Made by a program: the position numbers and the translations under genes. This document shows positions 1-64,000 of a stretch of 64,000 bases of DNA, one piece after another. The stretch is from positions 230,802 through 294,801 of the IMG/VR virus record IMGVR_UViG_3300047476_002078; one strand, 5' to 3'. This DNA is from a virus. A model generated the notes under the pieces. The model was not told where the DNA came from, did not search any database, and saw only the letters and a program-made list of their open reading frames with translations. Within the stretch, counting starts at the first letter, position 1. Every line of letters begins with the position of its first letter.

Positions 1-379
1 GATGACCGTAAACTTCATCGGTTCCAAAATTAACAATTTTCGGCACTTTATATTGAAGGCATACTTGAAATAGATTAGCAGAGCCTAGAATATTAGTCAT
101 AATAAAGTCTTCGTAACCTTTAATTGATTTATCAACTGAAGATTCTGCGGCAGCGTGAATTACTAAATCAAAACACCCATGCTCAACGAAAACATCTTTT
201 ATATCTTCTATATTTTTTAAATTTCCTTGAAAGAAAGTACAATCTACTTCATTCAAATGTTGTTTAAAACCGCTATACTCTAGGCTATCAAAAACTACTG
301 TTTTGTATCCAGCATTTACAAACTCTCGAACTACTTGAGAGCCTATAAATCCACACCCTCCTGTTATAAGAACCTTCAT
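1..379 (-). CDS. NAD-dependent sugar epimerase/dehydratase, RmlB-like (partial)
   Basis: The N-terminal 126 residues are present; the rest lies beyond the window edge. The protein opens with a Rossmann GGCGFIGS dinucleotide-binding motif and continues to a STDEVYG-like segment (read here as FGTDEVYG), which is characteristic of dTDP-glucose 4,6-dehydratases and related extended short-chain dehydrogenases. Its ATG abuts the stop codon of the RmlA-like gene upstream of it, so the two are probably co-translated. By family knowledge it would dehydrate or epimerise a nucleotide sugar made by that neighbour. The exact substrate (dTDP-glucose or another NDP-sugar) cannot be read from a fragment. Confidence 0.85.
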   Translation of the reverse strand, partial: MKVLITGGCGFIGSQVVREFVNAGYKTVVFDSLEYSGFKQHLNEVDCTFFQGNLKNIEDIKDVFVEHGCFDLVIHAAAESSVDKSIKGYEDFIMTNILGSANLFQVCLQYKVPKIVNFGTDEVYGH

Positions 380-1243
380 TTATACTCTCCACTTATCTAA
401 TTTTTTTATGTGTTTTTTTAATTCATCTTTTATTTCTTCAGAATTTTTTTCGATTAGTCCTTCAGCTTTTGTTTTTGAAAAAGGTAATGCTAAGTCTAAC
501 GAAAAGTGTTTATCAAAACGCTCTTTGTATTTATCTTTATTAGCGTGAATAAAATTAGCCCCATTAAGAAGTGTTTCAGGCGAGCCTAAATCTGTCCAGT
601 ATCCTTTTAAAAGACCCCAATTAAGATTTTGCTGATCGTGATAATGCTGAATAATGTCAGTAACTTCTAGTTCCCCTCTATTTGAAGGTTTCAAAGTCTT
701 GATAATATCAAAAACATCTTTATCGAAAATATAAGCTCCTACAATTGCTAAATTAGATTCTGGATTTTTTGGTTTTTCTACAATTTTTGTAATTTTACCA
801 TCAACAACAGTTGCCACGCCGTAAGCGGAAGGGTCTGTGACTTCTTTTAGAAGAACCTTTCCTCCGCCTTTATAATCTTTAACGAAATCAGTTAAATCAT
901 CTTCAAATAAGTTATCCCCAAGAATGACACATACAGGTTTACCTTCAGCGAAAGGTTTAGCACATCTTAGGGCATCACCGATTCCACCTTCACCATACTG
1001 TCGAGCATAGTTTAGAGATTTAAGACCAAATTCACGACCATTTCCTAGATAATCCATAGTGTCTCCACTATGTCTTCCTCCAGTAACAATAACCACTTCA
1101 TCAATCCCTGCTTCCACTAAACTTAGAAGAGGATAGTCCATCATAGGTCGGTTATAAACATAACATAAATGCTTGTTTGTTATTCTATGAGTGTAGTAAC
1201 CCATTCTTGTTCCTAATCCACCAGATAAAATAACACCTATCAT
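380..1243 (-). CDS. Sugar-nucleotidyltransferase, RmlA-like
   Basis: A 287-residue protein of the length expected for glucose-1-phosphate thymidylyltransferase. The N-terminal LSGGLGTRM signature binds the nucleotide. NKHLCYVYNRPMMDYPL corresponds to the conserved SKQLLPIYDKPMIYYPL region, and VILGDN and EKP motifs follow in order. The family joins a sugar-1-phosphate to dTTP or another NTP, giving the activated sugar used by the downstream RmlB-like enzyme. It is in one minus-strand run with that gene and with a glycosyltransferase, suggesting a three-step route that decorates phage DNA, a virion protein or a host glycan. Nucleotide preference is not evident. Confidence 0.88.
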   Translation of the reverse strand: MIGVILSGGLGTRMGYYTHRITNKHLCYVYNRPMMDYPLLSLVEAGIDEVVIVTGGRHSGDTMDYLGNGREFGLKSLNYARQYGEGGIGDALRCAKPFAEGKPVCVILGDNLFEDDLTDFVKDYKGGGKVLLKEVTDPSAYGVATVVDGKITKIVEKPKNPESNLAIVGAYIFDKDVFDIIKTLKPSNRGELEVTDIIQHYHDQQNLNWGLLKGYWTDLGSPETLLNGANFIHANKDKYKERFDKHFSLDLALPFSKTKAEGLIEKNSEEIKDELKKHIKKLDKWRV

Positions 1244-1259
1244 AAAAATCCTCCGTAAA

Positions 1260-2399
1260 TTATTTAATGTTCAAAACTGAATTATAAGCGTTCATCCAAA
1301 GGTTTACATTGTTTGAAATGTTATAATCTTTCAAAGCAGTTAAATAACCGTTTTCAGCTAAAAACCCTTGTTGAATTGGATTTTGAATAATTAACTTTAA
1401 ATGCTTGTACCAATCTTCTGCAATGCCGTCAGAGTTTAAATCATTAGAGCAAAGATAACCATTTATGCCATGAGTGATTGTTTTTGAATAATTTTCAACT
1501 TTTGATGCAATTACTGACGCTTTCAAGGCAAAAGACTCTATAACTTTAAGATTGCTTTTTGCTCTGTTAAACGGGAGTTCAACTATCGGGCACACTGAAA
1601 TAGTCGGACCTATTTTTATTAAAGTGTGTAAAACTCCGTGAAAATTATTAACTGCAATAGGGTCAACAATGACTAATTGATCTGGAATATCCTTCATGTA
1701 ATCTAAAAATTCGGCAGTACAGCACCCAACTTTCATGATAATTAATTCTGGGTTTTCATGAGCTAAGAGAGCTAACGTCTTATCTACTATTTTTAAATCT
1801 TCCCGATGTGTAGGTGAACCCCACCACATGATTTTTAATTTACCTTTTAGTTTACGCATAACTTCATCTTGAGGCAAAACTTGATTAGTTTTGTTTCGAG
1901 ATAAAATATTTTTTGGGTCTTTGAACACTATATACTTATAAAAATGATCGGAAGGCAGTCCTGAGAAATTTTTTATCTGCTCTATGTCCATACTGTTCGG
2001 TAAAACAAATATGTTTGGATTAAGAGCTAAATTAACCTTTCTAAGATAATCTGTTGTGACTGTGCAAGCGTCACAATTTTTTATAAAATTTATTATCTTT
2101 TCTTTTTTATCTTTATAAAAACTGTGAGCAGAATTCCATTCTGGTATTTCAGTCATTAAATCATCAAATTCTAAAATAACAGGCTTGTTTAATGATTTTG
2201 CAATCTCAATATACGGAAAAACACTATCTTGGTACTGCTTTTGTATGATGATAATGTCTGCCCATTCCAATTCTTCTTTATCGTACTTAAAAGATATACG
2301 AGCAGTAACATTAGGAATTTTATTCAAATATTTAAAAGGTATTTGAAGTCTAAACAGACCACACCCATCAAATCCTGAAATGTATCCTAATATTTTCAT
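1260..2399 (-). CDS. Glycosyltransferase, GT-B / group 1-like
   Basis: A 379-residue protein. The start GYISGFDGCGLFRLQIPFKY resembles the glycine-rich donor-domain opening of phage and bacterial group 1 glycosyltransferases. There is a VILEFDDL segment near residue 77, VFVLPNSMD near 132, and a C-terminal donor domain with KIMWWGSPTHREDL and RAKSNLKVIESFAL. It is separated by 16 bp from the RmlA-like gene and probably uses the nucleotide sugar made by that pair. The acceptor is unknown: base, capsid or tail protein, or host surface are all possible. It is the first gene of this minus run, and a divergent small gene starts 62 bp upstream. Confidence 0.75.
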   Translation of the reverse strand: MKILGYISGFDGCGLFRLQIPFKYLNKIPNVTARISFKYDKEELEWADIIIIQKQYQDSVFPYIEIAKSLNKPVILEFDDLMTEIPEWNSAHSFYKDKKEKIINFIKNCDACTVTTDYLRKVNLALNPNIFVLPNSMDIEQIKNFSGLPSDHFYKYIVFKDPKNILSRNKTNQVLPQDEVMRKLKGKLKIMWWGSPTHREDLKIVDKTLALLAHENPELIIMKVGCCTAEFLDYMKDIPDQLVIVDPIAVNNFHGVLHTLIKIGPTISVCPIVELPFNRAKSNLKVIESFALKASVIASKVENYSKTITHGINGYLCSNDLNSDGIAEDWYKHLKLIIQNPIQQGFLAENGYLTALKDYNISNNVNLWMNAYNSVLNIK

Positions 2400-2438
2400 T
2401 TTTTCTCATTGCATTAAATAAATTTTTATCTTTTTAAC

Positions 2439-2444
2439 TATAAT
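2439..2444 (+). promoter_or_regulatory. Predicted -10 box (TATAAT)
   Basis: A perfect TATAAT lies 17 bp before the ATG of the small gene at 2462, in the 62-bp gap between two divergent genes. No convincing -35 hexamer is seen at 16-18 bp spacing, so recognition may be extended or phage-specific. An AGAGG ribosome site follows at 2453-2457. Confidence 0.45.
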
Positions 2445-2461
2445 AGCAAAGAAGAGGTTTA

Positions 2462-2689
2462 ATGAAATCTTTTTTAATTGCAAATTTGAATGATCTGGAA
2501 ACCTTGAAAGGTTCGAGTGTTAAAGATTTAACTGTTATTGCTAAAAGACTTGAGGATGTTCTTGTTACGGATTTTTTTAATTTTCCTGAAAGAAGTATTA
2601 CCGTAAATTTTAATCCTTTAAATGGTCGTATATCTTTAGAATTTTGTCTTAAAAACAATGAGTTTTTGGCTATAGGTGACAAGGAATGA
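2462..2689 (+). CDS. Hypothetical small protein, 75 aa
   Basis: I do not recognise the family. The 75-residue product has an N-terminal helix-like half (ETLKGSSVKDLTVIAKRLEDV) and a second half of alternating polar and hydrophobic residues that could form a small sheet. An AGAGG ribosome-binding site 4 bp upstream and a TATAAT box support the start. Its stop overlaps the ATG of the next small ORF (ATGA), indicating coupled translation. It is a short plus-strand island between two minus-strand genes. Confidence 0.6.
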   Translation: MKSFLIANLNDLETLKGSSVKDLTVIAKRLEDVLVTDFFNFPERSITVNFNPLNGRISLEFCLKNNEFLAIGDKE

Positions 2690-2790
2690 AAAAATTACTT
2701 TTTTTAGGTCTTGTTATCAGTGTCATAATTTTTAAAGGTTTTGCTATTGAAAGTTGTGAGAAAATAAAAAGTAAATTCAAAAAAGGTTAG
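2686..2790 (+). CDS. Tiny secreted or membrane peptide, 34 aa
   Basis: A 34-residue ORF starting inside the stop of the previous gene (ATGA overlap, with an AAGGA ribosome site 2681-2685 just upstream). It has a basic start (MKK), a hydrophobic core LLFLGLVISVIIF, then GFA followed by ESCEK. That is the shape of a signal peptide with possible cleavage after FA, or a single short membrane segment, leaving a lysine-rich tail with one cysteine. No family is recognised. The 3' end overlaps the convergent 2OG oxygenase gene by 14 bp. Confidence 0.5.
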   Translation: MKKLLFLGLVISVIIFKGFAIESCEKIKSKFKKG

Positions 2791-3436
2791 CTATTTTATT
2801 TTTATCTGTATTTTCTTTATAACCGAATCTACATATTAAACTGTATCTTTCAATGTCAGCATTTAGTTTATTTACTTTATGGCAAAATATAGGAACTACG
2901 TTACATATCGACACAAGCACTCCATGAACAGGTAATACTTCACCTGTTTTAATAACACTTGATGCTATGCCCCATCCGTTATTATCTAAATTCCATTTAC
3001 CTAGTTCTAAGTGACCTCCCCAGTCTAAGTTCCAAACCTTCTGGGTTGTTAAATATAAAACATTGGTAATGTGTACACCTTCATGCACATCTTGATGCCA
3101 ATTTAATCCTGTTCCTTGATTATACTTATGTAGCATTACATTGAATTGACTGAATTCACCGTAAATTAAATTAAAGTAATCAAAGTAAGGCTCTTGTGAA
3201 AGTTTTTTCCAAAAATTTAAAAATTCACTAGGAACAATATTATCAGATGTTTTATTACTGTAGCCTGTATCCCAAATAGGAATAAGAGGGTTTGTATCAA
3301 TTAGCTGTGATTCTCTGTTGAATTTTTCTTGGAAAACAAGGTTTAGAAGTTTATCACTTTCGATCTCATCTAAATAATTAACAGTGAAGCCTTTTGTAAA
3401 ATACTCTTCAATATTAAATTGTTTATTTTTTAACAT
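2777..3436 (-). CDS. 2OG-Fe(II) oxygenase paralogue A
   Basis: A 219-residue protein of the 2-oxoglutarate/Fe(II) dioxygenase fold. The HxD iron ligands are H114 and D116 (NWHQDV), the distal histidine is H186 (FCHKV), and R197 (RYSL) is placed to bind 2-oxoglutarate. A YGEFSQ stretch before the core and VHGVLVS before the distal histidine are shared with three other proteins in this window (35344, 36006, 50173), so they form one expanded family. Members of the fold hydroxylate proteins, nucleic acids or small molecules; the substrate is unknown. The start overlaps the end of the primase zinc-finger gene by 14 bp, so it is co-transcribed with replication genes. Confidence 0.82.
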   Translation of the reverse strand: MLKNKQFNIEEYFTKGFTVNYLDEIESDKLLNLVFQEKFNRESQLIDTNPLIPIWDTGYSNKTSDNIVPSEFLNFWKKLSQEPYFDYFNLIYGEFSQFNVMLHKYNQGTGLNWHQDVHEGVHITNVLYLTTQKVWNLDWGGHLELGKWNLDNNGWGIASSVIKTGEVLPVHGVLVSICNVVPIFCHKVNKLNADIERYSLICRFGYKENTDKNKIANLF

Positions 3437-3962
3437 TTAAAATCTCTTGAGCTTTTAACTTGACTTTATCAATCAATTCAAAGTTATTATTTTTAAAAGC
3501 GTCATCTAAAACGTATAAGAGCTTTGAATATTTCTCTAAGCCTATTTCCTTTTTCTTATCAATCAAAAATTTTTCGGTTCTATTGAATTCATACTCGATA
3601 GAAACTTTTGGTTTTTCTATTTCATCTGAAAATATTTTTTCAACTTCTTCTTCAACTTCTTCTAGTTTGGGTATGTTGTACTTTTGTTCTAAAGCTCTTA
3701 AAGCATTTGGTAGTTTTTCTATATGCTCTTTTTCTTGAAAGAAAGAAATAACATCAAAGTGCCTATGACAAGCAAAACAATGAAAGTGCCCTTCTGCATA
3801 TACGTGAGCCGATGGAGTGTTGTCTCTTCCATGAAAGGGACAACGCATTTGGAACTCATCTCCGACGTATTGATTAGGAAGTAGTCCGTAGTCTTGTATT
3901 AAACTTCGTATTTTTACACGACTTTTTATGTTATCTATACGTTTTTTTAATAGATCACTCAC
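3423..3962 (-). CDS. CHC2 zinc-finger primase-like protein, no TOPRIM
   Basis: A 179-residue protein whose N-terminal 75 residues match the DnaG CHC2 zinc-binding domain: ligands C41, H44 (CPFH), C62 and C65 (CFAC), with the NTPSAHVY loop between. In primases this domain recognises the initiation site on single-stranded DNA. The rest is a charged helical tail with no TOPRIM catalytic motifs, so the protein cannot prime alone. The catalytic part may be encoded outside the window, or this may be a helicase-associated specificity factor. It overlaps the DnaB-like helicase gene by 4 bp, in line with a joint role. Confidence 0.78.
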   Translation of the reverse strand: MSDLLKKRIDNIKSRVKIRSLIQDYGLLPNQYVGDEFQMRCPFHGRDNTPSAHVYAEGHFHCFACHRHFDVISFFQEKEHIEKLPNALRALEQKYNIPKLEEVEEEVEKIFSDEIEKPKVSIEYEFNRTEKFLIDKKKEIGLEKYSKLLYVLDDAFKNNNFELIDKVKLKAQEILNVKK

Positions 3963-5467
3963 AAGCTTGCTTCAACTACTTTTCCTAGAGGTACATCATA
4001 GTGGTCAGCGTTAAACCAAATTCTACCACAAGATAAAGCAGTTTCTCCTATGAAAGGTTTAAAAATGGCTCCATGTCTGTTTTTGATACAACCTATATGA
4101 ATTGTATTACTATCTCTCAATTCTTGGTTTAGGTAAGTGTAAATAACGTAATCTGCCGATCTTTCAGCTTCGTTGGCGTAAGATAAATGGAAGGTGTTAT
4201 AAACAGGTTTATCAATATCTTTAAAGGATTTGCTTTCTCCTTCTTTCTCTGTTCTTTTAACAACATCTTTTTTACCTTCACGGTTAATTTGGAAAGGGCA
4301 TAGCATTGCTACTCCTTCATTACCGTTAAAGGTCAGAGCTAAGTTTTTTAGCTTCTTCATGATCTGGTTGAGTGCTGCACCTTCATTCATATTCTTTGAA
4401 TGGTCGTCAGGAATCATTAGTCCGGGGTAATCCACAATAACTAAATGTATTGGAGCGATTCTATTAAAGTAGTTTAATTTTGCAGCCAACAGAGTTGGAG
4501 TCAATTCTGAGTTAGGTTCCCACACAGTAAAGTTTCCGTATGGAACAGTTTTATCTTTTCTTGTAGCTCCTCTCAATGACCAGTCTGTAAGAGCGAACTT
4601 GTACCAAAATTCTTGCCTTGGTGACATTTCTCCGTTCTTTATCTCATCACGAGTCATAGTAATATCGCAGTTATTTTCTCTTTGTAGAACTGGATTGTTA
4701 GCATGAATACAATAAAGAATATCTTCAAGGTTCTCTTTGGACATTTCGAGAGTTACGTATAGAACATTAAATCCGCCTTGTACGCAGGCATTATAAGCCC
4801 AGTTTATTGCGAGAGTTGTTTTACACTCACCTACGGAGCCAGCGATCAACATCATCTCTTTTCGCTTGATACCTTTGACATTGACATCAATTTCTCTCAA
4901 TCCACTAAGAATACCGTAATTTGCTAAAGAGTTTTCTTTGGCTGCTAAATAACGCTCGTAAGCAGTATTAGTTGCTTTAGAAAGTTCTACTTCTGTTTTT
5001 TCTTGCAAAGATTGATAGTAAAACTGTTCAGAATTTTCAATCACATAATCAAGAGCATCTTTTGTTCCTTTAAGGAGTCTTTTACCGATTTTAAATTCTT
5101 GATTGTTAATATCATTAGCTTCTTTTAAAACCTTGTTAAAAGATTTTCTGTGAAGTTCAGTGATACACTCTTTTATGATAAACTTAAAACCTGAGCCTGT
5201 ATGAAGAGGGTAATTTTTTAAGTCTTCTAATTCGTCTTTTTCATCGAGCATGGCTCGTGAAACAAACTCTTCTTGTAAAAAATTAACAGTAGGGTAATCG
5301 TTTAGATCATTGTAATAGCTTTTAATAAAATCATATACGTTCTGTAAGGAAGAACTAACTTCTTTAAAGTTTACAGGACTATCCAATACTAAAAAAGCAT
5401 TGTCAGCTAGATTATCATTTTCGTTAATTCTAATTAAGCATCTTAAAAATCTTCTTGCTACTTCCAT
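3959..5467 (-). CDS. DnaB-family replicative helicase
   Basis: A 502-residue protein. Residues 1-170 look like a DnaB N-terminal and linker region; the RecA-like motor starts near ISGLREIDVNVKGI (about 186). The P-loop is GSVGECKT at 210-217: the usual glycine before the lysine is a cysteine (C215). A segment LYVTLEMSKENL (switch region) follows, then Walker B HLVIVDYPGLM and a late motif IGCIKNRHG. The family unwinds DNA 5'-3' as a hexamer at the fork. The gene sits between the CHC2 protein and a loader-like protein (1 bp gap), forming a replisome cluster. The P-loop change is unusual, but the rest of the core is intact. Confidence 0.88.
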   Translation of the reverse strand: MEVARRFLRCLIRINENDNLADNAFLVLDSPVNFKEVSSSLQNVYDFIKSYYNDLNDYPTVNFLQEEFVSRAMLDEKDELEDLKNYPLHTGSGFKFIIKECITELHRKSFNKVLKEANDINNQEFKIGKRLLKGTKDALDYVIENSEQFYYQSLQEKTEVELSKATNTAYERYLAAKENSLANYGILSGLREIDVNVKGIKRKEMMLIAGSVGECKTTLAINWAYNACVQGGFNVLYVTLEMSKENLEDILYCIHANNPVLQRENNCDITMTRDEIKNGEMSPRQEFWYKFALTDWSLRGATRKDKTVPYGNFTVWEPNSELTPTLLAAKLNYFNRIAPIHLVIVDYPGLMIPDDHSKNMNEGAALNQIMKKLKNLALTFNGNEGVAMLCPFQINREGKKDVVKRTEKEGESKSFKDIDKPVYNTFHLSYANEAERSADYVIYTYLNQELRDSNTIHIGCIKNRHGAIFKPFIGETALSCGRIWFNADHYDVPLGKVVEASL

Positions 5468-5468
5468 A

Positions 5469-6317
5469 CTACTTGCCCTTTTTGTTTTTAGCTTTTTTGG
5501 CTAGGGCGGTGATTGATCTATTTATATCGCCACTTGTAGGAGTTGATATTGAAGTTACGGCTAAAGTTTCTTCTATGTAAAAATCATCTTTTTTACCTTG
5601 AAACTCGCTAGAACCTAAATTTACTTTTGGTAATTTTTGAATTCGATTACGTAAGTCAGAATCTACATGTTTATTTGTAACGGTTGGAGTTTTATTTAGA
5701 AACCAAATAGGTAAAAAGTTTCGCTCTCTATGGGTCATTAATTCACTCAAATGGGGAACATCTGAAACATTGAAATGACTTTCTTCTTCTAAATCAAATA
5801 TCAATAATTTGTATCTATCTAATTGGTTAAAGTTACTACTATCACCATCAAATTTTAAACTACGCAAATCTGGGACAGTTAAAAATTTATAATCGAAATC
5901 TGTGCATTTAAAGTCCCAAATTAAATCTCGTATAAATGTTTTTAAATGCAAACAAAAATGAGTGTATTCACTAATAACAAAAGAATGTGAAAGCATTTTT
6001 GTATTTGGGTTGTAGAGTTTTAACAAATGTGTTGTTTCAGGTGTTTCAAACTTTAATTGTTTTAGCCTGTTATCATAGTATAAGCTGGCTTTAAACTCTT
6101 TTTCGGCTCCACATCTTATTCTGAGAAAGTCTTTCTTTTTGTCATCCCAGACTCGATGAGATTCGTCGAATCTTGAAATTTTTTTACCGTATATTTTTAG
6201 GCAATACGGACAAAGCATAGATTCGTCTCTGTTTGAGGCATCATCGTTTGGTAATGAATTGAAAGCTTTTAAAGCTTCTTCTGCTACCTTCATAAGTTTT
6301 TTAATGTCATCTGCCAT
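5469..6317 (-). CDS. Degenerate DnaC/DnaI-like helicase loader candidate
   Basis: A 282-residue protein with no clear close relative. An N-terminal CPYC (about 36-39) and a later RIRCG could form a zinc-binding module as in DnaI. Residues about 165-215 read like the AAA+ core of a helicase loader: a Walker-B-like LLIFDLEEE, a LSELMTHRERNFLPIWFLNKT stretch with the loader-type LPxxxxxN order, then DLRNRIQ resembling a sensor-2/arginine region. No usable P-loop is present; NPNTKMLS lies where it is expected. Its place one base from the helicase gene and overlapping the SNF2-like gene supports a loader role. This is inference, not a firm family match. Confidence 0.45.
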   Translation of the reverse strand: MADDIKKLMKVAEEALKAFNSLPNDDASNRDESMLCPYCLKIYGKKISRFDESHRVWDDKKKDFLRIRCGAEKEFKASLYYDNRLKQLKFETPETTHLLKLYNPNTKMLSHSFVISEYTHFCLHLKTFIRDLIWDFKCTDFDYKFLTVPDLRSLKFDGDSSNFNQLDRYKLLIFDLEEESHFNVSDVPHLSELMTHRERNFLPIWFLNKTPTVTNKHVDSDLRNRIQKLPKVNLGSSEFQGKKDDFYIEETLAVTSISTPTSGDINRSITALAKKAKNKKGK

Positions 6318-7869
6318 GAGCGTCTCTCACCATTTCATTGAAGAGGTTACTAGAAAAGTCTTCATCAAAAGCCAATTCTCCTGTTTTCATCTCTCCAAAA
6401 ACCGAGGCTACCAATCCCTGTTTACTTTTTAGAGTCTTTAAAACGTGTTCATCAATCGTTTTACGGTTCACTAAATGAAGAACTAGGATGGAAGAATGTT
6501 CACTTCCTATCCTTTGTGCTCGTCCAACGAGTTGTAAATAATCACCGTAACTCCAAGGATTGTCAAAAAATATAAAAGTTGAAGCAATTTGTAAGTTAAT
6601 GGATTCACTTCCAGCACGGTTAATAAAAATAACATTGACACCGCTTTCTTTATCTTGGAAGGACTTTTTATTTTCTTCCCGTTCATCGGAGTCTTCATCT
6701 CCGGTGATGCGTGTCATTTTTATTTTTTTCTTATTAAAAAGTTCTTCAAATCTGTCGATCTGTTTTTTGAAATTAGTAAAGATGATTACTTTTTCATCAA
6801 TCAACTCATCTTCTAATAATCTAAACAGTTCTTCTTCTTTTGAAGAATCAGCATCAATTCCAACAATGTTTGGAGAATTAGAAATTTGTTGGCAATATAT
6901 TAACGCTGACAATCTTTCTACTTTCTTTTCTTCTCCATTATCGAGATTTAAAATACCTTGTAATGCCTCTTGATATATTTCTTCTTGCCTAGTTTTAAGC
7001 TCTAACTCAATCGTTTTGCTAATCAATACAGGCAATTCTTTTGCTACATCTTCTTTTTTTCTTCCTAAAAAATAAGGGTCAATATTTAGTCTGAACTGGT
7101 TCAAATTTTTGTACCCTACGACTTTTGGTATTTTTCTTTTAACTTTTCCAAAAACCATGGGCATTAACACAGTACGACAATAATCTTTTCGGAATTGAGT
7201 TATGTTCTTAAACAGTCCCGGAACTATCGCAGAATAAATAGAAAAAGCTTCTTCTAATCTGTTTTTAATGATTGTAGCACTTAGCCCTACAGACCTTTTT
7301 GCTTTGAATGACGTTTCTTTTACGGCTCTAAAAGTTATAGTCTTTTGATTTTTAAAATATGAAGCCTCATCAAAAATAACCATGTACTCCCCTAATTGAG
7401 GTACTAAGGTTTCATATTCTTCAATCAAAGTATTGTAATTCATAATCATTACATCTACGTTGTTTTTGAAGAACTCTGATATTTGATATTTGCGTGATTC
7501 CCCTGATTTTAAAACAACTTTATCTACTTTTACGGTGAAAGAGCCTATGACTTGTGCTGTCAAAACCGTAAATTTTTCAACTTCAGACTTCCATTGATAC
7601 AAAGCAGACTTTGATGCAATAACTAATAATTTTAAATTACGGTTTTTTTCTTTTTGGTAGCAAAAGGCTGCTAAAGATTGAAGAGTTTTTCCAAGACCTG
7701 CCGCATCCCCTAGAACCATTCGAGAACATGCTATTAGGTGATACACTCCTATAGCTTGATAGTTTCTAAGTTTGACTTCTTGTTTTATTAATGCACAATG
7801 TTTTAGAACAAGATTGTCTTGTTGTCTTATTTCTAAAAGGCGTGTATAGTTTTCTGGAACAGGGAGCAT
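6307..7869 (-). CDS. SNF2-family DNA helicase/translocase
   Basis: A 520-residue SF2 protein of the SNF2 type. Motif I is GDAAGLGKTLQ near residue 53, preceded by a Q-motif-like RNYQAIGVYHL. Motif II is FDEAS followed by FKN. Motif III is GLSAT. The C-terminal lobe has VIIFTNF, INRAGSESINLQ (motif V) and QLVGRAQRIG (motif VI). Phage proteins of this type remodel or unwind branched DNA and protein-DNA complexes during replication and recombination. The gene overlaps the loader-like gene by 11 bp. Its start lies only 5 bp from the start of the divergent gene at 7875, leaving almost no room for separate promoters. Confidence 0.88.
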   Translation of the reverse strand: MLPVPENYTRLLEIRQQDNLVLKHCALIKQEVKLRNYQAIGVYHLIACSRMVLGDAAGLGKTLQSLAAFCYQKEKNRNLKLLVIASKSALYQWKSEVEKFTVLTAQVIGSFTVKVDKVVLKSGESRKYQISEFFKNNVDVMIMNYNTLIEEYETLVPQLGEYMVIFDEASYFKNQKTITFRAVKETSFKAKRSVGLSATIIKNRLEEAFSIYSAIVPGLFKNITQFRKDYCRTVLMPMVFGKVKRKIPKVVGYKNLNQFRLNIDPYFLGRKKEDVAKELPVLISKTIELELKTRQEEIYQEALQGILNLDNGEEKKVERLSALIYCQQISNSPNIVGIDADSSKEEELFRLLEDELIDEKVIIFTNFKKQIDRFEELFNKKKIKMTRITGDEDSDEREENKKSFQDKESGVNVIFINRAGSESINLQIASTFIFFDNPWSYGDYLQLVGRAQRIGSEHSSILVLHLVNRKTIDEHVLKTLKSKQGLVASVFGEMKTGELAFDEDFSSNLFNEMVRDAHGR

Positions 7870-7874
7870 ATTAT

Positions 7875-8843
7875 ATGAGTAATGATTTTAACGTAAAAAC
7901 ACAAGAAAATTTTGATAGTCAATTTGACGGTAATAACACAGATAACGTAAAAGCGTTACAAAACATCCTTCAAACTACGGAAAACCCAAATCAAGTTATA
8001 CGGTCATTAGTAGGTGATACTGTTTATGATTTTTATTTTGGTGAAGATAATAGCAAAGACGTTGCTAATTTATTGTCCGATTGCATAAGTAAAGATAAAT
8101 GGGGAGAGTTCCTAGACAAGTTCAAAAACGGGGAAGTTTCAAAAGATGATATGGTAGATGTTGTTCTATTGTCTCATCTACATGCCGTAGAAAGAGCAAA
8201 TCCAGTTTCTTCTCCAGAAGAAATCGTTGATAGAGCTTTTGAGTCTAAACTGAAAGGTAAATTAGGTCGTAAGCTTATTGCTAACACTATATCTACTTTA
8301 TCTGAAGCTAAACTTTTAAACGCCCCTAAAGAAGCTGTACAGGCTTTGCTTAGTTTTGAAATGAATAAAAGCGATACGAGGGCAGAAGATCAAGCTAAAC
8401 TTCTCCCTACTATCGGTGAACAGGTTAAAGAAGCCGTTGATAAGTCTTACGAATCTTTCCTTAACTCTTTTAATGTTTACGATAATATTAGAGATATTAC
8501 GGTAGAAGAACTTTTAGGAAGATTAGAGAATCAAGAAGACCCTTATTTTGGTATAACTCACCATATTATATTCGATATGGGGTGGGAGTCTGTAAGTCGA
8601 AACAAACCTAATGAAAAATGCTTGTCTATTTACGTTTGTGAACTTGATAAGGCTTGGACAGATTCAATGGAATCTAATGTAAAGCAATCTGATCGACACA
8701 TGACTAGGTATCTCGTTAGAGATGTTCAAAAAGGCGACATTGAAACTATTAACACTATTAAAAATAAAATTTTTGAAGTGTACACAAGCAGAATTCAAGA
8801 AAAAATTGATTTCTTTAATGTTATTTGGAGCAGGGAGAATTAA
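7875..8843 (+). CDS. Hypothetical protein, 322 aa
   Basis: Not recognised. The ATG at 7875 is chosen over the upstream in-frame ATG at 7791 because GGGAG (7862-7866) precedes it at good distance and because the longer start would overlap the divergent helicase gene by 79 bp. The product is acidic, mostly helical and without membrane segments or cysteine clusters. The N-terminal third is asparagine- and aspartate-rich (NVKTQENFDSQFDGNNTDN). It forms a two-gene plus-strand island with the next gene (2 bp gap). A replication accessory or virion role are both possible. Confidence 0.65.
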   Translation: MSNDFNVKTQENFDSQFDGNNTDNVKALQNILQTTENPNQVIRSLVGDTVYDFYFGEDNSKDVANLLSDCISKDKWGEFLDKFKNGEVSKDDMVDVVLLSHLHAVERANPVSSPEEIVDRAFESKLKGKLGRKLIANTISTLSEAKLLNAPKEAVQALLSFEMNKSDTRAEDQAKLLPTIGEQVKEAVDKSYESFLNSFNVYDNIRDITVEELLGRLENQEDPYFGITHHIIFDMGWESVSRNKPNEKCLSIYVCELDKAWTDSMESNVKQSDRHMTRYLVRDVQKGDIETINTIKNKIFEVYTSRIQEKIDFFNVIWSREN

Positions 8844-8845
8844 TA

Positions 8846-9187
8846 ATGGAGTTTGTTGATACACTTCCAAAGTTAGAAATTGATTTAGAAAATCAAAAAT
8901 TAAGAATTTCCGATTTAGAAGTAAAACTTATAAAAAAGTTACTTATTGATTCTGATAAAATTATTGTTGAAAAATACAGGGTTTTTGTCCCTGATTTTAA
9001 GTTTGAAAATGATTGGGAAAATTTCATAGGTTCGGATACCGTGAGTCAAGATGAAGCTGTAGAAGATTGGGATAAACAACCAAGCCATGTTTTTCTTGAT
9101 AGAAAATCCAGAAAACCTCTTCTTTATACATTCATAATCGACAAAGAAAACAAATTATTTTTTGAAAGCAAAAGAGTTGAAAGCTAG
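8846..9187 (+). CDS. Hypothetical protein, 113 aa
   Basis: Not recognised. The start at ATG 8846 follows GGGAG (8833-8837) and begins 2 bp after the previous stop. An in-frame ATG at 8825 has no ribosome site of its own. The product is acidic, with an amphipathic helix (DLEVKLIKKLLIDSDKIIV) and a beta-rich C-terminal part (PLLYTFIIDKENKLFFESK). The stop codon lies in the left arm of a hairpin shared with the convergent gene. Confidence 0.6.
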   Translation: MEFVDTLPKLEIDLENQKLRISDLEVKLIKKLLIDSDKIIVEKYRVFVPDFKFENDWENFIGSDTVSQDEAVEDWDKQPSHVFLDRKSRKPLLYTFIIDKENKLFFESKRVES

Positions 9188-9210
9188 GTTTAACTAACCT
9201 AGCTTTTTAT
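9180..9210. terminator. Hairpin terminator between convergent genes
   Basis: An 11-bp perfect stem (AAAGCTAGGTT at 9180-9190 with AACCTAGCTTT at 9196-9206, loop TAACT) is followed by a T-rich tract on the plus strand. Both stop codons, TAG of the plus gene and TAG of the minus gene, lie inside the structure, so one palindrome ends both genes. The T-run is good for the plus direction and poor for the minus direction. Confidence 0.75.
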
Positions 9211-9547
9211 TTATTTCTTGATTGAACTTATTTTTAAAGTGATTAAAAGATGAGATTATTTCAGGGTAATAGATAGCTATTTTTTGATAGTATGGATTTT
9301 CAAAGTCAGAATTAAAACTTTCATGAATATTTTTTAAATTCTTTTTACATTCTTCAAACTGCATTTCTATTTTTTCTTTATTTTCTAAAGAACAGTTGGT
9401 AAGTCTTTTTTCATATCTACTGATTTGAGGTATTTCAGATTGCAGTATATGTATCTTGTTGTGCATTTCATTAAGAAACTTTTGTAAGGACATTAGCCCA
9501 AAACGTAAAGGTCTTCCGCAAACTTCACAACAAGAACTACCTGCCAT
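9194..9547 (-). CDS. Hypothetical CxxC coiled-coil protein, 117 aa
   Basis: Not recognised. The N-terminus has CCEVCGRPL, a CxxCG knuckle typical of half a zinc ribbon, followed by a long charged helix (EMHNKIHILQSEIPQISRYEKRL and on to KKNLKNIHESF) likely to form a coiled coil. It lies 4 bp downstream of the possible sigma-like gene. Its stop is in the terminator hairpin at 9180-9206. Confidence 0.6.
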   Translation of the reverse strand: MAGSSCCEVCGRPLRFGLMSLQKFLNEMHNKIHILQSEIPQISRYEKRLTNCSLENKEKIEMQFEECKKNLKNIHESFNSDFENPYYQKIAIYYPEIISSFNHFKNKFNQEINKKLG

Positions 9548-9551
9548 GCTT

Positions 9552-10553
9552 TTAACCTAATCTGAGTAATATTTTTGAAGCTATTTTTTTCTTAGCTACT
9601 AATATTTCTCTAGCATCTTCAAAAGAAGATAACTCTAGTTTTTTGAAAATCTTTCCTAAATCTTTAACGAAGTATTGAACAAAATCTGAAAACTTTTTAT
9701 CGTCCATATTTAGTTCGTTCATGAATTTCTTTTGATCTGCTTTAACAAACGGGTCGAATCCGTCAGCTATGAGATTTAAAGCCTTTTCATATAAAGGATT
9801 TAACTTTTTAACTTCTTGATAAAGTTCTTTTTTTATAGCTTTTGCTTCGTTTTTAGTGTGGCTTGATTCATCTTGAAAAAGTTTATCTTCTCTCACTCCA
9901 TCAAATGACTCATCATCTCTTGATATTATCCTTACGGCAGTATTAAGAGCATCTTCTGTTTTGTTAGTTTTTTCTAAAATTTTGATAGCCATATTTTTTG
10001 CAGCCGTGTACCAAAATTTAGTGAAAGAACCTATTGAAGGATTGTAGCTCTTAAATATAGCGTCTCTTATTCTTTTACCTTGCATTACTTTTTCAGGACT
10101 AATTTTTTTTGTTGGTGTTTTTTCACCGTCATAAAATTTCTTTAAATAAGACAAATCTGGTATGTTGTATTCTTTGGATAGACTAACAATCCAGTCATTA
10201 TCAATTATTTGTTCAAAGCTTAAACCTTTTGATTTAAGGTTTATGACAGCTACAGGAAGCATTTGAAATTTTAAGTATTTGTAATCAAACTTTTTTTCTT
10301 CATCTGTAAGATTTGGGAATATTAAACGATGTACAGCATCTATAGCTATATGTTCATAATAATCTTTAGCTCCTGCATCTTTGGCAGCTTTGAACGCTAA
10401 GTTCATTAAATTTGTATTTTTAGGTAAGTTTATTTCGTGTTCTTTTGCTAACTCAATTAACATATTGTTAAATCTAGTTATTTCTGCGTTTGCAAAAATC
10501 TTTCGTTTAATTTTTTCAAAAACTGAGTTTGCTATTTTTTTATAATTTATCAT
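9552..10553 (-). CDS. Possible divergent sigma-70/ECF-like protein, 333 aa
   Basis: No confident match, but the middle resembles sigma region 2: IRDAIFKSYNPSIGSFTKFW followed by TAAKNMAIKILEKTNK, close in pattern to the ECF consensus (YDPxxGSFxxWLYxIARNxAIDxLR). A downstream LNPLYEKALNLIADGFDP then NMDDKKFSDFVQYFVKDL could be a region 4-like helix-turn-helix. If correct, it would direct host RNA polymerase to phage promoters. Against this, it sits between structural genes and overlaps the 1168-residue fibre-like gene by 4 bp, so a head or tail role is the alternative. Confidence 0.4.
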   Translation of the reverse strand: MINYKKIANSVFEKIKRKIFANAEITRFNNMLIELAKEHEINLPKNTNLMNLAFKAAKDAGAKDYYEHIAIDAVHRLIFPNLTDEEKKFDYKYLKFQMLPVAVINLKSKGLSFEQIIDNDWIVSLSKEYNIPDLSYLKKFYDGEKTPTKKISPEKVMQGKRIRDAIFKSYNPSIGSFTKFWYTAAKNMAIKILEKTNKTEDALNTAVRIISRDDESFDGVREDKLFQDESSHTKNEAKAIKKELYQEVKKLNPLYEKALNLIADGFDPFVKADQKKFMNELNMDDKKFSDFVQYFVKDLGKIFKKLELSSFEDAREILVAKKKIASKILLRLG

Positions 10554-13500
10554 AACTTACCTAGAGGTCTTCCTTTAATTTTGAATAAATCAAACGAGTT
10601 ATTTGAAGAGAAATCAGAGTTGGTTATTTCAACGCTTGTTTCTGTAGTCATTCTTGTTTCAACTCTTAAAACGTACTCACCTCTTTCAAAATTTCCTGTA
10701 GGGTCTTCTAAAACTTGTTCGAGCATAAACATAACAGTTTGTTTCTTAACAGAGTTAATAGTATCCATACCAACTGAATAGAAATTTGAACCTTTAAAAG
10801 TACCTCGGTTATTGATTACATTATCTTTAGAAATGTAATTTTCTCTGCCTGATACATAAGGTTGTACTCTAGTCGAGGTTTCATCGTTAATACCAGAAAC
10901 AATAGGCACGTCAAAAGAATAGGCTCTGTTTTTGAAGAAATTGATACCTGCCCCGTCACTTAAAGGATAGCTTCCTTTTTGACGTAAAAATTTCATAATT
11001 CTTTGTTCTTTTTGACCATACCAAATTTCTCCATCTTGAGGAGCCACAACATTTGGATTATCTATTTCAATATATGGAGGAATGATATTAAACCCATAAA
11101 CTTTTTCCGAAGGAGAGTTTACTAAACTAATAAATTTAACTCTAACAACTGTGGTAGATGAAGAATCTCCTCCAGTTCTTGAAGTAAACTCTAATCTATT
11201 CCAACCTGTTACAAAATTTAAAGCTTCGTAAGAATGGAATGTATCGTCTTCACAAATTAAGTGCATTGAAAAGTTTTCAACTTTAGATTGATCTGGTATA
11301 AAAACCCAGTAAACTAAACGGCTTCCAGCCACTACATTTCCATCAACATCAATTAGTGCTGACCAGTCATTGTAAAATGTTTCTTTTGAAATCTCTGCAA
11401 GACTTCCGCTTGTTCCTGTTTTGTTAAATCTTAAAGTAGGTCTTAGATACATACTTCTAATATCATCTGTTCTGATTCCAGACGTATCTAAATTATCAGA
11501 TTCCCAGTCATGAAGAACTTCAAAATCATTGCTAGAAAACCCTCCGCTTATTGTGTAGTCAGCGTCAAGACTTATGCCTTTATGATAAGGGTAAATTTCT
11601 GCACCTAAAGGTTCGTTTCCTAAATCAGAATCTTTATCTGAGAAAGCCTTTGGTAATTTTACAGAGATAGGGGAATAAGCATCTGGAACGGTAGAGTTAA
11701 ATCCATTTGTTCCAGAAGTGTGAACTAAGAACCCTCTTGCTTGATCTATCAAACGTGTTCTTACGAATGAATTTACTCCATTACCAAATGATTGCTTCGC
11801 AGTAACTCCTTGGTATGGCGTAAACATATAAAAAATTTGTAATTGCTGATTTGAATCTAAAGCTTTTGATCTATTTACTGTGATAGAAATTGTGTTGTTT
11901 TGACTTACTCCTATAGGAGAATCAAGTTGAACAGTAATAAAATTTCCATCAATAGTGGTAGTACATGGAGTTGCAAGACCATCAATGTAACAAATGTCTT
12001 GGTAGGTGCTTAAAGATAACTTTTCAGATTGAGCAGAATAGATAATTCCTGTAGAAGCAATCGTTATTTGAGTTAAATTTTGCCCGTTAAGAACAGTCTT
12101 ACTTAAAATTTCAATTTGAGAAAGATTTGTAATAGATTTGGTTTTTTCTTGAATAAGAGCAGCATTATTAGCAAGACCTACTGCAAAAACCATAGGAGTA
12201 TTTACAGGTACAGCGTTATTAAAAATAACTGTAATCGTATTATCAAAATTTTGATTTATCTGTTGTATGCTCAATGGAGAAGTTGATCTGGAAATTAAAG
12301 TTCCACTGACTGTAATATAATGAACATGAGTAATAGGGATAGTGCCGTAATTGGCAGGTAGTGTATAACTTTGAGTACCGTCTCCAAATACTTGTAAAAA
12401 TCCTAAAGTAGTGAATCCTTCTTTTTCATTCTTCCCGATTCTGTAGTCTTGTGCTGTTAAATTTGAAACTAAAGAACCTGATCTGATTCCATCAAGATCA
12501 TTTTCGGATACAAAGCTAAAATTAACATTGTCACGTACTTCAAAAATTCTTTTTATTTCAGTTGGAACGAATGTTAATCCGTTTCCATTAGGATAAGCAA
12601 TTTCATACTCAACATAAAGCTGTTGATTAGAAACACCTGTAGGAACTTCTCCTAGTGTTATGATTAAAGCTGTATCCCCAACAGGTTCAATTACACTTGG
12701 AATTTCAACTTTTGATTCAGAAGCTCCTGATTTTACAACTGCGAAAACCTTTAAAGGGTTTCTTCCAAATGTCGTTCCTACTGGGTTTGAACCAAGCAAG
12801 TTTAGATTGAATTGATCTCCTAGAGTCCAGTTGATACCTTTAACTTCTGTTCTATCAGTAAGAGAGAATCTTTGAATTGTTTTTTGAATTGTGTCAGCAT
12901 CACTGAATACACGTCTTTGACCATTTGGGGCAGCTATGTCTAATGCTCCAGTCTGGTCAACTGTGGAAATACCATCTACATGAAGACCTGTAGCATTAAA
13001 TGATAAATCTGCTCCTAGAACAGATTCAGTTAAAACAGTATTTAGGTTTCCTTCGAGTAGGCTTTTAAAAGCAAAATCAAGTTGATGTGTATTTACACTA
13101 ATAACGCAAGTATGTCTTAAATCTTCAATATCCCCGATTTCTATTTTATCGTTAAAATATCCGTCTGGTCTGTCTGAATTTCCTTGAGCAATTGTTTTTC
13201 CTGCTCCGTTAAGATTCAGTAAACTAAAAGGGGAAGCGTTTCTTCTGTGTATTCTAAAAAGAGGTATAGCGTATGAATAACCATCAACTGTACCTAAATC
13301 TGAAATAGAAGAAGAGTCTCCATTACCTGCTCTGTATAGTCCGGAATCATCTAATGCTTTTTCAAAAGAATAAGCTAAACTCGTATTCCCTCTTCCTGCT
13401 TGAGCTTTGACGTTGTTAGTGTCAAGAATACCTTCAGGAAAACCTGCAAAATTAACTCCAGTGACTACACGGATACGATACTGCATTTGAACACGTTGCG

Positions 13501-14056
13501 TAGTATCTGTTCCGATAGGGCTGTAATAAATGTCATCATCAAGATGTTCCATTCCGCTTTGGACGTTACCAAATTTATAAATTTTTCCACTTTCAGGACG
13601 GTTTGCTAAAGAGTTTGGAAATAATTCTTGATACCACACTTCAAGAAAAACTAAATCTTGTCTTGAACCTGAAGATGGAGCGGGAGGCAAAGTAATTGCT
13701 AGTTTTGATTGATCGCTTGTATTAGTTCCGCCAACATCAAGAACTTCACCTAAAACATTAACCTTAAATGGTAGTCCAAGAAAATTTCTTACTATAAATT
13801 GATTGGGAGTTTCAGTTAAGTTTACTCCGTAGGCGTTACCATTATTATCATATCCAATTTCAAAAGCGTTTACATCCATAGGATAGAAACCGCTCGTCAT
13901 TAGCTCACGAACTTGCATTTTATTTAAGTCGTGTGCTAAATCTCCAACGAAGTTAAGTTCTGAATCCAGAGGCGGTTTACTTGGTTTGAAAATTACACTT
14001 CTGTAGCTTGTGTTGTTTGATTCAAGAGTTCTAGTTGTTCCAGTATAACTTTTCAT
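10550..14056 (-). CDS. Large baseplate/tail-fibre-like structural protein, 1168 aa
   Basis: A very long protein of beta-rich composition (many S, T, N, G; few cysteines), typical of phage fibre or baseplate proteins. The N-terminus carries VIFKPSKPPLDSELN, a motif shared with the proteins at 14061 and 55484. A region with DLVFLEVWYQE, QYRIRVVTGV, DLGTVDGYSYAIPLFRIHRRN and GNSDRPDGYFND is nearly collinear with the upstream neighbour at 14061, so the two are tandem paralogues. Segments such as QLYVEYEIAYPNG recur as presumed beta-sandwich units. The gap to the neighbour is 4 bp. Exact virion position is unknown. Confidence 0.72.
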   Translation of the reverse strand: MKSYTGTTRTLESNNTSYRSVIFKPSKPPLDSELNFVGDLAHDLNKMQVRELMTSGFYPMDVNAFEIGYDNNGNAYGVNLTETPNQFIVRNFLGLPFKVNVLGEVLDVGGTNTSDQSKLAITLPPAPSSGSRQDLVFLEVWYQELFPNSLANRPESGKIYKFGNVQSGMEHLDDDIYYSPIGTDTTQRVQMQYRIRVVTGVNFAGFPEGILDTNNVKAQAGRGNTSLAYSFEKALDDSGLYRAGNGDSSSISDLGTVDGYSYAIPLFRIHRRNASPFSLLNLNGAGKTIAQGNSDRPDGYFNDKIEIGDIEDLRHTCVISVNTHQLDFAFKSLLEGNLNTVLTESVLGADLSFNATGLHVDGISTVDQTGALDIAAPNGQRRVFSDADTIQKTIQRFSLTDRTEVKGINWTLGDQFNLNLLGSNPVGTTFGRNPLKVFAVVKSGASESKVEIPSVIEPVGDTALIITLGEVPTGVSNQQLYVEYEIAYPNGNGLTFVPTEIKRIFEVRDNVNFSFVSENDLDGIRSGSLVSNLTAQDYRIGKNEKEGFTTLGFLQVFGDGTQSYTLPANYGTIPITHVHYITVSGTLISRSTSPLSIQQINQNFDNTITVIFNNAVPVNTPMVFAVGLANNAALIQEKTKSITNLSQIEILSKTVLNGQNLTQITIASTGIIYSAQSEKLSLSTYQDICYIDGLATPCTTTIDGNFITVQLDSPIGVSQNNTISITVNRSKALDSNQQLQIFYMFTPYQGVTAKQSFGNGVNSFVRTRLIDQARGFLVHTSGTNGFNSTVPDAYSPISVKLPKAFSDKDSDLGNEPLGAEIYPYHKGISLDADYTISGGFSSNDFEVLHDWESDNLDTSGIRTDDIRSMYLRPTLRFNKTGTSGSLAEISKETFYNDWSALIDVDGNVVAGSRLVYWVFIPDQSKVENFSMHLICEDDTFHSYEALNFVTGWNRLEFTSRTGGDSSSTTVVRVKFISLVNSPSEKVYGFNIIPPYIEIDNPNVVAPQDGEIWYGQKEQRIMKFLRQKGSYPLSDGAGINFFKNRAYSFDVPIVSGINDETSTRVQPYVSGRENYISKDNVINNRGTFKGSNFYSVGMDTINSVKKQTVMFMLEQVLEDPTGNFERGEYVLRVETRMTTETSVEITNSDFSSNNSFDLFKIKGRPLGKL

Positions 14057-14060
14057 TATT

Positions 14061-17000
14061 TTAAACCTTCTGATTTATACTCAGTCTTCTGTTTTTAGTG
14101 TAAAAGAAATCCGCAGCTATTACGACACGGTTAGCTTCATTCAAGGTTCCCTCTAAGCTAGTAACCTCTAAATTATTGTTAAAAATTAAATGATTAGCTG
14201 AACCGACTTTTAGTAAGTTAAATTCAGGTCTATTCACACTCTCGATATTTGATGTGGTGGTTATGACAAAAGACAAAAGCTCTCCTTCTAAAACGCCTTT
14301 TCCTATAGCTAAACCGTGAATAATATTTAAAGTATTGCTTCCAGTTCTATATTTTATAACCACTTTATCAGTCAGAGCAGGAGCTTCCCTTAAAACAATC
14401 ATTCCTTCATTTCCAAAAACTTCCAGAATATCTTCTGGTTCTAGTTCTACACCATTTTTCACTACAACTAAATCAGGTGCATATATTTCCCAATCTGCCG
14501 TTGTTGAAGATTCTGAAAAAGGAGTTTTAATTACTAAGGTCGCATCATCGGTAATTTTTGAAACTTCATACCAAGTAGTAGAACCCATAGGTCTGATTAA
14601 ATAGCCCGGTCTTAAAGAGCGTGTGAAAAAAGCGTTTAATCCGCTTACTGTAGTTGAGGCATTGTTGAAAACAGCTAATCCTACCATTTTCCAAGTACGA
14701 CTTAAACATACGGTATTATAAATAGCCATTATTTTTCTTGAAACTTTAAATATTCTGTTTCCACCATTTACTTGTAAAGTTACGTTCTCTTCTAACCTTT
14801 CAACAAGGTCGTCAACTCTGTACGAAATTTTTGGAGAATTTAAAGAACATCCTCTTTGTACGGCGTATGGAGAAGCATCACTTTCTTTTTTAAGAACTAA
14901 AGTGTCTCCAATTTTAAGAGATTTTGTTTCAGGATAACCGTCATATCTATAAGTTAATTCTTTGATACTTCCAATAGCTTTGCTGTTAGGAATCAAAAGA
15001 TTTGAATTATCTAGCTGGTAGTCATAATCCGTTGAGTTTAACGGAAGCCTTGTGGAAATTCCGTAGATACCTTCACTGATCTGTGATGGAATTTGTGGAG
15101 CACCTTCATAATTTTTAGGATTGCTACTGCCTGTACCATTAGTTGTTATTTTTGCATTGTCGCACAAATAAACAACTTCAGCTTCTAATGTTTCACCTGT
15201 TGAAATTAAGCTACTAAGACCTTGATAAGGAACATAATCGTAGGTGATTGTGTATTGGTCTGTAGCTAAAGGGGCAAAGCTACCTATCATAGGAATGTAG
15301 ATAATTTTTCCTGCTTCAGGAGCTAATGGAAAGTTAATCGTAATTCGTGATGAATTTAAGCCTATAACAGAGCTTATTTCAACCCACTTACCATCGCTTG
15401 TTTGAGTGTCTGCTACGTAAGCGTGAGCCTTATAAGAACTACCGTCGTAAAGCCCTGCCACTCCATAAACAAATTCCATTTTGTTTAAAACTTGAGTGAC
15501 TGGTGAAATGTTATATTGATTTGCCCCTGTTGAGGTCAGTTGATACATCAAGGTCTGAGAAAAATTTTCTAAACCTTTGTTCTTTCTATTTATCTCACAA
15601 GCATATCCACTCATTAAGACAGTTACTTTTATAATGTCATTTAAAGTCGGGAAATAAGATTGAAAATTTATTTCAAAAGACCCGTCAGCACGTCTTAAAA
15701 CTTTAGGATTGTTGGAAAATCCTAATGGTATGTCTTGCCCACCTGAAAACTGCACTCTTCCAATTGTGAGAACAGTTCTTCCATCAATAGTAGAAGGTAT
15801 AGTTACTTTGCCTGAACCGTTTCCAGTAATGTGGTAAACTCTCTCAATGACACCGCCTCTAAAATTTTCTTGTTGAGAGGTAGGGTTTATAAATCGGCTT
15901 ACTGGAAAAATTGTTTGAGAGTCTCTCCAAGTGCCTTGAACTACTCTATTTAATTCTTGTGATATTACTTTTTCATCTTCAGTGAAAACTACATCCGTAG
16001 CTTTCATATCATCTCTTATATTATAAACATTTCTAGGTATTTGAAAAAGTCCGGAACCCGAAGGAATCACTAAATCATATTCTATGATGATAGGTTTTCC
16101 TGCTAAGTCTCCAGCGGCGGATGGTCTGAAAGTGACTTTATCTTTATTTGTTCTGTCTCCGAGATTAGACCAACCATTAATTCCCACATTGGCAGGGATT
16201 ATTTCTAGCCCTGTCTGAGCGTTATATATCTTTGGAACATTTTCTGCTCCTATAAATGGATTGTAACTTCTATACTGTTCAGAATCAGTTACCGTGTAAA
16301 ATTGCGGAGGAAATATTTCTAATTGGTTTACCGAATTTAAAGTAGCGGCAGCTAAATAAATTACAGTTCTTTGAGTTTTTTCAGAGTCAGTAAAATTTCT
16401 TTTTACGTTGTTAGGTCTGCGTAAAAAACTCTCATTGATATTTGGTCGATCTGTTGCTGAAATACCGTCAATTTGGATATTAACTGAAGAAAAAATATCA
16501 GGTCGATCTCCTAATATTAATCTGTCAGGGATACCTCTAATAAGATTATCGAAAGATTCCTCACAAATAGCTTTTAAATCTTCTTCTATGGCTACAGTGT
16601 GTCTTAAATCTTCTATGTCAAAACGATATATTTCATCTCCGAAAATACCGTCAGGTCGATCTGAATTTCCTTGTGATAAAAGCTTGGAAGCTCCATTTGG
16701 ATTTGAATTTGAATAGATTGTTTTATTTTTTCTGTGAAGGCTACATAAAGGCAATGCGTACACATATCCATCTACAGTTCCAAGATCATTTGCAGACTGT
16801 TCTGTTCCATTCCCTGCTACATAATGACCCATCTCTGTTTTTTGGAAAACATAGTTAGGATTTGAGACAGGTAAACTTTTAGCACCTTGCCCAAAAATAG
16901 ACGGATGCCCTAATCCTTCTCGATAAGATACTAAATCTACCCCTTCTGAGACTCTAATTCGGTACTTAGTTTGTACTCGAACGGAGGTTTCTCTATTTAC

Positions 17001-17522
17001 GGAAGGGTCAATCAAATCATTCGTAAAAGGAGATAAAGCGGTTTGAGCATTTCCAAATTTGTTGATAGCACTTGAAGGGTTTACTAACTCGTCCCACACT
17101 TCTAAGAAAACGACATCATCTCTGGAACCTGATTCAGGTCCATCTCCAACAAGAAAAACTAATTCATCTTCTTGGTTTGATAAAATCTTCCAGATGTTAT
17201 CAGAAGCTCCAATTTGGAATTGGTTTGTACCTGCTCCCAAGAACAATATTTTTCCATTGATTAAAACTAAAGGGTTTTTAATCTTGATGGCATTTTTCCA
17301 AAAACTACTTCCGTTTTCAGGTCGAGTAGTGATCTCACCACGAGTAATGAAACCAGATTTGTGAAAAGACCGTAAAATATCACTAATAATAGTATTTTGA
17401 ATATTTTGAAGTAAATTGAACTCAGAGTCCAAAGGCGGTCTAAGTGGTTGAAAAACAACTGAATTAAAAGATTTATCTTTTGCTTCAAGAACTCTTGAGA
17501 CTTTGTTTCCTAATTTCTGCAT
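14061..17522 (-). CDS. Large baseplate/tail-fibre-like structural protein, 1153 aa
   Basis: Tandem paralogue of the 1168-residue protein. The shared N-terminal part includes VVFQPLRPPLDSEFN, DVVFLEVWDE, TKYRIRVSEGV, DLGTVDGYVYALPLCSLHRKN, GNSDRPDGIFGD and DIEDLRHT. The C-terminal part diverges. It contains a unit VVVKNGVELEPEDILEVFG followed by KVVIKYRTG, similar to VFKNG units in the fibre proteins at 56748 and 59690. This suggests a common N-terminal attachment domain with different distal parts. It is the third minus-strand gene downstream of the divergent control region. A virion structural role is inferred from size, composition and paralogy. Confidence 0.72.
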   Translation of the reverse strand: MQKLGNKVSRVLEAKDKSFNSVVFQPLRPPLDSEFNLLQNIQNTIISDILRSFHKSGFITRGEITTRPENGSSFWKNAIKIKNPLVLINGKILFLGAGTNQFQIGASDNIWKILSNQEDELVFLVGDGPESGSRDDVVFLEVWDELVNPSSAINKFGNAQTALSPFTNDLIDPSVNRETSVRVQTKYRIRVSEGVDLVSYREGLGHPSIFGQGAKSLPVSNPNYVFQKTEMGHYVAGNGTEQSANDLGTVDGYVYALPLCSLHRKNKTIYSNSNPNGASKLLSQGNSDRPDGIFGDEIYRFDIEDLRHTVAIEEDLKAICEESFDNLIRGIPDRLILGDRPDIFSSVNIQIDGISATDRPNINESFLRRPNNVKRNFTDSEKTQRTVIYLAAATLNSVNQLEIFPPQFYTVTDSEQYRSYNPFIGAENVPKIYNAQTGLEIIPANVGINGWSNLGDRTNKDKVTFRPSAAGDLAGKPIIIEYDLVIPSGSGLFQIPRNVYNIRDDMKATDVVFTEDEKVISQELNRVVQGTWRDSQTIFPVSRFINPTSQQENFRGGVIERVYHITGNGSGKVTIPSTIDGRTVLTIGRVQFSGGQDIPLGFSNNPKVLRRADGSFEINFQSYFPTLNDIIKVTVLMSGYACEINRKNKGLENFSQTLMYQLTSTGANQYNISPVTQVLNKMEFVYGVAGLYDGSSYKAHAYVADTQTSDGKWVEISSVIGLNSSRITINFPLAPEAGKIIYIPMIGSFAPLATDQYTITYDYVPYQGLSSLISTGETLEAEVVYLCDNAKITTNGTGSSNPKNYEGAPQIPSQISEGIYGISTRLPLNSTDYDYQLDNSNLLIPNSKAIGSIKELTYRYDGYPETKSLKIGDTLVLKKESDASPYAVQRGCSLNSPKISYRVDDLVERLEENVTLQVNGGNRIFKVSRKIMAIYNTVCLSRTWKMVGLAVFNNASTTVSGLNAFFTRSLRPGYLIRPMGSTTWYEVSKITDDATLVIKTPFSESSTTADWEIYAPDLVVVKNGVELEPEDILEVFGNEGMIVLREAPALTDKVVIKYRTGSNTLNIIHGLAIGKGVLEGELLSFVITTTSNIESVNRPEFNLLKVGSANHLIFNNNLEVTSLEGTLNEANRVVIAADFFYTKNRRLSINQKV

Positions 17523-17577
17523 CTTCTATCTCTTCATTTCAATTTGTAGAATAATAACTATGATTTATAAATGTAAA

Positions 17578-17859
17578 TTAGTCGAAAATGCACTTTACAT
17601 AAATACCGTCATGTAAAATTATTCGTACTCCTTGTATTTTTAATTTTCCTGCTTTTGTACATTCTGGACAGAAAACTCCATCAAAATGTTCATAGATTCC
17701 CATGATTGAATTTGTTACTTTGTCTCCAATTTTAAAATATTTTTCTTTATCTTCAAAAAAGGAAGGAGTTCCTAATTCAACAGAACCTTTATAGTCACAA
17801 GTAGAGCACTTGAAACCGTCACAAAAAAATTTGTTAATCTTTATTGGAAAGTTATACAC
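17578..17859 (-). CDS. Small zinc-ribbon-like protein, 93 aa
   Basis: Not assigned to a family. Two CxxC pairs, CSTC near residue 19 and CPEC near residue 67, flank a central segment and could bind one zinc ion as a ribbon. The rest is beta-prone (KIQGVRIILHDGIYVKCIF). It lies between the 115-residue hypothetical gene and the large structural gene, 55 bp upstream of the latter. It could be a regulator or an assembly factor; nothing decides. Confidence 0.6.
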   Translation of the reverse strand: MYNFPIKINKFFCDGFKCSTCDYKGSVELGTPSFFEDKEKYFKIGDKVTNSIMGIYEHFDGVFCPECTKAGKLKIQGVRIILHDGIYVKCIFD

Positions 17860-17888
17860 AGAGATATTGTAGTAAGCAGAAAGAATAA

Positions 17889-18236
17889 TTATTCATATAA
17901 ATTATAATTATTCCAATGATCTGCTTCTATCCAGCGTATTTTTTGAACACCTTTATAGTTTGGATTGTTTTGAAAAGAAGAAACTTCTTTAATCTTTTTA
18001 ACAGATAATTGTTTGTAACAAGTATCACCGAAATTATCAGTGATACAAAGAACAACACAATCTTCATCGTTCAAACAATTAAAGACTTCTTCAAATATAC
18101 CGTACCCTCTATTTTGGATAGAAGGTACACAATACCATAAAACATTCCTATCAGTTTTTTTAAACTGACTCGCAGGAACAGGATTACCAGCAAGTTGGAT
18201 TAATTTAACCCAACCAGCTTCATCAACTTTAACCAT
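17889..18236 (-). CDS. Hypothetical protein, 115 aa
   Basis: Not recognised. It is an alpha/beta-looking protein with a central hydrophobic strand (DCVVLCITDNFGDTCYKQL) and several cysteines not arranged as a clear metal site. It is the first minus-strand gene left of the 681-bp divergent region. It would therefore be the first gene read by transcripts starting there, after a long leader containing both copies of the 75-bp repeat. An early phage function is possible by position only. Confidence 0.6.
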   Translation of the reverse strand: MVKVDEAGWVKLIQLAGNPVPASQFKKTDRNVLWYCVPSIQNRGYGIFEEVFNCLNDEDCVVLCITDNFGDTCYKQLSVKKIKEVSSFQNNPNYKGVQKIRWIEADHWNNYNLYE

Positions 18237-18270
18237 TTTGAAAACATTTAATATTTATTTTTGATTACAA

Positions 18271-18292
18271 AGGGAAATATTAAAACCCTTTT
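18271..18292 (+). terminator. Weak hairpin upstream of gene 17889-18236
   Basis: AAAGGG and CCCTTTT flank an AT-rich loop of about 10 bases, giving a 6-bp stem with a short T-run on the plus strand. It lies between the first 75-bp repeat copy and the minus gene start. It could stop plus-strand read-through or act in the leader of the minus transcript. The structure is weak. Confidence 0.3.
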
Positions 18293-18314
18293 GCCGGACT
18301 AATTCGGTCTTTCT

Positions 18315-18389
18315 CATGAAGAACATGAAACATAAGCATGAGTTGTTTTTGTTATTTCTCCTACTACCGTTTTTTCTTCTTTAGCTTTT
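18315..18389 (+). repeat. 75-bp direct repeat, copy 1
   Basis: Identical over 75 bp to 18655-18729; the copies are 340 bp apart start to start. The bases just outside differ (T versus C before, C versus T after), so the boundaries are sharp. The unit carries three CATG tetramers at one end and a pyrimidine-rich tract at the other, and on the minus strand reads GTAGTAGGAG followed by AAATAAC. Possible roles are iteron-like origin, duplicated leader or recombination footprint. Confidence 0.92.
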
Positions 18390-18654
18390 CTTCTAGCAAG
18401 TTACCTGCCCCCTCAGAGTCTCATAGGTTTAGTCTTTTGGAGAGTATAGTATTAAATACATCATCTCCCTAGCATCCTAATACAGGTGAGTTGCAATTTG
18501 ATTATTCATAAAAAAATATTCAATTGCAATAGTATAGTTGAAAATTTTTTAAAATTTTTATTTTACGGTATTTTGTTAAATTATTTACGGTAATCTATAA
18601 CGTACTATGTTAAATTTAACAGAATTAATAACACGTATTGTTATTTTATTTTGC

Positions 18655-18729
18655 CATGAAGAACATGAAACATAAGCATGAGTTGTTTTTGTTATTTCTC
18701 CTACTACCGTTTTTTCTTCTTTAGCTTTT
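18655..18729 (+). repeat. 75-bp direct repeat, copy 2
   Basis: Exact second copy of 18315-18389 in the same orientation. On the minus strand it lies about 85 bp downstream of a promoter-like sequence (18845 to 18816). A transcript from that promoter would carry both copies before reaching the gene at 18236. Confidence 0.92.
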
Positions 18730-18815
18730 TTAATGCTTAAAAAAGAAAGAGAGAGATAATATATAATATAATATAGTAAAACATATATTGTTCTAATTTG
18801 ACTTATTTTGTCAGG

Positions 18816-18845
18816 ATAATAAATAAAGATTTTACGGTAAATCAA
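18816..18845 (-). promoter_or_regulatory. Predicted minus-strand promoter with ACCGTAAA box
   Basis: Read on the minus strand: TTGATT (18845-18840), an 18-bp spacer that begins TACCGTAAAATC, then TATTAT (18821-18816). The ACCGTAAA box starts 2 bp after the -35, the same place as in the promoter at 19439. It would drive the leftward genes beginning at 18236. Confidence 0.5.
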
Positions 18846-18917
18846 GCTACAGTAAATTAATTAATAAACCCGTGATTAGTTTTCTTTAAAGGAATATAAA
18901 TCGGAGGGATACTTATT

Positions 18918-19427
18918 GTGGTTAAGGATGAGTTAAAACGAACCATAAAGTTTGCTGAAGGTTTAGGATTAAAAATCCGTTTTGTGAAAAGAAACGGAGA
19001 TTATCATGGTTGTTATGTTCATCCTGATAAAAAACAAACAGGTGAAATAGAAATATGTCGTGGACCTAGAACGACAGTTACATTTCAAATAATAACCCTT
19101 TTGCATGAAATAGGGCATCATTTAGATTATACGGAAAGGTTAAAGATTCCTGACGCATACTGCAAGGTAGGGGATAATTCAACCCCTAAGTGGGCAAGGA
19201 AAGCTATCTTTAATGCAGAGAAAAGGGCTGTAGGCTTCGGAGAACAGCTTTATTGGACTTTGATGCTGAAGATACCTTTTTGGAAAGTTAAAAAAGAATT
19301 GGATACTGATATTTACATATATCGTCATTTTTATATTTATGGTGATTATCCTACAGGTAAAGCTATCGCAGAGTACCAAAAAAGATGGGATAAGAAAAAA
19401 AAGAATTCACTTCTTTACCGTAAATAA
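18918..19427 (+). CDS. HEXXH putative metallopeptidase-like protein, 169 aa
   Basis: GTG start, supported by GGAGG at 18903-18907. The 169-residue protein has LLHEIGHHLDY near residue 60, an HEXXH zincin signature with a following HxxD. In this family the two histidines bind zinc and the glutamate is catalytic; the third ligand might be a downstream E or H, for example in FNAEKRAVGFGEQ. No signal peptide is seen, so it would act in the cytoplasm. Small single-domain HEXXH proteins of this shape occur in phages and plasmids, mostly of unknown target. It is the first rightward gene after the divergent region. Confidence 0.65.
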   Translation: MVKDELKRTIKFAEGLGLKIRFVKRNGDYHGCYVHPDKKQTGEIEICRGPRTTVTFQIITLLHEIGHHLDYTERLKIPDAYCKVGDNSTPKWARKAIFNAEKRAVGFGEQLYWTLMLKIPFWKVKKELDTDIYIYRHFYIYGDYPTGKAIAEYQKRWDKKKKNSLLYRK

Positions 19428-19438
19428 AAATACAATCT

Positions 19439-19467
19439 TTGACTTACCGTAAAATCGACTTTAACCT
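19439..19467 (+). promoter_or_regulatory. Predicted promoter with ACCGTAAA box
   Basis: TTGACT (19439-19444), 17-bp spacer, TAACCT (19462-19467). The spacer contains ACCGTAAAATC beginning 2 bp after the -35. It lies 41 bp upstream of the ATG at 19508 and would drive the DksA-like and clamp-loader genes. The -10 match is moderate. Confidence 0.5.
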
Positions 19468-19507
19468 TATTCCTCAAAAGTTTAACAACACTAAGGAGAG
19501 TGTTCTT

Positions 19508-19864
19508 ATGCTCAAGAAGGCAGATAGACTAAAAATTGAAAAACTTATGAAAGCTGAAATTGTTTCCCTTCAGGAACAATTGAATAGCATTGAAATTCAA
19601 CCCTCTTCAAACTCTGGAGATAGTGCAGACATGAGTGCTTCACTGTACGACGAGCACGCAGCTATTTTAATGAAAGAAAGGTTGTCTAAAAAAATTCACG
19701 AGTACAAACAAGCATTAGCAAGAATCAATGACTCTGATTTTGGTATTTGTGAAGAAACTGGAGAACCTATCGAAGTAAAGAGACTTTTAATGGTTCCTAC
19801 CACTCGATTGTCAATTGAGGCTCAACAAAGATTAGAAAGCGAAAAAAGAAACTTTTACAGATGA
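19508..19864 (+). CDS. DksA/TraR-like protein lacking most zinc cysteines
   Basis: ATG 19508 is chosen because AAGGAGAG (19492-19499) precedes it; an in-frame TTG at 19439 lies in the promoter. The 118-residue product has the DksA/TraR layout: a long N-terminal coiled coil, a DSADMSASLYDEHA acidic turn, then ALARINDSDFGICEETGEPI and RLLMVPTTRLSIEAQQRLE. Only one cysteine of the usual four-cysteine finger is left (GICE); the others are T, S and A. DksA proteins enter the RNA polymerase secondary channel and reset promoter choice, so a role in turning host transcription is plausible. Its last codons overlap the next start by 4 bp. Confidence 0.75.
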   Translation: MLKKADRLKIEKLMKAEIVSLQEQLNSIEIQPSSNSGDSADMSASLYDEHAAILMKERLSKKIHEYKQALARINDSDFGICEETGEPIEVKRLLMVPTTRLSIEAQQRLESEKRNFYR

Positions 19865-20514
19865 ATCAACCTAGAGCTTTCCATTTTTTGAATATGTTTA
19901 CGGATAATTGCCCTCCGTGCATGATCTTTTATGGGAAAAATGAAGGTGATAAAAAAATCATATTTGAAGAATTTTTCAAAAACGATGAGATTCATTTTTT
20001 TGACAAACCTAAACTGGATGAATTGTTAGAAATAAAAAAATGGATTTTTTTAAAACCTGCATCTAGGTATAAAGTTATCTTTATTAAAAAAGCTGATTTT
20101 ATATCAAAAGAAGCCTCAAATTTTTTGCTGAAAATAATTGAAGAATCCCCAGATTACGTTCGATGGGTCATATCCACAGATTCATTGAATATTTTAGGAG
20201 CTTTGAAATCTCGAAGTTTTTTAATACCTTTCACAGAAGAAGAAAAAAATTTAGACGAGTTAGAAGGGAAGATTTTCGATATTTTAAAATCACGTTTGTA
20301 CTGCAATGCTTACAAATATTTATTGGATATTAAAAAAGCCGAATACTCTGAAGAAGAGTTAAAGCAAAAATACCTAGATATTTGTAATGTCTTGATTAAA
20401 TTTTACGCTAATCATAGTAAAAAACTTCATCTTATACAAAAAGCTAAAAACATTATTGATAAAAATGTTCGATCTGAAACAATTTTAAAAACCCTTTTTA
20501 TTCAGGTGCTTTAA
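19861..20514 (+). CDS. DNA polymerase III delta'-like clamp-loader subunit
   Basis: A 217-residue protein resembling the AAA+ part of HolB/DnaX. Near residue 70-125 it reads KVIFIKKADFISKEASNFLL, then KIIEESPDYVRWVISTDS, then LKSRSFLIPF. This is the typical order (Walker-B-like strand, NALLKxLEEPP-type helix, sensor-1 strand, SRC-type SRS). A P-loop remnant GKNEGDKK is not functional, as in delta' proteins. In clamp loaders this subunit contacts the other ATPases and the clamp. It overlaps the DksA-like gene by 4 bp and the delta-like gene by 1 bp, so the pair is surely co-translated. Confidence 0.75.
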   Translation: MNQPRAFHFLNMFTDNCPPCMIFYGKNEGDKKIIFEEFFKNDEIHFFDKPKLDELLEIKKWIFLKPASRYKVIFIKKADFISKEASNFLLKIIEESPDYVRWVISTDSLNILGALKSRSFLIPFTEEEKNLDELEGKIFDILKSRLYCNAYKYLLDIKKAEYSEEELKQKYLDICNVLIKFYANHSKKLHLIQKAKNIIDKNVRSETILKTLFIQVL

Positions 20515-21461
20515 TGAATTTTTCAGAGTTTAAAGACCAAGATAATTTTGATTTTAAAGTTTATGTTTTAAATGGAGAGGAAGAACTATACAAAGTTTTA
20601 GCTAAAGAAAAAATCAGAGATTCTTTTAAGACTTTGGAAATAGATTATGTTGATTCAGAATTAGAAGTTTCAGAGTTTTATTCCAAAATAGACTCGTCTG
20701 ATTTATTTCCTCATCCTAAATTATTTTACATAAATAATACTAGCAACAACTTATCAAAACAAAAACAGTTTTGGAGTTACGTAAAAAGTTCAGACAGTGA
20801 AAGCATTTATATAATCAATTCTTTAAAAGAAAAAGTACCGACTGAAATTAAATCTATAGAAATTAAATGTGATAAGATTAAAGACTCTCAAAAAGACGTA
20901 TGTAAAGCGGTAGGTGAAATAGCTCAAAGTTTAGGTATTGCAATATCGGTTACAGACTTACCGATATTTTATTCTCTATATAAAAATAATTTATTTGCTA
21001 TCTACCAAGAATTAAAAAAATGTAAAACTTATTTGGATTCTAAAAAAACTTCTTATTTAGAATCCAAGGACATTTTTAAAATTGTTAGCCCTGCACTAGA
21101 AAAAGACCCGTTCATTTTTGCTAACAACTTTATGCACCGTAAATTAAAATCTTGTATAGCTAACCTACCAAACGAATCGGATTTTATACCTCAGTTTGGT
21201 AACATCTTTAATACTGCCGAGAAAATTTTAGTTTATAAATCAGCCAAACTATCAAAAATGAGTGACGATGAAATTTGTAAAAAATACGAGATAAATCCTT
21301 TTTATCTCAAATACAATTTATTGTCTGTTGAAAAAATGTGGAGTGTTAAAGAACTGTCTGAATTAATGATAGAAATTGAGAGTATTAATTGCAAAATTAG
21401 ACGTTTTAATTTTACGGTAAAAGAGGCTATACTTAACCTCGTTTTTCAGTATTGTAAGTAA
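20514..21461 (+). CDS. DNA polymerase III delta-like (HolA) clamp-loader subunit
   Basis: A 315-residue protein of HolA length. It opens with FKVYVLNGEEELYKVLAKEK (delta subunits begin with a strand then G-D/E-E), continues with SSDLFPHPKLFYINN (matching the SLFxxxRLVxVxN region) and has the late helical collar domain with NFMHRKL and WSVKELSELMIEIESINCKIR (matching the WxxxxLxxALxxLxxxDxxIK pattern). Delta opens the sliding clamp. Bacterial-type delta and delta' side by side in a phage, instead of a T4-type gp44/62 pair, is notable. No clamp gene was seen in this window. Confidence 0.75.
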   Translation: MNFSEFKDQDNFDFKVYVLNGEEELYKVLAKEKIRDSFKTLEIDYVDSELEVSEFYSKIDSSDLFPHPKLFYINNTSNNLSKQKQFWSYVKSSDSESIYIINSLKEKVPTEIKSIEIKCDKIKDSQKDVCKAVGEIAQSLGIAISVTDLPIFYSLYKNNLFAIYQELKKCKTYLDSKKTSYLESKDIFKIVSPALEKDPFIFANNFMHRKLKSCIANLPNESDFIPQFGNIFNTAEKILVYKSAKLSKMSDDEICKKYEINPFYLKYNLLSVEKMWSVKELSELMIEIESINCKIRRFNFTVKEAILNLVFQYCK

Positions 21462-21471
21462 AGAGGAAAAC

Positions 21472-22161
21472 ATGGAATTAGAGAAAAAAGATATAGAGAT
21501 ACTTTTAGCAGATGAATATTTTCCTGCCTCAAAATATTTAGGTGAAGGTTTCAATAATTGGTATTATCACGAACATTTAGTACAATCTGAAAAGAAGATG
21601 CAGGTTTTTGTAAACGGTCACACTCATAATTTACCTATTATAAGCCGATCAATTATTTTTAAATGGTTAATGCCGCAAAAACCTTGCTTATACTCCGAAG
21701 AGGATTTTTACAATGACTTAGATAGAAAAGCAGGTATCTATCGTCTTTCTGTTGGAGAAAAAATCTGTATCTCGGAAAAAGAACTTAAAGAAATCGCAAA
21801 AGGGTATGTAAAAGTAGATAATGATTACTTAAAAAAGTTACAAGAGTTAGTGGAAAAATCATTCACTTTTTATTCAATAAAAATACCTATCGTGAATATT
21901 CGTCTTGATGAAATACCTGATTCCTCTTTTAATCATCTTTACGAAATCCATACAGGAAGCTGGGTTTCTAAAATAAAAGAGATAGAAGAACAGCAAAAAG
22001 AATCACAAGAAAAAGCTAAAATTAAATCATTACTCCAAGTTAAAGACACTTTGAGTTCTTTTCCTGATTATCTTTCGATTTTGAAAGACTTAGTATCTGG
22101 AAAAATTTCTATAAATGAAGTCGAATCAAAACATGTTGGAATTTTTGTAAAGGGAATTTAA
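21472..22161 (+). CDS. Hypothetical protein, 229 aa
   Basis: Not recognised. A GAGG ribosome site lies just before the ATG. The N-terminal half has FVNGHTHNLPIISRS and SVGEKICISEKELKEIAKGYVKV, which looks like a small globular domain with a helical end. The C-terminal half is a charged coiled coil (SKIKEIEEQQKESQEKAKIKSLL). It sits between clamp-loader genes and ribonucleotide reductase, so a replication accessory role is possible. Nothing specific supports it. Confidence 0.6.
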   Translation: MELEKKDIEILLADEYFPASKYLGEGFNNWYYHEHLVQSEKKMQVFVNGHTHNLPIISRSIIFKWLMPQKPCLYSEEDFYNDLDRKAGIYRLSVGEKICISEKELKEIAKGYVKVDNDYLKKLQELVEKSFTFYSIKIPIVNIRLDEIPDSSFNHLYEIHTGSWVSKIKEIEEQQKESQEKAKIKSLLQVKDTLSSFPDYLSILKDLVSGKISINEVESKHVGIFVKGI

Positions 22162-22163
22162 TT

Positions 22164-24473
22164 ATGTACGTTGTAAAAAGAAATGGTAAAAAAGAAGAAG
22201 TTAGATTTGATAAAATTCTCCAAAGAGTAAAAGCTTTCACTTCAGACTTAATTGTTGAACCTGTAAGTGTTTCTCAAAAAGTTGTAGCAGGTTTGCATGA
22301 AGGTATCACAACAAAAGCTATAGATAATTTATTAGCTGAAACTGCCTCTGTTTTAGCCAGTGAGCATCCTGACTATGCAAAACTAGCTGCCAGAATAGCG
22401 GTAAGTTCTCTACACAAAGAAACTACTACTTTTTACCAAACTATGAAAATGCTCTATAAAGAGGGTTACATTTCAGATGATTTTATCCAAGTAGTTAAAC
22501 AAAATGGAACTGTTATTGAGTCTGCTATTAAGTACGATAGAGATTTTGATTTTGATTATTTCGGATACAAAACTTTAGAAAAATCATACCTGTTGAAAAT
22601 TAACGGGAAAATTGTTGAAAGACCTCAACATTTATTCATGAGAGTAGCTATCGGTGTTTGTGGTTCAGACTTAGATAAAGTTTTTGAGTTATACGATCTA
22701 ATGTCACAAGGATACTACACTCATGCCACGCCTACTTTATTTAATGCTGGGACTAAAAGACCTCAGATGTCATCTTGCTTCTTAATTTCTATGGAAGATG
22801 ATTCTATTGACGGTATTTATAACACTCTTAAAGAGTGTGCCTTAATCTCTAAACATGCTGGAGGCATTGGTCTTCATGTTCATAATGTAAGAGCACAAGG
22901 TTCTCATATCAAGGGAACTAATGGGACTTCAAATGGGATTATTCCTATGTTGAAAGTTTTTAACGAGACTGCTAGGTACGTGGACCAAGGTGGCGGAAAA
23001 AGAAAAGGGTCTATTGCAATTTATATTGAACCTTGGCACGCAGACATTGAAGCCTTTCTCGATCTTAAAAAGAACACAGGAAAAGAAGAATTCAGAGCAC
23101 GGGATTTATTTTTAGCCTTATGGGTTCCTGATCTTTTCATGAAGAGAGTAGAGGCAGATCAAGATTGGTCTTTAATGTGTCCAAACGAGTGTCCTGACCT
23201 ATCTGATTCTGTTGGCGATGCTTTTGAAAAACTTTATACAAAGTATGAAAAAGAAGGAAAGGTTAGAAAAACTATTAAAGCTAGAGAAATTATGATGAGA
23301 ATCATGGAGTCTCTTTCTGAAACAGGGGTTCCTTATATTTTATTCAAAGATGCTGCTAATTTGAAATCTAACCAACAAAATATCGGTGTGATTAAATCTT
23401 CAAATCTTTGTACAGAAATTTTGGAAGTATCAACTCCAGAAGAAACTGCCGTTTGTAATTTAGCTAGTATCTGTCTCCCTAAGTTTATCGTGGAAAAGAA
23501 AGGTAAAAAGTATTTCGATTTTGATAAGCTTATTGAGGTTGTTAAGGTTTCTACTAGAAATCTTAATTTTGTTATCGACAAAAACTTTTACCCTACGGAA
23601 AAAACAAAACGCTCTAACATGAGACACAGACCTATTGGAATCGGTGTTCAAGGGTTAGCAGACGTATTTTACGCTTTGGGGTATGCTTACGATTCCCAAG
23701 AAGCTAAAGAATTGAATAAAGAAATTTTTGAGGCAATGTATTTCGGAGCGTGTACTTCATCAATGGAGCTTGCAAAAGAACACGGTGCTTACGAAACATT
23801 TCAAGGCTCACCTGCTTCTCAAGGCAAATTACAGTTTGATTTATGGGGTGTAAATCCTTCTGAGAAATACGATTGGAATTCTCTTAAAGAAGAAATTAAG
23901 CAACATGGGATGAGAAACTCGTTACTAATAGCTCCCATGCCTACAGCTTCCACTTCTCAAATTTTTGGTAATACTGAAGCTTTTGAGCCAGTAACATCTA
24001 ACATTTATAAGCGTCAGACTCTTGCAGGTGAATTTATTGTTGTTAATAAATATTTAGTTCGTGATCTTCAAAAATTAAATCTTTGGAATGGTGTTATTAG
24101 AGACAAGATTATTTCAGAAAATGGTTCGGTTCAAAATATTCCAGAGATTCCTGCTAATGTTAAAGAGGTTTATAAAACTGTTTGGGAAATGTCTCAAAAA
24201 GTTATTATTGATTTAGCCGCAGATAGAGGTCCATTTATTTGTCAATCTCAGTCAATGAATCTTTACTTTGCTAAACCTAACTTTGGAGCAATGAATTCAG
24301 CGTTGTTCTACGGATGGAAAAAAGGTCTTAAAACTGGAAGTTACTACACAAGATCACGTCCAGCGGTAGATGCAGTTAAAGTGACAACAAAGATTGAAGA
24401 AAAAGTTCAACAAGCTGAAGCTTTAGTTTGCTCACTTGAAAATCCTGAAGCTTGTGAGGCTTGTGGGTCATGA
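22164..24473 (+). CDS. nrdA: Ribonucleoside-diphosphate reductase, class I alpha subunit
   Basis: A 769-residue protein of full length. It has an N-terminal ATP-cone (MYVVKRNGKKEEVRFDKIL), MSSCFLISMEDDS (first active cysteine), SSNLCTEI (radical-site cysteine), ETAVCNLASICLP (second redox cysteine), and PMPTASTSQIFGNTEAFEP near the C-terminus. The tail ends in CEACGS, with the cysteine pair that shuttles electrons from thioredoxin or glutaredoxin. It reduces ribonucleotides to dNTPs for phage DNA synthesis. NrdB follows after a tiny membrane ORF. All catalytic residues expected for class Ia are visible. Confidence 0.97.
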   Translation: MYVVKRNGKKEEVRFDKILQRVKAFTSDLIVEPVSVSQKVVAGLHEGITTKAIDNLLAETASVLASEHPDYAKLAARIAVSSLHKETTTFYQTMKMLYKEGYISDDFIQVVKQNGTVIESAIKYDRDFDFDYFGYKTLEKSYLLKINGKIVERPQHLFMRVAIGVCGSDLDKVFELYDLMSQGYYTHATPTLFNAGTKRPQMSSCFLISMEDDSIDGIYNTLKECALISKHAGGIGLHVHNVRAQGSHIKGTNGTSNGIIPMLKVFNETARYVDQGGGKRKGSIAIYIEPWHADIEAFLDLKKNTGKEEFRARDLFLALWVPDLFMKRVEADQDWSLMCPNECPDLSDSVGDAFEKLYTKYEKEGKVRKTIKAREIMMRIMESLSETGVPYILFKDAANLKSNQQNIGVIKSSNLCTEILEVSTPEETAVCNLASICLPKFIVEKKGKKYFDFDKLIEVVKVSTRNLNFVIDKNFYPTEKTKRSNMRHRPIGIGVQGLADVFYALGYAYDSQEAKELNKEIFEAMYFGACTSSMELAKEHGAYETFQGSPASQGKLQFDLWGVNPSEKYDWNSLKEEIKQHGMRNSLLIAPMPTASTSQIFGNTEAFEPVTSNIYKRQTLAGEFIVVNKYLVRDLQKLNLWNGVIRDKIISENGSVQNIPEIPANVKEVYKTVWEMSQKVIIDLAADRGPFICQSQSMNLYFAKPNFGAMNSALFYGWKKGLKTGSYYTRSRPAVDAVKVTTKIEEKVQQAEALVCSLENPEACEACGS

Positions 24474-24628
24474 GAACTTTAAATATCCAAATACTGTTTT
24501 TACTTTCGTTATTTGTTATTTATTTCGCAACAGTGTTGCTATTACCTATGGCAACACTTACCGAAAAGCAGTCTCATCAAATGTTTCAAACAATTATAAA
24601 AGCAACAGAGGTTAATAATGAGCAATAA
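24470..24628 (+). CDS. Small membrane protein between nrdA and nrdB, 52 aa
   Basis: The ATG overlaps the nrdA stop (ATGA), and the ORF ends 11 bp inside nrdB. The product has one strong hydrophobic segment (ILFLLSLFVIYFATVLLLP) after a short basic start, then a polar tail. This predicts a single-pass inner-membrane protein. It is not recognised. Translational coupling at both ends suggests it is expressed with the reductase, but there is no sign of a shared function. Confidence 0.5.
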   Translation: MRTLNIQILFLLSLFVIYFATVLLLPMATLTEKQSHQMFQTIIKATEVNNEQ

Positions 24629-25541
24629 ATATTCCATCTTTCCAATTAAAAAACAAAAATTATGGGAAGCTTTTAAAAATCACGAGAAAACATTTTGGAC
24701 AGCCGAAGAGTTAGATTTTGGTGCAGATTTAACAGATTTAAAAAAACTCAATCAAGACGAATTACATTTTCTTAAATATGTTTTGGCTTTTTTTTCCCAA
24801 TCAGACGGAATAGTTAATGAAAATTTAGCAATCAGGTTTTATAAAGACGTAGATATTCCAGAAGCAAGAGCTTTTTATTCTATGCAAATTTTAATCGAAA
24901 CAATTCATGCTGAAGTGTATGGATTGTTAATTGAAACCTATGTTGCAGATGAAGCAGAAAAAGATAAATTGTTCAACGCTATCTCAGAGATACCTGTAAT
25001 TAAGAAAAAGGCTGAATGGGCATTAAAATGGCTATCTTCAAAAGCCTCTTTCGCAGAAAGATTAATTGCTTTTGCCGTAGTTGAAGGAATATTTTTCTCA
25101 GGCTCATTTTGTTCAATCTATTGGCTAAGAAAAAGAGGGTTGTTGCCCGGACTAGCTGCCGCAAATGATCTAATCGCAAGAGATGAAGGATTACATTGGA
25201 ACTTTGCAGTTCTTCTTTATCAAGAGATGGGGCTTAAAGTTGAAAAAGATGTTTTTGAAAAAATTGTAAGAGAGGCAGTAGAAATAGAAAAAGATTTTAT
25301 CTGTGATGCTTTACCTGTTAGTCTTATTGGAATGAATAAAGACTTGATGGCTCAATACATAGAATATACTGCCGATAGAGTCAGTCAAAATTTTGGATTT
25401 GGTAAGCTATATAATGTAGAAAACCCTTTCGATTTTATGCAGCTTATTGATATGGAAATTAAAACAAATTTCTTTGAAGCGAGAGTTACAAGCTATCAAA
25501 AACCTATGGATAGGGACCTTGATTTTGACTCTGATTTCTAA
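24618..25541 (+). CDS. nrdB: Ribonucleoside-diphosphate reductase, class I beta subunit
   Basis: A 307-residue R2 protein. Conserved blocks: LHFLKYVLAFFSQSDGIVNEN (first helix near the di-iron site), ILIETIHAEVYGLL (E-x2-H metal ligands with the radical tyrosine in VY), FAVVEGIFFSGSF and DEGLHWNFAVLLYQ (later E-x2-H). The C-terminus ends DLDFDSDF, the type of acidic aromatic tail that docks on the alpha subunit. It forms the tyrosyl radical needed by NrdA and requires iron. The ATG has an AGAGG-type site within the small upstream ORF. Confidence 0.96.
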   Translation: MSNKYSIFPIKKQKLWEAFKNHEKTFWTAEELDFGADLTDLKKLNQDELHFLKYVLAFFSQSDGIVNENLAIRFYKDVDIPEARAFYSMQILIETIHAEVYGLLIETYVADEAEKDKLFNAISEIPVIKKKAEWALKWLSSKASFAERLIAFAVVEGIFFSGSFCSIYWLRKRGLLPGLAAANDLIARDEGLHWNFAVLLYQEMGLKVEKDVFEKIVREAVEIEKDFICDALPVSLIGMNKDLMAQYIEYTADRVSQNFGFGKLYNVENPFDFMQLIDMEIKTNFFEARVTSYQKPMDRDLDFDSDF

Positions 25542-25553
25542 GAGGGATAAAAA

Positions 25554-27416
25554 ATGTTGATTAAAACTCCAGAAGAATATGTAGAACTTTTAAGACGCTA
25601 TTCTCATCAATATTACAATTTAGGTGAGCCTGAAGTAACTGATTCAGAATTTGATGAGCTAAAAGATGAATTTAAAAGTTTATACCCCGATCACGCTTAT
25701 TTTAAAGAAGTTGGGATTGTTCCTTCTGACCCAAATTTTAAAAAAGCGAATCATGAAATACCGATGGGTTCCCTCGATAAAGCCTTAAATGAACAAGAAA
25801 TGAGAGAATGGGCTGTAAAATCCACCTCTGATTTAACTTTTTGCGTTTCTGAAAAAATAGACGGCTTGAGCGTTAGTGTTACATATTGGAACGGTCATTT
25901 GAGACAAGCTATAACTAGAGGGGATGGGGTTGTTGGAGATGATATAACAAGAAATGTCTCAAACATGAAAATTCCCAAAAAGCTCCCACTAAATTTAACC
26001 CTAACTCTTAGAGGGGAAATATTTTTAAGGAAATCAATTTTTTCTCAAAAGCATAGCTCAACTAAAGCAAACCCTAGAAACGCCGCAGTAGGTCTAACTA
26101 AAAGACTAGATGGGGTCGGAACAGAAGACTTGGATATATTTTTTTATGACATTATAAGTAATGTTACTTTTAAAGAAGAGATTCAAAAATTTGAATATAT
26201 AAAAAATACTCTGAATTTAAACACCCCTTTTTATAAAAAAGTTTCTTTAGAAGAATTGATAAAAATTCATGAAGATTATGAAAGTTTAAAAAGGCAGGAA
26301 CTCGACTACGAAATTGACGGTTTAGTTGTCAAAGTTAATTCTTTATCAAAGCAAGAAATTTTAGGAGAATTAAATTTAATACCTAAATTTGCAGTTGCTT
26401 ATAAATTTGAATCACAAAAAGCAAATACTGTTCTTGAGGATGTTATTTGGCAAGTAGGGCGAACAGGTTATGTTACTCCTTTAGCTCAGGTTAAACCTAT
26501 AGAAGTTGGAGGAGTTACTATTAGCAATGTCACTCTTCACAATATTGCTGAAATGGGAAGATTGGGAGTTAAAAAAGGTCAATTAATAGAGGTTAAAAGA
26601 AGCGGTGACGTTATTCCTAAAATAACAAAAGTTGTTTCTGAAAAAGGTCAAGAAATAAAAATACCTACAAACTGCCCTGAATGTGAAAGCGTTTTAGATA
26701 ATAACGGTATCCAATTACGTTGCTTAAATAATGACTGTCCTGCCAAAATGACAAAAGGTTTACTTCACTGGTTAGAAACATTAGATATTTTAAATTTTGG
26801 TGAAAGGTTAGTTGAGCAACTGGAAGAAAGAGGATTTATTAAAGAGCCTTCAGACTTTTATAAATTAAGACCAGAGCACATAGCGAGTATCGAAGGAAGA
26901 GGTCAAGTAATAGCACAGAAAGTTTTAGATGAATTACATTCAAAGAAAAAAATTACTCTAGGAACTTTTTTATCTGCTTTATCAATACCTAATTTATCAA
27001 TTAAGACAGGTAAACTTTTAGCTTCCGAATTTGGAAATCTGGAAGCCGTTCAACTTGCTTCTGAAGAACAGCTTGAAAAAATCCAAGGTATCGCAAAAAA
27101 GTTAGCAAAAATTATCGTTCAGGGGTTGAAAGAGAAAGAAAAGGTTATAAAAAACTTAATGCAGCATGTTGAGATTGTTGAAAGTGAGTTTGTTTCTACC
27201 AAACTTGGTGGAAAAACTTTTTGCTTTACAGGTTTCAGAGATAAATCCCTAGAACAGAAAATTGAAACAAACGGTGGAAAAGTTGTATCTGGTGTTACAA
27301 GTAAATTGAATTACTTGGTTTCAGTCGGGGCACAGAGTACAAAAACTTCAAAAGCTAAAGAGCTTGGAGTTTCTGTAATATCTCCAGATGATTTAAAAAA
27401 CTTGCTAGACTTCTAA
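25554..27416 (+). CDS. ligA: NAD-dependent DNA ligase
   Basis: A 620-residue bacterial-type LigA, slightly short against about 670. Domain order: an N-terminal Ia region (YYNLGEPEVTDSEFDEL), an adenylation domain with the KIDG active lysine at K101 and TRGDGVVGDD, an OB fold (DVIWQVGRTGYVTPLA), a zinc finger (CPEC, then CLNNDCP), helix-hairpin-helix repeats, and a C-terminal BRCT (GKTFCFTGF). It seals nicks at Okazaki fragments and repair sites. NAD-type ligases are less common than ATP-type ones in phages. A 12-bp gap with GAGGG separates it from nrdB. Confidence 0.96.
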   Translation: MLIKTPEEYVELLRRYSHQYYNLGEPEVTDSEFDELKDEFKSLYPDHAYFKEVGIVPSDPNFKKANHEIPMGSLDKALNEQEMREWAVKSTSDLTFCVSEKIDGLSVSVTYWNGHLRQAITRGDGVVGDDITRNVSNMKIPKKLPLNLTLTLRGEIFLRKSIFSQKHSSTKANPRNAAVGLTKRLDGVGTEDLDIFFYDIISNVTFKEEIQKFEYIKNTLNLNTPFYKKVSLEELIKIHEDYESLKRQELDYEIDGLVVKVNSLSKQEILGELNLIPKFAVAYKFESQKANTVLEDVIWQVGRTGYVTPLAQVKPIEVGGVTISNVTLHNIAEMGRLGVKKGQLIEVKRSGDVIPKITKVVSEKGQEIKIPTNCPECESVLDNNGIQLRCLNNDCPAKMTKGLLHWLETLDILNFGERLVEQLEERGFIKEPSDFYKLRPEHIASIEGRGQVIAQKVLDELHSKKKITLGTFLSALSIPNLSIKTGKLLASEFGNLEAVQLASEEQLEKIQGIAKKLAKIIVQGLKEKEKVIKNLMQHVEIVESEFVSTKLGGKTFCFTGFRDKSLEQKIETNGGKVVSGVTSKLNYLVSVGAQSTKTSKAKELGVSVISPDDLKNLLDF

Positions 27417-27418
27417 CC

Positions 27419-27454
27419 TTGATAGTTTACCGTAAATAAGTTAAATTACGGTAT
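27419..27454 (+). promoter_or_regulatory. Predicted promoter with two ACCGTAAA-type boxes, possibly leaderless
   Basis: TTGATA (27419-27424), 17-bp spacer containing TTTACCGTAAA (27426-27436), TAAATT (27442-27447). A second inverted box, ATTACGGTAT (27445-27454), overlaps the ATG at 27453. No Shine-Dalgarno sequence precedes the ATG, and the expected start of transcription is at or next to the start codon, so a leaderless mRNA is likely. Confidence 0.55.
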
Positions 27455-29129
27455 GAACAAATTAGAACAATTAATTGAATTATTAAAAAAGTCGCCATTT
27501 AAGCATTTAGTGGCGACTTTTGAAACAAACCCTCCAGATGATGATTTTTATCAAAATATTTATATTCGATTTCCTTTAAGGAATCTCACATGGGAACAAA
27601 CTGACTTCATTGGAAAAGTTTTTTGTCCTAATCATAGGGTTCACGGCATAATTCTTTATTATCTTCACAGCATGGTTTGTACTTTTGGGGATACTCTAGC
27701 CAGAGTAAACACTATGTATGACAACTATAAAAAAAGAGTCGAAAGACAGCCCAAACTGTTTGTTCCATGCTCCAAGGATGAATGGTATAAAGCTTTAGAT
27801 GAATTAGAACAGCTAAAGATGGTTGTAATAGCTGAAGAAAAGCTAAGAGATAATTCTACCGTAAAATATGCTTGGCATTATACAAATTATTACAGTGAAG
27901 AAATCATTGCTCACACGTTTTCAGAGCTTTCTAAAACAAGGCTACCTGAATTGATAGACCCAAGCGGTTTTAAAGGCGAACTGACAGAAAAACAATATGC
28001 TGTTTTGGAAAGCATAAAAAGCAATCGTGTTACCATTATGGACGGATTGCCCGGAACAGGAAAAACTTTTACATGTGAAAAAATTGTTAAGTATTTAGAA
28101 GCCTGTGGTATTCCTATCTGGTTATTAGCACCAACAGGTCGAGCAGCAAAAAATTTAGCAGATAGGTGTAAAAGACCTGCAAGAACAATACACAGTTTTG
28201 TTCTTAAAAGAACTGAGATACACGGTGATGTGGCTTTTTTAATTGACGAATTTTCGATGGTAGATACAAAAATATTTTCTCGTTTTCTGGAGAAAATTTT
28301 TGTAACAAGCAACCCTATTTTAATTTTAGTGGGTGACGAAGGGCAATTACCTTCCATAGGAGCAGGTCAAGTTTTTAAAGAGCTTATAGAACTACATAAA
28401 AAATGGAACATAGCTTATCACAAGCTGGAAGAAATAATACGTCAGCAATCTGATTCTGAAATTATTCAAAATGCTCACAATATTAGAAAAGGTGACACTA
28501 AATTGGTGGATAAAAATCAATTTAGGTTCGTTCAGATGGATGAAAATGAAGCATCTGAAAATATTATTAAAGCTGCAAAAAAGCTAAAAGAATCTAATAA
28601 AGATTTCATAGTTCTTTCTCCAACACATAAAGGCGTATGTGGTGTTAGCTATCTTAATGAGCAATTACGGGAAATTTTTAATCCTCCAGAAATAGGAAAG
28701 ATGGAAACAGAAGATGGTTGGAGAGTAGGAGATAGAATTCTTATCAATCAAAATTTTTATGATTTAGGTTTAGTAAACGGAGATATTGGTAACATAAAAG
28801 CCATTCACGGTGAAAAAGAAATGACTATTACAATTGCCGAACAAGACTTTAGAATAGGCAAAGATGTAATTTACACTTTGAAACATGCTTACGTGACTAC
28901 AATCCATAAAGCTCAAGGCGGCGAATTTGATGTAGTAATAATGCCTTTTGTTAAAGCTTTTAGCATACAATTACAAAGAAAATTACTCTATACCGCTGTC
29001 ACAAGAGCAAAAAAACAAGTCGTTATATTTGGTCACAGAGAAGCACTTGTAAAAGCTATAGAATCAAATAAAGAAGATACACGCCACACAGGACTAAAAA
29101 TTTTAGCGAGGGTAAATGAAAACAGATAG
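27453..29129 (+). CDS. RecD-like SF1B helicase
   Basis: A 558-residue protein. A phage-specific N-terminal region of about 170 residues is followed by the RecD-like motor: Walker A DGLPGTGKTFT near residue 195, RPARTIHSF (motif Ia type), FLIDEFSMVD (Walker B), LVGDEGQLPSIGAGQ (motif III), and C-terminal VTTIHKAQGGEFDVVIMP and LYTAVTRAKKQVVIFG (motifs V and VI). The family unwinds DNA 5'-3' during recombination, repair or replication restart. The start has no ribosome site but sits directly under a predicted promoter. It overlaps the next gene by 14 bp. Confidence 0.9.
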   Translation: MNKLEQLIELLKKSPFKHLVATFETNPPDDDFYQNIYIRFPLRNLTWEQTDFIGKVFCPNHRVHGIILYYLHSMVCTFGDTLARVNTMYDNYKKRVERQPKLFVPCSKDEWYKALDELEQLKMVVIAEEKLRDNSTVKYAWHYTNYYSEEIIAHTFSELSKTRLPELIDPSGFKGELTEKQYAVLESIKSNRVTIMDGLPGTGKTFTCEKIVKYLEACGIPIWLLAPTGRAAKNLADRCKRPARTIHSFVLKRTEIHGDVAFLIDEFSMVDTKIFSRFLEKIFVTSNPILILVGDEGQLPSIGAGQVFKELIELHKKWNIAYHKLEEIIRQQSDSEIIQNAHNIRKGDTKLVDKNQFRFVQMDENEASENIIKAAKKLKESNKDFIVLSPTHKGVCGVSYLNEQLREIFNPPEIGKMETEDGWRVGDRILINQNFYDLGLVNGDIGNIKAIHGEKEMTITIAEQDFRIGKDVIYTLKHAYVTTIHKAQGGEFDVVIMPFVKAFSIQLQRKLLYTAVTRAKKQVVIFGHREALVKAIESNKEDTRHTGLKILARVNENR

Positions 29130-29670
29130 AATCGGAGCTTTACTTACAGAAGTTAATTCAATGCTAGATGTAATACGAAATAAAGTAACGCAAGATGTTA
29201 GACATGTTACTTCAGAATACGTTTGTGAAATATTAGGCATTGTGGATGACCATGGGCAAAGAATTGAAGAAATGTTGATTGAGGTAGAACAAGATGTAAT
29301 GCGTTTAGAAAGATTAATTACAAACAAGAAAGATTTTTATGAGACTAGGTTAGAAGAAGTTAAAGTAGAAGACCCTGAAGTGGCTTCGATGGGAACAGGA
29401 GCGGAACGTCTTAATAGGGCTAAATATAAGTTACGTGATTTGTCGAAAGAGATCAAAGACCTTGAACAAGAGTTACGTGAAACAGAAAGACTTGGAAAAA
29501 TCCTAATTCAAAGAAATAAAGGGCTAGATAGAACCAGATCGTCAGTAAATAGACAAAATGAAGCTACTATTCAATCCGCTAAATATTTAAACCTTAATTA
29601 CAGAGCAACTTCTGAAGCTTTTGTTGATGAAGGGATAGAAGAATTGAAGGAAAATTCTGATTTTGAATAA
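29116..29670 (+). CDS. Coiled-coil hypothetical protein, 184 aa
   Basis: Not recognised. Most of the chain is a predicted coiled coil: IEEMLIEVEQDVMRLERLITNK and RAKYKLRDLSKEIKDLEQELRETERLGKIL have heptad-like spacing of L, I and M. It begins inside the 3' end of the RecD-like gene (GAGGGTAA before the ATG), so expression is coupled. It may be a structural or scaffold component. No catalytic motif is visible. Confidence 0.6.
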   Translation: MKTDRIGALLTEVNSMLDVIRNKVTQDVRHVTSEYVCEILGIVDDHGQRIEEMLIEVEQDVMRLERLITNKKDFYETRLEEVKVEDPEVASMGTGAERLNRAKYKLRDLSKEIKDLEQELRETERLGKILIQRNKGLDRTRSSVNRQNEATIQSAKYLNLNYRATSEAFVDEGIEELKENSDFE

Positions 29671-29688
29671 ACATCTAAATTATAAATA

Positions 29689-29738
29689 ATAACTATAATA
29701 AAAATAGTTATAAAAATTTTCTCTCAAGGAAAGAGAGT
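29689..29738 (+). promoter_or_regulatory. Inverted repeat with -10 box and ribosome-site hairpin
   Basis: ATAACTAT (29689-29696) and ATAGTTAT (29704-29711) form an 8-bp inverted repeat overlapping a TATAAT (29694-29699). Just before the ATG at 29739, CTCTC (29721-29725) and GAGAG (29733-29737) can pair, placing the ribosome site AAGGA in the loop. This could be an operator-promoter with translational control. Confidence 0.4.
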
Positions 29739-30185
29739 ATGTCTGATAAAAAAAGCGTTAAAGAAAGAAAGTTACAACGCAGAGAAATAGAGAAAAATTT
29801 AAAGCAATACCGTAAATCAGAAATAGTTGATATGCTTTGTGGGGTATTAGACTTACCCAGAGATAAAATACTAGATGTATGTAATGCTTTAACCGATCTT
29901 TTAATTGAATTATCTTTCACAGAGGCTATTGTGCATTTTCCTAAATTTGGGAAATTTGTATTTGAGCCTTTATCAAAAAGAAAAATTTGGAATCCTAAAG
30001 AAAAAAAGTCGTTAGTTTACCAAAATCCCAAAATGACTTTTAAGCCTTCACACAAATTACGGAGCATGTTACGGAAACAATATCGTCGTAATAGTTATCA
30101 ACTTGCAGAATTGAATAAAATTTCTGATACTAAACATAAACAGCCAACAAGCTGGTCAAAAATAACTGAGGAAAAAGAGGGATGA
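29739..30185 (+). CDS. HU/IHF-like DNA-binding protein
   Basis: A 148-residue protein with the HU/IHF pattern: helical start (RKSEIVDMLCGVLDLPRDKILDVCNALTDLLIE), then HFPKFGKFVFEPLSKRKIWNPK, the counterpart of the GFGxFxxxxRxxRxGRNP arm, then MTFKPSHKLRSML at the C-terminal side. The basic arm has R/K residues and the NP pair that inserts into DNA. A 25-residue basic N-terminal extension and a longer C-tail are extra. It probably bends or packages DNA. The stop overlaps the lon start by 4 bp. Confidence 0.85.
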   Translation: MSDKKSVKERKLQRREIEKNLKQYRKSEIVDMLCGVLDLPRDKILDVCNALTDLLIELSFTEAIVHFPKFGKFVFEPLSKRKIWNPKEKKSLVYQNPKMTFKPSHKLRSMLRKQYRRNSYQLAELNKISDTKHKQPTSWSKITEEKEG

Positions 30186-32554
30186 GCGTGAACAAGCAGG
30201 ATATTATTTTAGCAGATGAACTCCCACTTATGCCTGTAAGAGATATGGTTATGTTTCCTAACATGATTGTACCTTTTTTTGTAGGCAGAGAAGAGTCTCT
30301 TAAAGCAATTGATTATGCGGCTAGAAATACTCAAAATTTGATGATTTTAGCTAGTCAAAAAGATGTTAATTTAGACAAACCTTCTAAAAATGATATTTAC
30401 CCCATAGCTGTTGCAGCTTTAATTATCAAAACAAAACAAGTCCCAGATGGAAGAATTAAGATATTAACTCAAGGGCTACATAAAGTTCGTATTTTAGAGT
30501 GGAAAGCGGAAGCTCCTTACGTAGTAAAATATGAAATCGTTGATGATTTTATAAGCGAATTAAAGACAGAACATAAAGCTCTCATGGGTTTAGTAAAAGA
30601 TAACCTTGAGCAATTAGTTACTATTGGTAAATTCGCTTATCCTGAAATAGTACAAATTTTAGAAGAACAAGAAGACCCCGGAAAATTAGCGGATTTAATT
30701 TCTGCAAACTTGTCTCTAAAATTGACAGAAAGTTATTCTATTTTATCAGAACTTGACCCTATCAAAAGACTCGAAAAGGTTAATAAAACTTTAGTTCAAG
30801 AAATTGAAATATACAGATTACAACAAAAAATAAAAACCAATACTAAAGAAGAAGTTACTAAATCACAAAGAGAATACTTTCTTCGAGAACAGCTTCAATC
30901 TATTCGTAAAGAGCTAGGTGAAAACGAAGATAAAGAAGGTTACAGTAAAAAAATTAAAGATGCTAAAATGCCAGAAGAGGCTCAAAAAGAAGCATTAAAA
31001 CAAGCAAAAAGATTAGACAGTCTCAGCCCAGAGTCTAGCGAAGCTTCAATAATTAAACACTATCTTGATTGGATGGTAGAGCTTCCTTGGGCAGTATCTA
31101 CTCAAGACAACTTAGACATTAAAAATGCTCGAAAAGTTCTTGATGAAGATCATTTTGGTCTTGATGATGTTAAAGAAAGGATTCTGGAATTCTTATCAAT
31201 CAAAAAATTGAACCCTGATAGTAAAGGCTCAATTCTGTGCCTTGTCGGTCCTCCGGGCGTAGGTAAAACAAGTATCTGTAGAAGTGTTGCCAAAAGTATG
31301 AACAGAAAATATATCCGTTCATCTCTTGGTGGAGTAAGGGATGAGGCTGAGATCAGAGGGCACAGAAGAACTTATATAGGTTCCATGCCCGGAAAAGTCA
31401 TTCAAGGAATTAAACAAGCTGGTTCAAATAACCCTGTTTTTGTTTTGGATGAAATTGATAAATTGGGAAGAGATTTTAGAGGCGACCCTTCTTCCGCTTT
31501 ACTGGAAGTTTTAGACCCAGAACAAAATAAAGATTTCAAAGACCACTATATCAATGTTGCTTTTGATGTCAGTAAAGCTTTTTTTATTGCTACAGCTAAC
31601 AGCCTAGATACAATTCCGGGTCCTTTATTAGACCGTATGGAAGTTATTAATGTAAGTGGCTATACTGAATCAGAAAAAGCTGAAATTTGTCGTAAATACC
31701 TTCTTCCGAAGCATCAATTAGAGAGCGGATTAGGTGACATGAAATTAGAATTTGACCCTTTTGCTATCCGCAAGATGATTCAGGGCTACACTCGTGAAAA
31801 CGGTCTTAGAAATCTTGAGCGTCTTGTAAATAGAGTTTTCCGTAAAATTGCTCTACTTGTAACAGAAGACAAGATTAAAGTTTCAGAAAAATTGAATATT
31901 ACGGAAGATTCAATTACAAAATATCTGGGAGCACCAAAATACCTAACAGATGAGATGAGAAATTCTGACTTAGTAGGTGTTTGCACAGGTCTTGCTTATA
32001 CTTCTGTTGGAGGAGTCACTTTAGAACTGGAAGCTATCCTTGTGCCTGAAAAAGACTTTAATTTAAAAGTTTCGGGTAATTTAGCTCAAGTTATGAAGGA
32101 ATCTTCTGACATTTCATTCTCCGTTGTAAAATCTCGTGCAGATAAATTCGGTATTAAACTAGAAGATTTCAAAAACACTGGAATACATTTACATGCTTTA
32201 AATGGAGCCGTGCCAAAAGATGGTCCATCCGCAGGTATTACTATGGCAACGGTATTAACAAGTTTATTGTCAAGTAAGCCTGTTAGAAAAGACGTGTCTA
32301 TGACAGGAGAATTAACTCTTACTGGAAGAGTGCTGGCTATCGGTGGAGTTAAAGAAAAGCTAATAGCGGCTGCACGTCATGGGTGTAAGACTGTAATTAT
32401 ACCTAAAGATAATGAAAAAGATTTGGAAGAAGTACCAGAAGAAATTAAAAAACTTATCCAGATCGTACCTGTAACAACTATTGAAGAAGTTATAGACATT
32501 GCTTTAGTTAAAGAAGCTAAATCTTCTAAAAAGAAAAAAGAGAAAATTGCATGA
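30182..32554 (+). CDS. lon: Lon ATP-dependent protease
   Basis: A 790-residue, full-length Lon, close to the usual 784. The N-terminal substrate domain begins LPLMPVRDMVMFPNMIVP. A central coiled coil is followed by Walker A GPPGVGKTS, Walker B FVLDEIDKLG and an arginine finger region. The C-terminal protease has PKDGPSAGIT (catalytic Ser683) and GGVKEKLIAAARHG (catalytic lysine near 724). It degrades selected or damaged proteins in the cytoplasm as a hexamer. Its intact active site implies a working enzyme. Carriage by a phage is rare and, with clpX at 45822, points to control of the host or phage proteome. Confidence 0.97.
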   Translation: MSVNKQDIILADELPLMPVRDMVMFPNMIVPFFVGREESLKAIDYAARNTQNLMILASQKDVNLDKPSKNDIYPIAVAALIIKTKQVPDGRIKILTQGLHKVRILEWKAEAPYVVKYEIVDDFISELKTEHKALMGLVKDNLEQLVTIGKFAYPEIVQILEEQEDPGKLADLISANLSLKLTESYSILSELDPIKRLEKVNKTLVQEIEIYRLQQKIKTNTKEEVTKSQREYFLREQLQSIRKELGENEDKEGYSKKIKDAKMPEEAQKEALKQAKRLDSLSPESSEASIIKHYLDWMVELPWAVSTQDNLDIKNARKVLDEDHFGLDDVKERILEFLSIKKLNPDSKGSILCLVGPPGVGKTSICRSVAKSMNRKYIRSSLGGVRDEAEIRGHRRTYIGSMPGKVIQGIKQAGSNNPVFVLDEIDKLGRDFRGDPSSALLEVLDPEQNKDFKDHYINVAFDVSKAFFIATANSLDTIPGPLLDRMEVINVSGYTESEKAEICRKYLLPKHQLESGLGDMKLEFDPFAIRKMIQGYTRENGLRNLERLVNRVFRKIALLVTEDKIKVSEKLNITEDSITKYLGAPKYLTDEMRNSDLVGVCTGLAYTSVGGVTLELEAILVPEKDFNLKVSGNLAQVMKESSDISFSVVKSRADKFGIKLEDFKNTGIHLHALNGAVPKDGPSAGITMATVLTSLLSSKPVRKDVSMTGELTLTGRVLAIGGVKEKLIAAARHGCKTVIIPKDNEKDLEEVPEEIKKLIQIVPVTTIEEVIDIALVKEAKSSKKKKEKIA

Positions 32555-33459
32555 GTATGAATATCGTAAAAGAAAAAATCAGTGATGAAGATGCAGTTGT
32601 TATTAAGAAATTAAATAAACCTGTTAAAACTACAATCATTGATAAATCTTTACGTATAGATGAAGATGAAGATATTTCGTCATTAAATACGAAAACTTCA
32701 TCTTCAAGCTCATCTCGACCTGTCAGTTCAAGAGAAGAAAAAGCACCTCCAAAAAAGAAGTTACTTGGTAATGCTGGACCTAATCCAGACGGGACTATTG
32801 ATTGGGACAAAAATCCGGACTGTGTGGATTTTATAATTCAGTATCACGAATCAAGCGGTAATTCTAATGACGAGGAAGGTTATTTAAAAACTGGAAATAA
32901 GTGTTTTAGGCAATTTAACAAGATGTTTTCCACTAAAGCTAAAGCAGTTAATGTTAATCCTGAAGATATACAAAAAGGTCTAGTGGATTTTTATGAATCT
33001 GAATCCGACTTTAAATATACAAAAAAAGATGTTGTAGAAGAATATGAAGATGAAAGAACTGAGGGTTTAACAACACAAGAAATTATTGAAAAAGAAATAC
33101 CTAATACTAAATCCCCAAAAGTTCAAAATGAAGAATACTATCCAATAAATAGAAAAACTATATCAATTGTTGAAGATAAAAAAGTTTTGTTAAAAGGAAA
33201 TAAATTAGAAATTTGCAAAATTTTAGGTTGTAAAAATATCTGTATAGTAGCAAGAAATGAAGGTAAAATAGAAGAAAATGGATTCTTCCATGCAGCTTGT
33301 TCTAATAGTGAAAATGGGCAGATTTTAGAAGGTTGCCCACAACTTCAAGAGTTTTCAGGTAAAGAAAAAATAGCCTTTGAAATGTTTAAACAACAATTCC
33401 AAGGAGACGAATTAAAAGCTAAAAAATTTCTGTTGCTGACGAGAACTTTGTACAAGTAA
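32551..33459 (+). CDS. Hypothetical protein, 302 aa
   Basis: Not recognised. The first 70 residues are low-complexity and basic or serine-rich (TSSSSSSRPVSSREEKAPPKKK), likely disordered. A middle domain contains DGTIDWDKNPDCVDFIIQYHES. The C-terminal part has several cysteines (CKILGCKNICIVARN and CSNSENGQILEGC) that might bind a metal. It starts in the lon stop (ATGA) and is probably co-expressed with it. Being an adaptor or substrate of Lon is only a guess from position. Confidence 0.6.
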   Translation: MSMNIVKEKISDEDAVVIKKLNKPVKTTIIDKSLRIDEDEDISSLNTKTSSSSSSRPVSSREEKAPPKKKLLGNAGPNPDGTIDWDKNPDCVDFIIQYHESSGNSNDEEGYLKTGNKCFRQFNKMFSTKAKAVNVNPEDIQKGLVDFYESESDFKYTKKDVVEEYEDERTEGLTTQEIIEKEIPNTKSPKVQNEEYYPINRKTISIVEDKKVLLKGNKLEICKILGCKNICIVARNEGKIEENGFFHAACSNSENGQILEGCPQLQEFSGKEKIAFEMFKQQFQGDELKAKKFLLLTRTLYK

Positions 33460-33471
33460 TGGAATATAAAA

Positions 33472-34461
33472 ATGATTGTTAATTGGGGAATCCCGTTATT
33501 CAAATCAGTATTAATAAATTTTGATTTTTCGTTCAATTCATTTAATTGTGATGGTAAGTTAGTAAAATATAACGGTAATTTAAGTTCTCTCAACGGAAAT
33601 ATTTTTGTATCTAAAGAAGATTTTTCCAGAATAGTGATTGATTTTTACAAGAGTTTATATCCTATTGCTTCAAACGATAAAATAAAAGATTTGTACTTAC
33701 TAATTTCTGATTTCATATCACTTGCTTTCCCAATACAGGGAGACATTCAAATTGATAAAAATTTAGTTTTAAATTTTTGGAACTCTCGATTATCAGAATC
33801 CGAAATAGAAAATATTATTCATAATTCAAAACCTCAATTTATTGATAAAGATAACCTACCATTTGAACATTATTTTGCAGACTACTTAGGAAAAAAAGAA
33901 AAATCTTTGCACTTTGATAAACTATTATCAAAATCTCAGGACTTGGGAACAAGTTTCATGCTTTTCATGCTTACTGTTTGCTTCCGTACAATTTTGGGTG
34001 GAGTATATACCGCACCTTTTATAAATGATAATAATCTGTCTCGTTTTTTCCCCCGATATAAAGGTATGCCAAACAAAGAGTTAATAAAAAATTTAAGTTT
34101 TATTCATGATGAAAAAATACCGTTTATTTATACCAACTATTTAGATAGCAGTAAAATTGTTGAATACATATTTGATAAATACGACCACTCCTTAATAAAA
34201 GAAATGTGGGTAAATATATTGTATGAAAGAATTCCAGAAGTAGTTTCCCCTTACGAGCCAAAACAATTTTTGGGGGATTTGTTTGATAATTTAAAAGATA
34301 TTGTTATTACAAAAAATTGGGAAAAATTTATTGATGATAAAACTTTAGGTCTTGAATGGGTTGTTTGTTTTAATAATTCTCCAGAGCTTTCAGTAAGATA
34401 CAAGAGATCATTTGTTAAATATTTTTCAAACCAAGATGACTATTCGGTTTTTGTATTATGA
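33472..34461 (+). CDS. SLYP-family protein 1 (unknown family, 329 aa)
   Basis: I do not recognise the family, but two more members lie in the window (34458 and 48531). Shared marks are a central VSKEDFSRIVIDFYKSLYP (pattern DF-x3-I-x2-[FY]-x2-SLYP), a following ISDF/ICD segment, a DYLGKKE (YGDY-like) block, and a C-terminal NWEKFIDDKTLGLEWVV that ends with a basic [RK]-x3-[FY] stretch. The protein is rich in F, Y, N and K, mostly helical, with no membrane segment or metal site. It overlaps the second member by 4 bp, and both converge on a pair of 2OG oxygenase genes. Confidence 0.65.
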   Translation: MIVNWGIPLFKSVLINFDFSFNSFNCDGKLVKYNGNLSSLNGNIFVSKEDFSRIVIDFYKSLYPIASNDKIKDLYLLISDFISLAFPIQGDIQIDKNLVLNFWNSRLSESEIENIIHNSKPQFIDKDNLPFEHYFADYLGKKEKSLHFDKLLSKSQDLGTSFMLFMLTVCFRTILGGVYTAPFINDNNLSRFFPRYKGMPNKELIKNLSFIHDEKIPFIYTNYLDSSKIVEYIFDKYDHSLIKEMWVNILYERIPEVVSPYEPKQFLGDLFDNLKDIVITKNWEKFIDDKTLGLEWVVCFNNSPELSVRYKRSFVKYFSNQDDYSVFVL

Positions 34462-35375
34462 ATTTGACAGAAAAAACAAAATTAAACATTTCTTTAAATA
34501 AAATAACTCTTTTTTGTGTTGATGAAAAATACATAACAAATGAAGGGGAAGTGTTTTCATTTGATGAGTTTATAAGATCAGAAAAGGAATATTTCGTCTC
34601 ACCTGAAGATTTCAGTATTATAATTTCAAAGTATTTAATATCCTTGTATCCTGACAAAAGTGTTGAAACTATTTTTGAGAAAATTTGTGATTATATCAAA
34701 ATAAACGGTTCTATATTTAATAGAGACTTTCTTAGCATTGATTTTAAATTCAAATATTATAATCCTGAAAAAATAGAAAATTTTGAACCTTCTTTTGAAT
34801 TTTTGTATGGTGATTACTTGGCAGGAAATATAAACAGTAAATTTATAGAAAAATGTAGAAAGCTTTGTTATGACCATTTTTTATATATGACTATAGGTTC
34901 TTTCAACGCCATATTTACATCTTCTTTTGGATTAAGAGATTCCGTTCCTGACGCTTTAGAAAATTTATTTGATTTTGAAAATTCAAAATCTGTTTTGGAT
35001 TTATTAAAAAAACCATATTTTGACATTCTTTGGGATATTAAAGTGCCTATTGAATTCGATGGTAAAGATTCTGAAACAACCTCTGAATATTTGTTAAAAA
35101 ATTTAGGTAAAGAAAAAATAAAAGAATTTTGGAATATATTACTATCCAAAAGAATCCCTGCTTATTTATACAGAAATTATGATAAAGACTTCACTAATAA
35201 AATGTTTAAAGAGAGATTGGATGCTATAGAAAGTCAAAATTTTGAACCTTTTATAAATAGCGAAACTGGTTTAATTTTTAGCGTTTTATATTCAAATGTT
35301 CCTTATTTCAGGAATTCTTATAACAGAGGTCTTATAACTTTCTTTAAGGAATCTGATTCAATTTGGCGGCTTTAG
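34458..35375 (+). CDS. SLYP-family protein 2 (unknown family, 305 aa)
   Basis: Paralogue of the upstream 329-residue protein: VSPEDFSIIISKYLISLYP, ICDYIKING, LYGDYLAG and C-terminal NFEPFINSETGLIFSVL correspond to the same blocks in the same order. Sequence identity outside the blocks is low, so duplication is old or selection is relaxed. Its 3' end overlaps the convergent 2OG-Fe(II) oxygenase gene by 32 bp. No function is known. A partner, substrate or inhibitor of the neighbouring oxygenases is one possibility from gene order only. Confidence 0.65.
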   Translation: MNLTEKTKLNISLNKITLFCVDEKYITNEGEVFSFDEFIRSEKEYFVSPEDFSIIISKYLISLYPDKSVETIFEKICDYIKINGSIFNRDFLSIDFKFKYYNPEKIENFEPSFEFLYGDYLAGNINSKFIEKCRKLCYDHFLYMTIGSFNAIFTSSFGLRDSVPDALENLFDFENSKSVLDLLKKPYFDILWDIKVPIEFDGKDSETTSEYLLKNLGKEKIKEFWNILLSKRIPAYLYRNYDKDFTNKMFKERLDAIESQNFEPFINSETGLIFSVLYSNVPYFRNSYNRGLITFFKESDSIWRL

Positions 35376-36003
35376 TAGAAAACATTACGTGAGGCTTATT
35401 CTTACTATGTAAGCTAGGGTCAACATACCCAAAGTGACACATTACTGTATATCTTTCTTTGTCACAAACCAATGGATTAACTTTGTGTTTAAATATGGGA
35501 TTAAGATTATTAACACAAACCAAAGTACCGTGTTGAGGCAGTATAGTATTAAGTGTAAATATTTTTTCAGAAGATTCTATTCCAACGCTCAAATATCCGC
35601 CGTCAGTTATAGTATATGTATCCTGTGTTAGATAAAGCATAGTTGTCATAAAAGAACCGTCAAGATAATCAGAGTGCCATGCCATACCTTCTCCATTTTT
35701 AAATTTATTGGACATTGGAAGACCTTGACTAAAATCTCCAAAATTTTTTATGAAAAAAGAAAAATACTCACTGGAGGATAAATAATTCCAGTAATAATGA
35801 AACAAAGAAGGTTGGGTATCTTTTTCCCAATGTAAAACCAAAGGGTCTTTCCAACCGTACTTTTCTTGATTAGCTTTTACAAAATTTTCTCCTCTAATTA
35901 TTTGTAGCAGGTCATCACAAAAATTTTTATCGACGGAAGAAATCACGTAACCATCTTTAAAAAATTGATTCAAATCAAAATGCGTATTATTAACTATTTC
36001 CAT
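35344..36003 (-). CDS. 2OG-Fe(II) oxygenase paralogue B
   Basis: A 219-residue member of the same family as 2777, 36006 and 50173. Iron ligands are H110 and D112 (AWHSDY) and H173 (FKHKV); R184 (ERYTV) is the likely 2-oxoglutarate anchor. FGDFSQ and PQHGTLV blocks are conserved. A longer C-tail of about 30 residues is unique. It lies 2 bp downstream of paralogue C and is co-transcribed with it. All catalytic residues are kept, so activity is expected; substrate unknown. Confidence 0.82.
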   Translation of the reverse strand: MEIVNNTHFDLNQFFKDGYVISSVDKNFCDDLLQIIRGENFVKANQEKYGWKDPLVLHWEKDTQPSLFHYYWNYLSSSEYFSFFIKNFGDFSQGLPMSNKFKNGEGMAWHSDYLDGSFMTTMLYLTQDTYTITDGGYLSVGIESSEKIFTLNTILPQHGTLVCVNNLNPIFKHKVNPLVCDKERYTVMCHFGYVDPSLHSKNKPHVMFSTKAAKLNQIP

Positions 36004-36005
36004 AA

Positions 36006-36536
36006 TCAGTATCCAGATTTACACATTAGAGAGTACCTTTTTAAAGGTAGCTTCATTTTTTCAACTTTATGAAAGAATAAAGGATTCCAATTCAATATCG
36101 AAACTAGAGTACCGTTTTCAGGCAGTATGTTTTGAATTTTATGGGCATTTTTTATAGAAAGACATCCGCCGAAAGACTCGTGCCAATTTTCATCACCTAA
36201 ATAAAGTATATGATTAATGGGAAAATTGTGTGAAGCATCATTATGCCACTCTAAACCGTCACCTTGGCGATAACTATGAACGCAGAACTGCCTTTGCGAG
36301 AAATCACCGTAAATCTGAGTAAAAGGCTTCTCATATTCATTTAACATGTTTATAAAAAATTCTTGAATACTTTCTGGAACTTGAAGAGTTAAAAGCGGTG
36401 CATTGCTATCGTTATATTTTTCATTTGTATCTTGAAAGTTAAGTTTGCTAATCACTTCTAAAATTTCGCAAGGCGTTTGTATTTTTTGATAAGTAACACC
36501 ATTTTCAAATAATTCTGTGAGTTTAATTTTTAACAT
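36006..36536 (-). CDS. 2OG-Fe(II) oxygenase paralogue C
   Basis: The shortest of the four, 176 residues, ending right after the RYSLMCKSGY block. Ligands are H98 and D100 (EWHNDA) and H156 (FFHKV); R167 is the 2-oxoglutarate candidate. YGDFSQ and PENGTLVS blocks match the others. It is the first gene of a two-gene minus operon whose start faces the ACCGTAAA-rich intergenic region at 36537-36708. It looks complete and catalytically competent. Confidence 0.82.
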   Translation of the reverse strand: MLKIKLTELFENGVTYQKIQTPCEILEVISKLNFQDTNEKYNDSNAPLLTLQVPESIQEFFINMLNEYEKPFTQIYGDFSQRQFCVHSYRQGDGLEWHNDASHNFPINHILYLGDENWHESFGGCLSIKNAHKIQNILPENGTLVSILNWNPLFFHKVEKMKLPLKRYSLMCKSGY

Positions 36537-36563
36537 ATTACATTATAGAAAATAATCAAAATG

Positions 36564-36619
36564 ACCGTAAAAAGCACCGTAATTTTTTTCTTGCTACCGT
36601 AAAGTTTTGTTACTATCAT
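36564..36619 (+). promoter_or_regulatory. Promoter with three ACCGTAA boxes
   Basis: Three direct ACCGTAA(A) boxes lie at 36564, 36576 and 36596, the first two 12 bp apart. The third overlaps the -35 of a good promoter: TTGCTA (36591-36596), 17 bp, TATCAT (36614-36619). It precedes the ssDNA-binding candidate gene by 89 bp, leaving a leader that includes a small CGTG/CACG hairpin (about 36655-36668). Confidence 0.6.
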
Positions 36620-36708
36620 TTGATACAGATTGAAAATGCTGGAGAACAGCTAAAACGTGATTTCACGATTCTTACTCAAATGACCTAAAAGTGTCGAAGG
36701 AGAAAAAA

Positions 36709-37359
36709 ATGAGTATGTCTGAAGAAGTTGGATTTGATGATGAAAGTGTACGGTCTTTGGATTTTGAAAAGTACAAAGGTACAAAAGGAACAACAGATCG
36801 TTTAGCTTTTGTTCACCTTAAAGAAATTCAAGGCAAACTACAACCTGTACTGAGAAAAGCTTATGTTCATTACATTGAAAATGTAGGCTATGTTCTTGCG
36901 AACGATTATACACGCTCTCGTTTCGGTGAGCCTACGCTTCGTCTTGTAACGATTGTAGGTCAATACCAAACAGACAAATTCGGAAAAATTAAACAGCCTT
37001 TCAATGAAAGCAGTTTAACTCTGAAGTTTTTTGTTCTTAGTGCAAAAAAATATGATGCTCTTAGAAAAGCACATCAAGAATTCCCTCTTGATAAACATGA
37101 CTTAATGGTAACTTGTATTGAAGATCAGTACCAACAATTAAACTTCCAATCCTGCAAGGAAGCCGCTTGGGCAATTAAACCAGAAATTAAAAAAGCTGTT
37201 TTAGCACAAGTGGAAAAACTCGCACCATATCTTGAAGGTCAATTAGGTCAGAATTTAACAGCCGATCAAATTAAAGAGAAGCTAGGTGAATCTTCTGAAG
37301 GCGGTATTGTTGCTGACGATACGTCAAGCAATGCTGACGACATTATTGCCGGACTGTAA
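36709..37359 (+). CDS. Candidate single-stranded DNA-binding protein
   Basis: ATG 36709 is chosen because AAGGAG (36697-36702) precedes it; an in-frame GTG at 36691 does not have this. The 216-residue product has a beta-rich N-terminal body with aromatic and basic residues (KYKGTKGTTDRLAFVHLKEI and ANDYTRSRFGEP) and a glycine/serine/aspartate tail ending ADDIIAGL. A flexible acidic C-tail is typical of ssDNA-binding proteins that recruit partners. It has its own strong promoter and terminator, and the next genes are RuvC- and RecA-like. No OB-fold signature is certain, so this is inference. Confidence 0.45.
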   Translation: MSMSEEVGFDDESVRSLDFEKYKGTKGTTDRLAFVHLKEIQGKLQPVLRKAYVHYIENVGYVLANDYTRSRFGEPTLRLVTIVGQYQTDKFGKIKQPFNESSLTLKFFVLSAKKYDALRKAHQEFPLDKHDLMVTCIEDQYQQLNFQSCKEAAWAIKPEIKKAVLAQVEKLAPYLEGQLGQNLTADQIKEKLGESSEGGIVADDTSSNADDIIAGL

Positions 37360-37424
37360 TTTAGGAATCTAGTTTACAGTTTTACGGGGAAAACAAGGAA
37401 GTTGACTCGTAGTGCGAGAAAGGT

Positions 37425-37473
37425 GGAGGGTCTAGTGACAAGGAAGTGTATCACAAAGACCCTCCTTCTTTTT
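37425..37473 (+). terminator. Rho-independent terminator
   Basis: GGAGGGTCT (37425-37433) pairs with AGACCCTCC (37457-37465); GTGA and TCAC extend the stem inside. TTCTTTTT follows. It closes the single-gene unit of the ssDNA-binding candidate, so that gene is probably transcribed separately and at a high level. Confidence 0.85.
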
Positions 37474-37490
37474 AGAACAAAGGAATGTTC

Positions 37491-38144
37491 ATGCGTGTTT
37501 TGGGCATTGACCCTTCACTTACAAATTTAGGATATGTTGTCTTAGAAGATGGTAAAGTTTTAGAAAAAGGAAGATTTCAGACTAATCCTGAAGATGGTTT
37601 AAATGTTCAAAGGTATTTAATCCAAGCAAACAGGGTTTCTGAAATAATTGAAAAGTACGAAATAAAATACGTTTCTTCTGAATCACCGATATTCCAAGAT
37701 TTCAATACAGAAGTTCTATACGGTCTTCAAAGTTTTTTACATTTAGTGTATTGGGTACACGCTGTAAATGTAGTCATATTATCTCCACTCCAAGTTAAAA
37801 GTTACGCTTTACCGAATTTCAAAGGAAAGATTTTTAAATCTGATATGGTAAAAGCTGCAAGAAAAGATATGGGTCTTCCTGATAACTCACGTCTTGCTAA
37901 TGATGTAGCTGACGCTTATTGGATTTCAAAAATTGGATTACGTTGGTGGATGTTTTATGAAAAACTTATTACAGAAAAAGATTTAACCGTAAAAGAGAAT
38001 CAAATGTTTTTGCACAGTCACACATTTACTCGTGGCAAAAAACAAGGTCAAACAGAAAAGAAGGGTATTGTCTTCCGTAAAAATGAAATTTACTATATTT
38101 ATGAAGAATTAAAAAAACCGATATTTTTATTTAAGGGGAAATAA
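37491..38144 (+). CDS. RuvC-like Holliday junction resolvase
   Basis: The ATG at 37491 has AGGA at proper distance; the ATG at 37485 is too close. The RNase H-fold protein of about 217 residues starts RVLGIDPSLTNLGYVV (first catalytic Asp), has VSSESPIF (catalytic Glu) and ends its core with LANDVADAYWISKIG (catalytic Asp pair). Family members cut four-way junctions during recombination or before packaging. It is followed 3 bp later by recA. The longer C-terminal part after residue 155 is not typical and may bind DNA or a partner. Confidence 0.82.
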   Translation: MRVLGIDPSLTNLGYVVLEDGKVLEKGRFQTNPEDGLNVQRYLIQANRVSEIIEKYEIKYVSSESPIFQDFNTEVLYGLQSFLHLVYWVHAVNVVILSPLQVKSYALPNFKGKIFKSDMVKAARKDMGLPDNSRLANDVADAYWISKIGLRWWMFYEKLITEKDLTVKENQMFLHSHTFTRGKKQGQTEKKGIVFRKNEIYYIYEELKKPIFLFKGK

Positions 38145-38147
38145 TTT

Positions 38148-39404
38148 ATGGCTGTTAAAAAAGGTAAAGAGACTCAGAAAAAGGTTTCTATGTCTGAGCT
38201 TGTAAAAAAACTCGCTGCTAAAAGCGATGATAAAGATTTGTTCTATAGCAAAGAAAGGCACAGAGAAATTGAATGTATTGATACAGGTTCAATTATTATC
38301 AATAAAGTCATCGGTCTTGACGGTATTCCAAAAGGCAGGATAACTGAAATTTTCGGAATGGAGTCAAGTGGTAAATCAACACTTGTACAATCGTTAGCAA
38401 TTCAATGTTTAAAAAACGGAGGAAAAGTTCTCTATTTAGATTATGAGCAAGCCTTCGATACTGAATATGCTAGAAAGCAGGGATTAGATATTGATGACCC
38501 TGACACATTTATTTTAGCTCAACCTAAAACATTTGAAGAAGGCTTTGCAATCTGCCGTGAATTCTTGGATTGCGTGGAAGGTCTTGATCTAATTATTATT
38601 GACTCTGTAGCTGCTATGACACCATCAAAGATTCTTAATGCTGAGATTGAAAAAGAGCTACAAATTGGTTTAATGGCTCGCCACATGGCTCAATTTTGTG
38701 CTGAGATGACAAAAACTATATCTAAGACAAATACAGCTATGGTTGTAGTAAACCAAGTTCGTAGTCGTATTAAAACAAATATGTACGATGCTGGACCTGA
38801 TACAGATACAACAGGCGGTAAAGCTCTCAAGTTTTACGCCTCTTTAAGACTGGAACTACGTCATAGAAAAATTGAAACTATAAGCACTACTAATGACATT
38901 GATGGGACACCTGAAGACAAACCTGTTGGAATGTTATGTCAAGTAATTAACCGTAAAAACAAAGTTGCAAACCCATACCGTAAAGCTGAATTTGCGATTA
39001 GATTCGGAGAAGGTATTGATAACGTCAGAAGTGTAATAGATGTTTCTGAAAATCTAGGTCTGATTAAAAAAGCTGGGGCTTGGTTCAACTTCCGTAAAGA
39101 TATTCCATTTGATTTAGATGAGGACTTGATGACTCAAGAAGGGAAAATGCAAGGACTTGAAACAGTCAGAGAATATTTAGTTAAGCACACAAAAGTTTTG
39201 GCGACGTTAGTGGACAACATTTATGTTGAAAAAGATGATGAAGTCGAAAGAGAGTCTAAAAAAGATGATCTATCGACAACAGGAGTAGAATCTGGAAACT
39301 TCGATGCTATCGAACTTAATGATGAAGAAGAAGCTGCTATAGCAGAAGCTCAATCTAAAGTTAAGAAAAGTAAAAAGAAAGCAAAAGAAGTTGAAATAGA
39401 GTGA
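38148..39404 (+). CDS. RecA-family recombinase
   Basis: A 418-residue RecA-like ATPase. Core: GLDGIPKGRITEIFGMESSGKST (Walker A near residue 66-74), VLYLDYEQAFD (catalytic Glu region), LIIIDSVAAM (Walker B), VVVNQVRSRI (L2-side motif). The C-terminal 70 residues are acidic and lysine-rich (DDEVERESKKDD, then KKSKKKAKEVEIE). It forms filaments on single-stranded DNA for strand exchange. It lies with RuvC-like, Mre11/Rad50-like and Cas4-like genes, a full recombination block. It is more like bacterial RecA than T4 UvsX, but the phage origin could mean either. Confidence 0.93.
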   Translation: MAVKKGKETQKKVSMSELVKKLAAKSDDKDLFYSKERHREIECIDTGSIIINKVIGLDGIPKGRITEIFGMESSGKSTLVQSLAIQCLKNGGKVLYLDYEQAFDTEYARKQGLDIDDPDTFILAQPKTFEEGFAICREFLDCVEGLDLIIIDSVAAMTPSKILNAEIEKELQIGLMARHMAQFCAEMTKTISKTNTAMVVVNQVRSRIKTNMYDAGPDTDTTGGKALKFYASLRLELRHRKIETISTTNDIDGTPEDKPVGMLCQVINRKNKVANPYRKAEFAIRFGEGIDNVRSVIDVSENLGLIKKAGAWFNFRKDIPFDLDEDLMTQEGKMQGLETVREYLVKHTKVLATLVDNIYVEKDDEVERESKKDDLSTTGVESGNFDAIELNDEEEAAIAEAQSKVKKSKKKAKEVEIE

Positions 39405-39412
39405 GGTAGATT

Positions 39413-40576
39413 TTGAAGGACGTTCTTAAAGTATCGGTTAAAAATATACAAGCTATTGAAGAAGCATCTATTGAAGTGGAAGGGTTTACTGGAATTGTCG
39501 GACGTTCCAATTCTGGTAAATCTGCTTTAATTAGGGGTTTATTTGCAGCTTTAACAAATAAGTCTCCTAAAGGCATTTTTCGATATAACACTAAAGAAAG
39601 CCAAGTAAAACTAGATGATGAATCTCGAAATATACATATTGAATGGAGAAAAGGCGACAGCATTAACATGTACAATGTTAATGGAAAAGAGCATACAAAA
39701 GTAGGTAAGGAGCCTCCTCCAGAAATAGCAGATTGGGGATTTAAAACCATTAAAGTTAATGATGAAACTCTTGATGTTCAATTTGCAAGACAACATCAAT
39801 ATCTTTTTCTACTAGATAAATCAGGTGGATTTGTAGCCGAGTTTATATCAAAAATAACTAAAGCTGATATATTAACAGGGGCTTTAAAAGATTGTGAGTC
39901 TGATTTACGTAAAGCTAATGAGTCAATCAAGCACAACGATAAGGAAGTAGAAAAATTAAATCAAGATTTATCAAAATTTGACTCTTTAGATTATTATCAT
40001 GAAAGAGTTAAAAATCTTATTGAAGCTAAGTCAAACTTATTGAAACAAAACGCAGAAATCAAACAAATAGAAGAATGGTGCAAGCAAAAAGAAGTCTTTG
40101 TTTCAGAGTATAAGAAGTTAGGAGAAACCCCAGAAATTATAGAATTTCAATTTGATCTATCAGAATTAAAAAAAATTAAAGATTGGTCAGATGAAGTAGA
40201 AGAACAAAAAAATAAACTAATCTCTGCAAGAAAAGTTGATGACTGTCAAATACCAGAAGTAAGTTTCGATATTGATATATTAAAAGTTTTTGAAGAATAC
40301 TTCCAATTATTAAAAAAATCAAATTCAGACATTCCTTCTATACCAAAAGCGGAATTCAATCTTGATGAAATAAAAGAAATACAAAATTTGATAGAAGAGA
40401 AAGATTCTTTAGATTTTGACAAAGATCAAATTGAAGAAGATTTAGAAAATGCTTGTTCTAAAATAATAGAACTAGAAAAACAAATGAAATCTTTAGAGAA
40501 ACAATTAGGTAAGTGTCCACTGTGCAAGCACGATTTTAAAGGCATTTCGCACGACCATTTGGAGTTTAACGCATGA
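39413..40576 (+). CDS. SbcC/Rad50-like N-terminal half, ends at zinc hook
   Basis: TTG start with GAGGT upstream; no ATG fits better. The 387 residues begin with KVSVKNIQAIEEASIEVEGF and a P-loop VGRSNSGKSALIRG, the N-terminal ATPase lobe of SbcC/Rad50. A long coiled coil follows, ending in GKCPLCKHDF, a CxxC zinc hook. The protein then stops within 20 residues, so it has no return coil and no signature, Walker B or D-loop motifs. These are found on a separate ORF at 42665. The gene overlaps the SbcD/Mre11-like gene by 4 bp. It should act with it in end processing. Confidence 0.82.
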   Translation: MKDVLKVSVKNIQAIEEASIEVEGFTGIVGRSNSGKSALIRGLFAALTNKSPKGIFRYNTKESQVKLDDESRNIHIEWRKGDSINMYNVNGKEHTKVGKEPPPEIADWGFKTIKVNDETLDVQFARQHQYLFLLDKSGGFVAEFISKITKADILTGALKDCESDLRKANESIKHNDKEVEKLNQDLSKFDSLDYYHERVKNLIEAKSNLLKQNAEIKQIEEWCKQKEVFVSEYKKLGETPEIIEFQFDLSELKKIKDWSDEVEEQKNKLISARKVDDCQIPEVSFDIDILKVFEEYFQLLKKSNSDIPSIPKAEFNLDEIKEIQNLIEEKDSLDFDKDQIEEDLENACSKIIELEKQMKSLEKQLGKCPLCKHDFKGISHDHLEFNA

Positions 40577-41526
40577 AATTTAAAGCGATAACTATAGGAG
40601 ATGTACACTTAGCAGATAAAACTCCAGCATCACGCTTAGATAACTATCGTGAAACTCTTTTTGAAGAATTGATGATGGCTAGACAAGTAGCCTTGGAAGA
40701 AAAAGCTGACGCTGTTCTAATAACAGGAGATATTTTTGATGTTAAATCACCTAAACTCAATTCTCATTACTTGGTATCAAAAGCTATATCGCTTTTTTCC
40801 TCATTTCCTTGTCCTGTTTACAGCATCATCGGAAACCATGATATTACTGCTAATAGGATTGATTCTCTTGATAAACAGCCGTTAGCTGTTCTTTTCAATT
40901 CCGGTGCTGTGAAAAGATTAGATAGAGAAACAATTAATGGTGTAGATATTGTTGGAATTCATTTTAACGAAAACAATTCTTATGAAACTTTGTCCCAAAA
41001 GAAGCAAGACGGAAAACCTTTAATTGCTGTATGTCACGTTCTAGCGTCTCCCACAGGAGGAGACATGTTCGGTGAACCTATATTCTCTTATAAAACTTTA
41101 GCATCTAGCGATACAGAAGTAGATGTTTATGTTTTCGGGCATTATCATCACGATCAAGGAATTCAAAAAATTGGAAAAAAATCATTTATTAACATAGGTT
41201 CATTAGCTAGAGGTGCTTTAAGTAAAGAAAATATAGATAGACAAGTTAAAGTTGGAAAAGTTGTATGGGATGGTAAAAAATTTGAATGTTCTGAAATCCC
41301 ATTACCTGTTAAGCCCGGAAGTGAAATTTTCAATATTGAAAAGAAACAAGAGCTTGAACACAGAGAAACAGAAATTGAAAAATTTGTATCCACATTAAAT
41401 AAAACTGACTTATTTGAAAACATCTCCACGCTAGAAGAAACTATAAAAGAAATGCGTCTTGATTCCGCTATCCGAATCCGTGTTACGGAATATTTGAATA
41501 ATAGAGGGGCTGGGATAAACGTATGA
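40573..41526 (+). CDS. SbcD/Mre11-like nuclease
   Basis: A 317-residue metallophosphatase. Motifs: TIGDVHLAD (D-x-H), ITGDIFDVKS (GD), SIIGNHDIT (GNHD), VCHVLAS and VFGHYHHDQG (GHxH). Together these bind two metal ions. The family is the nuclease subunit of the Mre11-Rad50 complex, trimming DNA ends and hairpins. Its gene lies between the Rad50-like N-half and the Cas4-like nuclease, with 4-bp overlaps on both sides. Confidence 0.93.
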   Translation: MKFKAITIGDVHLADKTPASRLDNYRETLFEELMMARQVALEEKADAVLITGDIFDVKSPKLNSHYLVSKAISLFSSFPCPVYSIIGNHDITANRIDSLDKQPLAVLFNSGAVKRLDRETINGVDIVGIHFNENNSYETLSQKKQDGKPLIAVCHVLASPTGGDMFGEPIFSYKTLASSDTEVDVYVFGHYHHDQGIQKIGKKSFINIGSLARGALSKENIDRQVKVGKVVWDGKKFECSEIPLPVKPGSEIFNIEKKQELEHRETEIEKFVSTLNKTDLFENISTLEETIKEMRLDSAIRIRVTEYLNNRGAGINV

Positions 41527-42347
41527 CAGATATTAAAACTTTGGATTACAGTGGTTTAAAGGACTATGAAGATTGCCCTCAAAGATTTTTATGGTCACGT
41601 ATTGAAAAGCGTAAACCTAAAATTCCTGAAAACGCTTACTATTGGATTTGTGGCACAGTTAAGCAAAAAATGTTCGAGCTTTTTGTTAATGAGCGTTGGT
41701 ATCTGAAAGGGAAAGACTGTGTTCCTTTTATGGAAAGTATGGCTCCAAAACTTTTTGAAGATACTCTCAAATGGGCAAAAGTTGATTGGTCTGCCAGTTA
41801 TGCCAAATTAACCAAAGAGGATATGATACAAGAAGTTAAAAAAGGGGTCAAAGATGGCATTAAAATAATCAAAGACCATCGGTTAATTTCCGCAGCCTCT
41901 AAATCTGAAATAAAATTAACTGCGAATATTAATAATTGGTTTTCATTAGTTGGAAAAGTTGATTTCATAATCAAGCATAATGATACAAATGAGTCCATAA
42001 TAGTAGATGGCAAAGATACAGTAGATTCCGCTAAGATGCCTTCAGTAGACCCAAGACAGTTATGGATTTATAGCTTATTGCATCAAAGAAATTACGGAGA
42101 TTATCCAAATAAGCTAGGTTTTCTTTTTTGGAGACATGATACCGTTTTGTATTATGATGCTAAAGAAGGAATCGAAGCTGTCACTGAATGGGCAAAAAAG
42201 TCTTTCTGGGACATTAAGAAAGACAAATTTGAGCCAAAGCCTTCCCAATCTGCTTGCTTTTTTTGCAAGTATAAAAATGAATGTGACGCTTATAAAACTG
42301 AATCAGAGCTACTAAACATACCCGAAGGTGACGAAATAACTTTTTGA
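41523..42347 (+). CDS. PD-(D/E)XK nuclease, Cas4/RecB-like, with cysteine cluster
   Basis: A 274-residue protein. YSGLKDYEDCPQRFLW at the start is the typical S-x3-YxxCPxxF motif of RecB-nuclease/Cas4 proteins. The catalytic core is VGKVDFII then IIVDGKDT (D and DGK). CFFCKYKNEC at the end provides three cysteines; with the N-terminal CPQRF they can hold a 4Fe-4S cluster. Such enzymes resect single-stranded DNA ends. It is between SbcD and the C-half of Rad50, so it likely belongs to the same end-processing set. The Fe-S need may connect to the NFU1-like gene at 47503. Confidence 0.85.
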   Translation: MTDIKTLDYSGLKDYEDCPQRFLWSRIEKRKPKIPENAYYWICGTVKQKMFELFVNERWYLKGKDCVPFMESMAPKLFEDTLKWAKVDWSASYAKLTKEDMIQEVKKGVKDGIKIIKDHRLISAASKSEIKLTANINNWFSLVGKVDFIIKHNDTNESIIVDGKDTVDSAKMPSVDPRQLWIYSLLHQRNYGDYPNKLGFLFWRHDTVLYYDAKEGIEAVTEWAKKSFWDIKKDKFEPKPSQSACFFCKYKNECDAYKTESELLNIPEGDEITF

Positions 42348-42373
42348 CTTTACCGTAAATTGTAATTTAAAAT
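42344..42373 (+). promoter_or_regulatory. Predicted promoter with TTTACCGTAAA box
   Basis: TTGACT (42344-42349), 18-bp spacer, TAAAAT (42368-42373). TTTACCGTAAA covers 42349-42359. It overlaps the stop of the Cas4-like gene and precedes the coiled-coil gene at 42384, so the Rad50 C-half would be separately promoted from the N-half. Confidence 0.5.
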
Positions 42374-42383
42374 GGAGATCATT

Positions 42384-42668
42384 ATGGCAGAATTAAATGA
42401 GCTTGTAAGTAAATACCAAAACATACAAAAAAGTATTGAGCAATCAAGAGACTTAAAAGCACGTCTTGAAGAAAGAAAGAAAAATGTTCATAAACAACTG
42501 AGCACGTTATTAGATAAAATTAAATCTCAAGGTTATGACCCAAAAAACCTTAAAGAAATCAGAGATCAAAAAATACAAGAACTCGAAAATCTTGTTAAAG
42601 AAAAAGAACAAGAGGTAAAAGAAGTTCACGAAAAATTAAAAGCTATTGATATTGAGACATCTCTATGA
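42384..42668 (+). CDS. Small coiled-coil protein, possible Rad50 coil fragment
   Basis: ATG 42384 is used because GGAG (42374-42377) precedes it; an upstream ATG at 42372 overlaps that site. The 94 residues are almost entirely charged helix (QNIQKSIEQSRDLKARLEER and KEKEQEVKEVHEKLKAID). Placed directly before the Rad50 C-lobe (4-bp overlap) and after the hook-ending N-half, it may be part of the returning coiled coil. It lacks a CxxC of its own. Alternatively it is an unrelated structural protein. Confidence 0.6.
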   Translation: MAELNELVSKYQNIQKSIEQSRDLKARLEERKKNVHKQLSTLLDKIKSQGYDPKNLKEIRDQKIQELENLVKEKEQEVKEVHEKLKAIDIETSL

Positions 42669-43321
42669 TGGATTTGAATATTTTTGAGAAAAATTTAAGC
42701 GATCTCTCCGATCTTCAGCAAAAGCTCATCGGAGAGCGTTCTGCTTTATTAAGAAAGCATACTCAAAAAATTCAAGAATTAGAAAAATTAAAATTAGAAA
42801 GTCTGGAAATTCAAAAAGCAAAGCTCGTTCTTGAAGATTTGATAAAACAGTTTATCGGGTTTCAATTAGAAAAAATTCGAGAATATGTTTCTTACGGTCT
42901 TAAAACGGTTATTCCAGATCAAAACATTGAATTTGATTGCAACGTAACAACGAAAATGAATAAGCCTTGGGTTGAACTTCTCACTAAAAATAGTGAAGGT
43001 GTTTCGGAAAATGCTTTAGAAGCTTTTGGAGGTTCAGTAGCTCAAGTTGAATCTTTGATTTTAAGAGTATTAGCGATACTGCAATTAAAACTTTACCCTA
43101 TGATTGTATTGGACGAAAGTTTAAATGCTGTTAGTGAAGAGTATCTGCCAAATTTATCAGTTTTATTGAATGAACTGAGTAAACAATTAAACATCAAAAT
43201 ACTTTTAGTTACGCATAATAAAGAAATTCTAGCAAACGCTACAAGAGTTTATCGAGCTACTGAAACATCTCGTGGATTGAAATTTACGGAAGTTCACTCT
43301 TCTGAAATGGTGACTACATGA
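42665..43321 (+). CDS. SbcC/Rad50-like C-terminal half
   Basis: A 218-residue protein beginning with a short coiled coil (QKIQELEKLKLESLEIQKAK). It then has the C-terminal ATPase lobe: FGGSVAQVESLILRVLAI (ABC signature, normally LSGG), MIVLDESLNAVS (Walker B and D-loop) and KILLVTHNKE (H-switch). It has no P-loop, so it needs the N-terminal half at 39413 to form an ATPase. This split arrangement is unusual for phages. The signature reads FGGS rather than LSGG. The stop overlaps the next gene by 4 bp. Confidence 0.82.
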   Translation: MMDLNIFEKNLSDLSDLQQKLIGERSALLRKHTQKIQELEKLKLESLEIQKAKLVLEDLIKQFIGFQLEKIREYVSYGLKTVIPDQNIEFDCNVTTKMNKPWVELLTKNSEGVSENALEAFGGSVAQVESLILRVLAILQLKLYPMIVLDESLNAVSEEYLPNLSVLLNELSKQLNIKILLVTHNKEILANATRVYRATETSRGLKFTEVHSSEMVTT

Positions 43322-43749
43322 AAGAACCTACTAAAATAAAAGAAAAAATAAGACAATTAAAGTTTGCTTATATTAAGCAGTTTTATAAAGAACATCTGTC
43401 TCGTGAACCTAAAAATTGCGTTTATAACAGAACAGTTATATTTGCAGGAACAAAAGAACACGCTACGAGAGTTTGTAATTATTTTTCCGATAACAATGTT
43501 TATCAAATTTGTGATAGCTCTGAATGTGCTGGAAACTGTAACGCTTTTGTTTCTAAATTAAAAAAGAAAGATATTAAAGCTTCATTAGAAAATGATATTA
43601 AAAATAATCCTATGAAGTATCCAGAAATTATGGCTTTAAATTGGGTATTAGATAAAAACGTAGAAGATACTTATTTAACCAATTTAAAATATTATTTTTA
43701 TTCAAAACTGTTCTCAATTAAAGAATTTATCAAAAGGTGGATTAAATGA
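43318..43749 (+). CDS. Hypothetical cysteine-containing protein, 143 aa
   Basis: Not recognised. The chain is basic, with CVYNRTVIFAGTKEHATRVC and CDSSECAGNC in the first two thirds; the latter could be a small metal or Fe-S site. The last 35 residues are aromatic and basic (YYFYSKLFSIKEFIKRW). It overlaps both neighbours by 4 bp, so it belongs to the same operon as the Rad50 C-half. No catalytic motif is evident. Confidence 0.55.
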   Translation: MKEPTKIKEKIRQLKFAYIKQFYKEHLSREPKNCVYNRTVIFAGTKEHATRVCNYFSDNNVYQICDSSECAGNCNAFVSKLKKKDIKASLENDIKNNPMKYPEIMALNWVLDKNVEDTYLTNLKYYFYSKLFSIKEFIKRWIK

Positions 43750-44321
43750 ACCGTCACCAACGTAGAGCTTATGAAAAAGTAAATAAAATAGGCTCGGCTC
43801 AAAATGATATTAACTCTGCCAACGCAATGTCATCTAATCTAAAAGCTTTAATTGAAGACTTTAGAAATATTCAATCACAGTTAGTTAAAATGGTAGAGTT
43901 TAATAAATCTCTATTCAAAAGTGTTCAGATTGTTAGAGAAACTCTTGAGAGGAAAGGTTTTCTAACTATTGATGATATTAAAGACACCGAAAATTTATAT
44001 AGAGTCAATATAGAAAACAGAGATAAAAAAATTAAAGAGGTTTTGTCATCTGACATGACAGATGACGAGAAGATAGAAATGTGTCTTCAGGATGCTGAGA
44101 CATATAAGCCCGGATATGAAAAATTAAATCTAAATCCTGTTAGAGACTTGAACGTGGCTCCAAACGTAGTAAATGATTACCTAATTCATTCTAAAGAAAT
44201 GACTGGATTAAATTATAAGCAATATGCTTTATTTTTAGGTGTTCCTGAAGTGATGCTTGTAAAACCTTTGCCAGAGCCAAAAAATAACAAGGTCGGGAAA
44301 GATGAAATTCAAGGAGCCTAA
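43746..44321 (+). CDS. Hypothetical protein, 191 aa
   Basis: Not recognised. It starts with a basic NRHQRRAYEK stretch and has a helical middle (LKALIEDFRNIQSQLVKMVEFNK). A loop-rich second half reads NLNPVRDLNVAPNVVND, then KEMTGLNYKQYALFLGVPEV. The last part resembles the helix content of small DNA-binding domains, but no clear helix-turn-helix is seen. It overlaps the next gene by 20 bp. Confidence 0.55.
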   Translation: MNRHQRRAYEKVNKIGSAQNDINSANAMSSNLKALIEDFRNIQSQLVKMVEFNKSLFKSVQIVRETLERKGFLTIDDIKDTENLYRVNIENRDKKIKEVLSSDMTDDEKIEMCLQDAETYKPGYEKLNLNPVRDLNVAPNVVNDYLIHSKEMTGLNYKQYALFLGVPEVMLVKPLPEPKNNKVGKDEIQGA

Positions 44322-44517
44322 TCTTTTTGAATTTATTCTATATGATCTTGAAAATTTTGAAATGAAAAGTTTTCGAGAAAAGATTTCAATTGCGGTTCAT
44401 TTTTCAGAAGAAAATGATAACTGGGTTGATTTTTCTTTTTCTCAATCAGAAGATTTAGTAAATGAGTTTAAAAAATCATTAAAAGGTGAATCAAATGTCG
44501 TCTCATTCAGAAGATAA
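44302..44517 (+). CDS. Hypothetical small protein, 71 aa
   Basis: Not recognised. Acidic and aromatic, with a strand-like centre (EKISIAVHFSEENDNWVDFSFSQ). AAGG lies near the start, and the ORF begins inside the end of the previous gene, a coupling common in this operon. The end overlaps the next gene by 23 bp. Confidence 0.45.
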   Translation: MKFKEPNLFEFILYDLENFEMKSFREKISIAVHFSEENDNWVDFSFSQSEDLVNEFKKSLKGESNVVSFRR

Positions 44518-44755
44518 ATACAATTTGGTTATAGTTGATAAAAGACCTGAAGTAGAAAACTTTACTTATTGTGGTATAACAAAAGAAGATAGAAAACTAA
44601 TTAAAGCACAAATGTTGGAATATACCGAAAAATATTTGCATTTTGATTATGATGAAGGTGAAGTAATTGTTGTCAAGGATGTGATACATTCAATAGTCTT
44701 TACGGATTATATTAGTTCGGAAGAGATGGAAATTGGAACAGTAGAAGATGAGTAA
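44495..44755 (+). CDS. Hypothetical small acidic protein, 86 aa
   Basis: ATG 44495 is preferred over GTG 44486 because AAAGGTG precedes it. The protein is acidic (HFDYDEGEVIVVKD and EEMEIGTVEDE) with alternating strand- and helix-like parts. One cysteine only. Not recognised. Acidic small phage proteins can be DNA mimics or inhibitors of host enzymes, but nothing here shows that directly. Confidence 0.5.
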   Translation: MSSHSEDKYNLVIVDKRPEVENFTYCGITKEDRKLIKAQMLEYTEKYLHFDYDEGEVIVVKDVIHSIVFTDYISSEEMEIGTVEDE

Positions 44756-45020
44756 TTTAGATTTTCAATCAATAAAAACCAGAGTTTTTAGTCTTGTTTC
44801 AGATTTGGAATATGTTGATGATGTATTAAAAAGCAAAAGTGGTTATGAAACAAATTTATGGGCTATAAGAGAGCAGAAAAAACTAGAAACAAATATCTCA
44901 GAAGATATGCAAAAAGCGTTACAAGAACGAGAGAATGTTTTGTTAAAACAAATAAATAATTGTGATAAAATGCTAGAAGCTACTAGAGAAAAAATTTTAA
45001 GAGCTTTAGGAAAAATGTGA
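44748..45020 (+). CDS. Small coiled-coil protein, 90 aa
   Basis: Not recognised. Largely helical with heptad-like spacing (LLKQINNCDKMLEATREKILRAL). It overlaps its upstream neighbour by 8 bp and shares 4 bp with the downstream GTG start. Probably part of the same small-gene operon. Confidence 0.5.
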   Translation: MSNLDFQSIKTRVFSLVSDLEYVDDVLKSKSGYETNLWAIREQKKLETNISEDMQKALQERENVLLKQINNCDKMLEATREKILRALGKM

Positions 45021-45232
45021 ATAAACAAGATATAATTGAACACATTAGAGAATTGCCTGATTGTGAGGAGTGTAAAAAGCGTCCCACTATGTATCTGGCT
45101 TTTGATGGAGTGATTCTAAGCGGTTGTGATACTCACATGGTAGAGCTTGGTGATATGCTTTATCAATCTCATTACTATAATAAAAATTATGTCAATTACG
45201 ATTTAAAAGATCGAGGAAGCAAAGCTAACTAA
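45017..45232 (+). CDS. Small cysteine protein, 71 aa
   Basis: GTG start within the previous stop, with AGGA upstream. The sequence has CEECKKRPTMYLAFDG then GCDTH: CxxC plus a later C and H at 20-residue distance, a plausible one-zinc knuckle. Not otherwise recognised. It abuts the next ORF (1-bp overlap). Confidence 0.5.
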   Translation: MNKQDIIEHIRELPDCEECKKRPTMYLAFDGVILSGCDTHMVELGDMLYQSHYYNKNYVNYDLKDRGSKAN

Positions 45233-45594
45233 TGATTATAACAATTCTATCGAGAGATAAAATTTCTCAAAATATATTCAAAGAAAATATACTAGATATA
45301 ACTAATTTTGTTACCTTGGGAACGCATAGTAATCAAGACAGTAATACATTAAAAGAAAGAATAAATTTCGCTTTAGGTCAAAATAAAGACGTTTTAATTT
45401 TCCACGCATTAAAAAGATCATCTTTTGCTATTTCAAAAGACTGGAATCCTGAACCTGTTGCAGACTATCAAAAAGAGCTATACGAAATATCAGACCTTTT
45501 AATTTACACGCCTACCTTGTTTCAAAGCAGTTACGGTAAAACTTTAACCGTAATTAAAGGTGATTTATCACTATTGAAATTAAAAACGCCATAA
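45232..45594 (+). CDS. Hypothetical protein, 120 aa
   Basis: Not recognised. Alternating strands and helices (MIITILSRDKIS, NKDVLIFHALKRSSFAIS, LYEISDLLIYTPTLF) suggest a small alpha/beta fold, perhaps nucleotide-binding like, but no P-loop exists. Two ACCGTAA-type boxes (45531-45540 and 45547-45553) fall in its last codons, upstream of the promoter at 45596. Confidence 0.5.
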   Translation: MIITILSRDKISQNIFKENILDITNFVTLGTHSNQDSNTLKERINFALGQNKDVLIFHALKRSSFAISKDWNPEPVADYQKELYEISDLLIYTPTLFQSSYGKTLTVIKGDLSLLKLKTP

Positions 45595-45595
45595 C

Positions 45596-45624
45596 TTGAC
45601 ACCTTTCTAAGCAAATACTACGAT
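45596..45624 (+). promoter_or_regulatory. Consensus-like sigma-70 promoter
   Basis: A perfect TTGACA (45596-45601), 17-bp spacer, TACGAT (45619-45624). It lies 28 bp upstream of a small gene with GGAGG (45641-45645) and would drive that gene and clpX. It is the best host-type promoter I see in the window and has no ACCGTAAA box in the spacer, though two lie just upstream. Confidence 0.75.
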
Positions 45625-45652
45625 TTTCATCTCACATAACGGAGGTATCTTT

Positions 45653-45829
45653 ATGGAAGACCTATATGAGGTAAAAATTGAAGTCACTGTTCCAAAAATT
45701 CTTAAAATTAAAGCTAAAGATGAGAACGAGGCTTTAGAAAAAGTACAGCAATTGTTAGAAGAGAAAAACATAGAGCGTACAAGAATTCAAGAAATGACTT
45801 GGAACAAAATAGAGGAAAAAAGTGAATAA
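45653..45829 (+). CDS. Small protein, 58 aa, upstream of clpX
   Basis: GGAGG at 45641-45645 and a strong promoter support this ORF. The product pattern [29 protein letters not shown] is strand, strand, then helix starting with an A-K-D-E-N-E-A motif, common in small ferredoxin-like phage proteins. It overlaps the clpX GTG by 8 bp. A role as a ClpX partner is possible from position only. Confidence 0.6.
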
Positions 45830-47003
45830 GAACGCACAATCTTCTTGCTCTTTTTGTGGAAGCAAAACCCAATTGCTTGGGCTTTCTCCACAAATACTTA
45901 TATGTAAAAACTGTAGTGAGAAAATTTCCGGCTACTTTAAAGAAAATAATCAAGAAGAGGTCACATTCAATTTTGATCTGACTCCCCTTCAAATAAAAAC
46001 ACATTTAGATGATTTTGTTATTGGTCAAGATCAAGCCAAGATAGAGTTAGCTACGGCAGTCTATTACCATTACAAAAGAATCAATGATAAAGATTCAGAA
46101 AATCTGGTAGAAAAAAGCAATATTCTTCTTTTGGGTCCGACTGGAGTGGGAAAGACTGCTCTATGTAAAGCATTAGCTAAATGCTTAAATGTGCCTTTTG
46201 CAATAGCGGATGCAACTAATCTTACTCAAGCAGGATACGTAGGTGATGATGTCGAAAATATACTTTATTACTTACTTCAAAATGCGGATGGAAGTGTAGC
46301 AAAAGCTGAAAAGGGTATAGTTTATATTGATGAAATAGACAAAATTGCGTCCAAAACTCAAAACGTGAGCCTTACAAGAGATGTTAGTGGTGAGGGAGTT
46401 CAACAAGCTTTACTTAAAATAATCGAAGGAACAATTGCAAAAATACCTCCAAAAGGAGGGAGAAAGCATCCAGACCAAGAATGTATTCAAATTAACACTG
46501 AAAATATTTTGTTTATAGTTGGAGGAGCTTTTGTAGGATTAACAGATATTATTGAGAGACGAACAAATAAAAAACGTATAGGTCTATCTAGTCAAACATT
46601 TGACGATTTTGAAACTTTAAAAGATGTAACTCAAGAAGATTTAATATCTTATGGTTTTATTCCAGAATTTATCGGAAGATTGCCAAATATTGCAACGCTT
46701 CAAAATTTGACAGTGAGTGATTTAGTAAGCATAATCACCAAACCAAAAAATTGTATTTTATCGCAGTATAAAAAACAGTTCAACTACAATGGAGTTGAAT
46801 TAGAGATTACAGGCGAAGCTTTGAATAAAATCGCTGAAAGAGCCTTATCAAAGAATACAGGAGCAAGAGGTTTAAGGGCAGAGTTTGAGGTAGTTTTAAA
46901 AGATTATTTGTATGAAGCTCCAAATAAGACATTTGAAAAAGTAATAGTTGGAGATAATTTAGAAGTATGTGTAAAAAAAGAATATAAAGAAGCAGCGAAT
47001 TAA
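45822..47003 (+). CDS. clpX: ClpX unfoldase, ATP-dependent Clp ATP-binding subunit
   Basis: GTG start with GAGG ahead. The 393-residue protein has the N-terminal zinc-binding domain (C9, C12, C28, C31), Walker [10 protein letters not shown], pore loop GYVGDD, Walker [11 protein letters not shown] and the GGRKHPD loop that handles ssrA-type tails. An RIGLS stretch sits where the IGF loop docks on ClpP, so ClpP binding may be retained. No ClpP gene is in the window; it could team with host ClpP or work alone as a remodeler. A phage-borne ClpX is rare; lon is also present. Confidence 0.95.
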
Positions 47004-47014
47004 ACGGGGGATTA

Positions 47015-47503
47015 ATGCTACATAACGTGATGATGAATCTAGTGGTTATAAAAGAAGATAACCCCGGAAAATATTCAATTTTGCTTCATGATCCAGATGG
47101 ACTCGGATGGAGACTCCCAAGTGGAGACGTTTTAGAAGTAGAGGATGAGGATGAACTTCCAGAACCTAACTCAATTTATTCTATTTCGTGTTTTCATCAC
47201 TTACAAAGTTTATGTAATTTAAGTCCTGAAGTTATAGAAGATTTTGATATTTTACCTTATTCCCACATACGGTCTTTTAGCCCAGAATTAGAAGTCCCAG
47301 AGTTAATCCTTGTTTACTGGGCGATTATAGATTCTGAAAAATTAGATTTAGTTTATGAACAGTTAAAATCCAAAAACGGTAATGCTCGATTTTTCCCTTA
47401 TATGGATGAAGCTGGAAACTGCACCTTACCTGAATTAAATATAATTGAAGATGAGCAGTCTATTATCGGTGTCATGAATAATTTTTATAAAAAGGTAAAT
47501 TAA
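47015..47503 (+). CDS. Hypothetical protein, 162 aa, possibly degenerate Nudix fold
   Basis: A GGGGGA ribosome site precedes the ATG. Not firmly recognised. NLVVIKEDNPGKYSILLHDPDGLGWRLPSGD looks like the first strands of a Nudix hydrolase up to the LPGG turn, and the segment after it has Nudix-like spacing. However, the REUXEE catalytic glutamates are absent. If Nudix-related, it would be inactive as a hydrolase. It is followed at 1 bp by the NFU1-like gene. Confidence 0.4.
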   Translation: MLHNVMMNLVVIKEDNPGKYSILLHDPDGLGWRLPSGDVLEVEDEDELPEPNSIYSISCFHHLQSLCNLSPEVIEDFDILPYSHIRSFSPELEVPELILVYWAIIDSEKLDLVYEQLKSKNGNARFFPYMDEAGNCTLPELNIIEDEQSIIGVMNNFYKKVN

Positions 47504-48063
47504 TGCAACAAGGTATTGAAAAAGATTTAGAAGTTTCCTTAGAATGGACTCCTAATCCCAAGACTTTAAAATTAGTTGTAAATAAAACACTTTTAAGCAA
47601 AGGTATCAGTAATTCAAAAAGTTTACAAGAAGCTTCCGAAAAATCACCTTTGGCAGAAAAATTATTTTCTATTGATGGTGTTAAAGGTGTAATGATTGCA
47701 AAAGATTTTATTACTGTAACAATTGAAGGTTACGAAGTTTATGAAATTTACGACAGAATTAAATCTTGTATTATAGAAGTCATTAACTCAGGTTCCGAAT
47801 TAGTTTACGCATTTTTTAATAAAAAGGAACTTACTGGCATTGAACTTGAGATTGATACTATTTTACAAACTCATATCAAACCTGCGGTAGCAAAAGATGG
47901 AGGAGACATTAATTTTGAGAGCTTTGAAGACGGTGTGGTATATGTATCTCTTCACGGTTCTTGCAACGGTTGTCCTAGCTCTAAAATAACTTTAAAAAAC
48001 GGAGTCGAAACTCTTTTAAAAGAAAAAATACTCTCTGTTAAAGAAGTCGTATCTATAAGCTAA
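47503..48063 (+). CDS. NFU1-type Fe-S cluster scaffold/carrier
   Basis: A 186-residue two-domain protein. The N-terminal domain (about 10-90) has LEWTPNPKTLKLVVNK and SPLAEKLFSIDGVKGVMIAKDFITV, the NFU N-domain pattern. The C-terminal NifU-like domain has IKPAVAKDGGDINFESFEDG and HGSCNGCPSS with the cluster-binding C154-x2-C157. The family hands 4Fe-4S clusters to target enzymes. A phage gene of this type is unusual. Nearby candidates for delivery are the Cas4-like nuclease; 2OG oxygenases and NrdB need iron but not clusters. One-base overlap with the previous gene. Confidence 0.9.
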   Translation: MQQGIEKDLEVSLEWTPNPKTLKLVVNKTLLSKGISNSKSLQEASEKSPLAEKLFSIDGVKGVMIAKDFITVTIEGYEVYEIYDRIKSCIIEVINSGSELVYAFFNKKELTGIELEIDTILQTHIKPAVAKDGGDINFESFEDGVVYVSLHGSCNGCPSSKITLKNGVETLLKEKILSVKEVVSIS

Positions 48064-48567
48064 ATGGCAAAATTAGAATTAGATCAAGTAGCTTTGTTAG
48101 ATTTTAAAGAAATCATTCCTAATCTTTGTTTGCAATTAAAAACAAAAAGAAATGGTAAGTTATTATCTATTTTAAATTCAATAAAAATAGACGGGCATAA
48201 GTTTAAGTTTGTTTATAATGAAAACTCTTTTTATAAAATTTATGTTAAGTGCCCCAAGTGTAAAGAGCCTAAATTAAAACTCTACAAATTAGATGATGTT
48301 TATTGGTGTAGTTCCTGCCATAGAGTTGTTAAGAAGAAAAATAAAAGACGTTCAACAGTTTACTCCAAGTATGTCAGACCTTTAAAACTACTAAAAGAAA
48401 TCGAAGATGCTCTATTTACCGATAATATAACTGAAGGCAAGAGACGAAAATTGGAAATAAAAGCTGAAAAATTAAGAAAAATCATACCGATATATATCTA
48501 TGAACTAAGAGAAAAAGTCTTAAAAAGTATTCAGAAAGATAAAGATATTGGATTATCTGACAAATAA
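48064..48567 (+). CDS. Zinc-ribbon hypothetical protein, 167 aa
   Basis: Starts directly after the NFU1-like stop. CPKCKEPKLKLYKLDDVYWC then SSCH gives a CxxC...CxxC zinc ribbon near residues 60-80. The C-terminal half is basic and helical (EGKRRKLEIKAEKLRK). Such ribbons bind nucleic acid or join protein complexes. It overlaps the convergent gene at 48531 by 37 bp. No specific family is recognised. Confidence 0.6.
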   Translation: MAKLELDQVALLDFKEIIPNLCLQLKTKRNGKLLSILNSIKIDGHKFKFVYNENSFYKIYVKCPKCKEPKLKLYKLDDVYWCSSCHRVVKKKNKRRSTVYSKYVRPLKLLKEIEDALFTDNITEGKRRKLEIKAEKLRKIIPIYIYELREKVLKSIQKDKDIGLSDK

Positions 48568-49610
48568 TTTAATAGGAAAAAGTTAATTCTTCTTCTATGT
48601 GACGACATCTGCATCACACTTTCAATCCATTCTTTATTATCAATAAGAGACTCAAAATCTCTATCCTTTATAATCCTTAATTTATTTTTAATTTGCTTAT
48701 CTCGAATGAGATTTTTAATACAGTCGTTTATGGTACTATTGTTTATATTTAAAAATTCGATATTGTATTTAGGTAAACTTCCGCTTAAAGGCATTGCTAA
48801 AATAATATTTCCGCTTATCCCACGATTAATATCTGATTCAAAAGTTTTAACATACAGTTCCGAAATGTGGTCTATTCCGTAAATTTCAATTATTTTATAA
48901 ACATCTTCATCTGTGTCACAGTTAAATACTAATGGGTCAAAGATAAAAGGGTAAGATTTTTTAAACATTTCTCTCAGAGATTCTTTTTCTGATTTAAAAA
49001 GTTTTTCGTGTGGATAAGTGATGAAAAAGTTTTTAATTTCTCTCAGCATTTCTTTCATTTCTTTTAACGCTATTTTTTCGATGTCTTTTATCAAAGATTG
49101 ATAAGTTTTGGGTTTTTTAAAAAACTTATAGTCGCCGTAACGAATTTCAAAAGGAAGAAATTCTACCATCTCTTCCTTAATTAAATTATTGTCTGCTATC
49201 TGGTAAATAACCTCAAATTCTTGCTTACTGAATTCTATGTTGATATTTTCAATTAAGAATAGTTTATCAAATGTTAAGTCACATATTTTGTAAATTATTT
49301 CCTTATTTTGGTTAGGGTAAAGGCTTTTAAAGAAAGAAACGATTAAGTATTTAAAGTCTTTTATTTCGCAATATATGACAGACGGTCTATCACTATGATA
49401 GCAAAAAAAATCATTAAAAAATAACTCAAGACTCGAATTATAATTGCTTGATATTAGCGTATGTAGATTTGAAGACTTTGAGATATATCTTGAATTTTGA
49501 TCTAATGTTATTTTAGTTGATAGTATTATTGCATCTGAGAATAATAAATGTTGTTTACTAAAATTTGTATCCAAATCTAAATATTTGTTTTTAAATAATT
49601 GAAAAATCAT
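48531..49610 (-). CDS. SLYP-family protein 3 (unknown family, 359 aa)
   Basis: Third member of the family at 33472 and 34458. The same blocks appear in order: EIKDFKYLIVSFFKSLYP, IYKICDLTFDKL, RYGDYKFF and the C-terminal DFESLIDNKEWIESVM followed by RRRINFFLLNYL. It is the most divergent and longest copy. It overlaps the Thg1-like gene by 4 bp and the unit lies beside the fourth 2OG oxygenase gene (divergent). The repeated association with 2OG oxygenases in two separate places is the main clue to a shared process. Confidence 0.65.
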   Translation of the reverse strand: MIFQLFKNKYLDLDTNFSKQHLLFSDAIILSTKITLDQNSRYISKSSNLHTLISSNYNSSLELFFNDFFCYHSDRPSVIYCEIKDFKYLIVSFFKSLYPNQNKEIIYKICDLTFDKLFLIENINIEFSKQEFEVIYQIADNNLIKEEMVEFLPFEIRYGDYKFFKKPKTYQSLIKDIEKIALKEMKEMLREIKNFFITYPHEKLFKSEKESLREMFKKSYPFIFDPLVFNCDTDEDVYKIIEIYGIDHISELYVKTFESDINRGISGNIILAMPLSGSLPKYNIEFLNINNSTINDCIKNLIRDKQIKNKLRIIKDRDFESLIDNKEWIESVMQMSSHRRRINFFLLNYLSDNPISLSF

Positions 49611-50143
49611 GAATCGTACTTATCCAATTTTGGATACCTTGGTAGTAGCATAGTTAAGAACTCTTTATCTTCTTTAAAATTAGGGGACTTGATTGCGACA
49701 AACTTTTTATATCTAAGAATAGTGAATCCTAAATTATCTTTTGAAAAAGACTGTCTTCCTAAAAAATAATTATAAACTTCTACAGAATCGGGAATATTAA
49801 AACATTTAGCTTTTACATAAAAATTTTCTAGTCCTTCTGAACACAAAAAGCTTGTGAGGTATGAAGAACTTAAAGAAGAGATTGCTTGGATATTTCCGTC
49901 TAGCCACTGTTGAGTGTTAGGCTTCCAAAAGTCGCAGAATAAAAAACTAACTTCATTTCCTTGAGTAAAACCCATCTGAAGGTTTGGAACAAAATTAGCA
50001 AAATTAACTAGAGAATTGAGATGTTTTTCAAGATCGACGTTTGGGTAAATTTTCATTCTTAATATAGCGTAACATCTTCTAGCCAAATAAAAATCTGATC
50101 TACCTTCGTACTGCTCTTTCATTCTTTTATTCAAATCTTTCAT
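49607..50143 (-). CDS. Degenerate Thg1-like (tRNA-His guanylyltransferase family) protein
   Basis: A 178-residue protein whose order of motifs follows Thg1/TLP 3'-5' polymerases: DLNKRMKEQYE at the start (DLGxRMKxYE), ILRMKIYPN (family RxDGxxF), FTQGNEVSFLF (family YxQSDExSxLF), NIQAISSLSSSYLTSFL (GxxQKxxSxxAAxxTAxF), and CFNIPDSVEVYNYFLGRQ (RxxxxPxxxEVxNYFxWRQ). The metal-binding aspartates are replaced: K for D in the first, N for D in the second; the following glutamate stays. Catalysis as in normal Thg1 is therefore doubtful. It may bind tRNA or nucleotide without polymerising. Confidence 0.6.
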   Translation of the reverse strand: MKDLNKRMKEQYEGRSDFYLARRCYAILRMKIYPNVDLEKHLNSLVNFANFVPNLQMGFTQGNEVSFLFCDFWKPNTQQWLDGNIQAISSLSSSYLTSFLCSEGLENFYVKAKCFNIPDSVEVYNYFLGRQSFSKDNLGFTILRYKKFVAIKSPNFKEDKEFLTMLLPRYPKLDKYDS

Positions 50144-50151
50144 ATAAACCT

Positions 50152-50166
50152 TTTACGGTATATAAT
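50152..50166 (+). promoter_or_regulatory. TTTACGGTA box joined to TATAAT, probable leaderless promoter
   Basis: TTTACGGTATA (50152-50162) runs into TATAAT (50161-50166), which is only 6 bp before the ATG at 50173. No ribosome site exists for that ATG, so transcription would start at the codon. The same 29-bp gap separates it from the minus-strand gene start at 50143, whose own ribosome site (AAAAGG on the minus strand) lies in the box. Confidence 0.5.
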
Positions 50167-50172
50167 TGTAGC

Positions 50173-50796
50173 ATGGTATTAGATTTACATTCACTGTTTT
50201 CTAAGGGATTTGCTGTAACAAAAGTAGATAACGTAGATTATTTGTTACATAGCATTAAAAATGATGTTTTCGACGATCATTCTGGCATATATTCAAATAA
50301 CGCTCCGCCAAAAGTAGTCGATTGGTCTTACACAGAAAAAGTTCCAGACCTTGTTAAAAATTTTTGGAGCAATTTAGCGTTAGATTCTTATTTTAATCTG
50401 TTTCGTTTAAATTATGGTGATTTCACCCATCTAAAAATGAGTGCTCACAAATATGAAAAGAACCATGAATTGCTTTGGCATCACGATTTTCATGAGGCTT
50501 GCCCAATAAATAATATTTTATATTTATCTGATACTGAAGTTTCAGAAGACCATGGCTCTTTACTTAAAATAGGAAAGTGGAAAATAGATAGAAACGGTTG
50601 GGGTAAGTCCCATGAAGTTGAAATTTTAGACACTATAATTCCATATCACGGTACTTTGGTAACTTTAATGAACTTTAATCCTATCTTTTGTCATTCAGTA
50701 ACGCCTTTTTTAGGAAATTATGGAAGGTATTCGTTAATTTGTAGAATGGGTTACACGGAAAATATAGAAAACAGTAAGATTTCAAAATTCATGTAA
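50173..50796 (+). CDS. 2OG-Fe(II) oxygenase paralogue D
   Basis: A 207-residue member of the family at 2777, 35344 and 36006, closest to paralogue A: both share KIGKWKIDRNGWG/ELGKWNLDNNGWG inserts and a NKIANLF/SKISKFM end. Ligands are H103 and D105 (WHHDF) and H174 (FCHSV); R185 anchors 2-oxoglutarate. It is the only copy on the plus strand, divergent from the Thg1-like/SLYP pair. The likely leaderless start would couple it tightly to its promoter. It overlaps the convergent cupin-like gene by 15 bp. Confidence 0.82.
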   Translation: MVLDLHSLFSKGFAVTKVDNVDYLLHSIKNDVFDDHSGIYSNNAPPKVVDWSYTEKVPDLVKNFWSNLALDSYFNLFRLNYGDFTHLKMSAHKYEKNHELLWHHDFHEACPINNILYLSDTEVSEDHGSLLKIGKWKIDRNGWGKSHEVEILDTIIPYHGTLVTLMNFNPIFCHSVTPFLGNYGRYSLICRMGYTENIENSKISKFM

Positions 50797-51048
50797 TTCA
50801 ATACATAGTATTTTTGAGTTTGATATTGATAATATTTCAACTTCTGACAAGCTAGTGTATTGTGAGATGTCTCCGCACCCTTCCGTGAGTATTTGGTTAT
50901 CGAAAAGAATCGAACCGCTTTGCAAATAATATGTCTCTTTTTTAATGTTTAATTTTATGGATTTACCTTGTAAAATATCAATTATTCTAGTTGTGCATTG
51001 ATTGGTTTTATCAACAATTGTTTCTAATCCCCATTCATGTTTATTCAT
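50782..51048 (-). CDS. Small cupin-like protein, 88 aa
   Basis: The sequence HEWGLETIVD at the start and RIIDILQGKSIKLNIKKETYYLQSGSILFDNQ follow the cupin layout of mannose-6-phosphate isomerase C-domains (pWGxE, then GxxLSLQxHxxRxEHWxVxSG). The metal-binding histidines are not kept (K for H at the hKxE place). If a cupin, it is probably non-catalytic or binds a sugar. A link to the sugar-nucleotide genes at 1-2399 is only suggestive. Confidence 0.5.
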   Translation of the reverse strand: MNKHEWGLETIVDKTNQCTTRIIDILQGKSIKLNIKKETYYLQSGSILFDNQILTEGCGDISQYTSLSEVEILSISNSKILCIELHEF

Positions 51049-51070
51049 AAAACCTCTACTAAATGTTTAA

Positions 51071-51076
51071 TATAAT
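51071..51076 (+). promoter_or_regulatory. TATAAT box 8 bp before an ATG, possible leaderless start
   Basis: A perfect TATAAT lies 8 bp ahead of ATG 51085, with no Shine-Dalgarno sequence between. No good -35 is visible. The layout matches that before 50173. Confidence 0.4.
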
Positions 51077-51084
51077 ATAGTTAT

Positions 51085-51378
51085 ATGAAAAAATATGCGA
51101 TAGCTTTAAAAATAGCTGAATTAACTCTCAAAGATATAGTTTATCAGGTTGGAGAGTTAAACCCTTCTTTACACCAAAGAAAAACAGAACAATCTGACCC
51201 AAAAGAAATCATTATGCAGTTAGAAAAAATGCAAAAATGGTTGGAAAACGAAGGTCAAAATATGTCTGAGCTTGTTAATAAAGACATTTTGCCAGAGCAT
51301 CATAAATACCCAGAAATAAGGGGCTTGGTAAAATACTTAGTTGAAGATTCAACCAAACCAAAAAAGGTGATTTACTAA
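51085..51378 (+). CDS. Hypothetical protein, 97 aa
   Basis: Not recognised. Helical, moderately charged (EIIMQLEKMQKWLENEGQNM), without motifs. It ends one base into the following gene, so both are translated together. Neighbours downstream are virion-type genes; a small head- or tail-assembly factor is possible. Confidence 0.55.
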   Translation: MKKYAIALKIAELTLKDIVYQVGELNPSLHQRKTEQSDPKEIIMQLEKMQKWLENEGQNMSELVNKDILPEHHKYPEIRGLVKYLVEDSTKPKKVIY

Positions 51379-51938
51379 TGGCACTTTCAAACTTAATACA
51401 ACGTGACGTATATTTTCTTAAAAAGGGTGACACTATAACAGTATTAGTTAATGAAGAACTAGCTGAAAACGGATGGGCTGGAGGTCATTACTTTTCTTAT
51501 ACTGACTCAATAGTTGTCGATGGTCATGTAGTGCCTGTTGTAAGAAGAGGAAACGGCATCCAAAGAGGTCCGTTTGCAATGTATGGTTCCGATGAGCCTG
51601 AAGATAAATCAATGTCTTATACAGGTCAGCATTTGAAGTATAAATATGCTCAAACAGTATATGGCAATACGCATTTCTTAACACGTATTTTTGAGACTAA
51701 TTCTTATTTTGATAGGACTGGGTTAGACACTCTTACTGACTATCATTCAGTTTCACACGACGTATTAAACCCGACATCTTTTTCATTGCAATATAAGGCA
51801 GGAAACCCTTTATACATTTCAGAAAGAGGTTTTTTAACCACTGAAAAAATAACAGAGGCGAATGAAGTAGTAGCTTATATTTTTCAAGAACCTAAAGAAG
51901 AAAATTCATTGTTTTTAGGCGTAGCTAATATTTCTTAA
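51378..51938 (+). CDS. Hypothetical probable virion protein, 186 aa
   Basis: Not recognised. Beta-rich with glycine and tyrosine (ENGWAGGHYFSYTDSIVVDGHVVPVV and MSYTGQHLKYKYAQTVYGNTHFL), no cysteines, no membrane part. The composition fits a small structural or decoration protein. AAAGGTG precedes the start. The end overlaps the convergent structural gene by 4 bp. Confidence 0.5.
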   Translation: MALSNLIQRDVYFLKKGDTITVLVNEELAENGWAGGHYFSYTDSIVVDGHVVPVVRRGNGIQRGPFAMYGSDEPEDKSMSYTGQHLKYKYAQTVYGNTHFLTRIFETNSYFDRTGLDTLTDYHSVSHDVLNPTSFSLQYKAGNPLYISERGFLTTEKITEANEVVAYIFQEPKEENSLFLGVANIS

Positions 51939-53320
51939 TAAACAATATCTTCAAAAGTAACTGTTCTTCCCTTTTCTAAAGGGTAGTTTCTATTTGTTGG
52001 TTTATCCGCTGTAATTATAGGGGAAGAATTACCAACTCTCTCAGATCGAGAGTTCCAAGGGTCTATAGGTGACTCAACAGATTGATTAAGATTTGTATTG
52101 TTACCTTCTATTCCAACTGAATAAACAATGTCTCCTGCGTCTAATTGTTGCAGAGTAAACATTTGCTGAAATATTGCACCTCTTTGACCAACATAATTTA
52201 TACTACCTACAGAAAATCTTTCTCCTGAAGGTCTAACAATTATATCTCTCTTATTCAACATAGGTGAAGGACCTGTCCAAGTCTCCCAAGTGTAATTAAC
52301 TCTAATACCGATCTCAGTTAATTCTACATTTTTTTCAGCGTCAGGAGGGGCAATAATTACATCGAAAGGACCTTCATATCCACCAACTATGTTAGTACCG
52401 TAACAAATGGGGCAATCTGAAGGAGAATTTTGGTGAACGTCAGAAAAATCATCACAAAGTTGACCATTCCATTTTCTGATAAAAACTTTAACTCTTTCTC
52501 CGCCTTGTTCAAGAATCCAACGGTTTCTTCTTACAGCTTCCTTCCACATCCAATCCGTTTTTTCTTGTTCGTGTAAATTTACAGATTTGCAGAATTCCAA
52601 TTCAGATTCTACTAGCTGACCTTGCGAATTTATCCCTACCGTGGTCAATTTATAAAAAATTCTATTGTGAAGATTCGCTCTTATTCTATTACTGTTTATG
52701 TAATAGCTGACAGTTAAAGCTCCTGCATTATTTAACGGTAATCTTGGAGGGATTAATTTTTCTGTAGCTGGGTCTAATATTTGCTGGCTGATTAGAGTTA
52801 TCTCTCCAGTTAATGCTGATATTTTATGTATCGGAACCTCTAACAACCCGTTCCCATCTCCGTTATCAACTCTAACAATCACGTCTTTTATTTCAGCTAG
52901 ATTGCCTTCATAAAGAGACTTTCCTTGATCTTCTATATTTTTCACAATTGGGAAAAATTTGGTCTTAAAACGCCACTCTTTTTGAGGATTGATGCCTCTT
53001 TCTAAATTTTGAACTTCTTCATTAGTTATAAGGCTATTTGTGGTTTTATCACGATACACTCCGCTACTTAAAGGTTCTGAATTAACCTTGTGGTACGGAC
53101 CTGCTTCAGAATCAAAACTTCTATATAAATTAACTCCAAGGATGGAAAAAGCAGTATTTTCGGGAAGTATGCTAGGGTTGTCCCATCTAACGTCTAATAC
53201 TCCGTTTAAATAAGGTGAAATCACAAAAACATTAATTGGAGGCTTTGGTAATAACGAGGAAGGCTTCCTTTCCGGAATTTCAAATGGTTTATTAGTTTGG
53301 TAAACTTGGTTGAATTTCAT
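51935..53320 (-). CDS. Phage structural protein with Fn3-like N-terminus and CPxCxGT motif
   Basis: A 461-residue protein. Residues about 25-115 (PINVFVISPYLNGVLDVRWDNP then AFSILGVNLYRSFDSEAGPY) have the fibronectin type III pattern. Centrally, RKWNGQLCDDF is followed by DCPICYGTNIVGGYEGPFDV, a CPxCxGTxxxGGYxGP motif seen in phage neck, tail or head-completion proteins. The end is beta-rich. It is likely a virion component near the head-tail junction or baseplate. It overlaps the upstream 122-residue gene by 29 bp, which is large for this genome. Confidence 0.65.
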   Translation of the reverse strand: MKFNQVYQTNKPFEIPERKPSSLLPKPPINVFVISPYLNGVLDVRWDNPSILPENTAFSILGVNLYRSFDSEAGPYHKVNSEPLSSGVYRDKTTNSLITNEEVQNLERGINPQKEWRFKTKFFPIVKNIEDQGKSLYEGNLAEIKDVIVRVDNGDGNGLLEVPIHKISALTGEITLISQQILDPATEKLIPPRLPLNNAGALTVSYYINSNRIRANLHNRIFYKLTTVGINSQGQLVESELEFCKSVNLHEQEKTDWMWKEAVRRNRWILEQGGERVKVFIRKWNGQLCDDFSDVHQNSPSDCPICYGTNIVGGYEGPFDVIIAPPDAEKNVELTEIGIRVNYTWETWTGPSPMLNKRDIIVRPSGERFSVGSINYVGQRGAIFQQMFTLQQLDAGDIVYSVGIEGNNTNLNQSVESPIDPWNSRSERVGNSSPIITADKPTNRNYPLEKGRTVTFEDIVY

Positions 53321-53660
53321 TTTTCTCTAACTTTTCAATGTGTTCATGACACTCAAAAATTTTATCAATCAGATATTGTTTTATTTCAGTTATTTCTTTT
53401 TCACTTGCAAATAAATTAGAAACTTCATCTTCAAAAACATACTCTTTATAAAAGAAACCAATTTGAGAATTAGCGAAGAGTCCATATATCTTATCGCCGT
53501 CAATAACCTCACACTTAATGAAAACTCCGCAATCACATTTCTGATATTTTCTTAGATTACTAAAATCAATAGGTTTTCTATGATCTTTATGAAAATAAAC
53601 GCCTAATTTAAAAAATGCCGAACTAATAAATATAAACAGCCTCGATAAAATATTTTTCAT
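53292..53660 (-). CDS. Hypothetical protein with N-terminal hydrophobic segment, 122 aa
   Basis: Not recognised. The first 22 residues (MKNILSRLFIFISSAFFKLGVY) are hydrophobic with a basic start, likely a signal anchor. KCDCGVFIKCEVIDGD then forms a cysteine-bearing strand region, and the C-terminal half is a charged helix (EITEIKQYLIDKIFECHEHIEKL). It might be membrane-attached. No clear function. Confidence 0.5.
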   Translation of the reverse strand: MKNILSRLFIFISSAFFKLGVYFHKDHRKPIDFSNLRKYQKCDCGVFIKCEVIDGDKIYGLFANSQIGFFYKEYVFEDEVSNLFASEKEITEIKQYLIDKIFECHEHIEKLEKNEIQPSLPN

Positions 53661-53687
53661 TTATAACCCTTAATTATTATCGAGAAA

Positions 53688-55409
53688 TTAAAACTGTTTC
53701 CTTGCAATAGGCTTTCCATGAACAACTAAGTCATAAAACATACTTTTGGTCGGTTGCATTTTTTGGGTCATTTCTGGAAACATACAAAAAAGATTTGTTT
53801 TTGCTCTTGTGACTGCAACATAAAAAAGCCTCAATTCTTCAAAAAATTCTTCGTTTTTGAAAGATGGGAAGACTCCATCATAAATACCCATGACAAAGGT
53901 AGTATCCCATTCCAAACCTTTAGATTGGTGAATGGTTGTCAACACAACTCCATTACTCTCTTTTTCTAAACTGTCTGAAAATATTATATCAGATATGAAT
54001 TTTTTAAGATCGGGATGTGATCTAGCAAAGTCCAAAAATTTTTTTACTGCTACATCTCTGCTAGTATCTGGATGATCTCTCTGCACTACAGGCACGTAAA
54101 AATTTTCAACATTTTTTAAAAATTCTTTTGGGTCACTTGTTTTGAAAATATCTACTATTGGAGAAATTCCTCCATGGTTTACAGAGTTTATTCCACTTGA
54201 AATAGCGGTTTCAGCAAGTTTTTGAGCAGTAACTTTACCGACCTTGGGAATTAATCTAAAAATTCTAGCCCAAGCAATGATGTCTTTTTTATTAGTATAT
54301 GCTCGCATAAAACAAATAACATCTTGGATGTGCGAAGCTGTTAATAAATTTTGACCACTCCACACAGTAAAAGGTATTTTTAATTCAGCTAGTTTTAATT
54401 GAAGTGTTTGGGAAATAAAATGTGATCTATACAAGACAGCCATAGAGTCAAAAGATTTACCTTGGTTTCTAAATTCCAAAATTTTCTGAGCTATATAATT
54501 AACTTCATCCAAATAATTTCCAACTTTAACCAACTTAGCTTTTGGTGCATCGGGGTAATCCTTTACTGCAACAAGTTCAACTTTAGGACTATCAGGCATA
54601 CCTGCTAATATACGATTGGCTACTTTTAGAACTTCCTGAGATGATCTGTAATTTACAGAAAGGGGATAATCCGTAACTCCTTCTTTTGACCAGTCGATGA
54701 ACGATTCCAGTGATGCTCCACGGAAAGAATAAATTGACTGTGCTGCGTCACCGACAATAAAAAGGTTACGGTGTTTTTTAATAAGTTCTTTTGTAATCAT
54801 TGACTGAATTCCAGAGTTATCTTGAGCTTCATCAACAATCACTAATAAGTAATCAAGTGGGAAAAAATCTTTTTTCAGAAGGGTTAAAACATCTTCAAGC
54901 AAATCATCATAATCTTTAAGCTTATTTTTTACTTTAAACTCTTTATATTTTATTTCAACTTCTTTTAAAATAGGGTCATGATAAGGTTTTTGTAAATTAC
55001 GGTGATAACATAAAATTCCTGCTAAATCGCCCATTTGGTAAGAAAAATTTGAATAATCTTCTGTAATTGTTTTTAAAATATCTTGAACATCGTTATCGGT
55101 AATCAATGAATATGTAAGAACCTTAGATAGTAATTGGTGTGCAAAACTATGAAAAGTTCCTGCAAAAACTTTATCTGATTTTTCACCAATGATTTTACGG
55201 AGTCTTGTTTTAAGCTCTATTCCTGCTTTTTTAGTAAATGTTAGAGCTATAATTTTCTCAGGAGGGATACCGTTGTGAACTTCATAAGCGATTTTAGTGG
55301 TAATACATGAAGTTTTTCCTGAGCCTGCTCCTGCGACAACACGCACAATACCTTTGGGGGCGGTAACGGCAGAAAGTTGTTGGGAGTTTAAATGTTTTAA
55401 TAAGTTCAT
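53688..55409 (-). CDS. UvrD/Rep-like SF1A helicase
   Basis: A 573-residue helicase, compact compared with about 700 in bacteria. Motifs in order: LNSQQLSAV (Q motif), VVAGAGSGKTSC (I), ALTFTKKAG (Ia), LVIVDEAQDN (II), IVGDAAQSIYSFRGA (III), LSVNYRS (IV), TTIHQSKGLEWDTTFVMG (V) and LFYVAVTRAKTNLF (VI). The 2B domain seems trimmed. It unwinds 3'-5' in repair or replication. It stands alone on the minus strand between structural genes; 74 bp separate it from the divergent gene at 55484, with a TTTCCGTAAA box near its start. Confidence 0.93.
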   Translation of the reverse strand: MNLLKHLNSQQLSAVTAPKGIVRVVAGAGSGKTSCITTKIAYEVHNGIPPEKIIALTFTKKAGIELKTRLRKIIGEKSDKVFAGTFHSFAHQLLSKVLTYSLITDNDVQDILKTITEDYSNFSYQMGDLAGILCYHRNLQKPYHDPILKEVEIKYKEFKVKNKLKDYDDLLEDVLTLLKKDFFPLDYLLVIVDEAQDNSGIQSMITKELIKKHRNLFIVGDAAQSIYSFRGASLESFIDWSKEGVTDYPLSVNYRSSQEVLKVANRILAGMPDSPKVELVAVKDYPDAPKAKLVKVGNYLDEVNYIAQKILEFRNQGKSFDSMAVLYRSHFISQTLQLKLAELKIPFTVWSGQNLLTASHIQDVICFMRAYTNKKDIIAWARIFRLIPKVGKVTAQKLAETAISSGINSVNHGGISPIVDIFKTSDPKEFLKNVENFYVPVVQRDHPDTSRDVAVKKFLDFARSHPDLKKFISDIIFSDSLEKESNGVVLTTIHQSKGLEWDTTFVMGIYDGVFPSFKNEEFFEELRLFYVAVTRAKTNLFCMFPEMTQKMQPTKSMFYDLVVHGKPIARKQF

Positions 55410-55417
55410 TAAAGAGG

Positions 55418-55427
55418 TTTCCGTAAA
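55418..55427 (+). promoter_or_regulatory. TTTCCGTAAA box in divergent gap
   Basis: A one-base variant of the recurring TTTACCGTAAA box, 9 bp before the UvrD-like start and 57 bp before the structural gene at 55484. A TAATAAT stretch (near 55456) could be the -10 of the rightward fibre operon. Function as an operator is inferred only from recurrence elsewhere. Confidence 0.35.
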
Positions 55428-55483
55428 TTGTTAATCAATACTTAGCTAATTTTAATAATACTTTGAGTTAAGGAAAAAAGTAA

Positions 55484-56746
55484 ATGACAGTATCAAGAGT
55501 CTCACACGACCCTACTAAAAATTATCTTGAAGTTCAATTTAATCAAGACGTTTCGCTTCTTGATTCAGAATTAAACGAACTACAAAAAATATTTCGAGGC
55601 TCTCTCGAAGATACCAGACGTGTATTACTCGGAGTTTCATTTTTTGGCGACGAGTTAAAAGTTGTTCCGGGCGATACTCCAAACTCCGTAAAAGTTAAAG
55701 CAGGTACTCTTTTTTATAAAGGTTTAAGAATTAACTTGGCTGAAGACAAAACAGTAAGTTTTTTATCTACTCCTTTAGCAAACAGAACTGACTGCGTGTT
55801 TATTGAGTTTTACGAGACAGAAATCGACCCTACAGAAGACCCAAATCTTCTTGACCCTGCCGTTGGAGCAGAAACAAGCCAAAGATTAAAACTTGAGTAT
55901 TTTGTAAGGGTAATTGAAGGAGTTGAGTTTCCTACACCTTCTGGAACTAATCAGTTTGTTCAATTAGGTAGATTGAATCGAGTAACAGGTGAACCTAACA
56001 TAACTGAAAGCCAAATTGTTGATGATCGAGCAAAATCAACTCATACTTATGTTATTGATGGGTGTGCTGTTAAAAAATCAGGGGATTTTGAAATTACTGT
56101 AGGGGCAGGCTCCGTAAGAGTGGCGACTGTCGATATGGTAGTTGAAGAAGATGTTGTTTTTAGTATTCCTACAAATTCAACTAGATACATAGTAATTCAA
56201 AATGATTCTGTTCAGGCTTTAGCTTCTCGACCTCTGTCTTATGCTTGTACTTTAGCTATAGTTCAATCCGACAATCTAGGTATTACGATCTTAGATCGAC
56301 GTGATTTTATTCCTATGGTTTATCGTTCAGAAGCTACCGCAGAAACAGAGCAGTTACCGAAACCTCCCACACCTGATACTCAGTCTGGAACGCCTGTTTC
56401 AAAATATAAAGCGGCTACTCAAATCGCACAATTTAAGGTTGTGTGTTTAACAAATACTTCAAATGTAGTGAACTTAGCGAGCAATACAACAAGTGCTACC
56501 GCTCCTGCTATAGCTATCGCTATTCAAACAGTAGGAGTTAATCAAATAGGAAGTTTCATGAAACAGGGTGAAATTACAAACCCTGCTTGGAACTGGGAAT
56601 TAAAGAAGCCTATTTTCTTAGGAATTAATGGTGATTTAACACAAACTCCTCCGACAATTCCCTATACTATAATTCAAAAGGTAGCATTTCCGGTGACGGC
56701 TCAGACTATTGAGTTCAATCCAAGCCTTTACACTATAAGGAACTGA
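55484..56746 (+). CDS. Tail-fibre/baseplate-like protein, 420 aa
   Basis: First gene of the rightward fibre operon, with AAGGA upstream. The N-terminus has LEVQFNQDVSLLDSELNELQ, the same LLDSELN motif as the giant proteins at 10550 and 14061. DCVFIEFYETE and LKLEYFVRVIEGVE match their VFLEVW and RIRVxxGV blocks. A following unit ending in ILDRRDFIPM resembles the DIxDxRPF repeats of the next genes. The final part lacks disulphides or enzymes. It is probably an adaptor that attaches fibres. Stop and next ATG are 1 bp apart. Confidence 0.72.
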   Translation: MTVSRVSHDPTKNYLEVQFNQDVSLLDSELNELQKIFRGSLEDTRRVLLGVSFFGDELKVVPGDTPNSVKVKAGTLFYKGLRINLAEDKTVSFLSTPLANRTDCVFIEFYETEIDPTEDPNLLDPAVGAETSQRLKLEYFVRVIEGVEFPTPSGTNQFVQLGRLNRVTGEPNITESQIVDDRAKSTHTYVIDGCAVKKSGDFEITVGAGSVRVATVDMVVEEDVVFSIPTNSTRYIVIQNDSVQALASRPLSYACTLAIVQSDNLGITILDRRDFIPMVYRSEATAETEQLPKPPTPDTQSGTPVSKYKAATQIAQFKVVCLTNTSNVVNLASNTTSATAPAIAIAIQTVGVNQIGSFMKQGEITNPAWNWELKKPIFLGINGDLTQTPPTIPYTIIQKVAFPVTAQTIEFNPSLYTIRN

Positions 56747-56747
56747 A

Positions 56748-59690
56748 ATGAGTCTTGAGAAATTTTTAGTTGTTAGACCAGACGGACAAGCAGAAAAAAG
56801 TAAATCTTTTGATAAAATTGACTCACGGGCGAGTTCTTTTTTAGCACCTATTCCATCTGAAACAGAAAGCACAACATTTAATATTTTAAGCGGTTCTGTT
56901 TATATTGATAACGCTGTAGTTAATTTTAACGGTTTAACGGTTGATTTATCGACAGGAGCTAATTATGAAGTTTCTGCGATTCCTTCAAACTATTACAACG
57001 TAGCTGTTTTCACTTTATCCCCTTCAGGATTGATCGAAAAGGTTGAAGGTACTTCTTCATCTACAAAAGAAGGGGTAGTAGAACCTTCACTTCCTACAGG
57101 GAACTTTCCGATAGCTAAAGTTATTTTTCAAGATAATGGAATCGGTGGAACAGGAACCGTAAATAATGTTTTAGAAGAAGATATTACAGATATAAGACCG
57201 TTTTTTTACGGTAACTACGGTAAGCCTATTTTTGGAACAGATGCGGTAGCTGACTTTAAAGCTTTACCTACGATTCCAGAATCAGCCTCATTAAGAATTA
57301 CTAGAGGTACGCTCTGGATGAATGACGGAAACTTAGTTTCCATTCCAGATACTACAATTAGTTTTTCAAGCGGCGACTTAATATCTCCTTCAATACCTGC
57401 CAACTGGTACAACAAAGCCATTGTTGCTTTAGATGCTTTTGGAAACATTAAAGCCTTTTGGGGAACCCCTGCTTTAAATTTAGAAGACGTAGGTTTAGCT
57501 CAGACTCCGAAAGAATCAATGCCTATAGCGATTGTTAATGTTAGAGACAATGGCAACGCTAATGCTGGAACTTTAAGAAATATTTTAGTTTCTGATATAC
57601 TGGACGTAAGACCTTTATTTAATAACTTCTTAGGGCAGTTGAGAGCCGAGGATATTAATTATTGTAGAGTTCGTGCTTTCTATCCAGCCAATAAACAAAT
57701 TCAAATTTTTAATGGAATTGTTTATCCTAAAGCAGGTTTATTGGTAGATTTTCCTTATACTACAATAGACTTTTCAACAGGAACAAACGCTGTTCCTGCT
57801 ACAACTCCGGGCTATTATCGAAAAATACTTATCACTTTAAATGCCGCAGGAAGCCCTCTAATTTTTTACGGAAATCCTTCAGTAAATATTTCAGGATTGG
57901 TAGCACCTCCGACACCACGGAATGTTATCGCTTTAGCTTATGTGACTGTTAAAGACGACGGCTCAGGTTTAACAGGTTCTATTTTACCGATCAATGAAGA
58001 AGACATCCAAGATGTAAGACCTTTTTTAGGTGCAAGTGGAGGCGGTGGAGGAGAAGGAACAACAGCTAGTCAGTCTTACAGTGACTACCTAAATACTTCT
58101 ACCTTTGAACAAGGTTTCTACGAAGATTTTTCAGACAGTGATTACATTGATCTTGATAATACTACAGCGGATGCAGATGTTATTGTAGATAACAACACTA
58201 CTTTCCAAGTAGGTGAAACGCTACAAACCACAAATTTGTTTGATAATACGTTTTCATTAACGAACATTCCAAGAGTTTTGATTTTATTATCTGCAAACTT
58301 TTCAGAATTTTTACAGATTGAAGTTACAAATAACGGTGGAATAGATTGGTTTCAGGTAACTACCAATTCAGTAAAAGTTTTTACAACTGTAGGAACAGAT
58401 TTACGTGTTAGATTTACAAATATCGGTACAGGCGAAGTAATACTAACAGATTGGGCTATTTTTTATAATGATGATGAAATAAGCCCTTCGTTTTTATTTT
58501 CAAATGAAAGAGTACCGTTAAATCAAACAATAAATTTTGGTGATAGTGAAATTAATGGAAATGTAATTACATTACAAAATGAAAGATACTATCCTGTAGG
58601 AGAAAACGCTCTTTTAGTATTTAAAAATGGAGAACTTCTAAGACGTGACCCAGAACTTTTGGTTCCTAATTCATATAAAGAATTAAACGCTTCTCAAATA
58701 GAAGTAAATGTTGCACCGCAATCTGGGGATTACTATCAATTAGCAATTCCAGCCGGATTTTTTGGTAAGTCTGTTACAGAATTTACTTCGTCTTTAAATT
58801 TACTGCTTCCTGCCAAATATATAGTTGATGAATTAGTTCGAGCGGTGGAGGGAACTACAGTTAGCGTAAAAACAGCTATTGAAAGTGGCGGAAGAGTTCT
58901 TTTAGAAACCCAGAATTGGGACATAGACTCTCCTATAGAAGTTACCAATAATTGCTACATTTATTCAAAAACCATTGGTGAGACGGCAGTAAACTCTAGT
59001 TTTTCAGAAGCTATATTTGAAATAACTTCTGCAAATGAGTTTACTTTGGAAAACATCAAATTATCATCTCTTGCATTATCTCCAAGCGGTATAGGAGTTA
59101 CAATCGCATCCAGCGGTTCTTCAGCTTACTTTTTCAACTGCATGTTTGAAAATTTAGAAAAAGCTGTTGAGGTTGTTGGAGAATCTGAAACTCTAATGTT
59201 CAAAAATTGTAAATTTAAAGATTGTGAAATACCAGTCATAGCAAAGAATAACGCTACTTTTGAAAATTGTTTTTTTGAAAATTGTAGTGTTAGTGGAGTT
59301 TCTGTCGAAAGCAATAGTTTTGTTATTAATTGTAAGTTTATAAACTGTTCAACTCATGGGTTAATTGTAAACGGATTACATAATGTTATTAAAGGGAATA
59401 ATTTTGATTCCTGTGACAATGGAATTATTATTGAAGCTACAGGTGGAGAAAGCGTTGTAAGTGGAAATAAAATTCTAAATTCTATTTCACACGGTTGCAT
59501 TATTAACGGTGAAAGGGTTGTTCTCAATAATAATATATGTAAAGGGAATGATACTGGAATTAGTATTGAAGGTTCTGAAAATATGATAGAGGGTAATATC
59601 GTTACTGACAACCTAACAGACGGTATTGTGATAGGTCTATCTGCGATTAATAATGAGATAGGTTCAAATGTACTGTTAAGGAATCCATAA
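56748..59690 (+). CDS. Modular tail fibre with tandem repeats and beta-helix, 980 aa
   Basis: Residues about 40-425 hold three tandem units of about 110 residues. Each contains a YYNVAVFTL/WYNKAIVAL/YYRKILITL strand, a phrase like FPIAKVIFQDNG and an ending DITDIRPFF, DILDVRPLF or DIQDVRPFL. A glycine-rich linker follows. A central unit has LLVFKNGELLRRDPE. The C-terminal 200 residues are a right-handed beta-helix with repeated xxxNCxFxxC and GNxxxxN turns (FENCFFENC, INCKFINC, ISGNKIL-like). Beta-helix fibres bind or cut host glycans. It overlaps the next ORF by 1 bp. Confidence 0.82.
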   Translation: MSLEKFLVVRPDGQAEKSKSFDKIDSRASSFLAPIPSETESTTFNILSGSVYIDNAVVNFNGLTVDLSTGANYEVSAIPSNYYNVAVFTLSPSGLIEKVEGTSSSTKEGVVEPSLPTGNFPIAKVIFQDNGIGGTGTVNNVLEEDITDIRPFFYGNYGKPIFGTDAVADFKALPTIPESASLRITRGTLWMNDGNLVSIPDTTISFSSGDLISPSIPANWYNKAIVALDAFGNIKAFWGTPALNLEDVGLAQTPKESMPIAIVNVRDNGNANAGTLRNILVSDILDVRPLFNNFLGQLRAEDINYCRVRAFYPANKQIQIFNGIVYPKAGLLVDFPYTTIDFSTGTNAVPATTPGYYRKILITLNAAGSPLIFYGNPSVNISGLVAPPTPRNVIALAYVTVKDDGSGLTGSILPINEEDIQDVRPFLGASGGGGGEGTTASQSYSDYLNTSTFEQGFYEDFSDSDYIDLDNTTADADVIVDNNTTFQVGETLQTTNLFDNTFSLTNIPRVLILLSANFSEFLQIEVTNNGGIDWFQVTTNSVKVFTTVGTDLRVRFTNIGTGEVILTDWAIFYNDDEISPSFLFSNERVPLNQTINFGDSEINGNVITLQNERYYPVGENALLVFKNGELLRRDPELLVPNSYKELNASQIEVNVAPQSGDYYQLAIPAGFFGKSVTEFTSSLNLLLPAKYIVDELVRAVEGTTVSVKTAIESGGRVLLETQNWDIDSPIEVTNNCYIYSKTIGETAVNSSFSEAIFEITSANEFTLENIKLSSLALSPSGIGVTIASSGSSAYFFNCMFENLEKAVEVVGESETLMFKNCKFKDCEIPVIAKNNATFENCFFENCSVSGVSVESNSFVINCKFINCSTHGLIVNGLHNVIKGNNFDSCDNGIIIEATGGESVVSGNKILNSISHGCIINGERVVLNNNICKGNDTGISIEGSENMIEGNIVTDNLTDGIVIGLSAINNEIGSNVLLRNP

Positions 59691-60514
59691 TGCCATTAAT
59701 AAAACAGCTTAATCAGAAATTAACAAAAATAAGAACCCCTAGAGACACAGATTTAGCCGGAGGTCTTTTTAATTTTAATTTCTTTTTGGGTTCTCAGGGT
59801 ATTGGACCTGATTCTAATATTTTTACGACTACTAGAAGATTTGTAGCAGATGACTACTCTTTGATGGTTTTTAAAAACGGTCAATATCGGTATCAAAACA
59901 TACACTATCTTGCTCTGGACAATCAAAACATTCAATTTATTGAAAGTATTTCATCAACAGATGAAATAGCTATAATTGTTAATGGTGGGAGTATTGTAAG
60001 AGATAATAGTGCTAACAATTTTAACAATATTGTTCAATTAGCTGGGGATTTATACAAAACAGGTTCCGCACAGCTTTTTAACACTGGTGTTAAGGCTTTA
60101 GAAAATCCTGTAAGCTTTCAAGGTTTATTGTCTCCTGTAAAAGCGGTTGTTGGTCCCAATGGAACACATGATCGACTTCAAGACGCAATTGATTTTGTTT
60201 CAGACGGTGCTTTAATCATGATTGATTCTCACGAATTAATACTAACCGAAGCAGTTAATATCAATAAAGATAATATCACTATCATGGGTTGCGGAAGAGG
60301 CTCTGTTATCAGCGGAGACGGTTCTTTCATAGGATTAAATATCACTAATGATGGTGTAAAAATTAAAGGTTTAAAATTTAATAATTTTTCTACAGCTATA
60401 AAGGTTTCTTCGGAATCTTGTATGGTTATTGAGAATTATTTTACAAACAATACAATTGATGTGGATTACAGCGGAATCGTTAAACTGATTCTTGAAAACA
60501 ATTTAAAAGAGTAA
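59690..60514 (+). CDS. Short tail-fibre protein with beta-helix end, 274 aa
   Basis: N-terminal beta part (GGLFNFNFFLGSQGIGPDSN, then LMVFKNGQYRYQN) is related to the VFKNG unit of the previous fibre. From about residue 150, VVGPNGTHDRLQDAIDFVSDGALIMI and LTEAVNINKDNITIMGCGRGS give the start of a pectate-lyase-type beta-helix that ends early. It may be a short fibre, a chaperone-like tip or part of a split fibre with its neighbours, since genes are separated by only 1 bp. Confidence 0.72.
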   Translation: MPLIKQLNQKLTKIRTPRDTDLAGGLFNFNFFLGSQGIGPDSNIFTTTRRFVADDYSLMVFKNGQYRYQNIHYLALDNQNIQFIESISSTDEIAIIVNGGSIVRDNSANNFNNIVQLAGDLYKTGSAQLFNTGVKALENPVSFQGLLSPVKAVVGPNGTHDRLQDAIDFVSDGALIMIDSHELILTEAVNINKDNITIMGCGRGSVISGDGSFIGLNITNDGVKIKGLKFNNFSTAIKVSSESCMVIENYFTNNTIDVDYSGIVKLILENNLKE

Positions 60515-60515
60515 T

Positions 60516-63500
60516 ATGGCAAATTTTAATTTAACAGTTAAAGGTACAGTTAAATCTGACGACGACTTTAGAATTCAACTTGAATTACTTCAGCCTAGTT
60601 GTACAGAGAATGATAAGGTTGTAACTATAAGTTCAGCTTCCAAAGTTAAATCTAATGGGCAAGTTGTTAAAGCTTATGTTATTCCACGAAATCCTTCAAA
60701 TTTTCCGGGCGGTTCAGTAGATTTTTCATTATATGAATCTAATGTGCCTTCTGATTCTTATGTAAAAGCTTTAATTGTCATAAACTCCGTAGATGGTGTA
60801 GATGTTTATTTTGGAACTCCTGCTGCTTCGGCTGAATTAGCGTCTGAGCCTAACTCTTTAAGTTATCACATTGCGATTGTAACTTTAAGAAAAATAGGAA
60901 GCGTTTTACAAAACATTACGAACGCTGACATTATAGATAGAAGACCTTTAAACCAAATTAACGGAGCACCTGTTTACTATGCAGCAGGCGATGAAATAGC
61001 TACCGAGCAGTTTTTAGTTCAGATAGCAGACTCCTTTGTAGGTCTTCCAAATACACTTGATAACTCGATAGATTTTACTGCAAATAGAGCGTCTGTAAGT
61101 CAGTATGCTTCACCGAATTTAATTACTGCTAAGTTTAGTGTAAGAACAGGAAGTTTCTCCGGAAACGCTGTCAGCCTTGATGACGCACCTTCTTTTTCAA
61201 TTAGACCTAATTGCTGGGTTCGTGTTGGTCAAGAGTTTAGAAGAATAACCAATATTTCTAGTCAAACAGAATTTGAAGTTTCTTCAGATTTTTTAGGAGC
61301 TTCTTGGATTAACGAAAGTGATATAGAGCAGTTGCCTTGGGTAGATGTTGTATATGGGCAAAGTAAATTTTTTGCGGTATCTACTACAGGTAAAATAGCT
61401 AACTCTGAAGATGGATTAAGCTGGACAGAAAAATATACATCCTCATATCATTTTAACAAAATAATTTATACAGGCTCTATATTGGTTGCTGTTGCCAATG
61501 ATGGAGTTATTGTTCACTCTAATGATGAGGGTGAAAATTGGAATGTGGTAACGACAGGATTAGAAGATTTTTATTCTGTTGTTTTTGATGGTACAAATTA
61601 TATTATTGTTTCAAGCGGTAATGTTTATACTTATGATAGCGTATTTACTCTAAGTAATACTGTTTCAATACCTCAAACTTTACTTCAAACTTCTGGAAAT
61701 AATAAATACTATACCTCAAATCTAATTAAAAAAATTACTTATGGAAACGGTTTGTATGTAATTGTTACTGACGAGTTCAAAGAATATGAAACAGTCGGTT
61801 CTACAACAGTAACAAACCTATATCTCAGCTATATATGGACTTCAAATGATGGTACAACTTGGAGTAGAATAAGCACTCCTTGGAAAACCTCATTCAATTA
61901 TTCAAGTTTTTATGTTAATTATGCAGATTACTTAAACGGTGTTTATCTTGTAGGTGGAAATTTTGGAACTTACAAGTCAAGTGATGGTTCAAGCTGGTCT
62001 TTTGCTTGTGCTGAAACTATGGGAGCCTCATACGGCTTAGGTATTTATCTTTTAATTAGTTCAAATATTTCATACTTCTCAGAAGACTTAATTACATTTT
62101 CAGAAACTACTCTTGCTCAAAATAATTGGAAAGCTAGTTCGTTTAACGGTCAAATTTTCTTAGCTGTTGGAACGTCTGGAAATTACAGGTCAATGTTTGT
62201 TGATCTTAGCACAACAACTTTTGCCATCTACGAACCTATTCCTACTAAAGATTTGTATCAAAATGTAGGGGATGAGTCTCAGGGAACAAGAGTCATAGAT
62301 AATTTTAGTGAATTAGTTACAAGTTTGATTCTCGATTATGATGACAGTTCATCTGTAGATGACGGTCAGTATGATTCAGGAAGCAATAATATTATTGCCT
62401 TAGTATCCACAGATGATGAAGACGATTTTGTAACATTTTTAAGACCTTTATCAAAAGCAGGAGAGCTTACTGAAATAGTAATGCCTAACCCTGCACAAAA
62501 TTTAAAAATCACATTTTTACCATTTCACTATGTAGGTGATGGTCAAGTTAATCTACTTGGGTATAGCTGTTTCTTTATTAAAGACGTAGAACAATACAAA
62601 GGTGGAATATTTAATCAAGCTTTAGGATTCACTAACGAGTCTTCTGGATTAAATATGGATATAGGGTTGTTTAACAACAGAACTTTAATCACATTCAAAG
62701 ATGAATTTTCTTCGTATGTTACAGGAATAAATTCTTCCTCTCCTTATGGTGATCTAATTGTTCAAGAACAAGGTGCAGAGATACCTAGACGTTTAGTTGG
62801 AGTAACAGATGATACTCTTCCTTATTACGAAGAACTGTCTCCAAATCAAATTCTTTTATGGGATAATCTAAGCAATTCTGTAAAAAGAAGAATGATTTCT
62901 GTAGTAAGAAGATATGGAACAATTGATACAAACGACCAAAACTCTTCTTATATTCAATCCTTTAAAGCAAAAGGTTCCCCTGTACTGTACAGCGTAACTC
63001 AGGCTGGTTGTAATAATGGAGATGTTGTTTATTTTAATGGTACTCAATTCGTAAAAGCTTTAGCAGACGATATTTCAAATGCCGACATTGTTGGAGTAAT
63101 TTTTAACGTATCTGGCACATTAGGAGATGTTGCAATATCTGGGAAAATTGAAAACGTGTTCACAGGTCTTGTAGTAGGAAATCCGTATTTTTTAAGTCAG
63201 GTTGATGCAGGTCAAATAATTACACCAAAACCAAGTTCCGGATTAATTGTAAAAGTAGGATTCGCTACGTCATCTAACACTTTAGTTCTTGATGTAAAAG
63301 AATTTTTTGATCTTCCTCAAGCCGATGCTATTGTAGGGTCTTCAACTCAGCTTGCTAATGGACAAGCAACTCATACTTCTTTAACAACAGCTATTAGTGA
63401 TATACCTGTTGATGGAAAGATTTTGATTTTAAGAGGAACTTTTACAGGAAATATAGATGTCAATAAAAGATGCTCAATAGAAGGTCAAGGATATGGTTCT

Positions 63501-63677
63501 AACTTCAGTGGAAACATAACTGTATCTACTGATTACGTTACTTTAAAAAATGTAAGATTTGGTGGAAATTTAACTGTGTCTGGAAATAGCAATTTCATTC
63601 AACAATGTTTTGTTTCTTCTACCTCTACAATTTCTAACACAGGTACTAACAATCTGGTTCAGACAATTACAGGGTAA
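60516..63677 (+). CDS. Large modular tail-fibre protein with propeller-like repeats, 1053 aa
   Basis: Residues about 30-148 form one unit of the kind repeated three times at 56748 (SYVKALIVIN, YHIAIVTLRKIG, DIIDRRPL). Residues about 275-565 have BNR/sialidase-like repeats, e.g. VDVVYGQSKFFAVSTTGKIA, SEDGLSWTE, HSNDEGENWN, TSNDGTTWSR and KSSDGSSWSF, giving a probable beta-propeller. No sialidase catalytic set is evident. Residues about 935-1053 read as a beta-helix start (HTSLTTAISDIPVDGKILIL). Likely a receptor-binding or glycan-binding fibre. Confidence 0.8.
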   Translation: MANFNLTVKGTVKSDDDFRIQLELLQPSCTENDKVVTISSASKVKSNGQVVKAYVIPRNPSNFPGGSVDFSLYESNVPSDSYVKALIVINSVDGVDVYFGTPAASAELASEPNSLSYHIAIVTLRKIGSVLQNITNADIIDRRPLNQINGAPVYYAAGDEIATEQFLVQIADSFVGLPNTLDNSIDFTANRASVSQYASPNLITAKFSVRTGSFSGNAVSLDDAPSFSIRPNCWVRVGQEFRRITNISSQTEFEVSSDFLGASWINESDIEQLPWVDVVYGQSKFFAVSTTGKIANSEDGLSWTEKYTSSYHFNKIIYTGSILVAVANDGVIVHSNDEGENWNVVTTGLEDFYSVVFDGTNYIIVSSGNVYTYDSVFTLSNTVSIPQTLLQTSGNNKYYTSNLIKKITYGNGLYVIVTDEFKEYETVGSTTVTNLYLSYIWTSNDGTTWSRISTPWKTSFNYSSFYVNYADYLNGVYLVGGNFGTYKSSDGSSWSFACAETMGASYGLGIYLLISSNISYFSEDLITFSETTLAQNNWKASSFNGQIFLAVGTSGNYRSMFVDLSTTTFAIYEPIPTKDLYQNVGDESQGTRVIDNFSELVTSLILDYDDSSSVDDGQYDSGSNNIIALVSTDDEDDFVTFLRPLSKAGELTEIVMPNPAQNLKITFLPFHYVGDGQVNLLGYSCFFIKDVEQYKGGIFNQALGFTNESSGLNMDIGLFNNRTLITFKDEFSSYVTGINSSSPYGDLIVQEQGAEIPRRLVGVTDDTLPYYEELSPNQILLWDNLSNSVKRRMISVVRRYGTIDTNDQNSSYIQSFKAKGSPVLYSVTQAGCNNGDVVYFNGTQFVKALADDISNADIVGVIFNVSGTLGDVAISGKIENVFTGLVVGNPYFLSQVDAGQIITPKPSSGLIVKVGFATSSNTLVLDVKEFFDLPQADAIVGSSTQLANGQATHTSLTTAISDIPVDGKILILRGTFTGNIDVNKRCSIEGQGYGSNFSGNITVSTDYVTLKNVRFGGNLTVSGNSNFIQQCFVSSTSTISNTGTNNLVQTITG

Positions 63678-63680
63678 CAA

Positions 63681-64000
63681 ATGAAAAAAGCAAATCAGAG
63701 TCAATCAGATACAGATATTGAAAAACGTCGTTACGAAACAACGCTAGAAAGACCTCCAAGACATGATTTGAGAAGAGATCATGCTCCAGTACGTGACCCT
63801 GATTTACAAAAAGAAAAAATACAAAGAAGAGACGATATGGGTGGAACTTCTGTTTACAAGAAAAAGAACGAACAAAAATCCAAAGCCTCCAAAGAAGAAT
63901 CTGGTTCAACTGGAAGATTAATGGATGGCTGGGAACCTAAAAAAGAAAATTTAGAACAACTATTAAAAGTTGAAGCAAAACTAGATGTTTGTATTAAGTT
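63681..64000 (+). CDS. Hypothetical charged protein (partial)
   Basis: Starts 3 bp after the fibre gene and runs off the window end (106 codons seen). The chain is very rich in K, R, E, D and Q (KKANQSQSDTDIEKRRYETT, then RRDHAPVRDPDLQKEKIQRR), so mostly disordered at first, with LEQLLKVEAKLD near the end. Not recognised. A head or tail assembly protein is the likely context. Confidence 0.6.
   Translation, partial: MKKANQSQSDTDIEKRRYETTLERPPRHDLRRDHAPVRDPDLQKEKIQRRDDMGGTSVYKKKNEQKSKASKEESGSTGRLMDGWEPKKENLEQLLKVEAKLDVCIK

Follow-up and report, generated by a model that had tools for sequence, protein, structure and literature searches.

An undescribed protein family associated with 2OG-Fe(II) oxygenase genes in a 355,874-bp phage record

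Phages repeatedly turn out to carry 2OG-Fe(II) oxygenase genes in large sets. The T4-like cyanophage S-SCSM1 carries 24 such genes (PMC9602691), many of them diverged PF13640/PF13661 paralogues of unknown function that occur together with cell-wall and glycan genes, and in pelagiphages the 2OG-Fe(II) oxygenase genes adjoin a "partner" gene, which encodes a ferrochelatase (PMC9599517). The phage described here, for whose record of 355,874 bp (G000) no close relatives were found, resembles S-SCSM1 in its many diverged paralogues of the same Pfam families and in its glycan genes, and resembles the pelagiphages in that its oxygenases are recurrently adjacent to a second gene family. However, the partner here belongs to an undescribed family, SLYP. 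Such an adjoining family would offer a handle on the targets of the oxygenases, because interaction partners are directly testable.

All seven ORFs of the original prediction were confirmed in position and strand in the window, that is, the whole stretch of 64,000 nucleotides analyzed (G000:C1:230802-294801). The coordinates of these and of other features are collected in Table 1.

Table 1. Coordinates of SLYP genes, oxygenase genes and other loci discussed in the text; plain numbers are window positions.
Feature	Coordinates	Strand	Remarks
SLYP member 1, 329 aa	33472..34461	+	Homologous to member 2; GC 27.4%
SLYP member 2, 305 aa	34458..35375	+	Homologous to member 1; GC 25.4%
SLYP member 3, 359 aa	48531..49610	-	Homology by BLASTP, Smith-Waterman and HMM-HMM; GC 25.9%
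Probable SLYP member, 292-aa ORF	G000:208488-209366 (L028:6489-7367)		Outside the window; profile search
Probable SLYP member, 249-aa ORF	G000:31083-31832 (L027:1084-1833)		Outside the window; profile search
2OG-Fe(II) oxygenase	2777..3436	-	Next to a cluster of nucleotide-sugar and glycosyltransferase genes; no SLYP gene adjacent
2OG-Fe(II) oxygenase	35344..36003	-	HxD...H...R intact; 3' end shares 32 bp with that of SLYP member 2
2OG-Fe(II) oxygenase	36006..36536	-	HxD...H...R intact; upstream of the 35344 gene, same direction
2OG-Fe(II) oxygenase	50173..50796	+	HxD...H...R intact; 29-bp gap to the divergent Thg1-like/SLYP pair
Degenerate oxygenase	G000:207848-208504		Neither metal-binding His nor the 2OG-binding Arg kept
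Oxygenase array	L027:4904-7642		Four paralogues; three share a direction, the fourth is divergent
Thg1-like protein	49607..50143	-	Stop overlapped by 4 bp by the start of SLYP member 3
NifU-like (CxxC) gene	47503-48063	+	Two genes upstream of the SLYP/Thg1-like/oxygenase locus; possibly iron supply
Collagen-like open frame	L050:9432-17873	+	2814 codons, to the record end
Collagen-like open frame	L051:2-889	+	296 more codons, at the other record end
Radical-SAM locus	L014:5026-11928 (L014 = G000:168500-180500)	-	Two tandem oxygenases, PHROG 20737 protein, three radical-SAM genes

The three window proteins had been grouped into one family on account of shared sequence blocks, and both the blocks and the homology held up. 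The blocks DFxxxI..SLYP, IxD, GDY/ADY and [ND][FW]ExxI occur in the same order in them. Members 1 and 2, a tandem pair in which the start of the second gene overlaps the stop of the first by 4 bp, are clear homologues (27% over 307 aa, BLASTP E 7e-16). Member 3 matched member 1 in BLASTP (E 2e-4) and in Smith-Waterman alignment (z 7.5; 0/500 shuffles), and HMM-HMM comparison aligned it over 215 columns with an E value of 1.1e-4 and a probability of 56%. With the composition correction of HMMER on, a two-sequence profile failed to separate member 3 from shuffles; with the correction off, it scored 35.0 bits, which none of 997 composition-matched shuffles reached (maximum 23.8). Judged from these alignments, member 3 is a genuine, if distant, homologue.

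Two further members were first spotted while the surroundings of the genome's other oxygenase genes were being read. Because this route is biased, we made a less biased test with a profile of members 1 and 2 only (composition correction off), which was searched against ORFs with a minimum length of 130 aa, drawn from the window and 13 further stretches (284 kb in all, 80% of the genome); eight of these 13 had been picked without regard to whether they contained oxygenases. Outside the training pair, the three top-scoring ORFs were member 3, the 292-aa ORF and the 249-aa ORF. The 292-aa ORF scored 25.3 bits, reached by 0/990 composition-matched shuffles, and the 249-aa ORF 13.7 bits, reached by 1/976; the latter also aligned with member 3 alone at z 6.5 (0/500 shuffles), and the N-termini MNHIFNKCYLQI, MFHIVNDCYLDL and MIFQLFKNKYLDL agree. 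In leave-one-out profiles the two ORFs scored 22.6 and 19.7, compared with 22.4 and 18.4 for the best of 1000 shuffles. Since these scores barely exceed those of the best shuffle, membership of the two ORFs is probable rather than certain. On these comparisons, the SLYP family appears to have at least five members at four loci, two of them outside the window. The three proteins and four oxygenases of the original prediction were thus all real and the count incomplete, the oxygenases being part of a family of 13. When 166 genes encoding 180 aa or more are ranked by GC content, the SLYP genes take five of the six lowest places (25-27%, against a median of 33%). A 158-aa ORF beside the oxygenases of L014, considered as a sixth member, was rejected (z at most 1.2) and belongs to PHROG 20737.

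The earlier remark that no known family could be recognized was borne out. The SLYP proteins gave no match above threshold in Pfam, PHROGs or PADLOC, and the three window members likewise gave none in NCBIfam; with no match among the PADLOC profiles, a defence role is without support. Matches to Stealth_CR4, a DNA primase, DUF6734 and a tape-measure protein were all below threshold and confined to a single member each, and were rejected. No SLYP homologues were found in IMG/VR, INPHARED, GTDB or PLSDB by searches of limited sensitivity to distant relatives, which included tblastn against phages with four of the SLYP proteins and two of the oxygenases as queries. Nor did 10 large phage records yield a SLYP relative when searched with profiles. 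By these searches SLYP is an undescribed, phage-lineage-specific family of paralogues. Hydrophobic residues, Asp, Glu and Pro make up most of its conserved positions, and neither His nor Cys is conserved, which argues against the proteins being enzymes; having no conserved Cys/His/charged constellation, they are predicted to be non-catalytic. Structure prediction and fold comparison had been proposed as a way to place the family. Two AlphaFold runs on three-row alignments gave pLDDT values of 57 and 45, and this low-confidence modelling suggests a largely helical fold. Comparison of the pLDDT-57 model with viral and PDB libraries found no fold match, the model being too poor for a fair test.

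A profile built from eight of the oxygenases identified 13 family members at eight loci in the genome. The HxD...H metal triad and the 2OG-binding Arg are kept in 12 of the 13 paralogues, including all four in the window, and Pfam assigned PF13640/PF13661 to 12 of them with E values up to 0.1. The best solved relatives of the profile in the PDB were the PKHD-type enzymes Tpa1 and OGFOD1 (5e-6 to 4e-5), matched over 185 positions that include the metal and 2OG ligands. Unlike Tpa1 and OGFOD1, the phage oxygenases are stand-alone proteins of about 176-249 aa with no second domain. By profile similarity the family is most like the PKHD-type prolyl hydroxylases, and prolyl hydroxylation by its members is a prediction. 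At the sensitivity used, searches of phage and genome collections detected no relative of the oxygenases tested. The oxygenase profile matched the S-SCSM1 genome at one place (1.3e-3), and no SLYP relative was found there; relative to the S-SCSM1 set, the 13 oxygenases are, by profile comparison, a subfamily of their own.

The repeated physical linkage of SLYP and oxygenase genes, on which the original prediction had laid weight, proved to be beyond chance. An oxygenase gene lies 0 bp from the tandem pair, 562 bp from member 3, 0 bp from the 292-aa member and 3070 bp from the 249-aa member. Random placement of four loci gave P = 0.0013 for all four lying within 3070 bp and P = 0.0015 for three lying within 562 bp, in a test that covers one genome and is partly post hoc. 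The SLYP family is associated with one oxygenase family (A9), the 249-aa member only loosely, with several genes between it and the array of four oxygenases. At one of the loci outside the window, the gene of the 292-aa member has a 17-bp overlap with the stop of an oxygenase gene that runs in the same direction, and this additional copy and its neighbour form an apparent operon.

We favor, with a probability of roughly 0.4, the reading that SLYP proteins are non-catalytic accessory partners of the phage's 13-member PKHD/prolyl-hydroxylase-like oxygenase set. They would be largely helical adaptor, substrate-presenting or inhibitory partners; a SLYP protein would select or hold the substrate for its oxygenase, and the target that the oxygenase hydroxylates would be a glycan or a protein of the host or virion. 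In favor of this reading are the profile ranking of the three further members, the linkage, the overlapping same-strand pair, the low GC content common to the five genes, the match to PKHD-type enzymes, the glycan genes near some oxygenase loci and the lack of conserved His or Cys. The analysis shows the family, the association and the intact oxygenase active sites; both the partner role and the identity of the substrate we infer. A more specific version, in which the five SLYP proteins would serve as dedicated specificity factors in a phage-encoded system of several enzymes that hydroxylates proteins or glycans, with pairs that differ in target and with the one dead oxygenase serving as a binding module, is doubtful.

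The main rival, nearly as likely as the accessory-partner reading, is neutral co-residence, in which the two families expanded independently into the same accessory insertion spots of a large genome under little constraint and share no process. The orientations at both window loci are in its favor: as had been described earlier, SLYP and oxygenase genes are convergent at 35.3 kb, and the unit of SLYP and Thg1-like genes is divergent from the oxygenase at 50.1 kb. Judging by orientation, the window SLYP genes are not co-transcribed with their oxygenases. The only co-directional, overlapping pair is that of the 292-aa member, and its oxygenase is the degenerate one, which counts against a tight functional link. 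The GC content of the SLYP genes (25-27%) is set apart from that of the oxygenase genes (mostly 30-34%), so the two did not arrive as one cassette. Furthermore, the SLYP-adjacent oxygenases form no clade in a tree in which most forks are weak, and there is thus no sign that the two families were duplicated together; a recognizable SLYP gene is absent at four of the eight oxygenase loci, which likewise counts against a tight link. On the other hand, co-residence has to account for the finding that every one of the four SLYP loci is close to an oxygenase locus, of which the genome has only eight (P about 0.001), and for the overlapping same-strand pair. Should the association be one of position alone, the SLYP genes would still exemplify orphan genes of extremely high AT content that have expanded rapidly in an isolated lineage of giant phages.

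Degenerate neighbours, an oxygenase and the Thg1-like protein, are also in keeping with co-residence. The Thg1-like protein resembles Thg1 of Xanthomonas phage XacN1 in matching PHROG 4717 (E 9e-12). It differs in that, when the two are aligned, the DGKAFH block is missing, N replaces the metal-ligand D of SDE, and the C-terminal segment is deleted. Both metal-binding Asp residues of Thg1 (in the DG..FH block and in SDE) are consequently lost, and the protein is probably not an active 3'-5' polymerase. The suggestion of tRNA modification, at which this gene hinted, is not supported: without the catalytic residues, tRNA 3'-5' editing is unlikely as a common theme.

Three of the eight oxygenase loci have glycan genes in their vicinity. 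These comprise RmlA/RmlD-like and GT4-like genes at window positions 380-2399 and in the adjoining upstream stretch, GT8, GT17-like, GT2-like and GT9 genes in L027, and a methyltransferase gene and GT-like genes in L028. On the favored reading, the oxygenase and SLYP genes would form a hydroxylase modification gene set, possibly one for glycan modification too. A different view of the same loci takes the SLYP proteins as highly diverged glycan-synthesis enzymes, for example glycosyltransferase-like, that act with adjacent glycosyltransferases and sugar-hydroxylating oxygenases. The gene of the 249-aa member has a 4-bp overlap with the GT8 gene, and the GT17-like and GT2-like genes come next; the 292-aa member has its match to DUF6734 (8.5e-4; 19.2 bits, below the curated cut-off of 27, and in this one SLYP member only), and one gene of a glycan cluster shares the low GC content of the SLYP genes. 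However, we consider this unlikely, as the SLYP proteins have no conserved catalytic constellation such as DxD, none of the five matches a glycosyltransferase profile, and no glycosyltransferase gene is found within several genes of either window SLYP locus.

The substrate of PKHD-type relatives is a prolyl residue in a protein. The SLYP proteins could then be substrates themselves, as host-takeover or virion proteins hydroxylated by the neighbouring oxygenase at the conserved Pro of the SLYP motif or at a conserved Asp. The profile match to PKHD-type enzymes and the conservation of the SLYP-motif Pro in four of the five members speak for this reading, although the fifth member lacks this Pro and the SLYP proteins show no similarity to virion proteins; it is somewhat less probable still than the glycan-enzyme reading.

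The same genome holds a giant collagen-like open frame, which probably continues from one record end to the other, and two large, divergent glycosyltransferase genes lie just upstream of it. These features raise a further possibility, that the oxygenases hydroxylate this collagen-like fibre and that the SLYP proteins are its chaperones. Composition largely refutes it. The repeats are of the form G-V-Q-G-[E/A/T]-T, and roughly 830 triplets contain just 9 Pro and 2 Lys; at so low a Pro and Lys content, prolyl or lysyl hydroxylation is not credible as a main role, and the protein was rejected as a hydroxylase substrate. Neither an oxygenase nor a SLYP gene lies near the frame in the stretches read, and we regard the collagen reading as very improbable and the least favored of all. 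Glycosylation of Thr in the collagen-like protein by the two adjacent glycosyltransferases is possible.

At the L014 locus, two of the three radical-SAM genes have SPASM-like matches, and a 185-aa protein ending ...CHCSCHSSCHSSCHSSCHSSRARR is also encoded there. This stretch is possibly a phage-encoded locus for a radical-SAM-modified (RiPP-like) peptide.

What the first reader, a model, noticed from the sequence alone, without database searches (positions are those of the whole stretch)
39413..43321. Rad50/SbcC split into two or three polypeptides
The N-lobe with P-loop and coil stops just after the CPLC hook (39413-40576). The signature, Walker B and H-switch are on a separate 218-residue ORF (42665-43321), with a 94-residue coil protein between. 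SbcD and a Cas4-like nuclease lie inside the split. A second promoter-like sequence (42344) precedes the C-half. This may let the phage tune or exchange halves.
Basis: partly seen in the sequence, partly recalled or inferred. Interest (0 to 1): 0.7.

Follow-up and report, generated by a model that had tools for sequence, protein, structure and literature searches.

The report
Rad50-like repair ATPase in three pieces
This large phage makes its Rad50/SbcC-like DNA-end repair ATPase as separate proteins, with the first chain ending at the zinc-hook tip, and the same split recurs in about seventy other, mostly uncultured, phages, so it is a stable natural design and not a sequencing error.

Summary
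The N-half (Walker A, Q-loop, arm) stops 16 residues after a CPLC hook. The C-half (signature region, Walker B, H-switch) is a separate 218-aa gene. SbcD, a Cas4-like nuclease and a 94-aa helical protein (K) lie between. There is no other SbcC in the 355,874-bp record. The split is not peculiar to this phage: the same N, K and C genes occur in about 70 distinct viral contigs, in phages vB_BboS-125, Tunturi_5 and Mvi-JY20, and in bacterial (mostly Firmicute) genomes. No fused version was found. In 71 of 71 viral N-halves the chain ends 2-21 residues after the last CxxC. K accompanies N and C in 68 of 69 loci. All three are under purifying selection. N and C share one history, so there is no sign that halves are exchanged. 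The 42344 "promoter" is no better than chance. Most likely N and C reassemble into one Rad50-type head that works with SbcD (inferred from kept motifs and from Rad50 heads crystallised as two chains). K probably completes the arm or joins the halves (inferred). The ABC signature is non-canonical, so I call it a divergent multi-chain variant. I found no published description.

The parts
39413..40576 (+). SbcC/Rad50-like N-half: lobe I with Walker A, Q-loop, helical arm and terminal CPLC zinc-hook motif
   Evidence: PF13476 1.4e-8; phrog_16465 2.1e-18; profile matches Rad50 N chains and, weakly (E 0.0026), the Rad50 hook structure 1l8d; 71/71 viral homologues end 2-21 aa after CxxC
40573..41526 (+). 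SbcD/Mre11-like nuclease (motifs GDVH, GDIF, GNHD, CHV, GHYH)
   Evidence: PF00149 3.6e-15; phrog_100 4.9e-11; motifs
41523..42347 (+). Cas4-like PD-(D/E)XK nuclease with CxxCx5C; belongs to the cluster, not part of the ATPase itself
   Evidence: PF12705 1.2e-13; cas4 profile 2.4e-7, below its cut-off; motifs
42384..42668 (+). K: 94-aa coil protein, two predicted helices around a conserved G-x-D-P turn; third component
   Evidence: family alignments; present in 68 of 69 loci that hold N and C; the Bacillus-phage homologue is phrog_18563
42665..43321 (+). SbcC/Rad50-like C-half: base coil, signature region FGGSVA, Walker B (MIVLDES), H-switch (LLVTHN)
   Evidence: phrog_15167 1.8e-17; profile matches Rad50 C chains 3qkr_B, 1us8_B, 1f2t_B; motif counts
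37485..39404 (+). upstream neighbours in the same run of genes: RuvC-like resolvase (37485-38144) and RecA/UvsX (38148-39404)
   Evidence: same order in L008 and L002

Best explanation
It is a Rad50/SbcC-like ATPase encoded as separate chains. The N-half (lobe I, arm, hook) and C-half (base coil, lobe II) assemble after translation into one ABC-type head. Two heads dimerise around ATP and gate or activate SbcD to process DNA ends. Two N-chains can join through their terminal CPxC motifs by a shared zinc. The Cas4-like nuclease and the RecA-type recombinase of the same cluster then resect and recombine the ends. The small protein K most likely packs on the arm or holds the two chains together, replacing return coil lost by the split. 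Shown by sequence: separate genes, kept catalytic motifs, hook at the chain end, wide conservation, co-inheritance, purifying selection. Inferred: reassembly, ATPase activity, zinc joining, action on DNA ends, K's role.
For: Best PDB sequence matches include Rad50 heads solved as two separate chains: N to 1f2t_A/1ii8_A/3qkr_A, C to 1f2t_B/1ii8_B/3qkr_B. N's tail matches Rad50 hook structures weakly. Walker A G-K, Walker B D-E and hook cysteines are kept in all aligned members; Q-loop 69/71, H-switch His 75/77. SbcD lies in the same cluster in most loci. In bacterial genome loci the order is N-K-C-SbcD, the order of one Rad50 chain. Isolate Mvi-JY20 has N-SbcD-K-C with overlapping genes. No full-length SbcC was seen beside the split genes in 26 records. 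dN/dS is 0.02-0.32 in N, K and C.
Against: The ABC signature is GG[GAS]-hydrophobic/Pro, not SGGE/SKGQ. N arms vary from 150 to 348 residues while C coils (median 78) and K (median about 90) do not vary with them, so a classic full-length antiparallel coil is unlikely. Magritte and one relative lack the hook.
Confidence: 0.8

Rival explanations
1. The two halves do not form one head: N and C each pair with other partners, or one is a decayed remnant.
For: In Tunturi_5 and Magritte N and C lie far apart; some contigs hold C with no N found, though most of those are fragments.
Against: Each half lacks the other's essential motifs; both are under purifying selection, co-inherited, and no other SbcC was seen in 26 split-carrying records.
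Confidence: 0.1
2. The genes are joined at RNA or protein level (intron, trans-splicing, split intein or frameshift) to give a normal SbcC.
For: Intein-like inserts do occur in this module: in the Walker A of N in L033 and L040 and in SbcD of L013 and L053.
Against: Different complete genes lie between the halves, often over several kb and sometimes at unlinked places; N ends just after CxxC with no intein-like tail in the sequences read; K and C are in different frames in the window (ATGA overlap).
Confidence: 0.04
3. K is not part of the ATPase but a separate small regulator or DNA-binding protein that travels with it.
For: Weak match to the GapR DNA-binding domain, PF10073 1.4e-4, below its cut-off; K is often separated from C by about 1.2 kb, which in L002 holds a clamp-like gene.
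Against: K is present with N and C in 68 of 69 loci, and in Firmicutes sits between them. Coil composition explains the weak database matches.
Confidence: 0.35

Closest known systems
Rad50/SbcC with Mre11/SbcD (cellular; T4 gp46/gp47 in phages)
   Same: ABC head motifs on two lobes, CxxC hook at the end of the arm, SbcD partner encoded nearby
   Different: Several chains instead of one; break at the hook; extra small protein K; signature GG[GAS]-hydrophobic instead of SGGE; short C-side coil. T4 gp46 is one 560-aa chain with CPTC inside it.
Crystallised Rad50 catalytic domains in two chains (PDB 1f2t, 1f2u, 1ii8, 1us8, 3qkr, 3qks)
   Same: Separate N and C polypeptides make up the head; among the best sequence matches to the two halves here
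   Different: Those were cut in the laboratory (own knowledge); the split here is natural and leaves the arm and hook on the N chain
PHROG families 16465 ('exonuclease'), 18563 (unknown) and 15167 ('ATPase')
   Same: Exact families of N, K and C in Bacillus phage vB_BboS-125; the window's N and C match 16465 and 15167
   Different: Filed as three unrelated entries; not named as parts of one enzyme
Split enzymes already reported in jumbo phages (DNA polymerase III alpha, RNA polymerase beta/beta'; PMC7824862)
   Same: One cellular chain encoded as several phage genes
   Different: That survey calls SbcC/SbcD practically universal in jumbo phages; its passages on SbcC, Rad50 and 'split' do not mention a split SbcC

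Membership tests
Rad50/SbcC | Walker A and Q-loop in the N lobe | tested here: met
   G30, G35, K36 in 71/71; Q127 in 69/71
Rad50/SbcC | Walker B and H-switch in the C lobe | tested here: met
   DE 77/77, H 75/77
Rad50/SbcC | ABC signature S-G-G / S-K-G followed by E or Q | tested here: not met
   GG[GAS] then V/P/L/I/A/M in 75 of 77; the profile alignment sets Ser of the Rad50 signature against Gly
Rad50/SbcC | CxxC zinc hook at the far end of the arm | tested here: met
   71/71 viral N-halves, at the chain end; weak match to hook structure 1l8d; missing in Magritte and G014
Rad50/SbcC | N lobe, coils and C lobe on one polypeptide | tested here: not met
   separate ORFs in every locus that holds both
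Rad50/SbcC | long antiparallel coiled coil | tested here: inconclusive
   arm lengths of N and C do not co-vary; repeats of about 40 aa in many N arms, none called in the window; no structure model
Rad50/SbcC | SbcD/Mre11 partner | tested here: met
   SbcD gene beside N or C in most loci; DxH motif in 75/75 SbcD, GNHD in 65/75
Rad50/SbcC | ATP-dependent DNA-end nuclease activity with SbcD | not testable with these tools
   needs biochemistry

The most novel reading that the evidence does not exclude
An ancient phage lineage of Rad50-type machines made of three subunits (N, K, C), in which the hook-bearing arm is one self-supporting chain and K is an obligate third subunit, so that head opening and arm geometry are controlled by subunit assembly and not by a continuous coil.
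Probability: 0.35. Interest if true: 0.75.

Novelty: new variant of a known kind. Interest (0 to 1): 0.58.

Why it matters
Rad50/SbcC is treated as one chain whose coil signals between head and hook. A family that keeps the head in two chains and the hook at a free chain end would show directly whether a continuous coil is needed for that signalling. It also links three PHROG families that are annotated separately, and explains apparently truncated SbcC genes in many uncultured large phages.

Tried and rejected
An apparent link between short N arms and absence of K was an artefact of a weak K profile: a second profile found K there too. Apparent long C ORFs in GC-rich contigs (L041, L047, L049, L053, L044) were misplaced starts, not fusions. 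The 161395 phrog_77 match in the own record is only a coiled-coil ORF. Apparent two-piece N matches in the Magritte group were gaps in the profile match, not broken genes. Two profile queries to the genome collection had no usable pattern; a Bacillus-type query worked. K against PDB gave only coil and repeat matches. T5 was not held under its accession.

Full report
What is in the sequence. The window lies at 230802-294801 of a 355,874-bp virus record. The N-half (39413-40576) starts at TTG after a GAGG site, carries the P-loop GRSNSGKS, and ends sixteen residues after CPLC. The C-half (42665-43321) carries FGGSVA, MIVLDES and LLVTHN. Between them are an SbcD-like nuclease, a Cas4-like nuclease and a 94-residue helical protein, here called K. 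N/SbcD, SbcD/nuclease and K/C overlap by ATGA. RuvC-like and RecA-like genes stand just upstream.

What the halves are. A profile of N matches Rad50 N chains and, weakly at its tail, the Rad50 hook structure 1l8d; a profile of C matches Rad50 C chains. Several of these PDB entries are Rad50 heads present as two separate chains, a precedent for a head built from two polypeptides. The own record holds no further N or C part.

How widespread. Searches of viral contigs returned 80 C and 39 N loci. After removing duplicates, 69 loci hold both N and C, always as separate ORFs. Contigs reach 485 kb. Only a handful of 50,697 phage records carry it: vB_BboS-125, Tunturi_5, Magritte, Mvi-JY20 and the metagenomic LR745208. 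Ten bacterial genome loci hold C, nearly all from Firmicutes; nine have N in the stretch held, in the order N-K-C-SbcD. I take these for prophages but did not test that. In 26 split-carrying records no matching ORF exceeds 476 residues, so no full-length SbcC was seen beside the halves. Four of the bacterial genomes carry long host SMC/SbcC-type ORFs of 1,015-1,277 residues as well.

Where the chain breaks. In 71 of 71 viral N-halves the protein ends 2-21 residues after its last CxxC. Magritte and G014 lack the motif. The break is thus at the hook tip. N arms vary from 150 to 348 residues, while the C coil and K keep their length and do not follow. Many N arms hold repeats of about 40 residues, though none was called in the window. 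The arm may therefore be self-supporting; this is inference.

The third protein. K was seen first in some loci and missed in others; a second profile then found it in 68 of 69 loci with N and C. Coil bias may add a few false matches, but its usual place, just before C or about one gene before it, is consistent. Its sequence reads as two helices around a G-x-D-P turn. I propose that it packs on the arm or joins N to C; this is not shown.

History and function. N and C distances correlate with each other about as well as with RecA, and their trees show one conflict at support 0.95. N, K and C all show dN/dS of 0.02-0.32 in close pairs. N-halves form one clade (support 0.89) against a small set of SbcC, SMC, RecN and T4 gp46 sequences, which suggests one origin of the split; the outgroup sample is too small to say which relative is nearest.

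Difference from the known family. The ABC signature is GG[GAS] followed by a hydrophobic residue or proline, not SGGE. With the multi-chain build this makes two departures from the family definition, so I call it a Rad50/SbcC-like variant that most likely works like Rad50/SbcC.

Literature. Searches of the held open-access library found no description of a split SbcC or Rad50 in phages. A jumbo-phage survey reports split polymerases and near-universal SbcC/SbcD (PMC7824862), and the vB_BboS-125 genome paper does not mention SbcC (PMC6375668). Subscription papers and preprints were not searched, so novelty is provisional.

Noticed in passing
L033 3388-5634; L040 2695-4815: An intein-like insert interrupts the Walker A of the N-half (..NNSGK|A..HNTAL..).
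   Followed up: partly
L013 5463-7529; L053 3485-5812: SbcD of the same module carries a large intein-like insert.
   Followed up: partly
L007 6975-7547: An AP2-domain gene sits between N and K in Bacillus phage vB_BboS-125.
   Followed up: no
L002 18494-19627: A 377-aa ORF that looks like a sliding clamp lies between K and C in LR745208; a gap of similar size (about 1.2 kb) separates K from C in many relatives but not in the window.
   Followed up: partly
L006 5983-7035 and L167: N-halves of Magritte and one relative have no terminal CxxC.
   Followed up: partly
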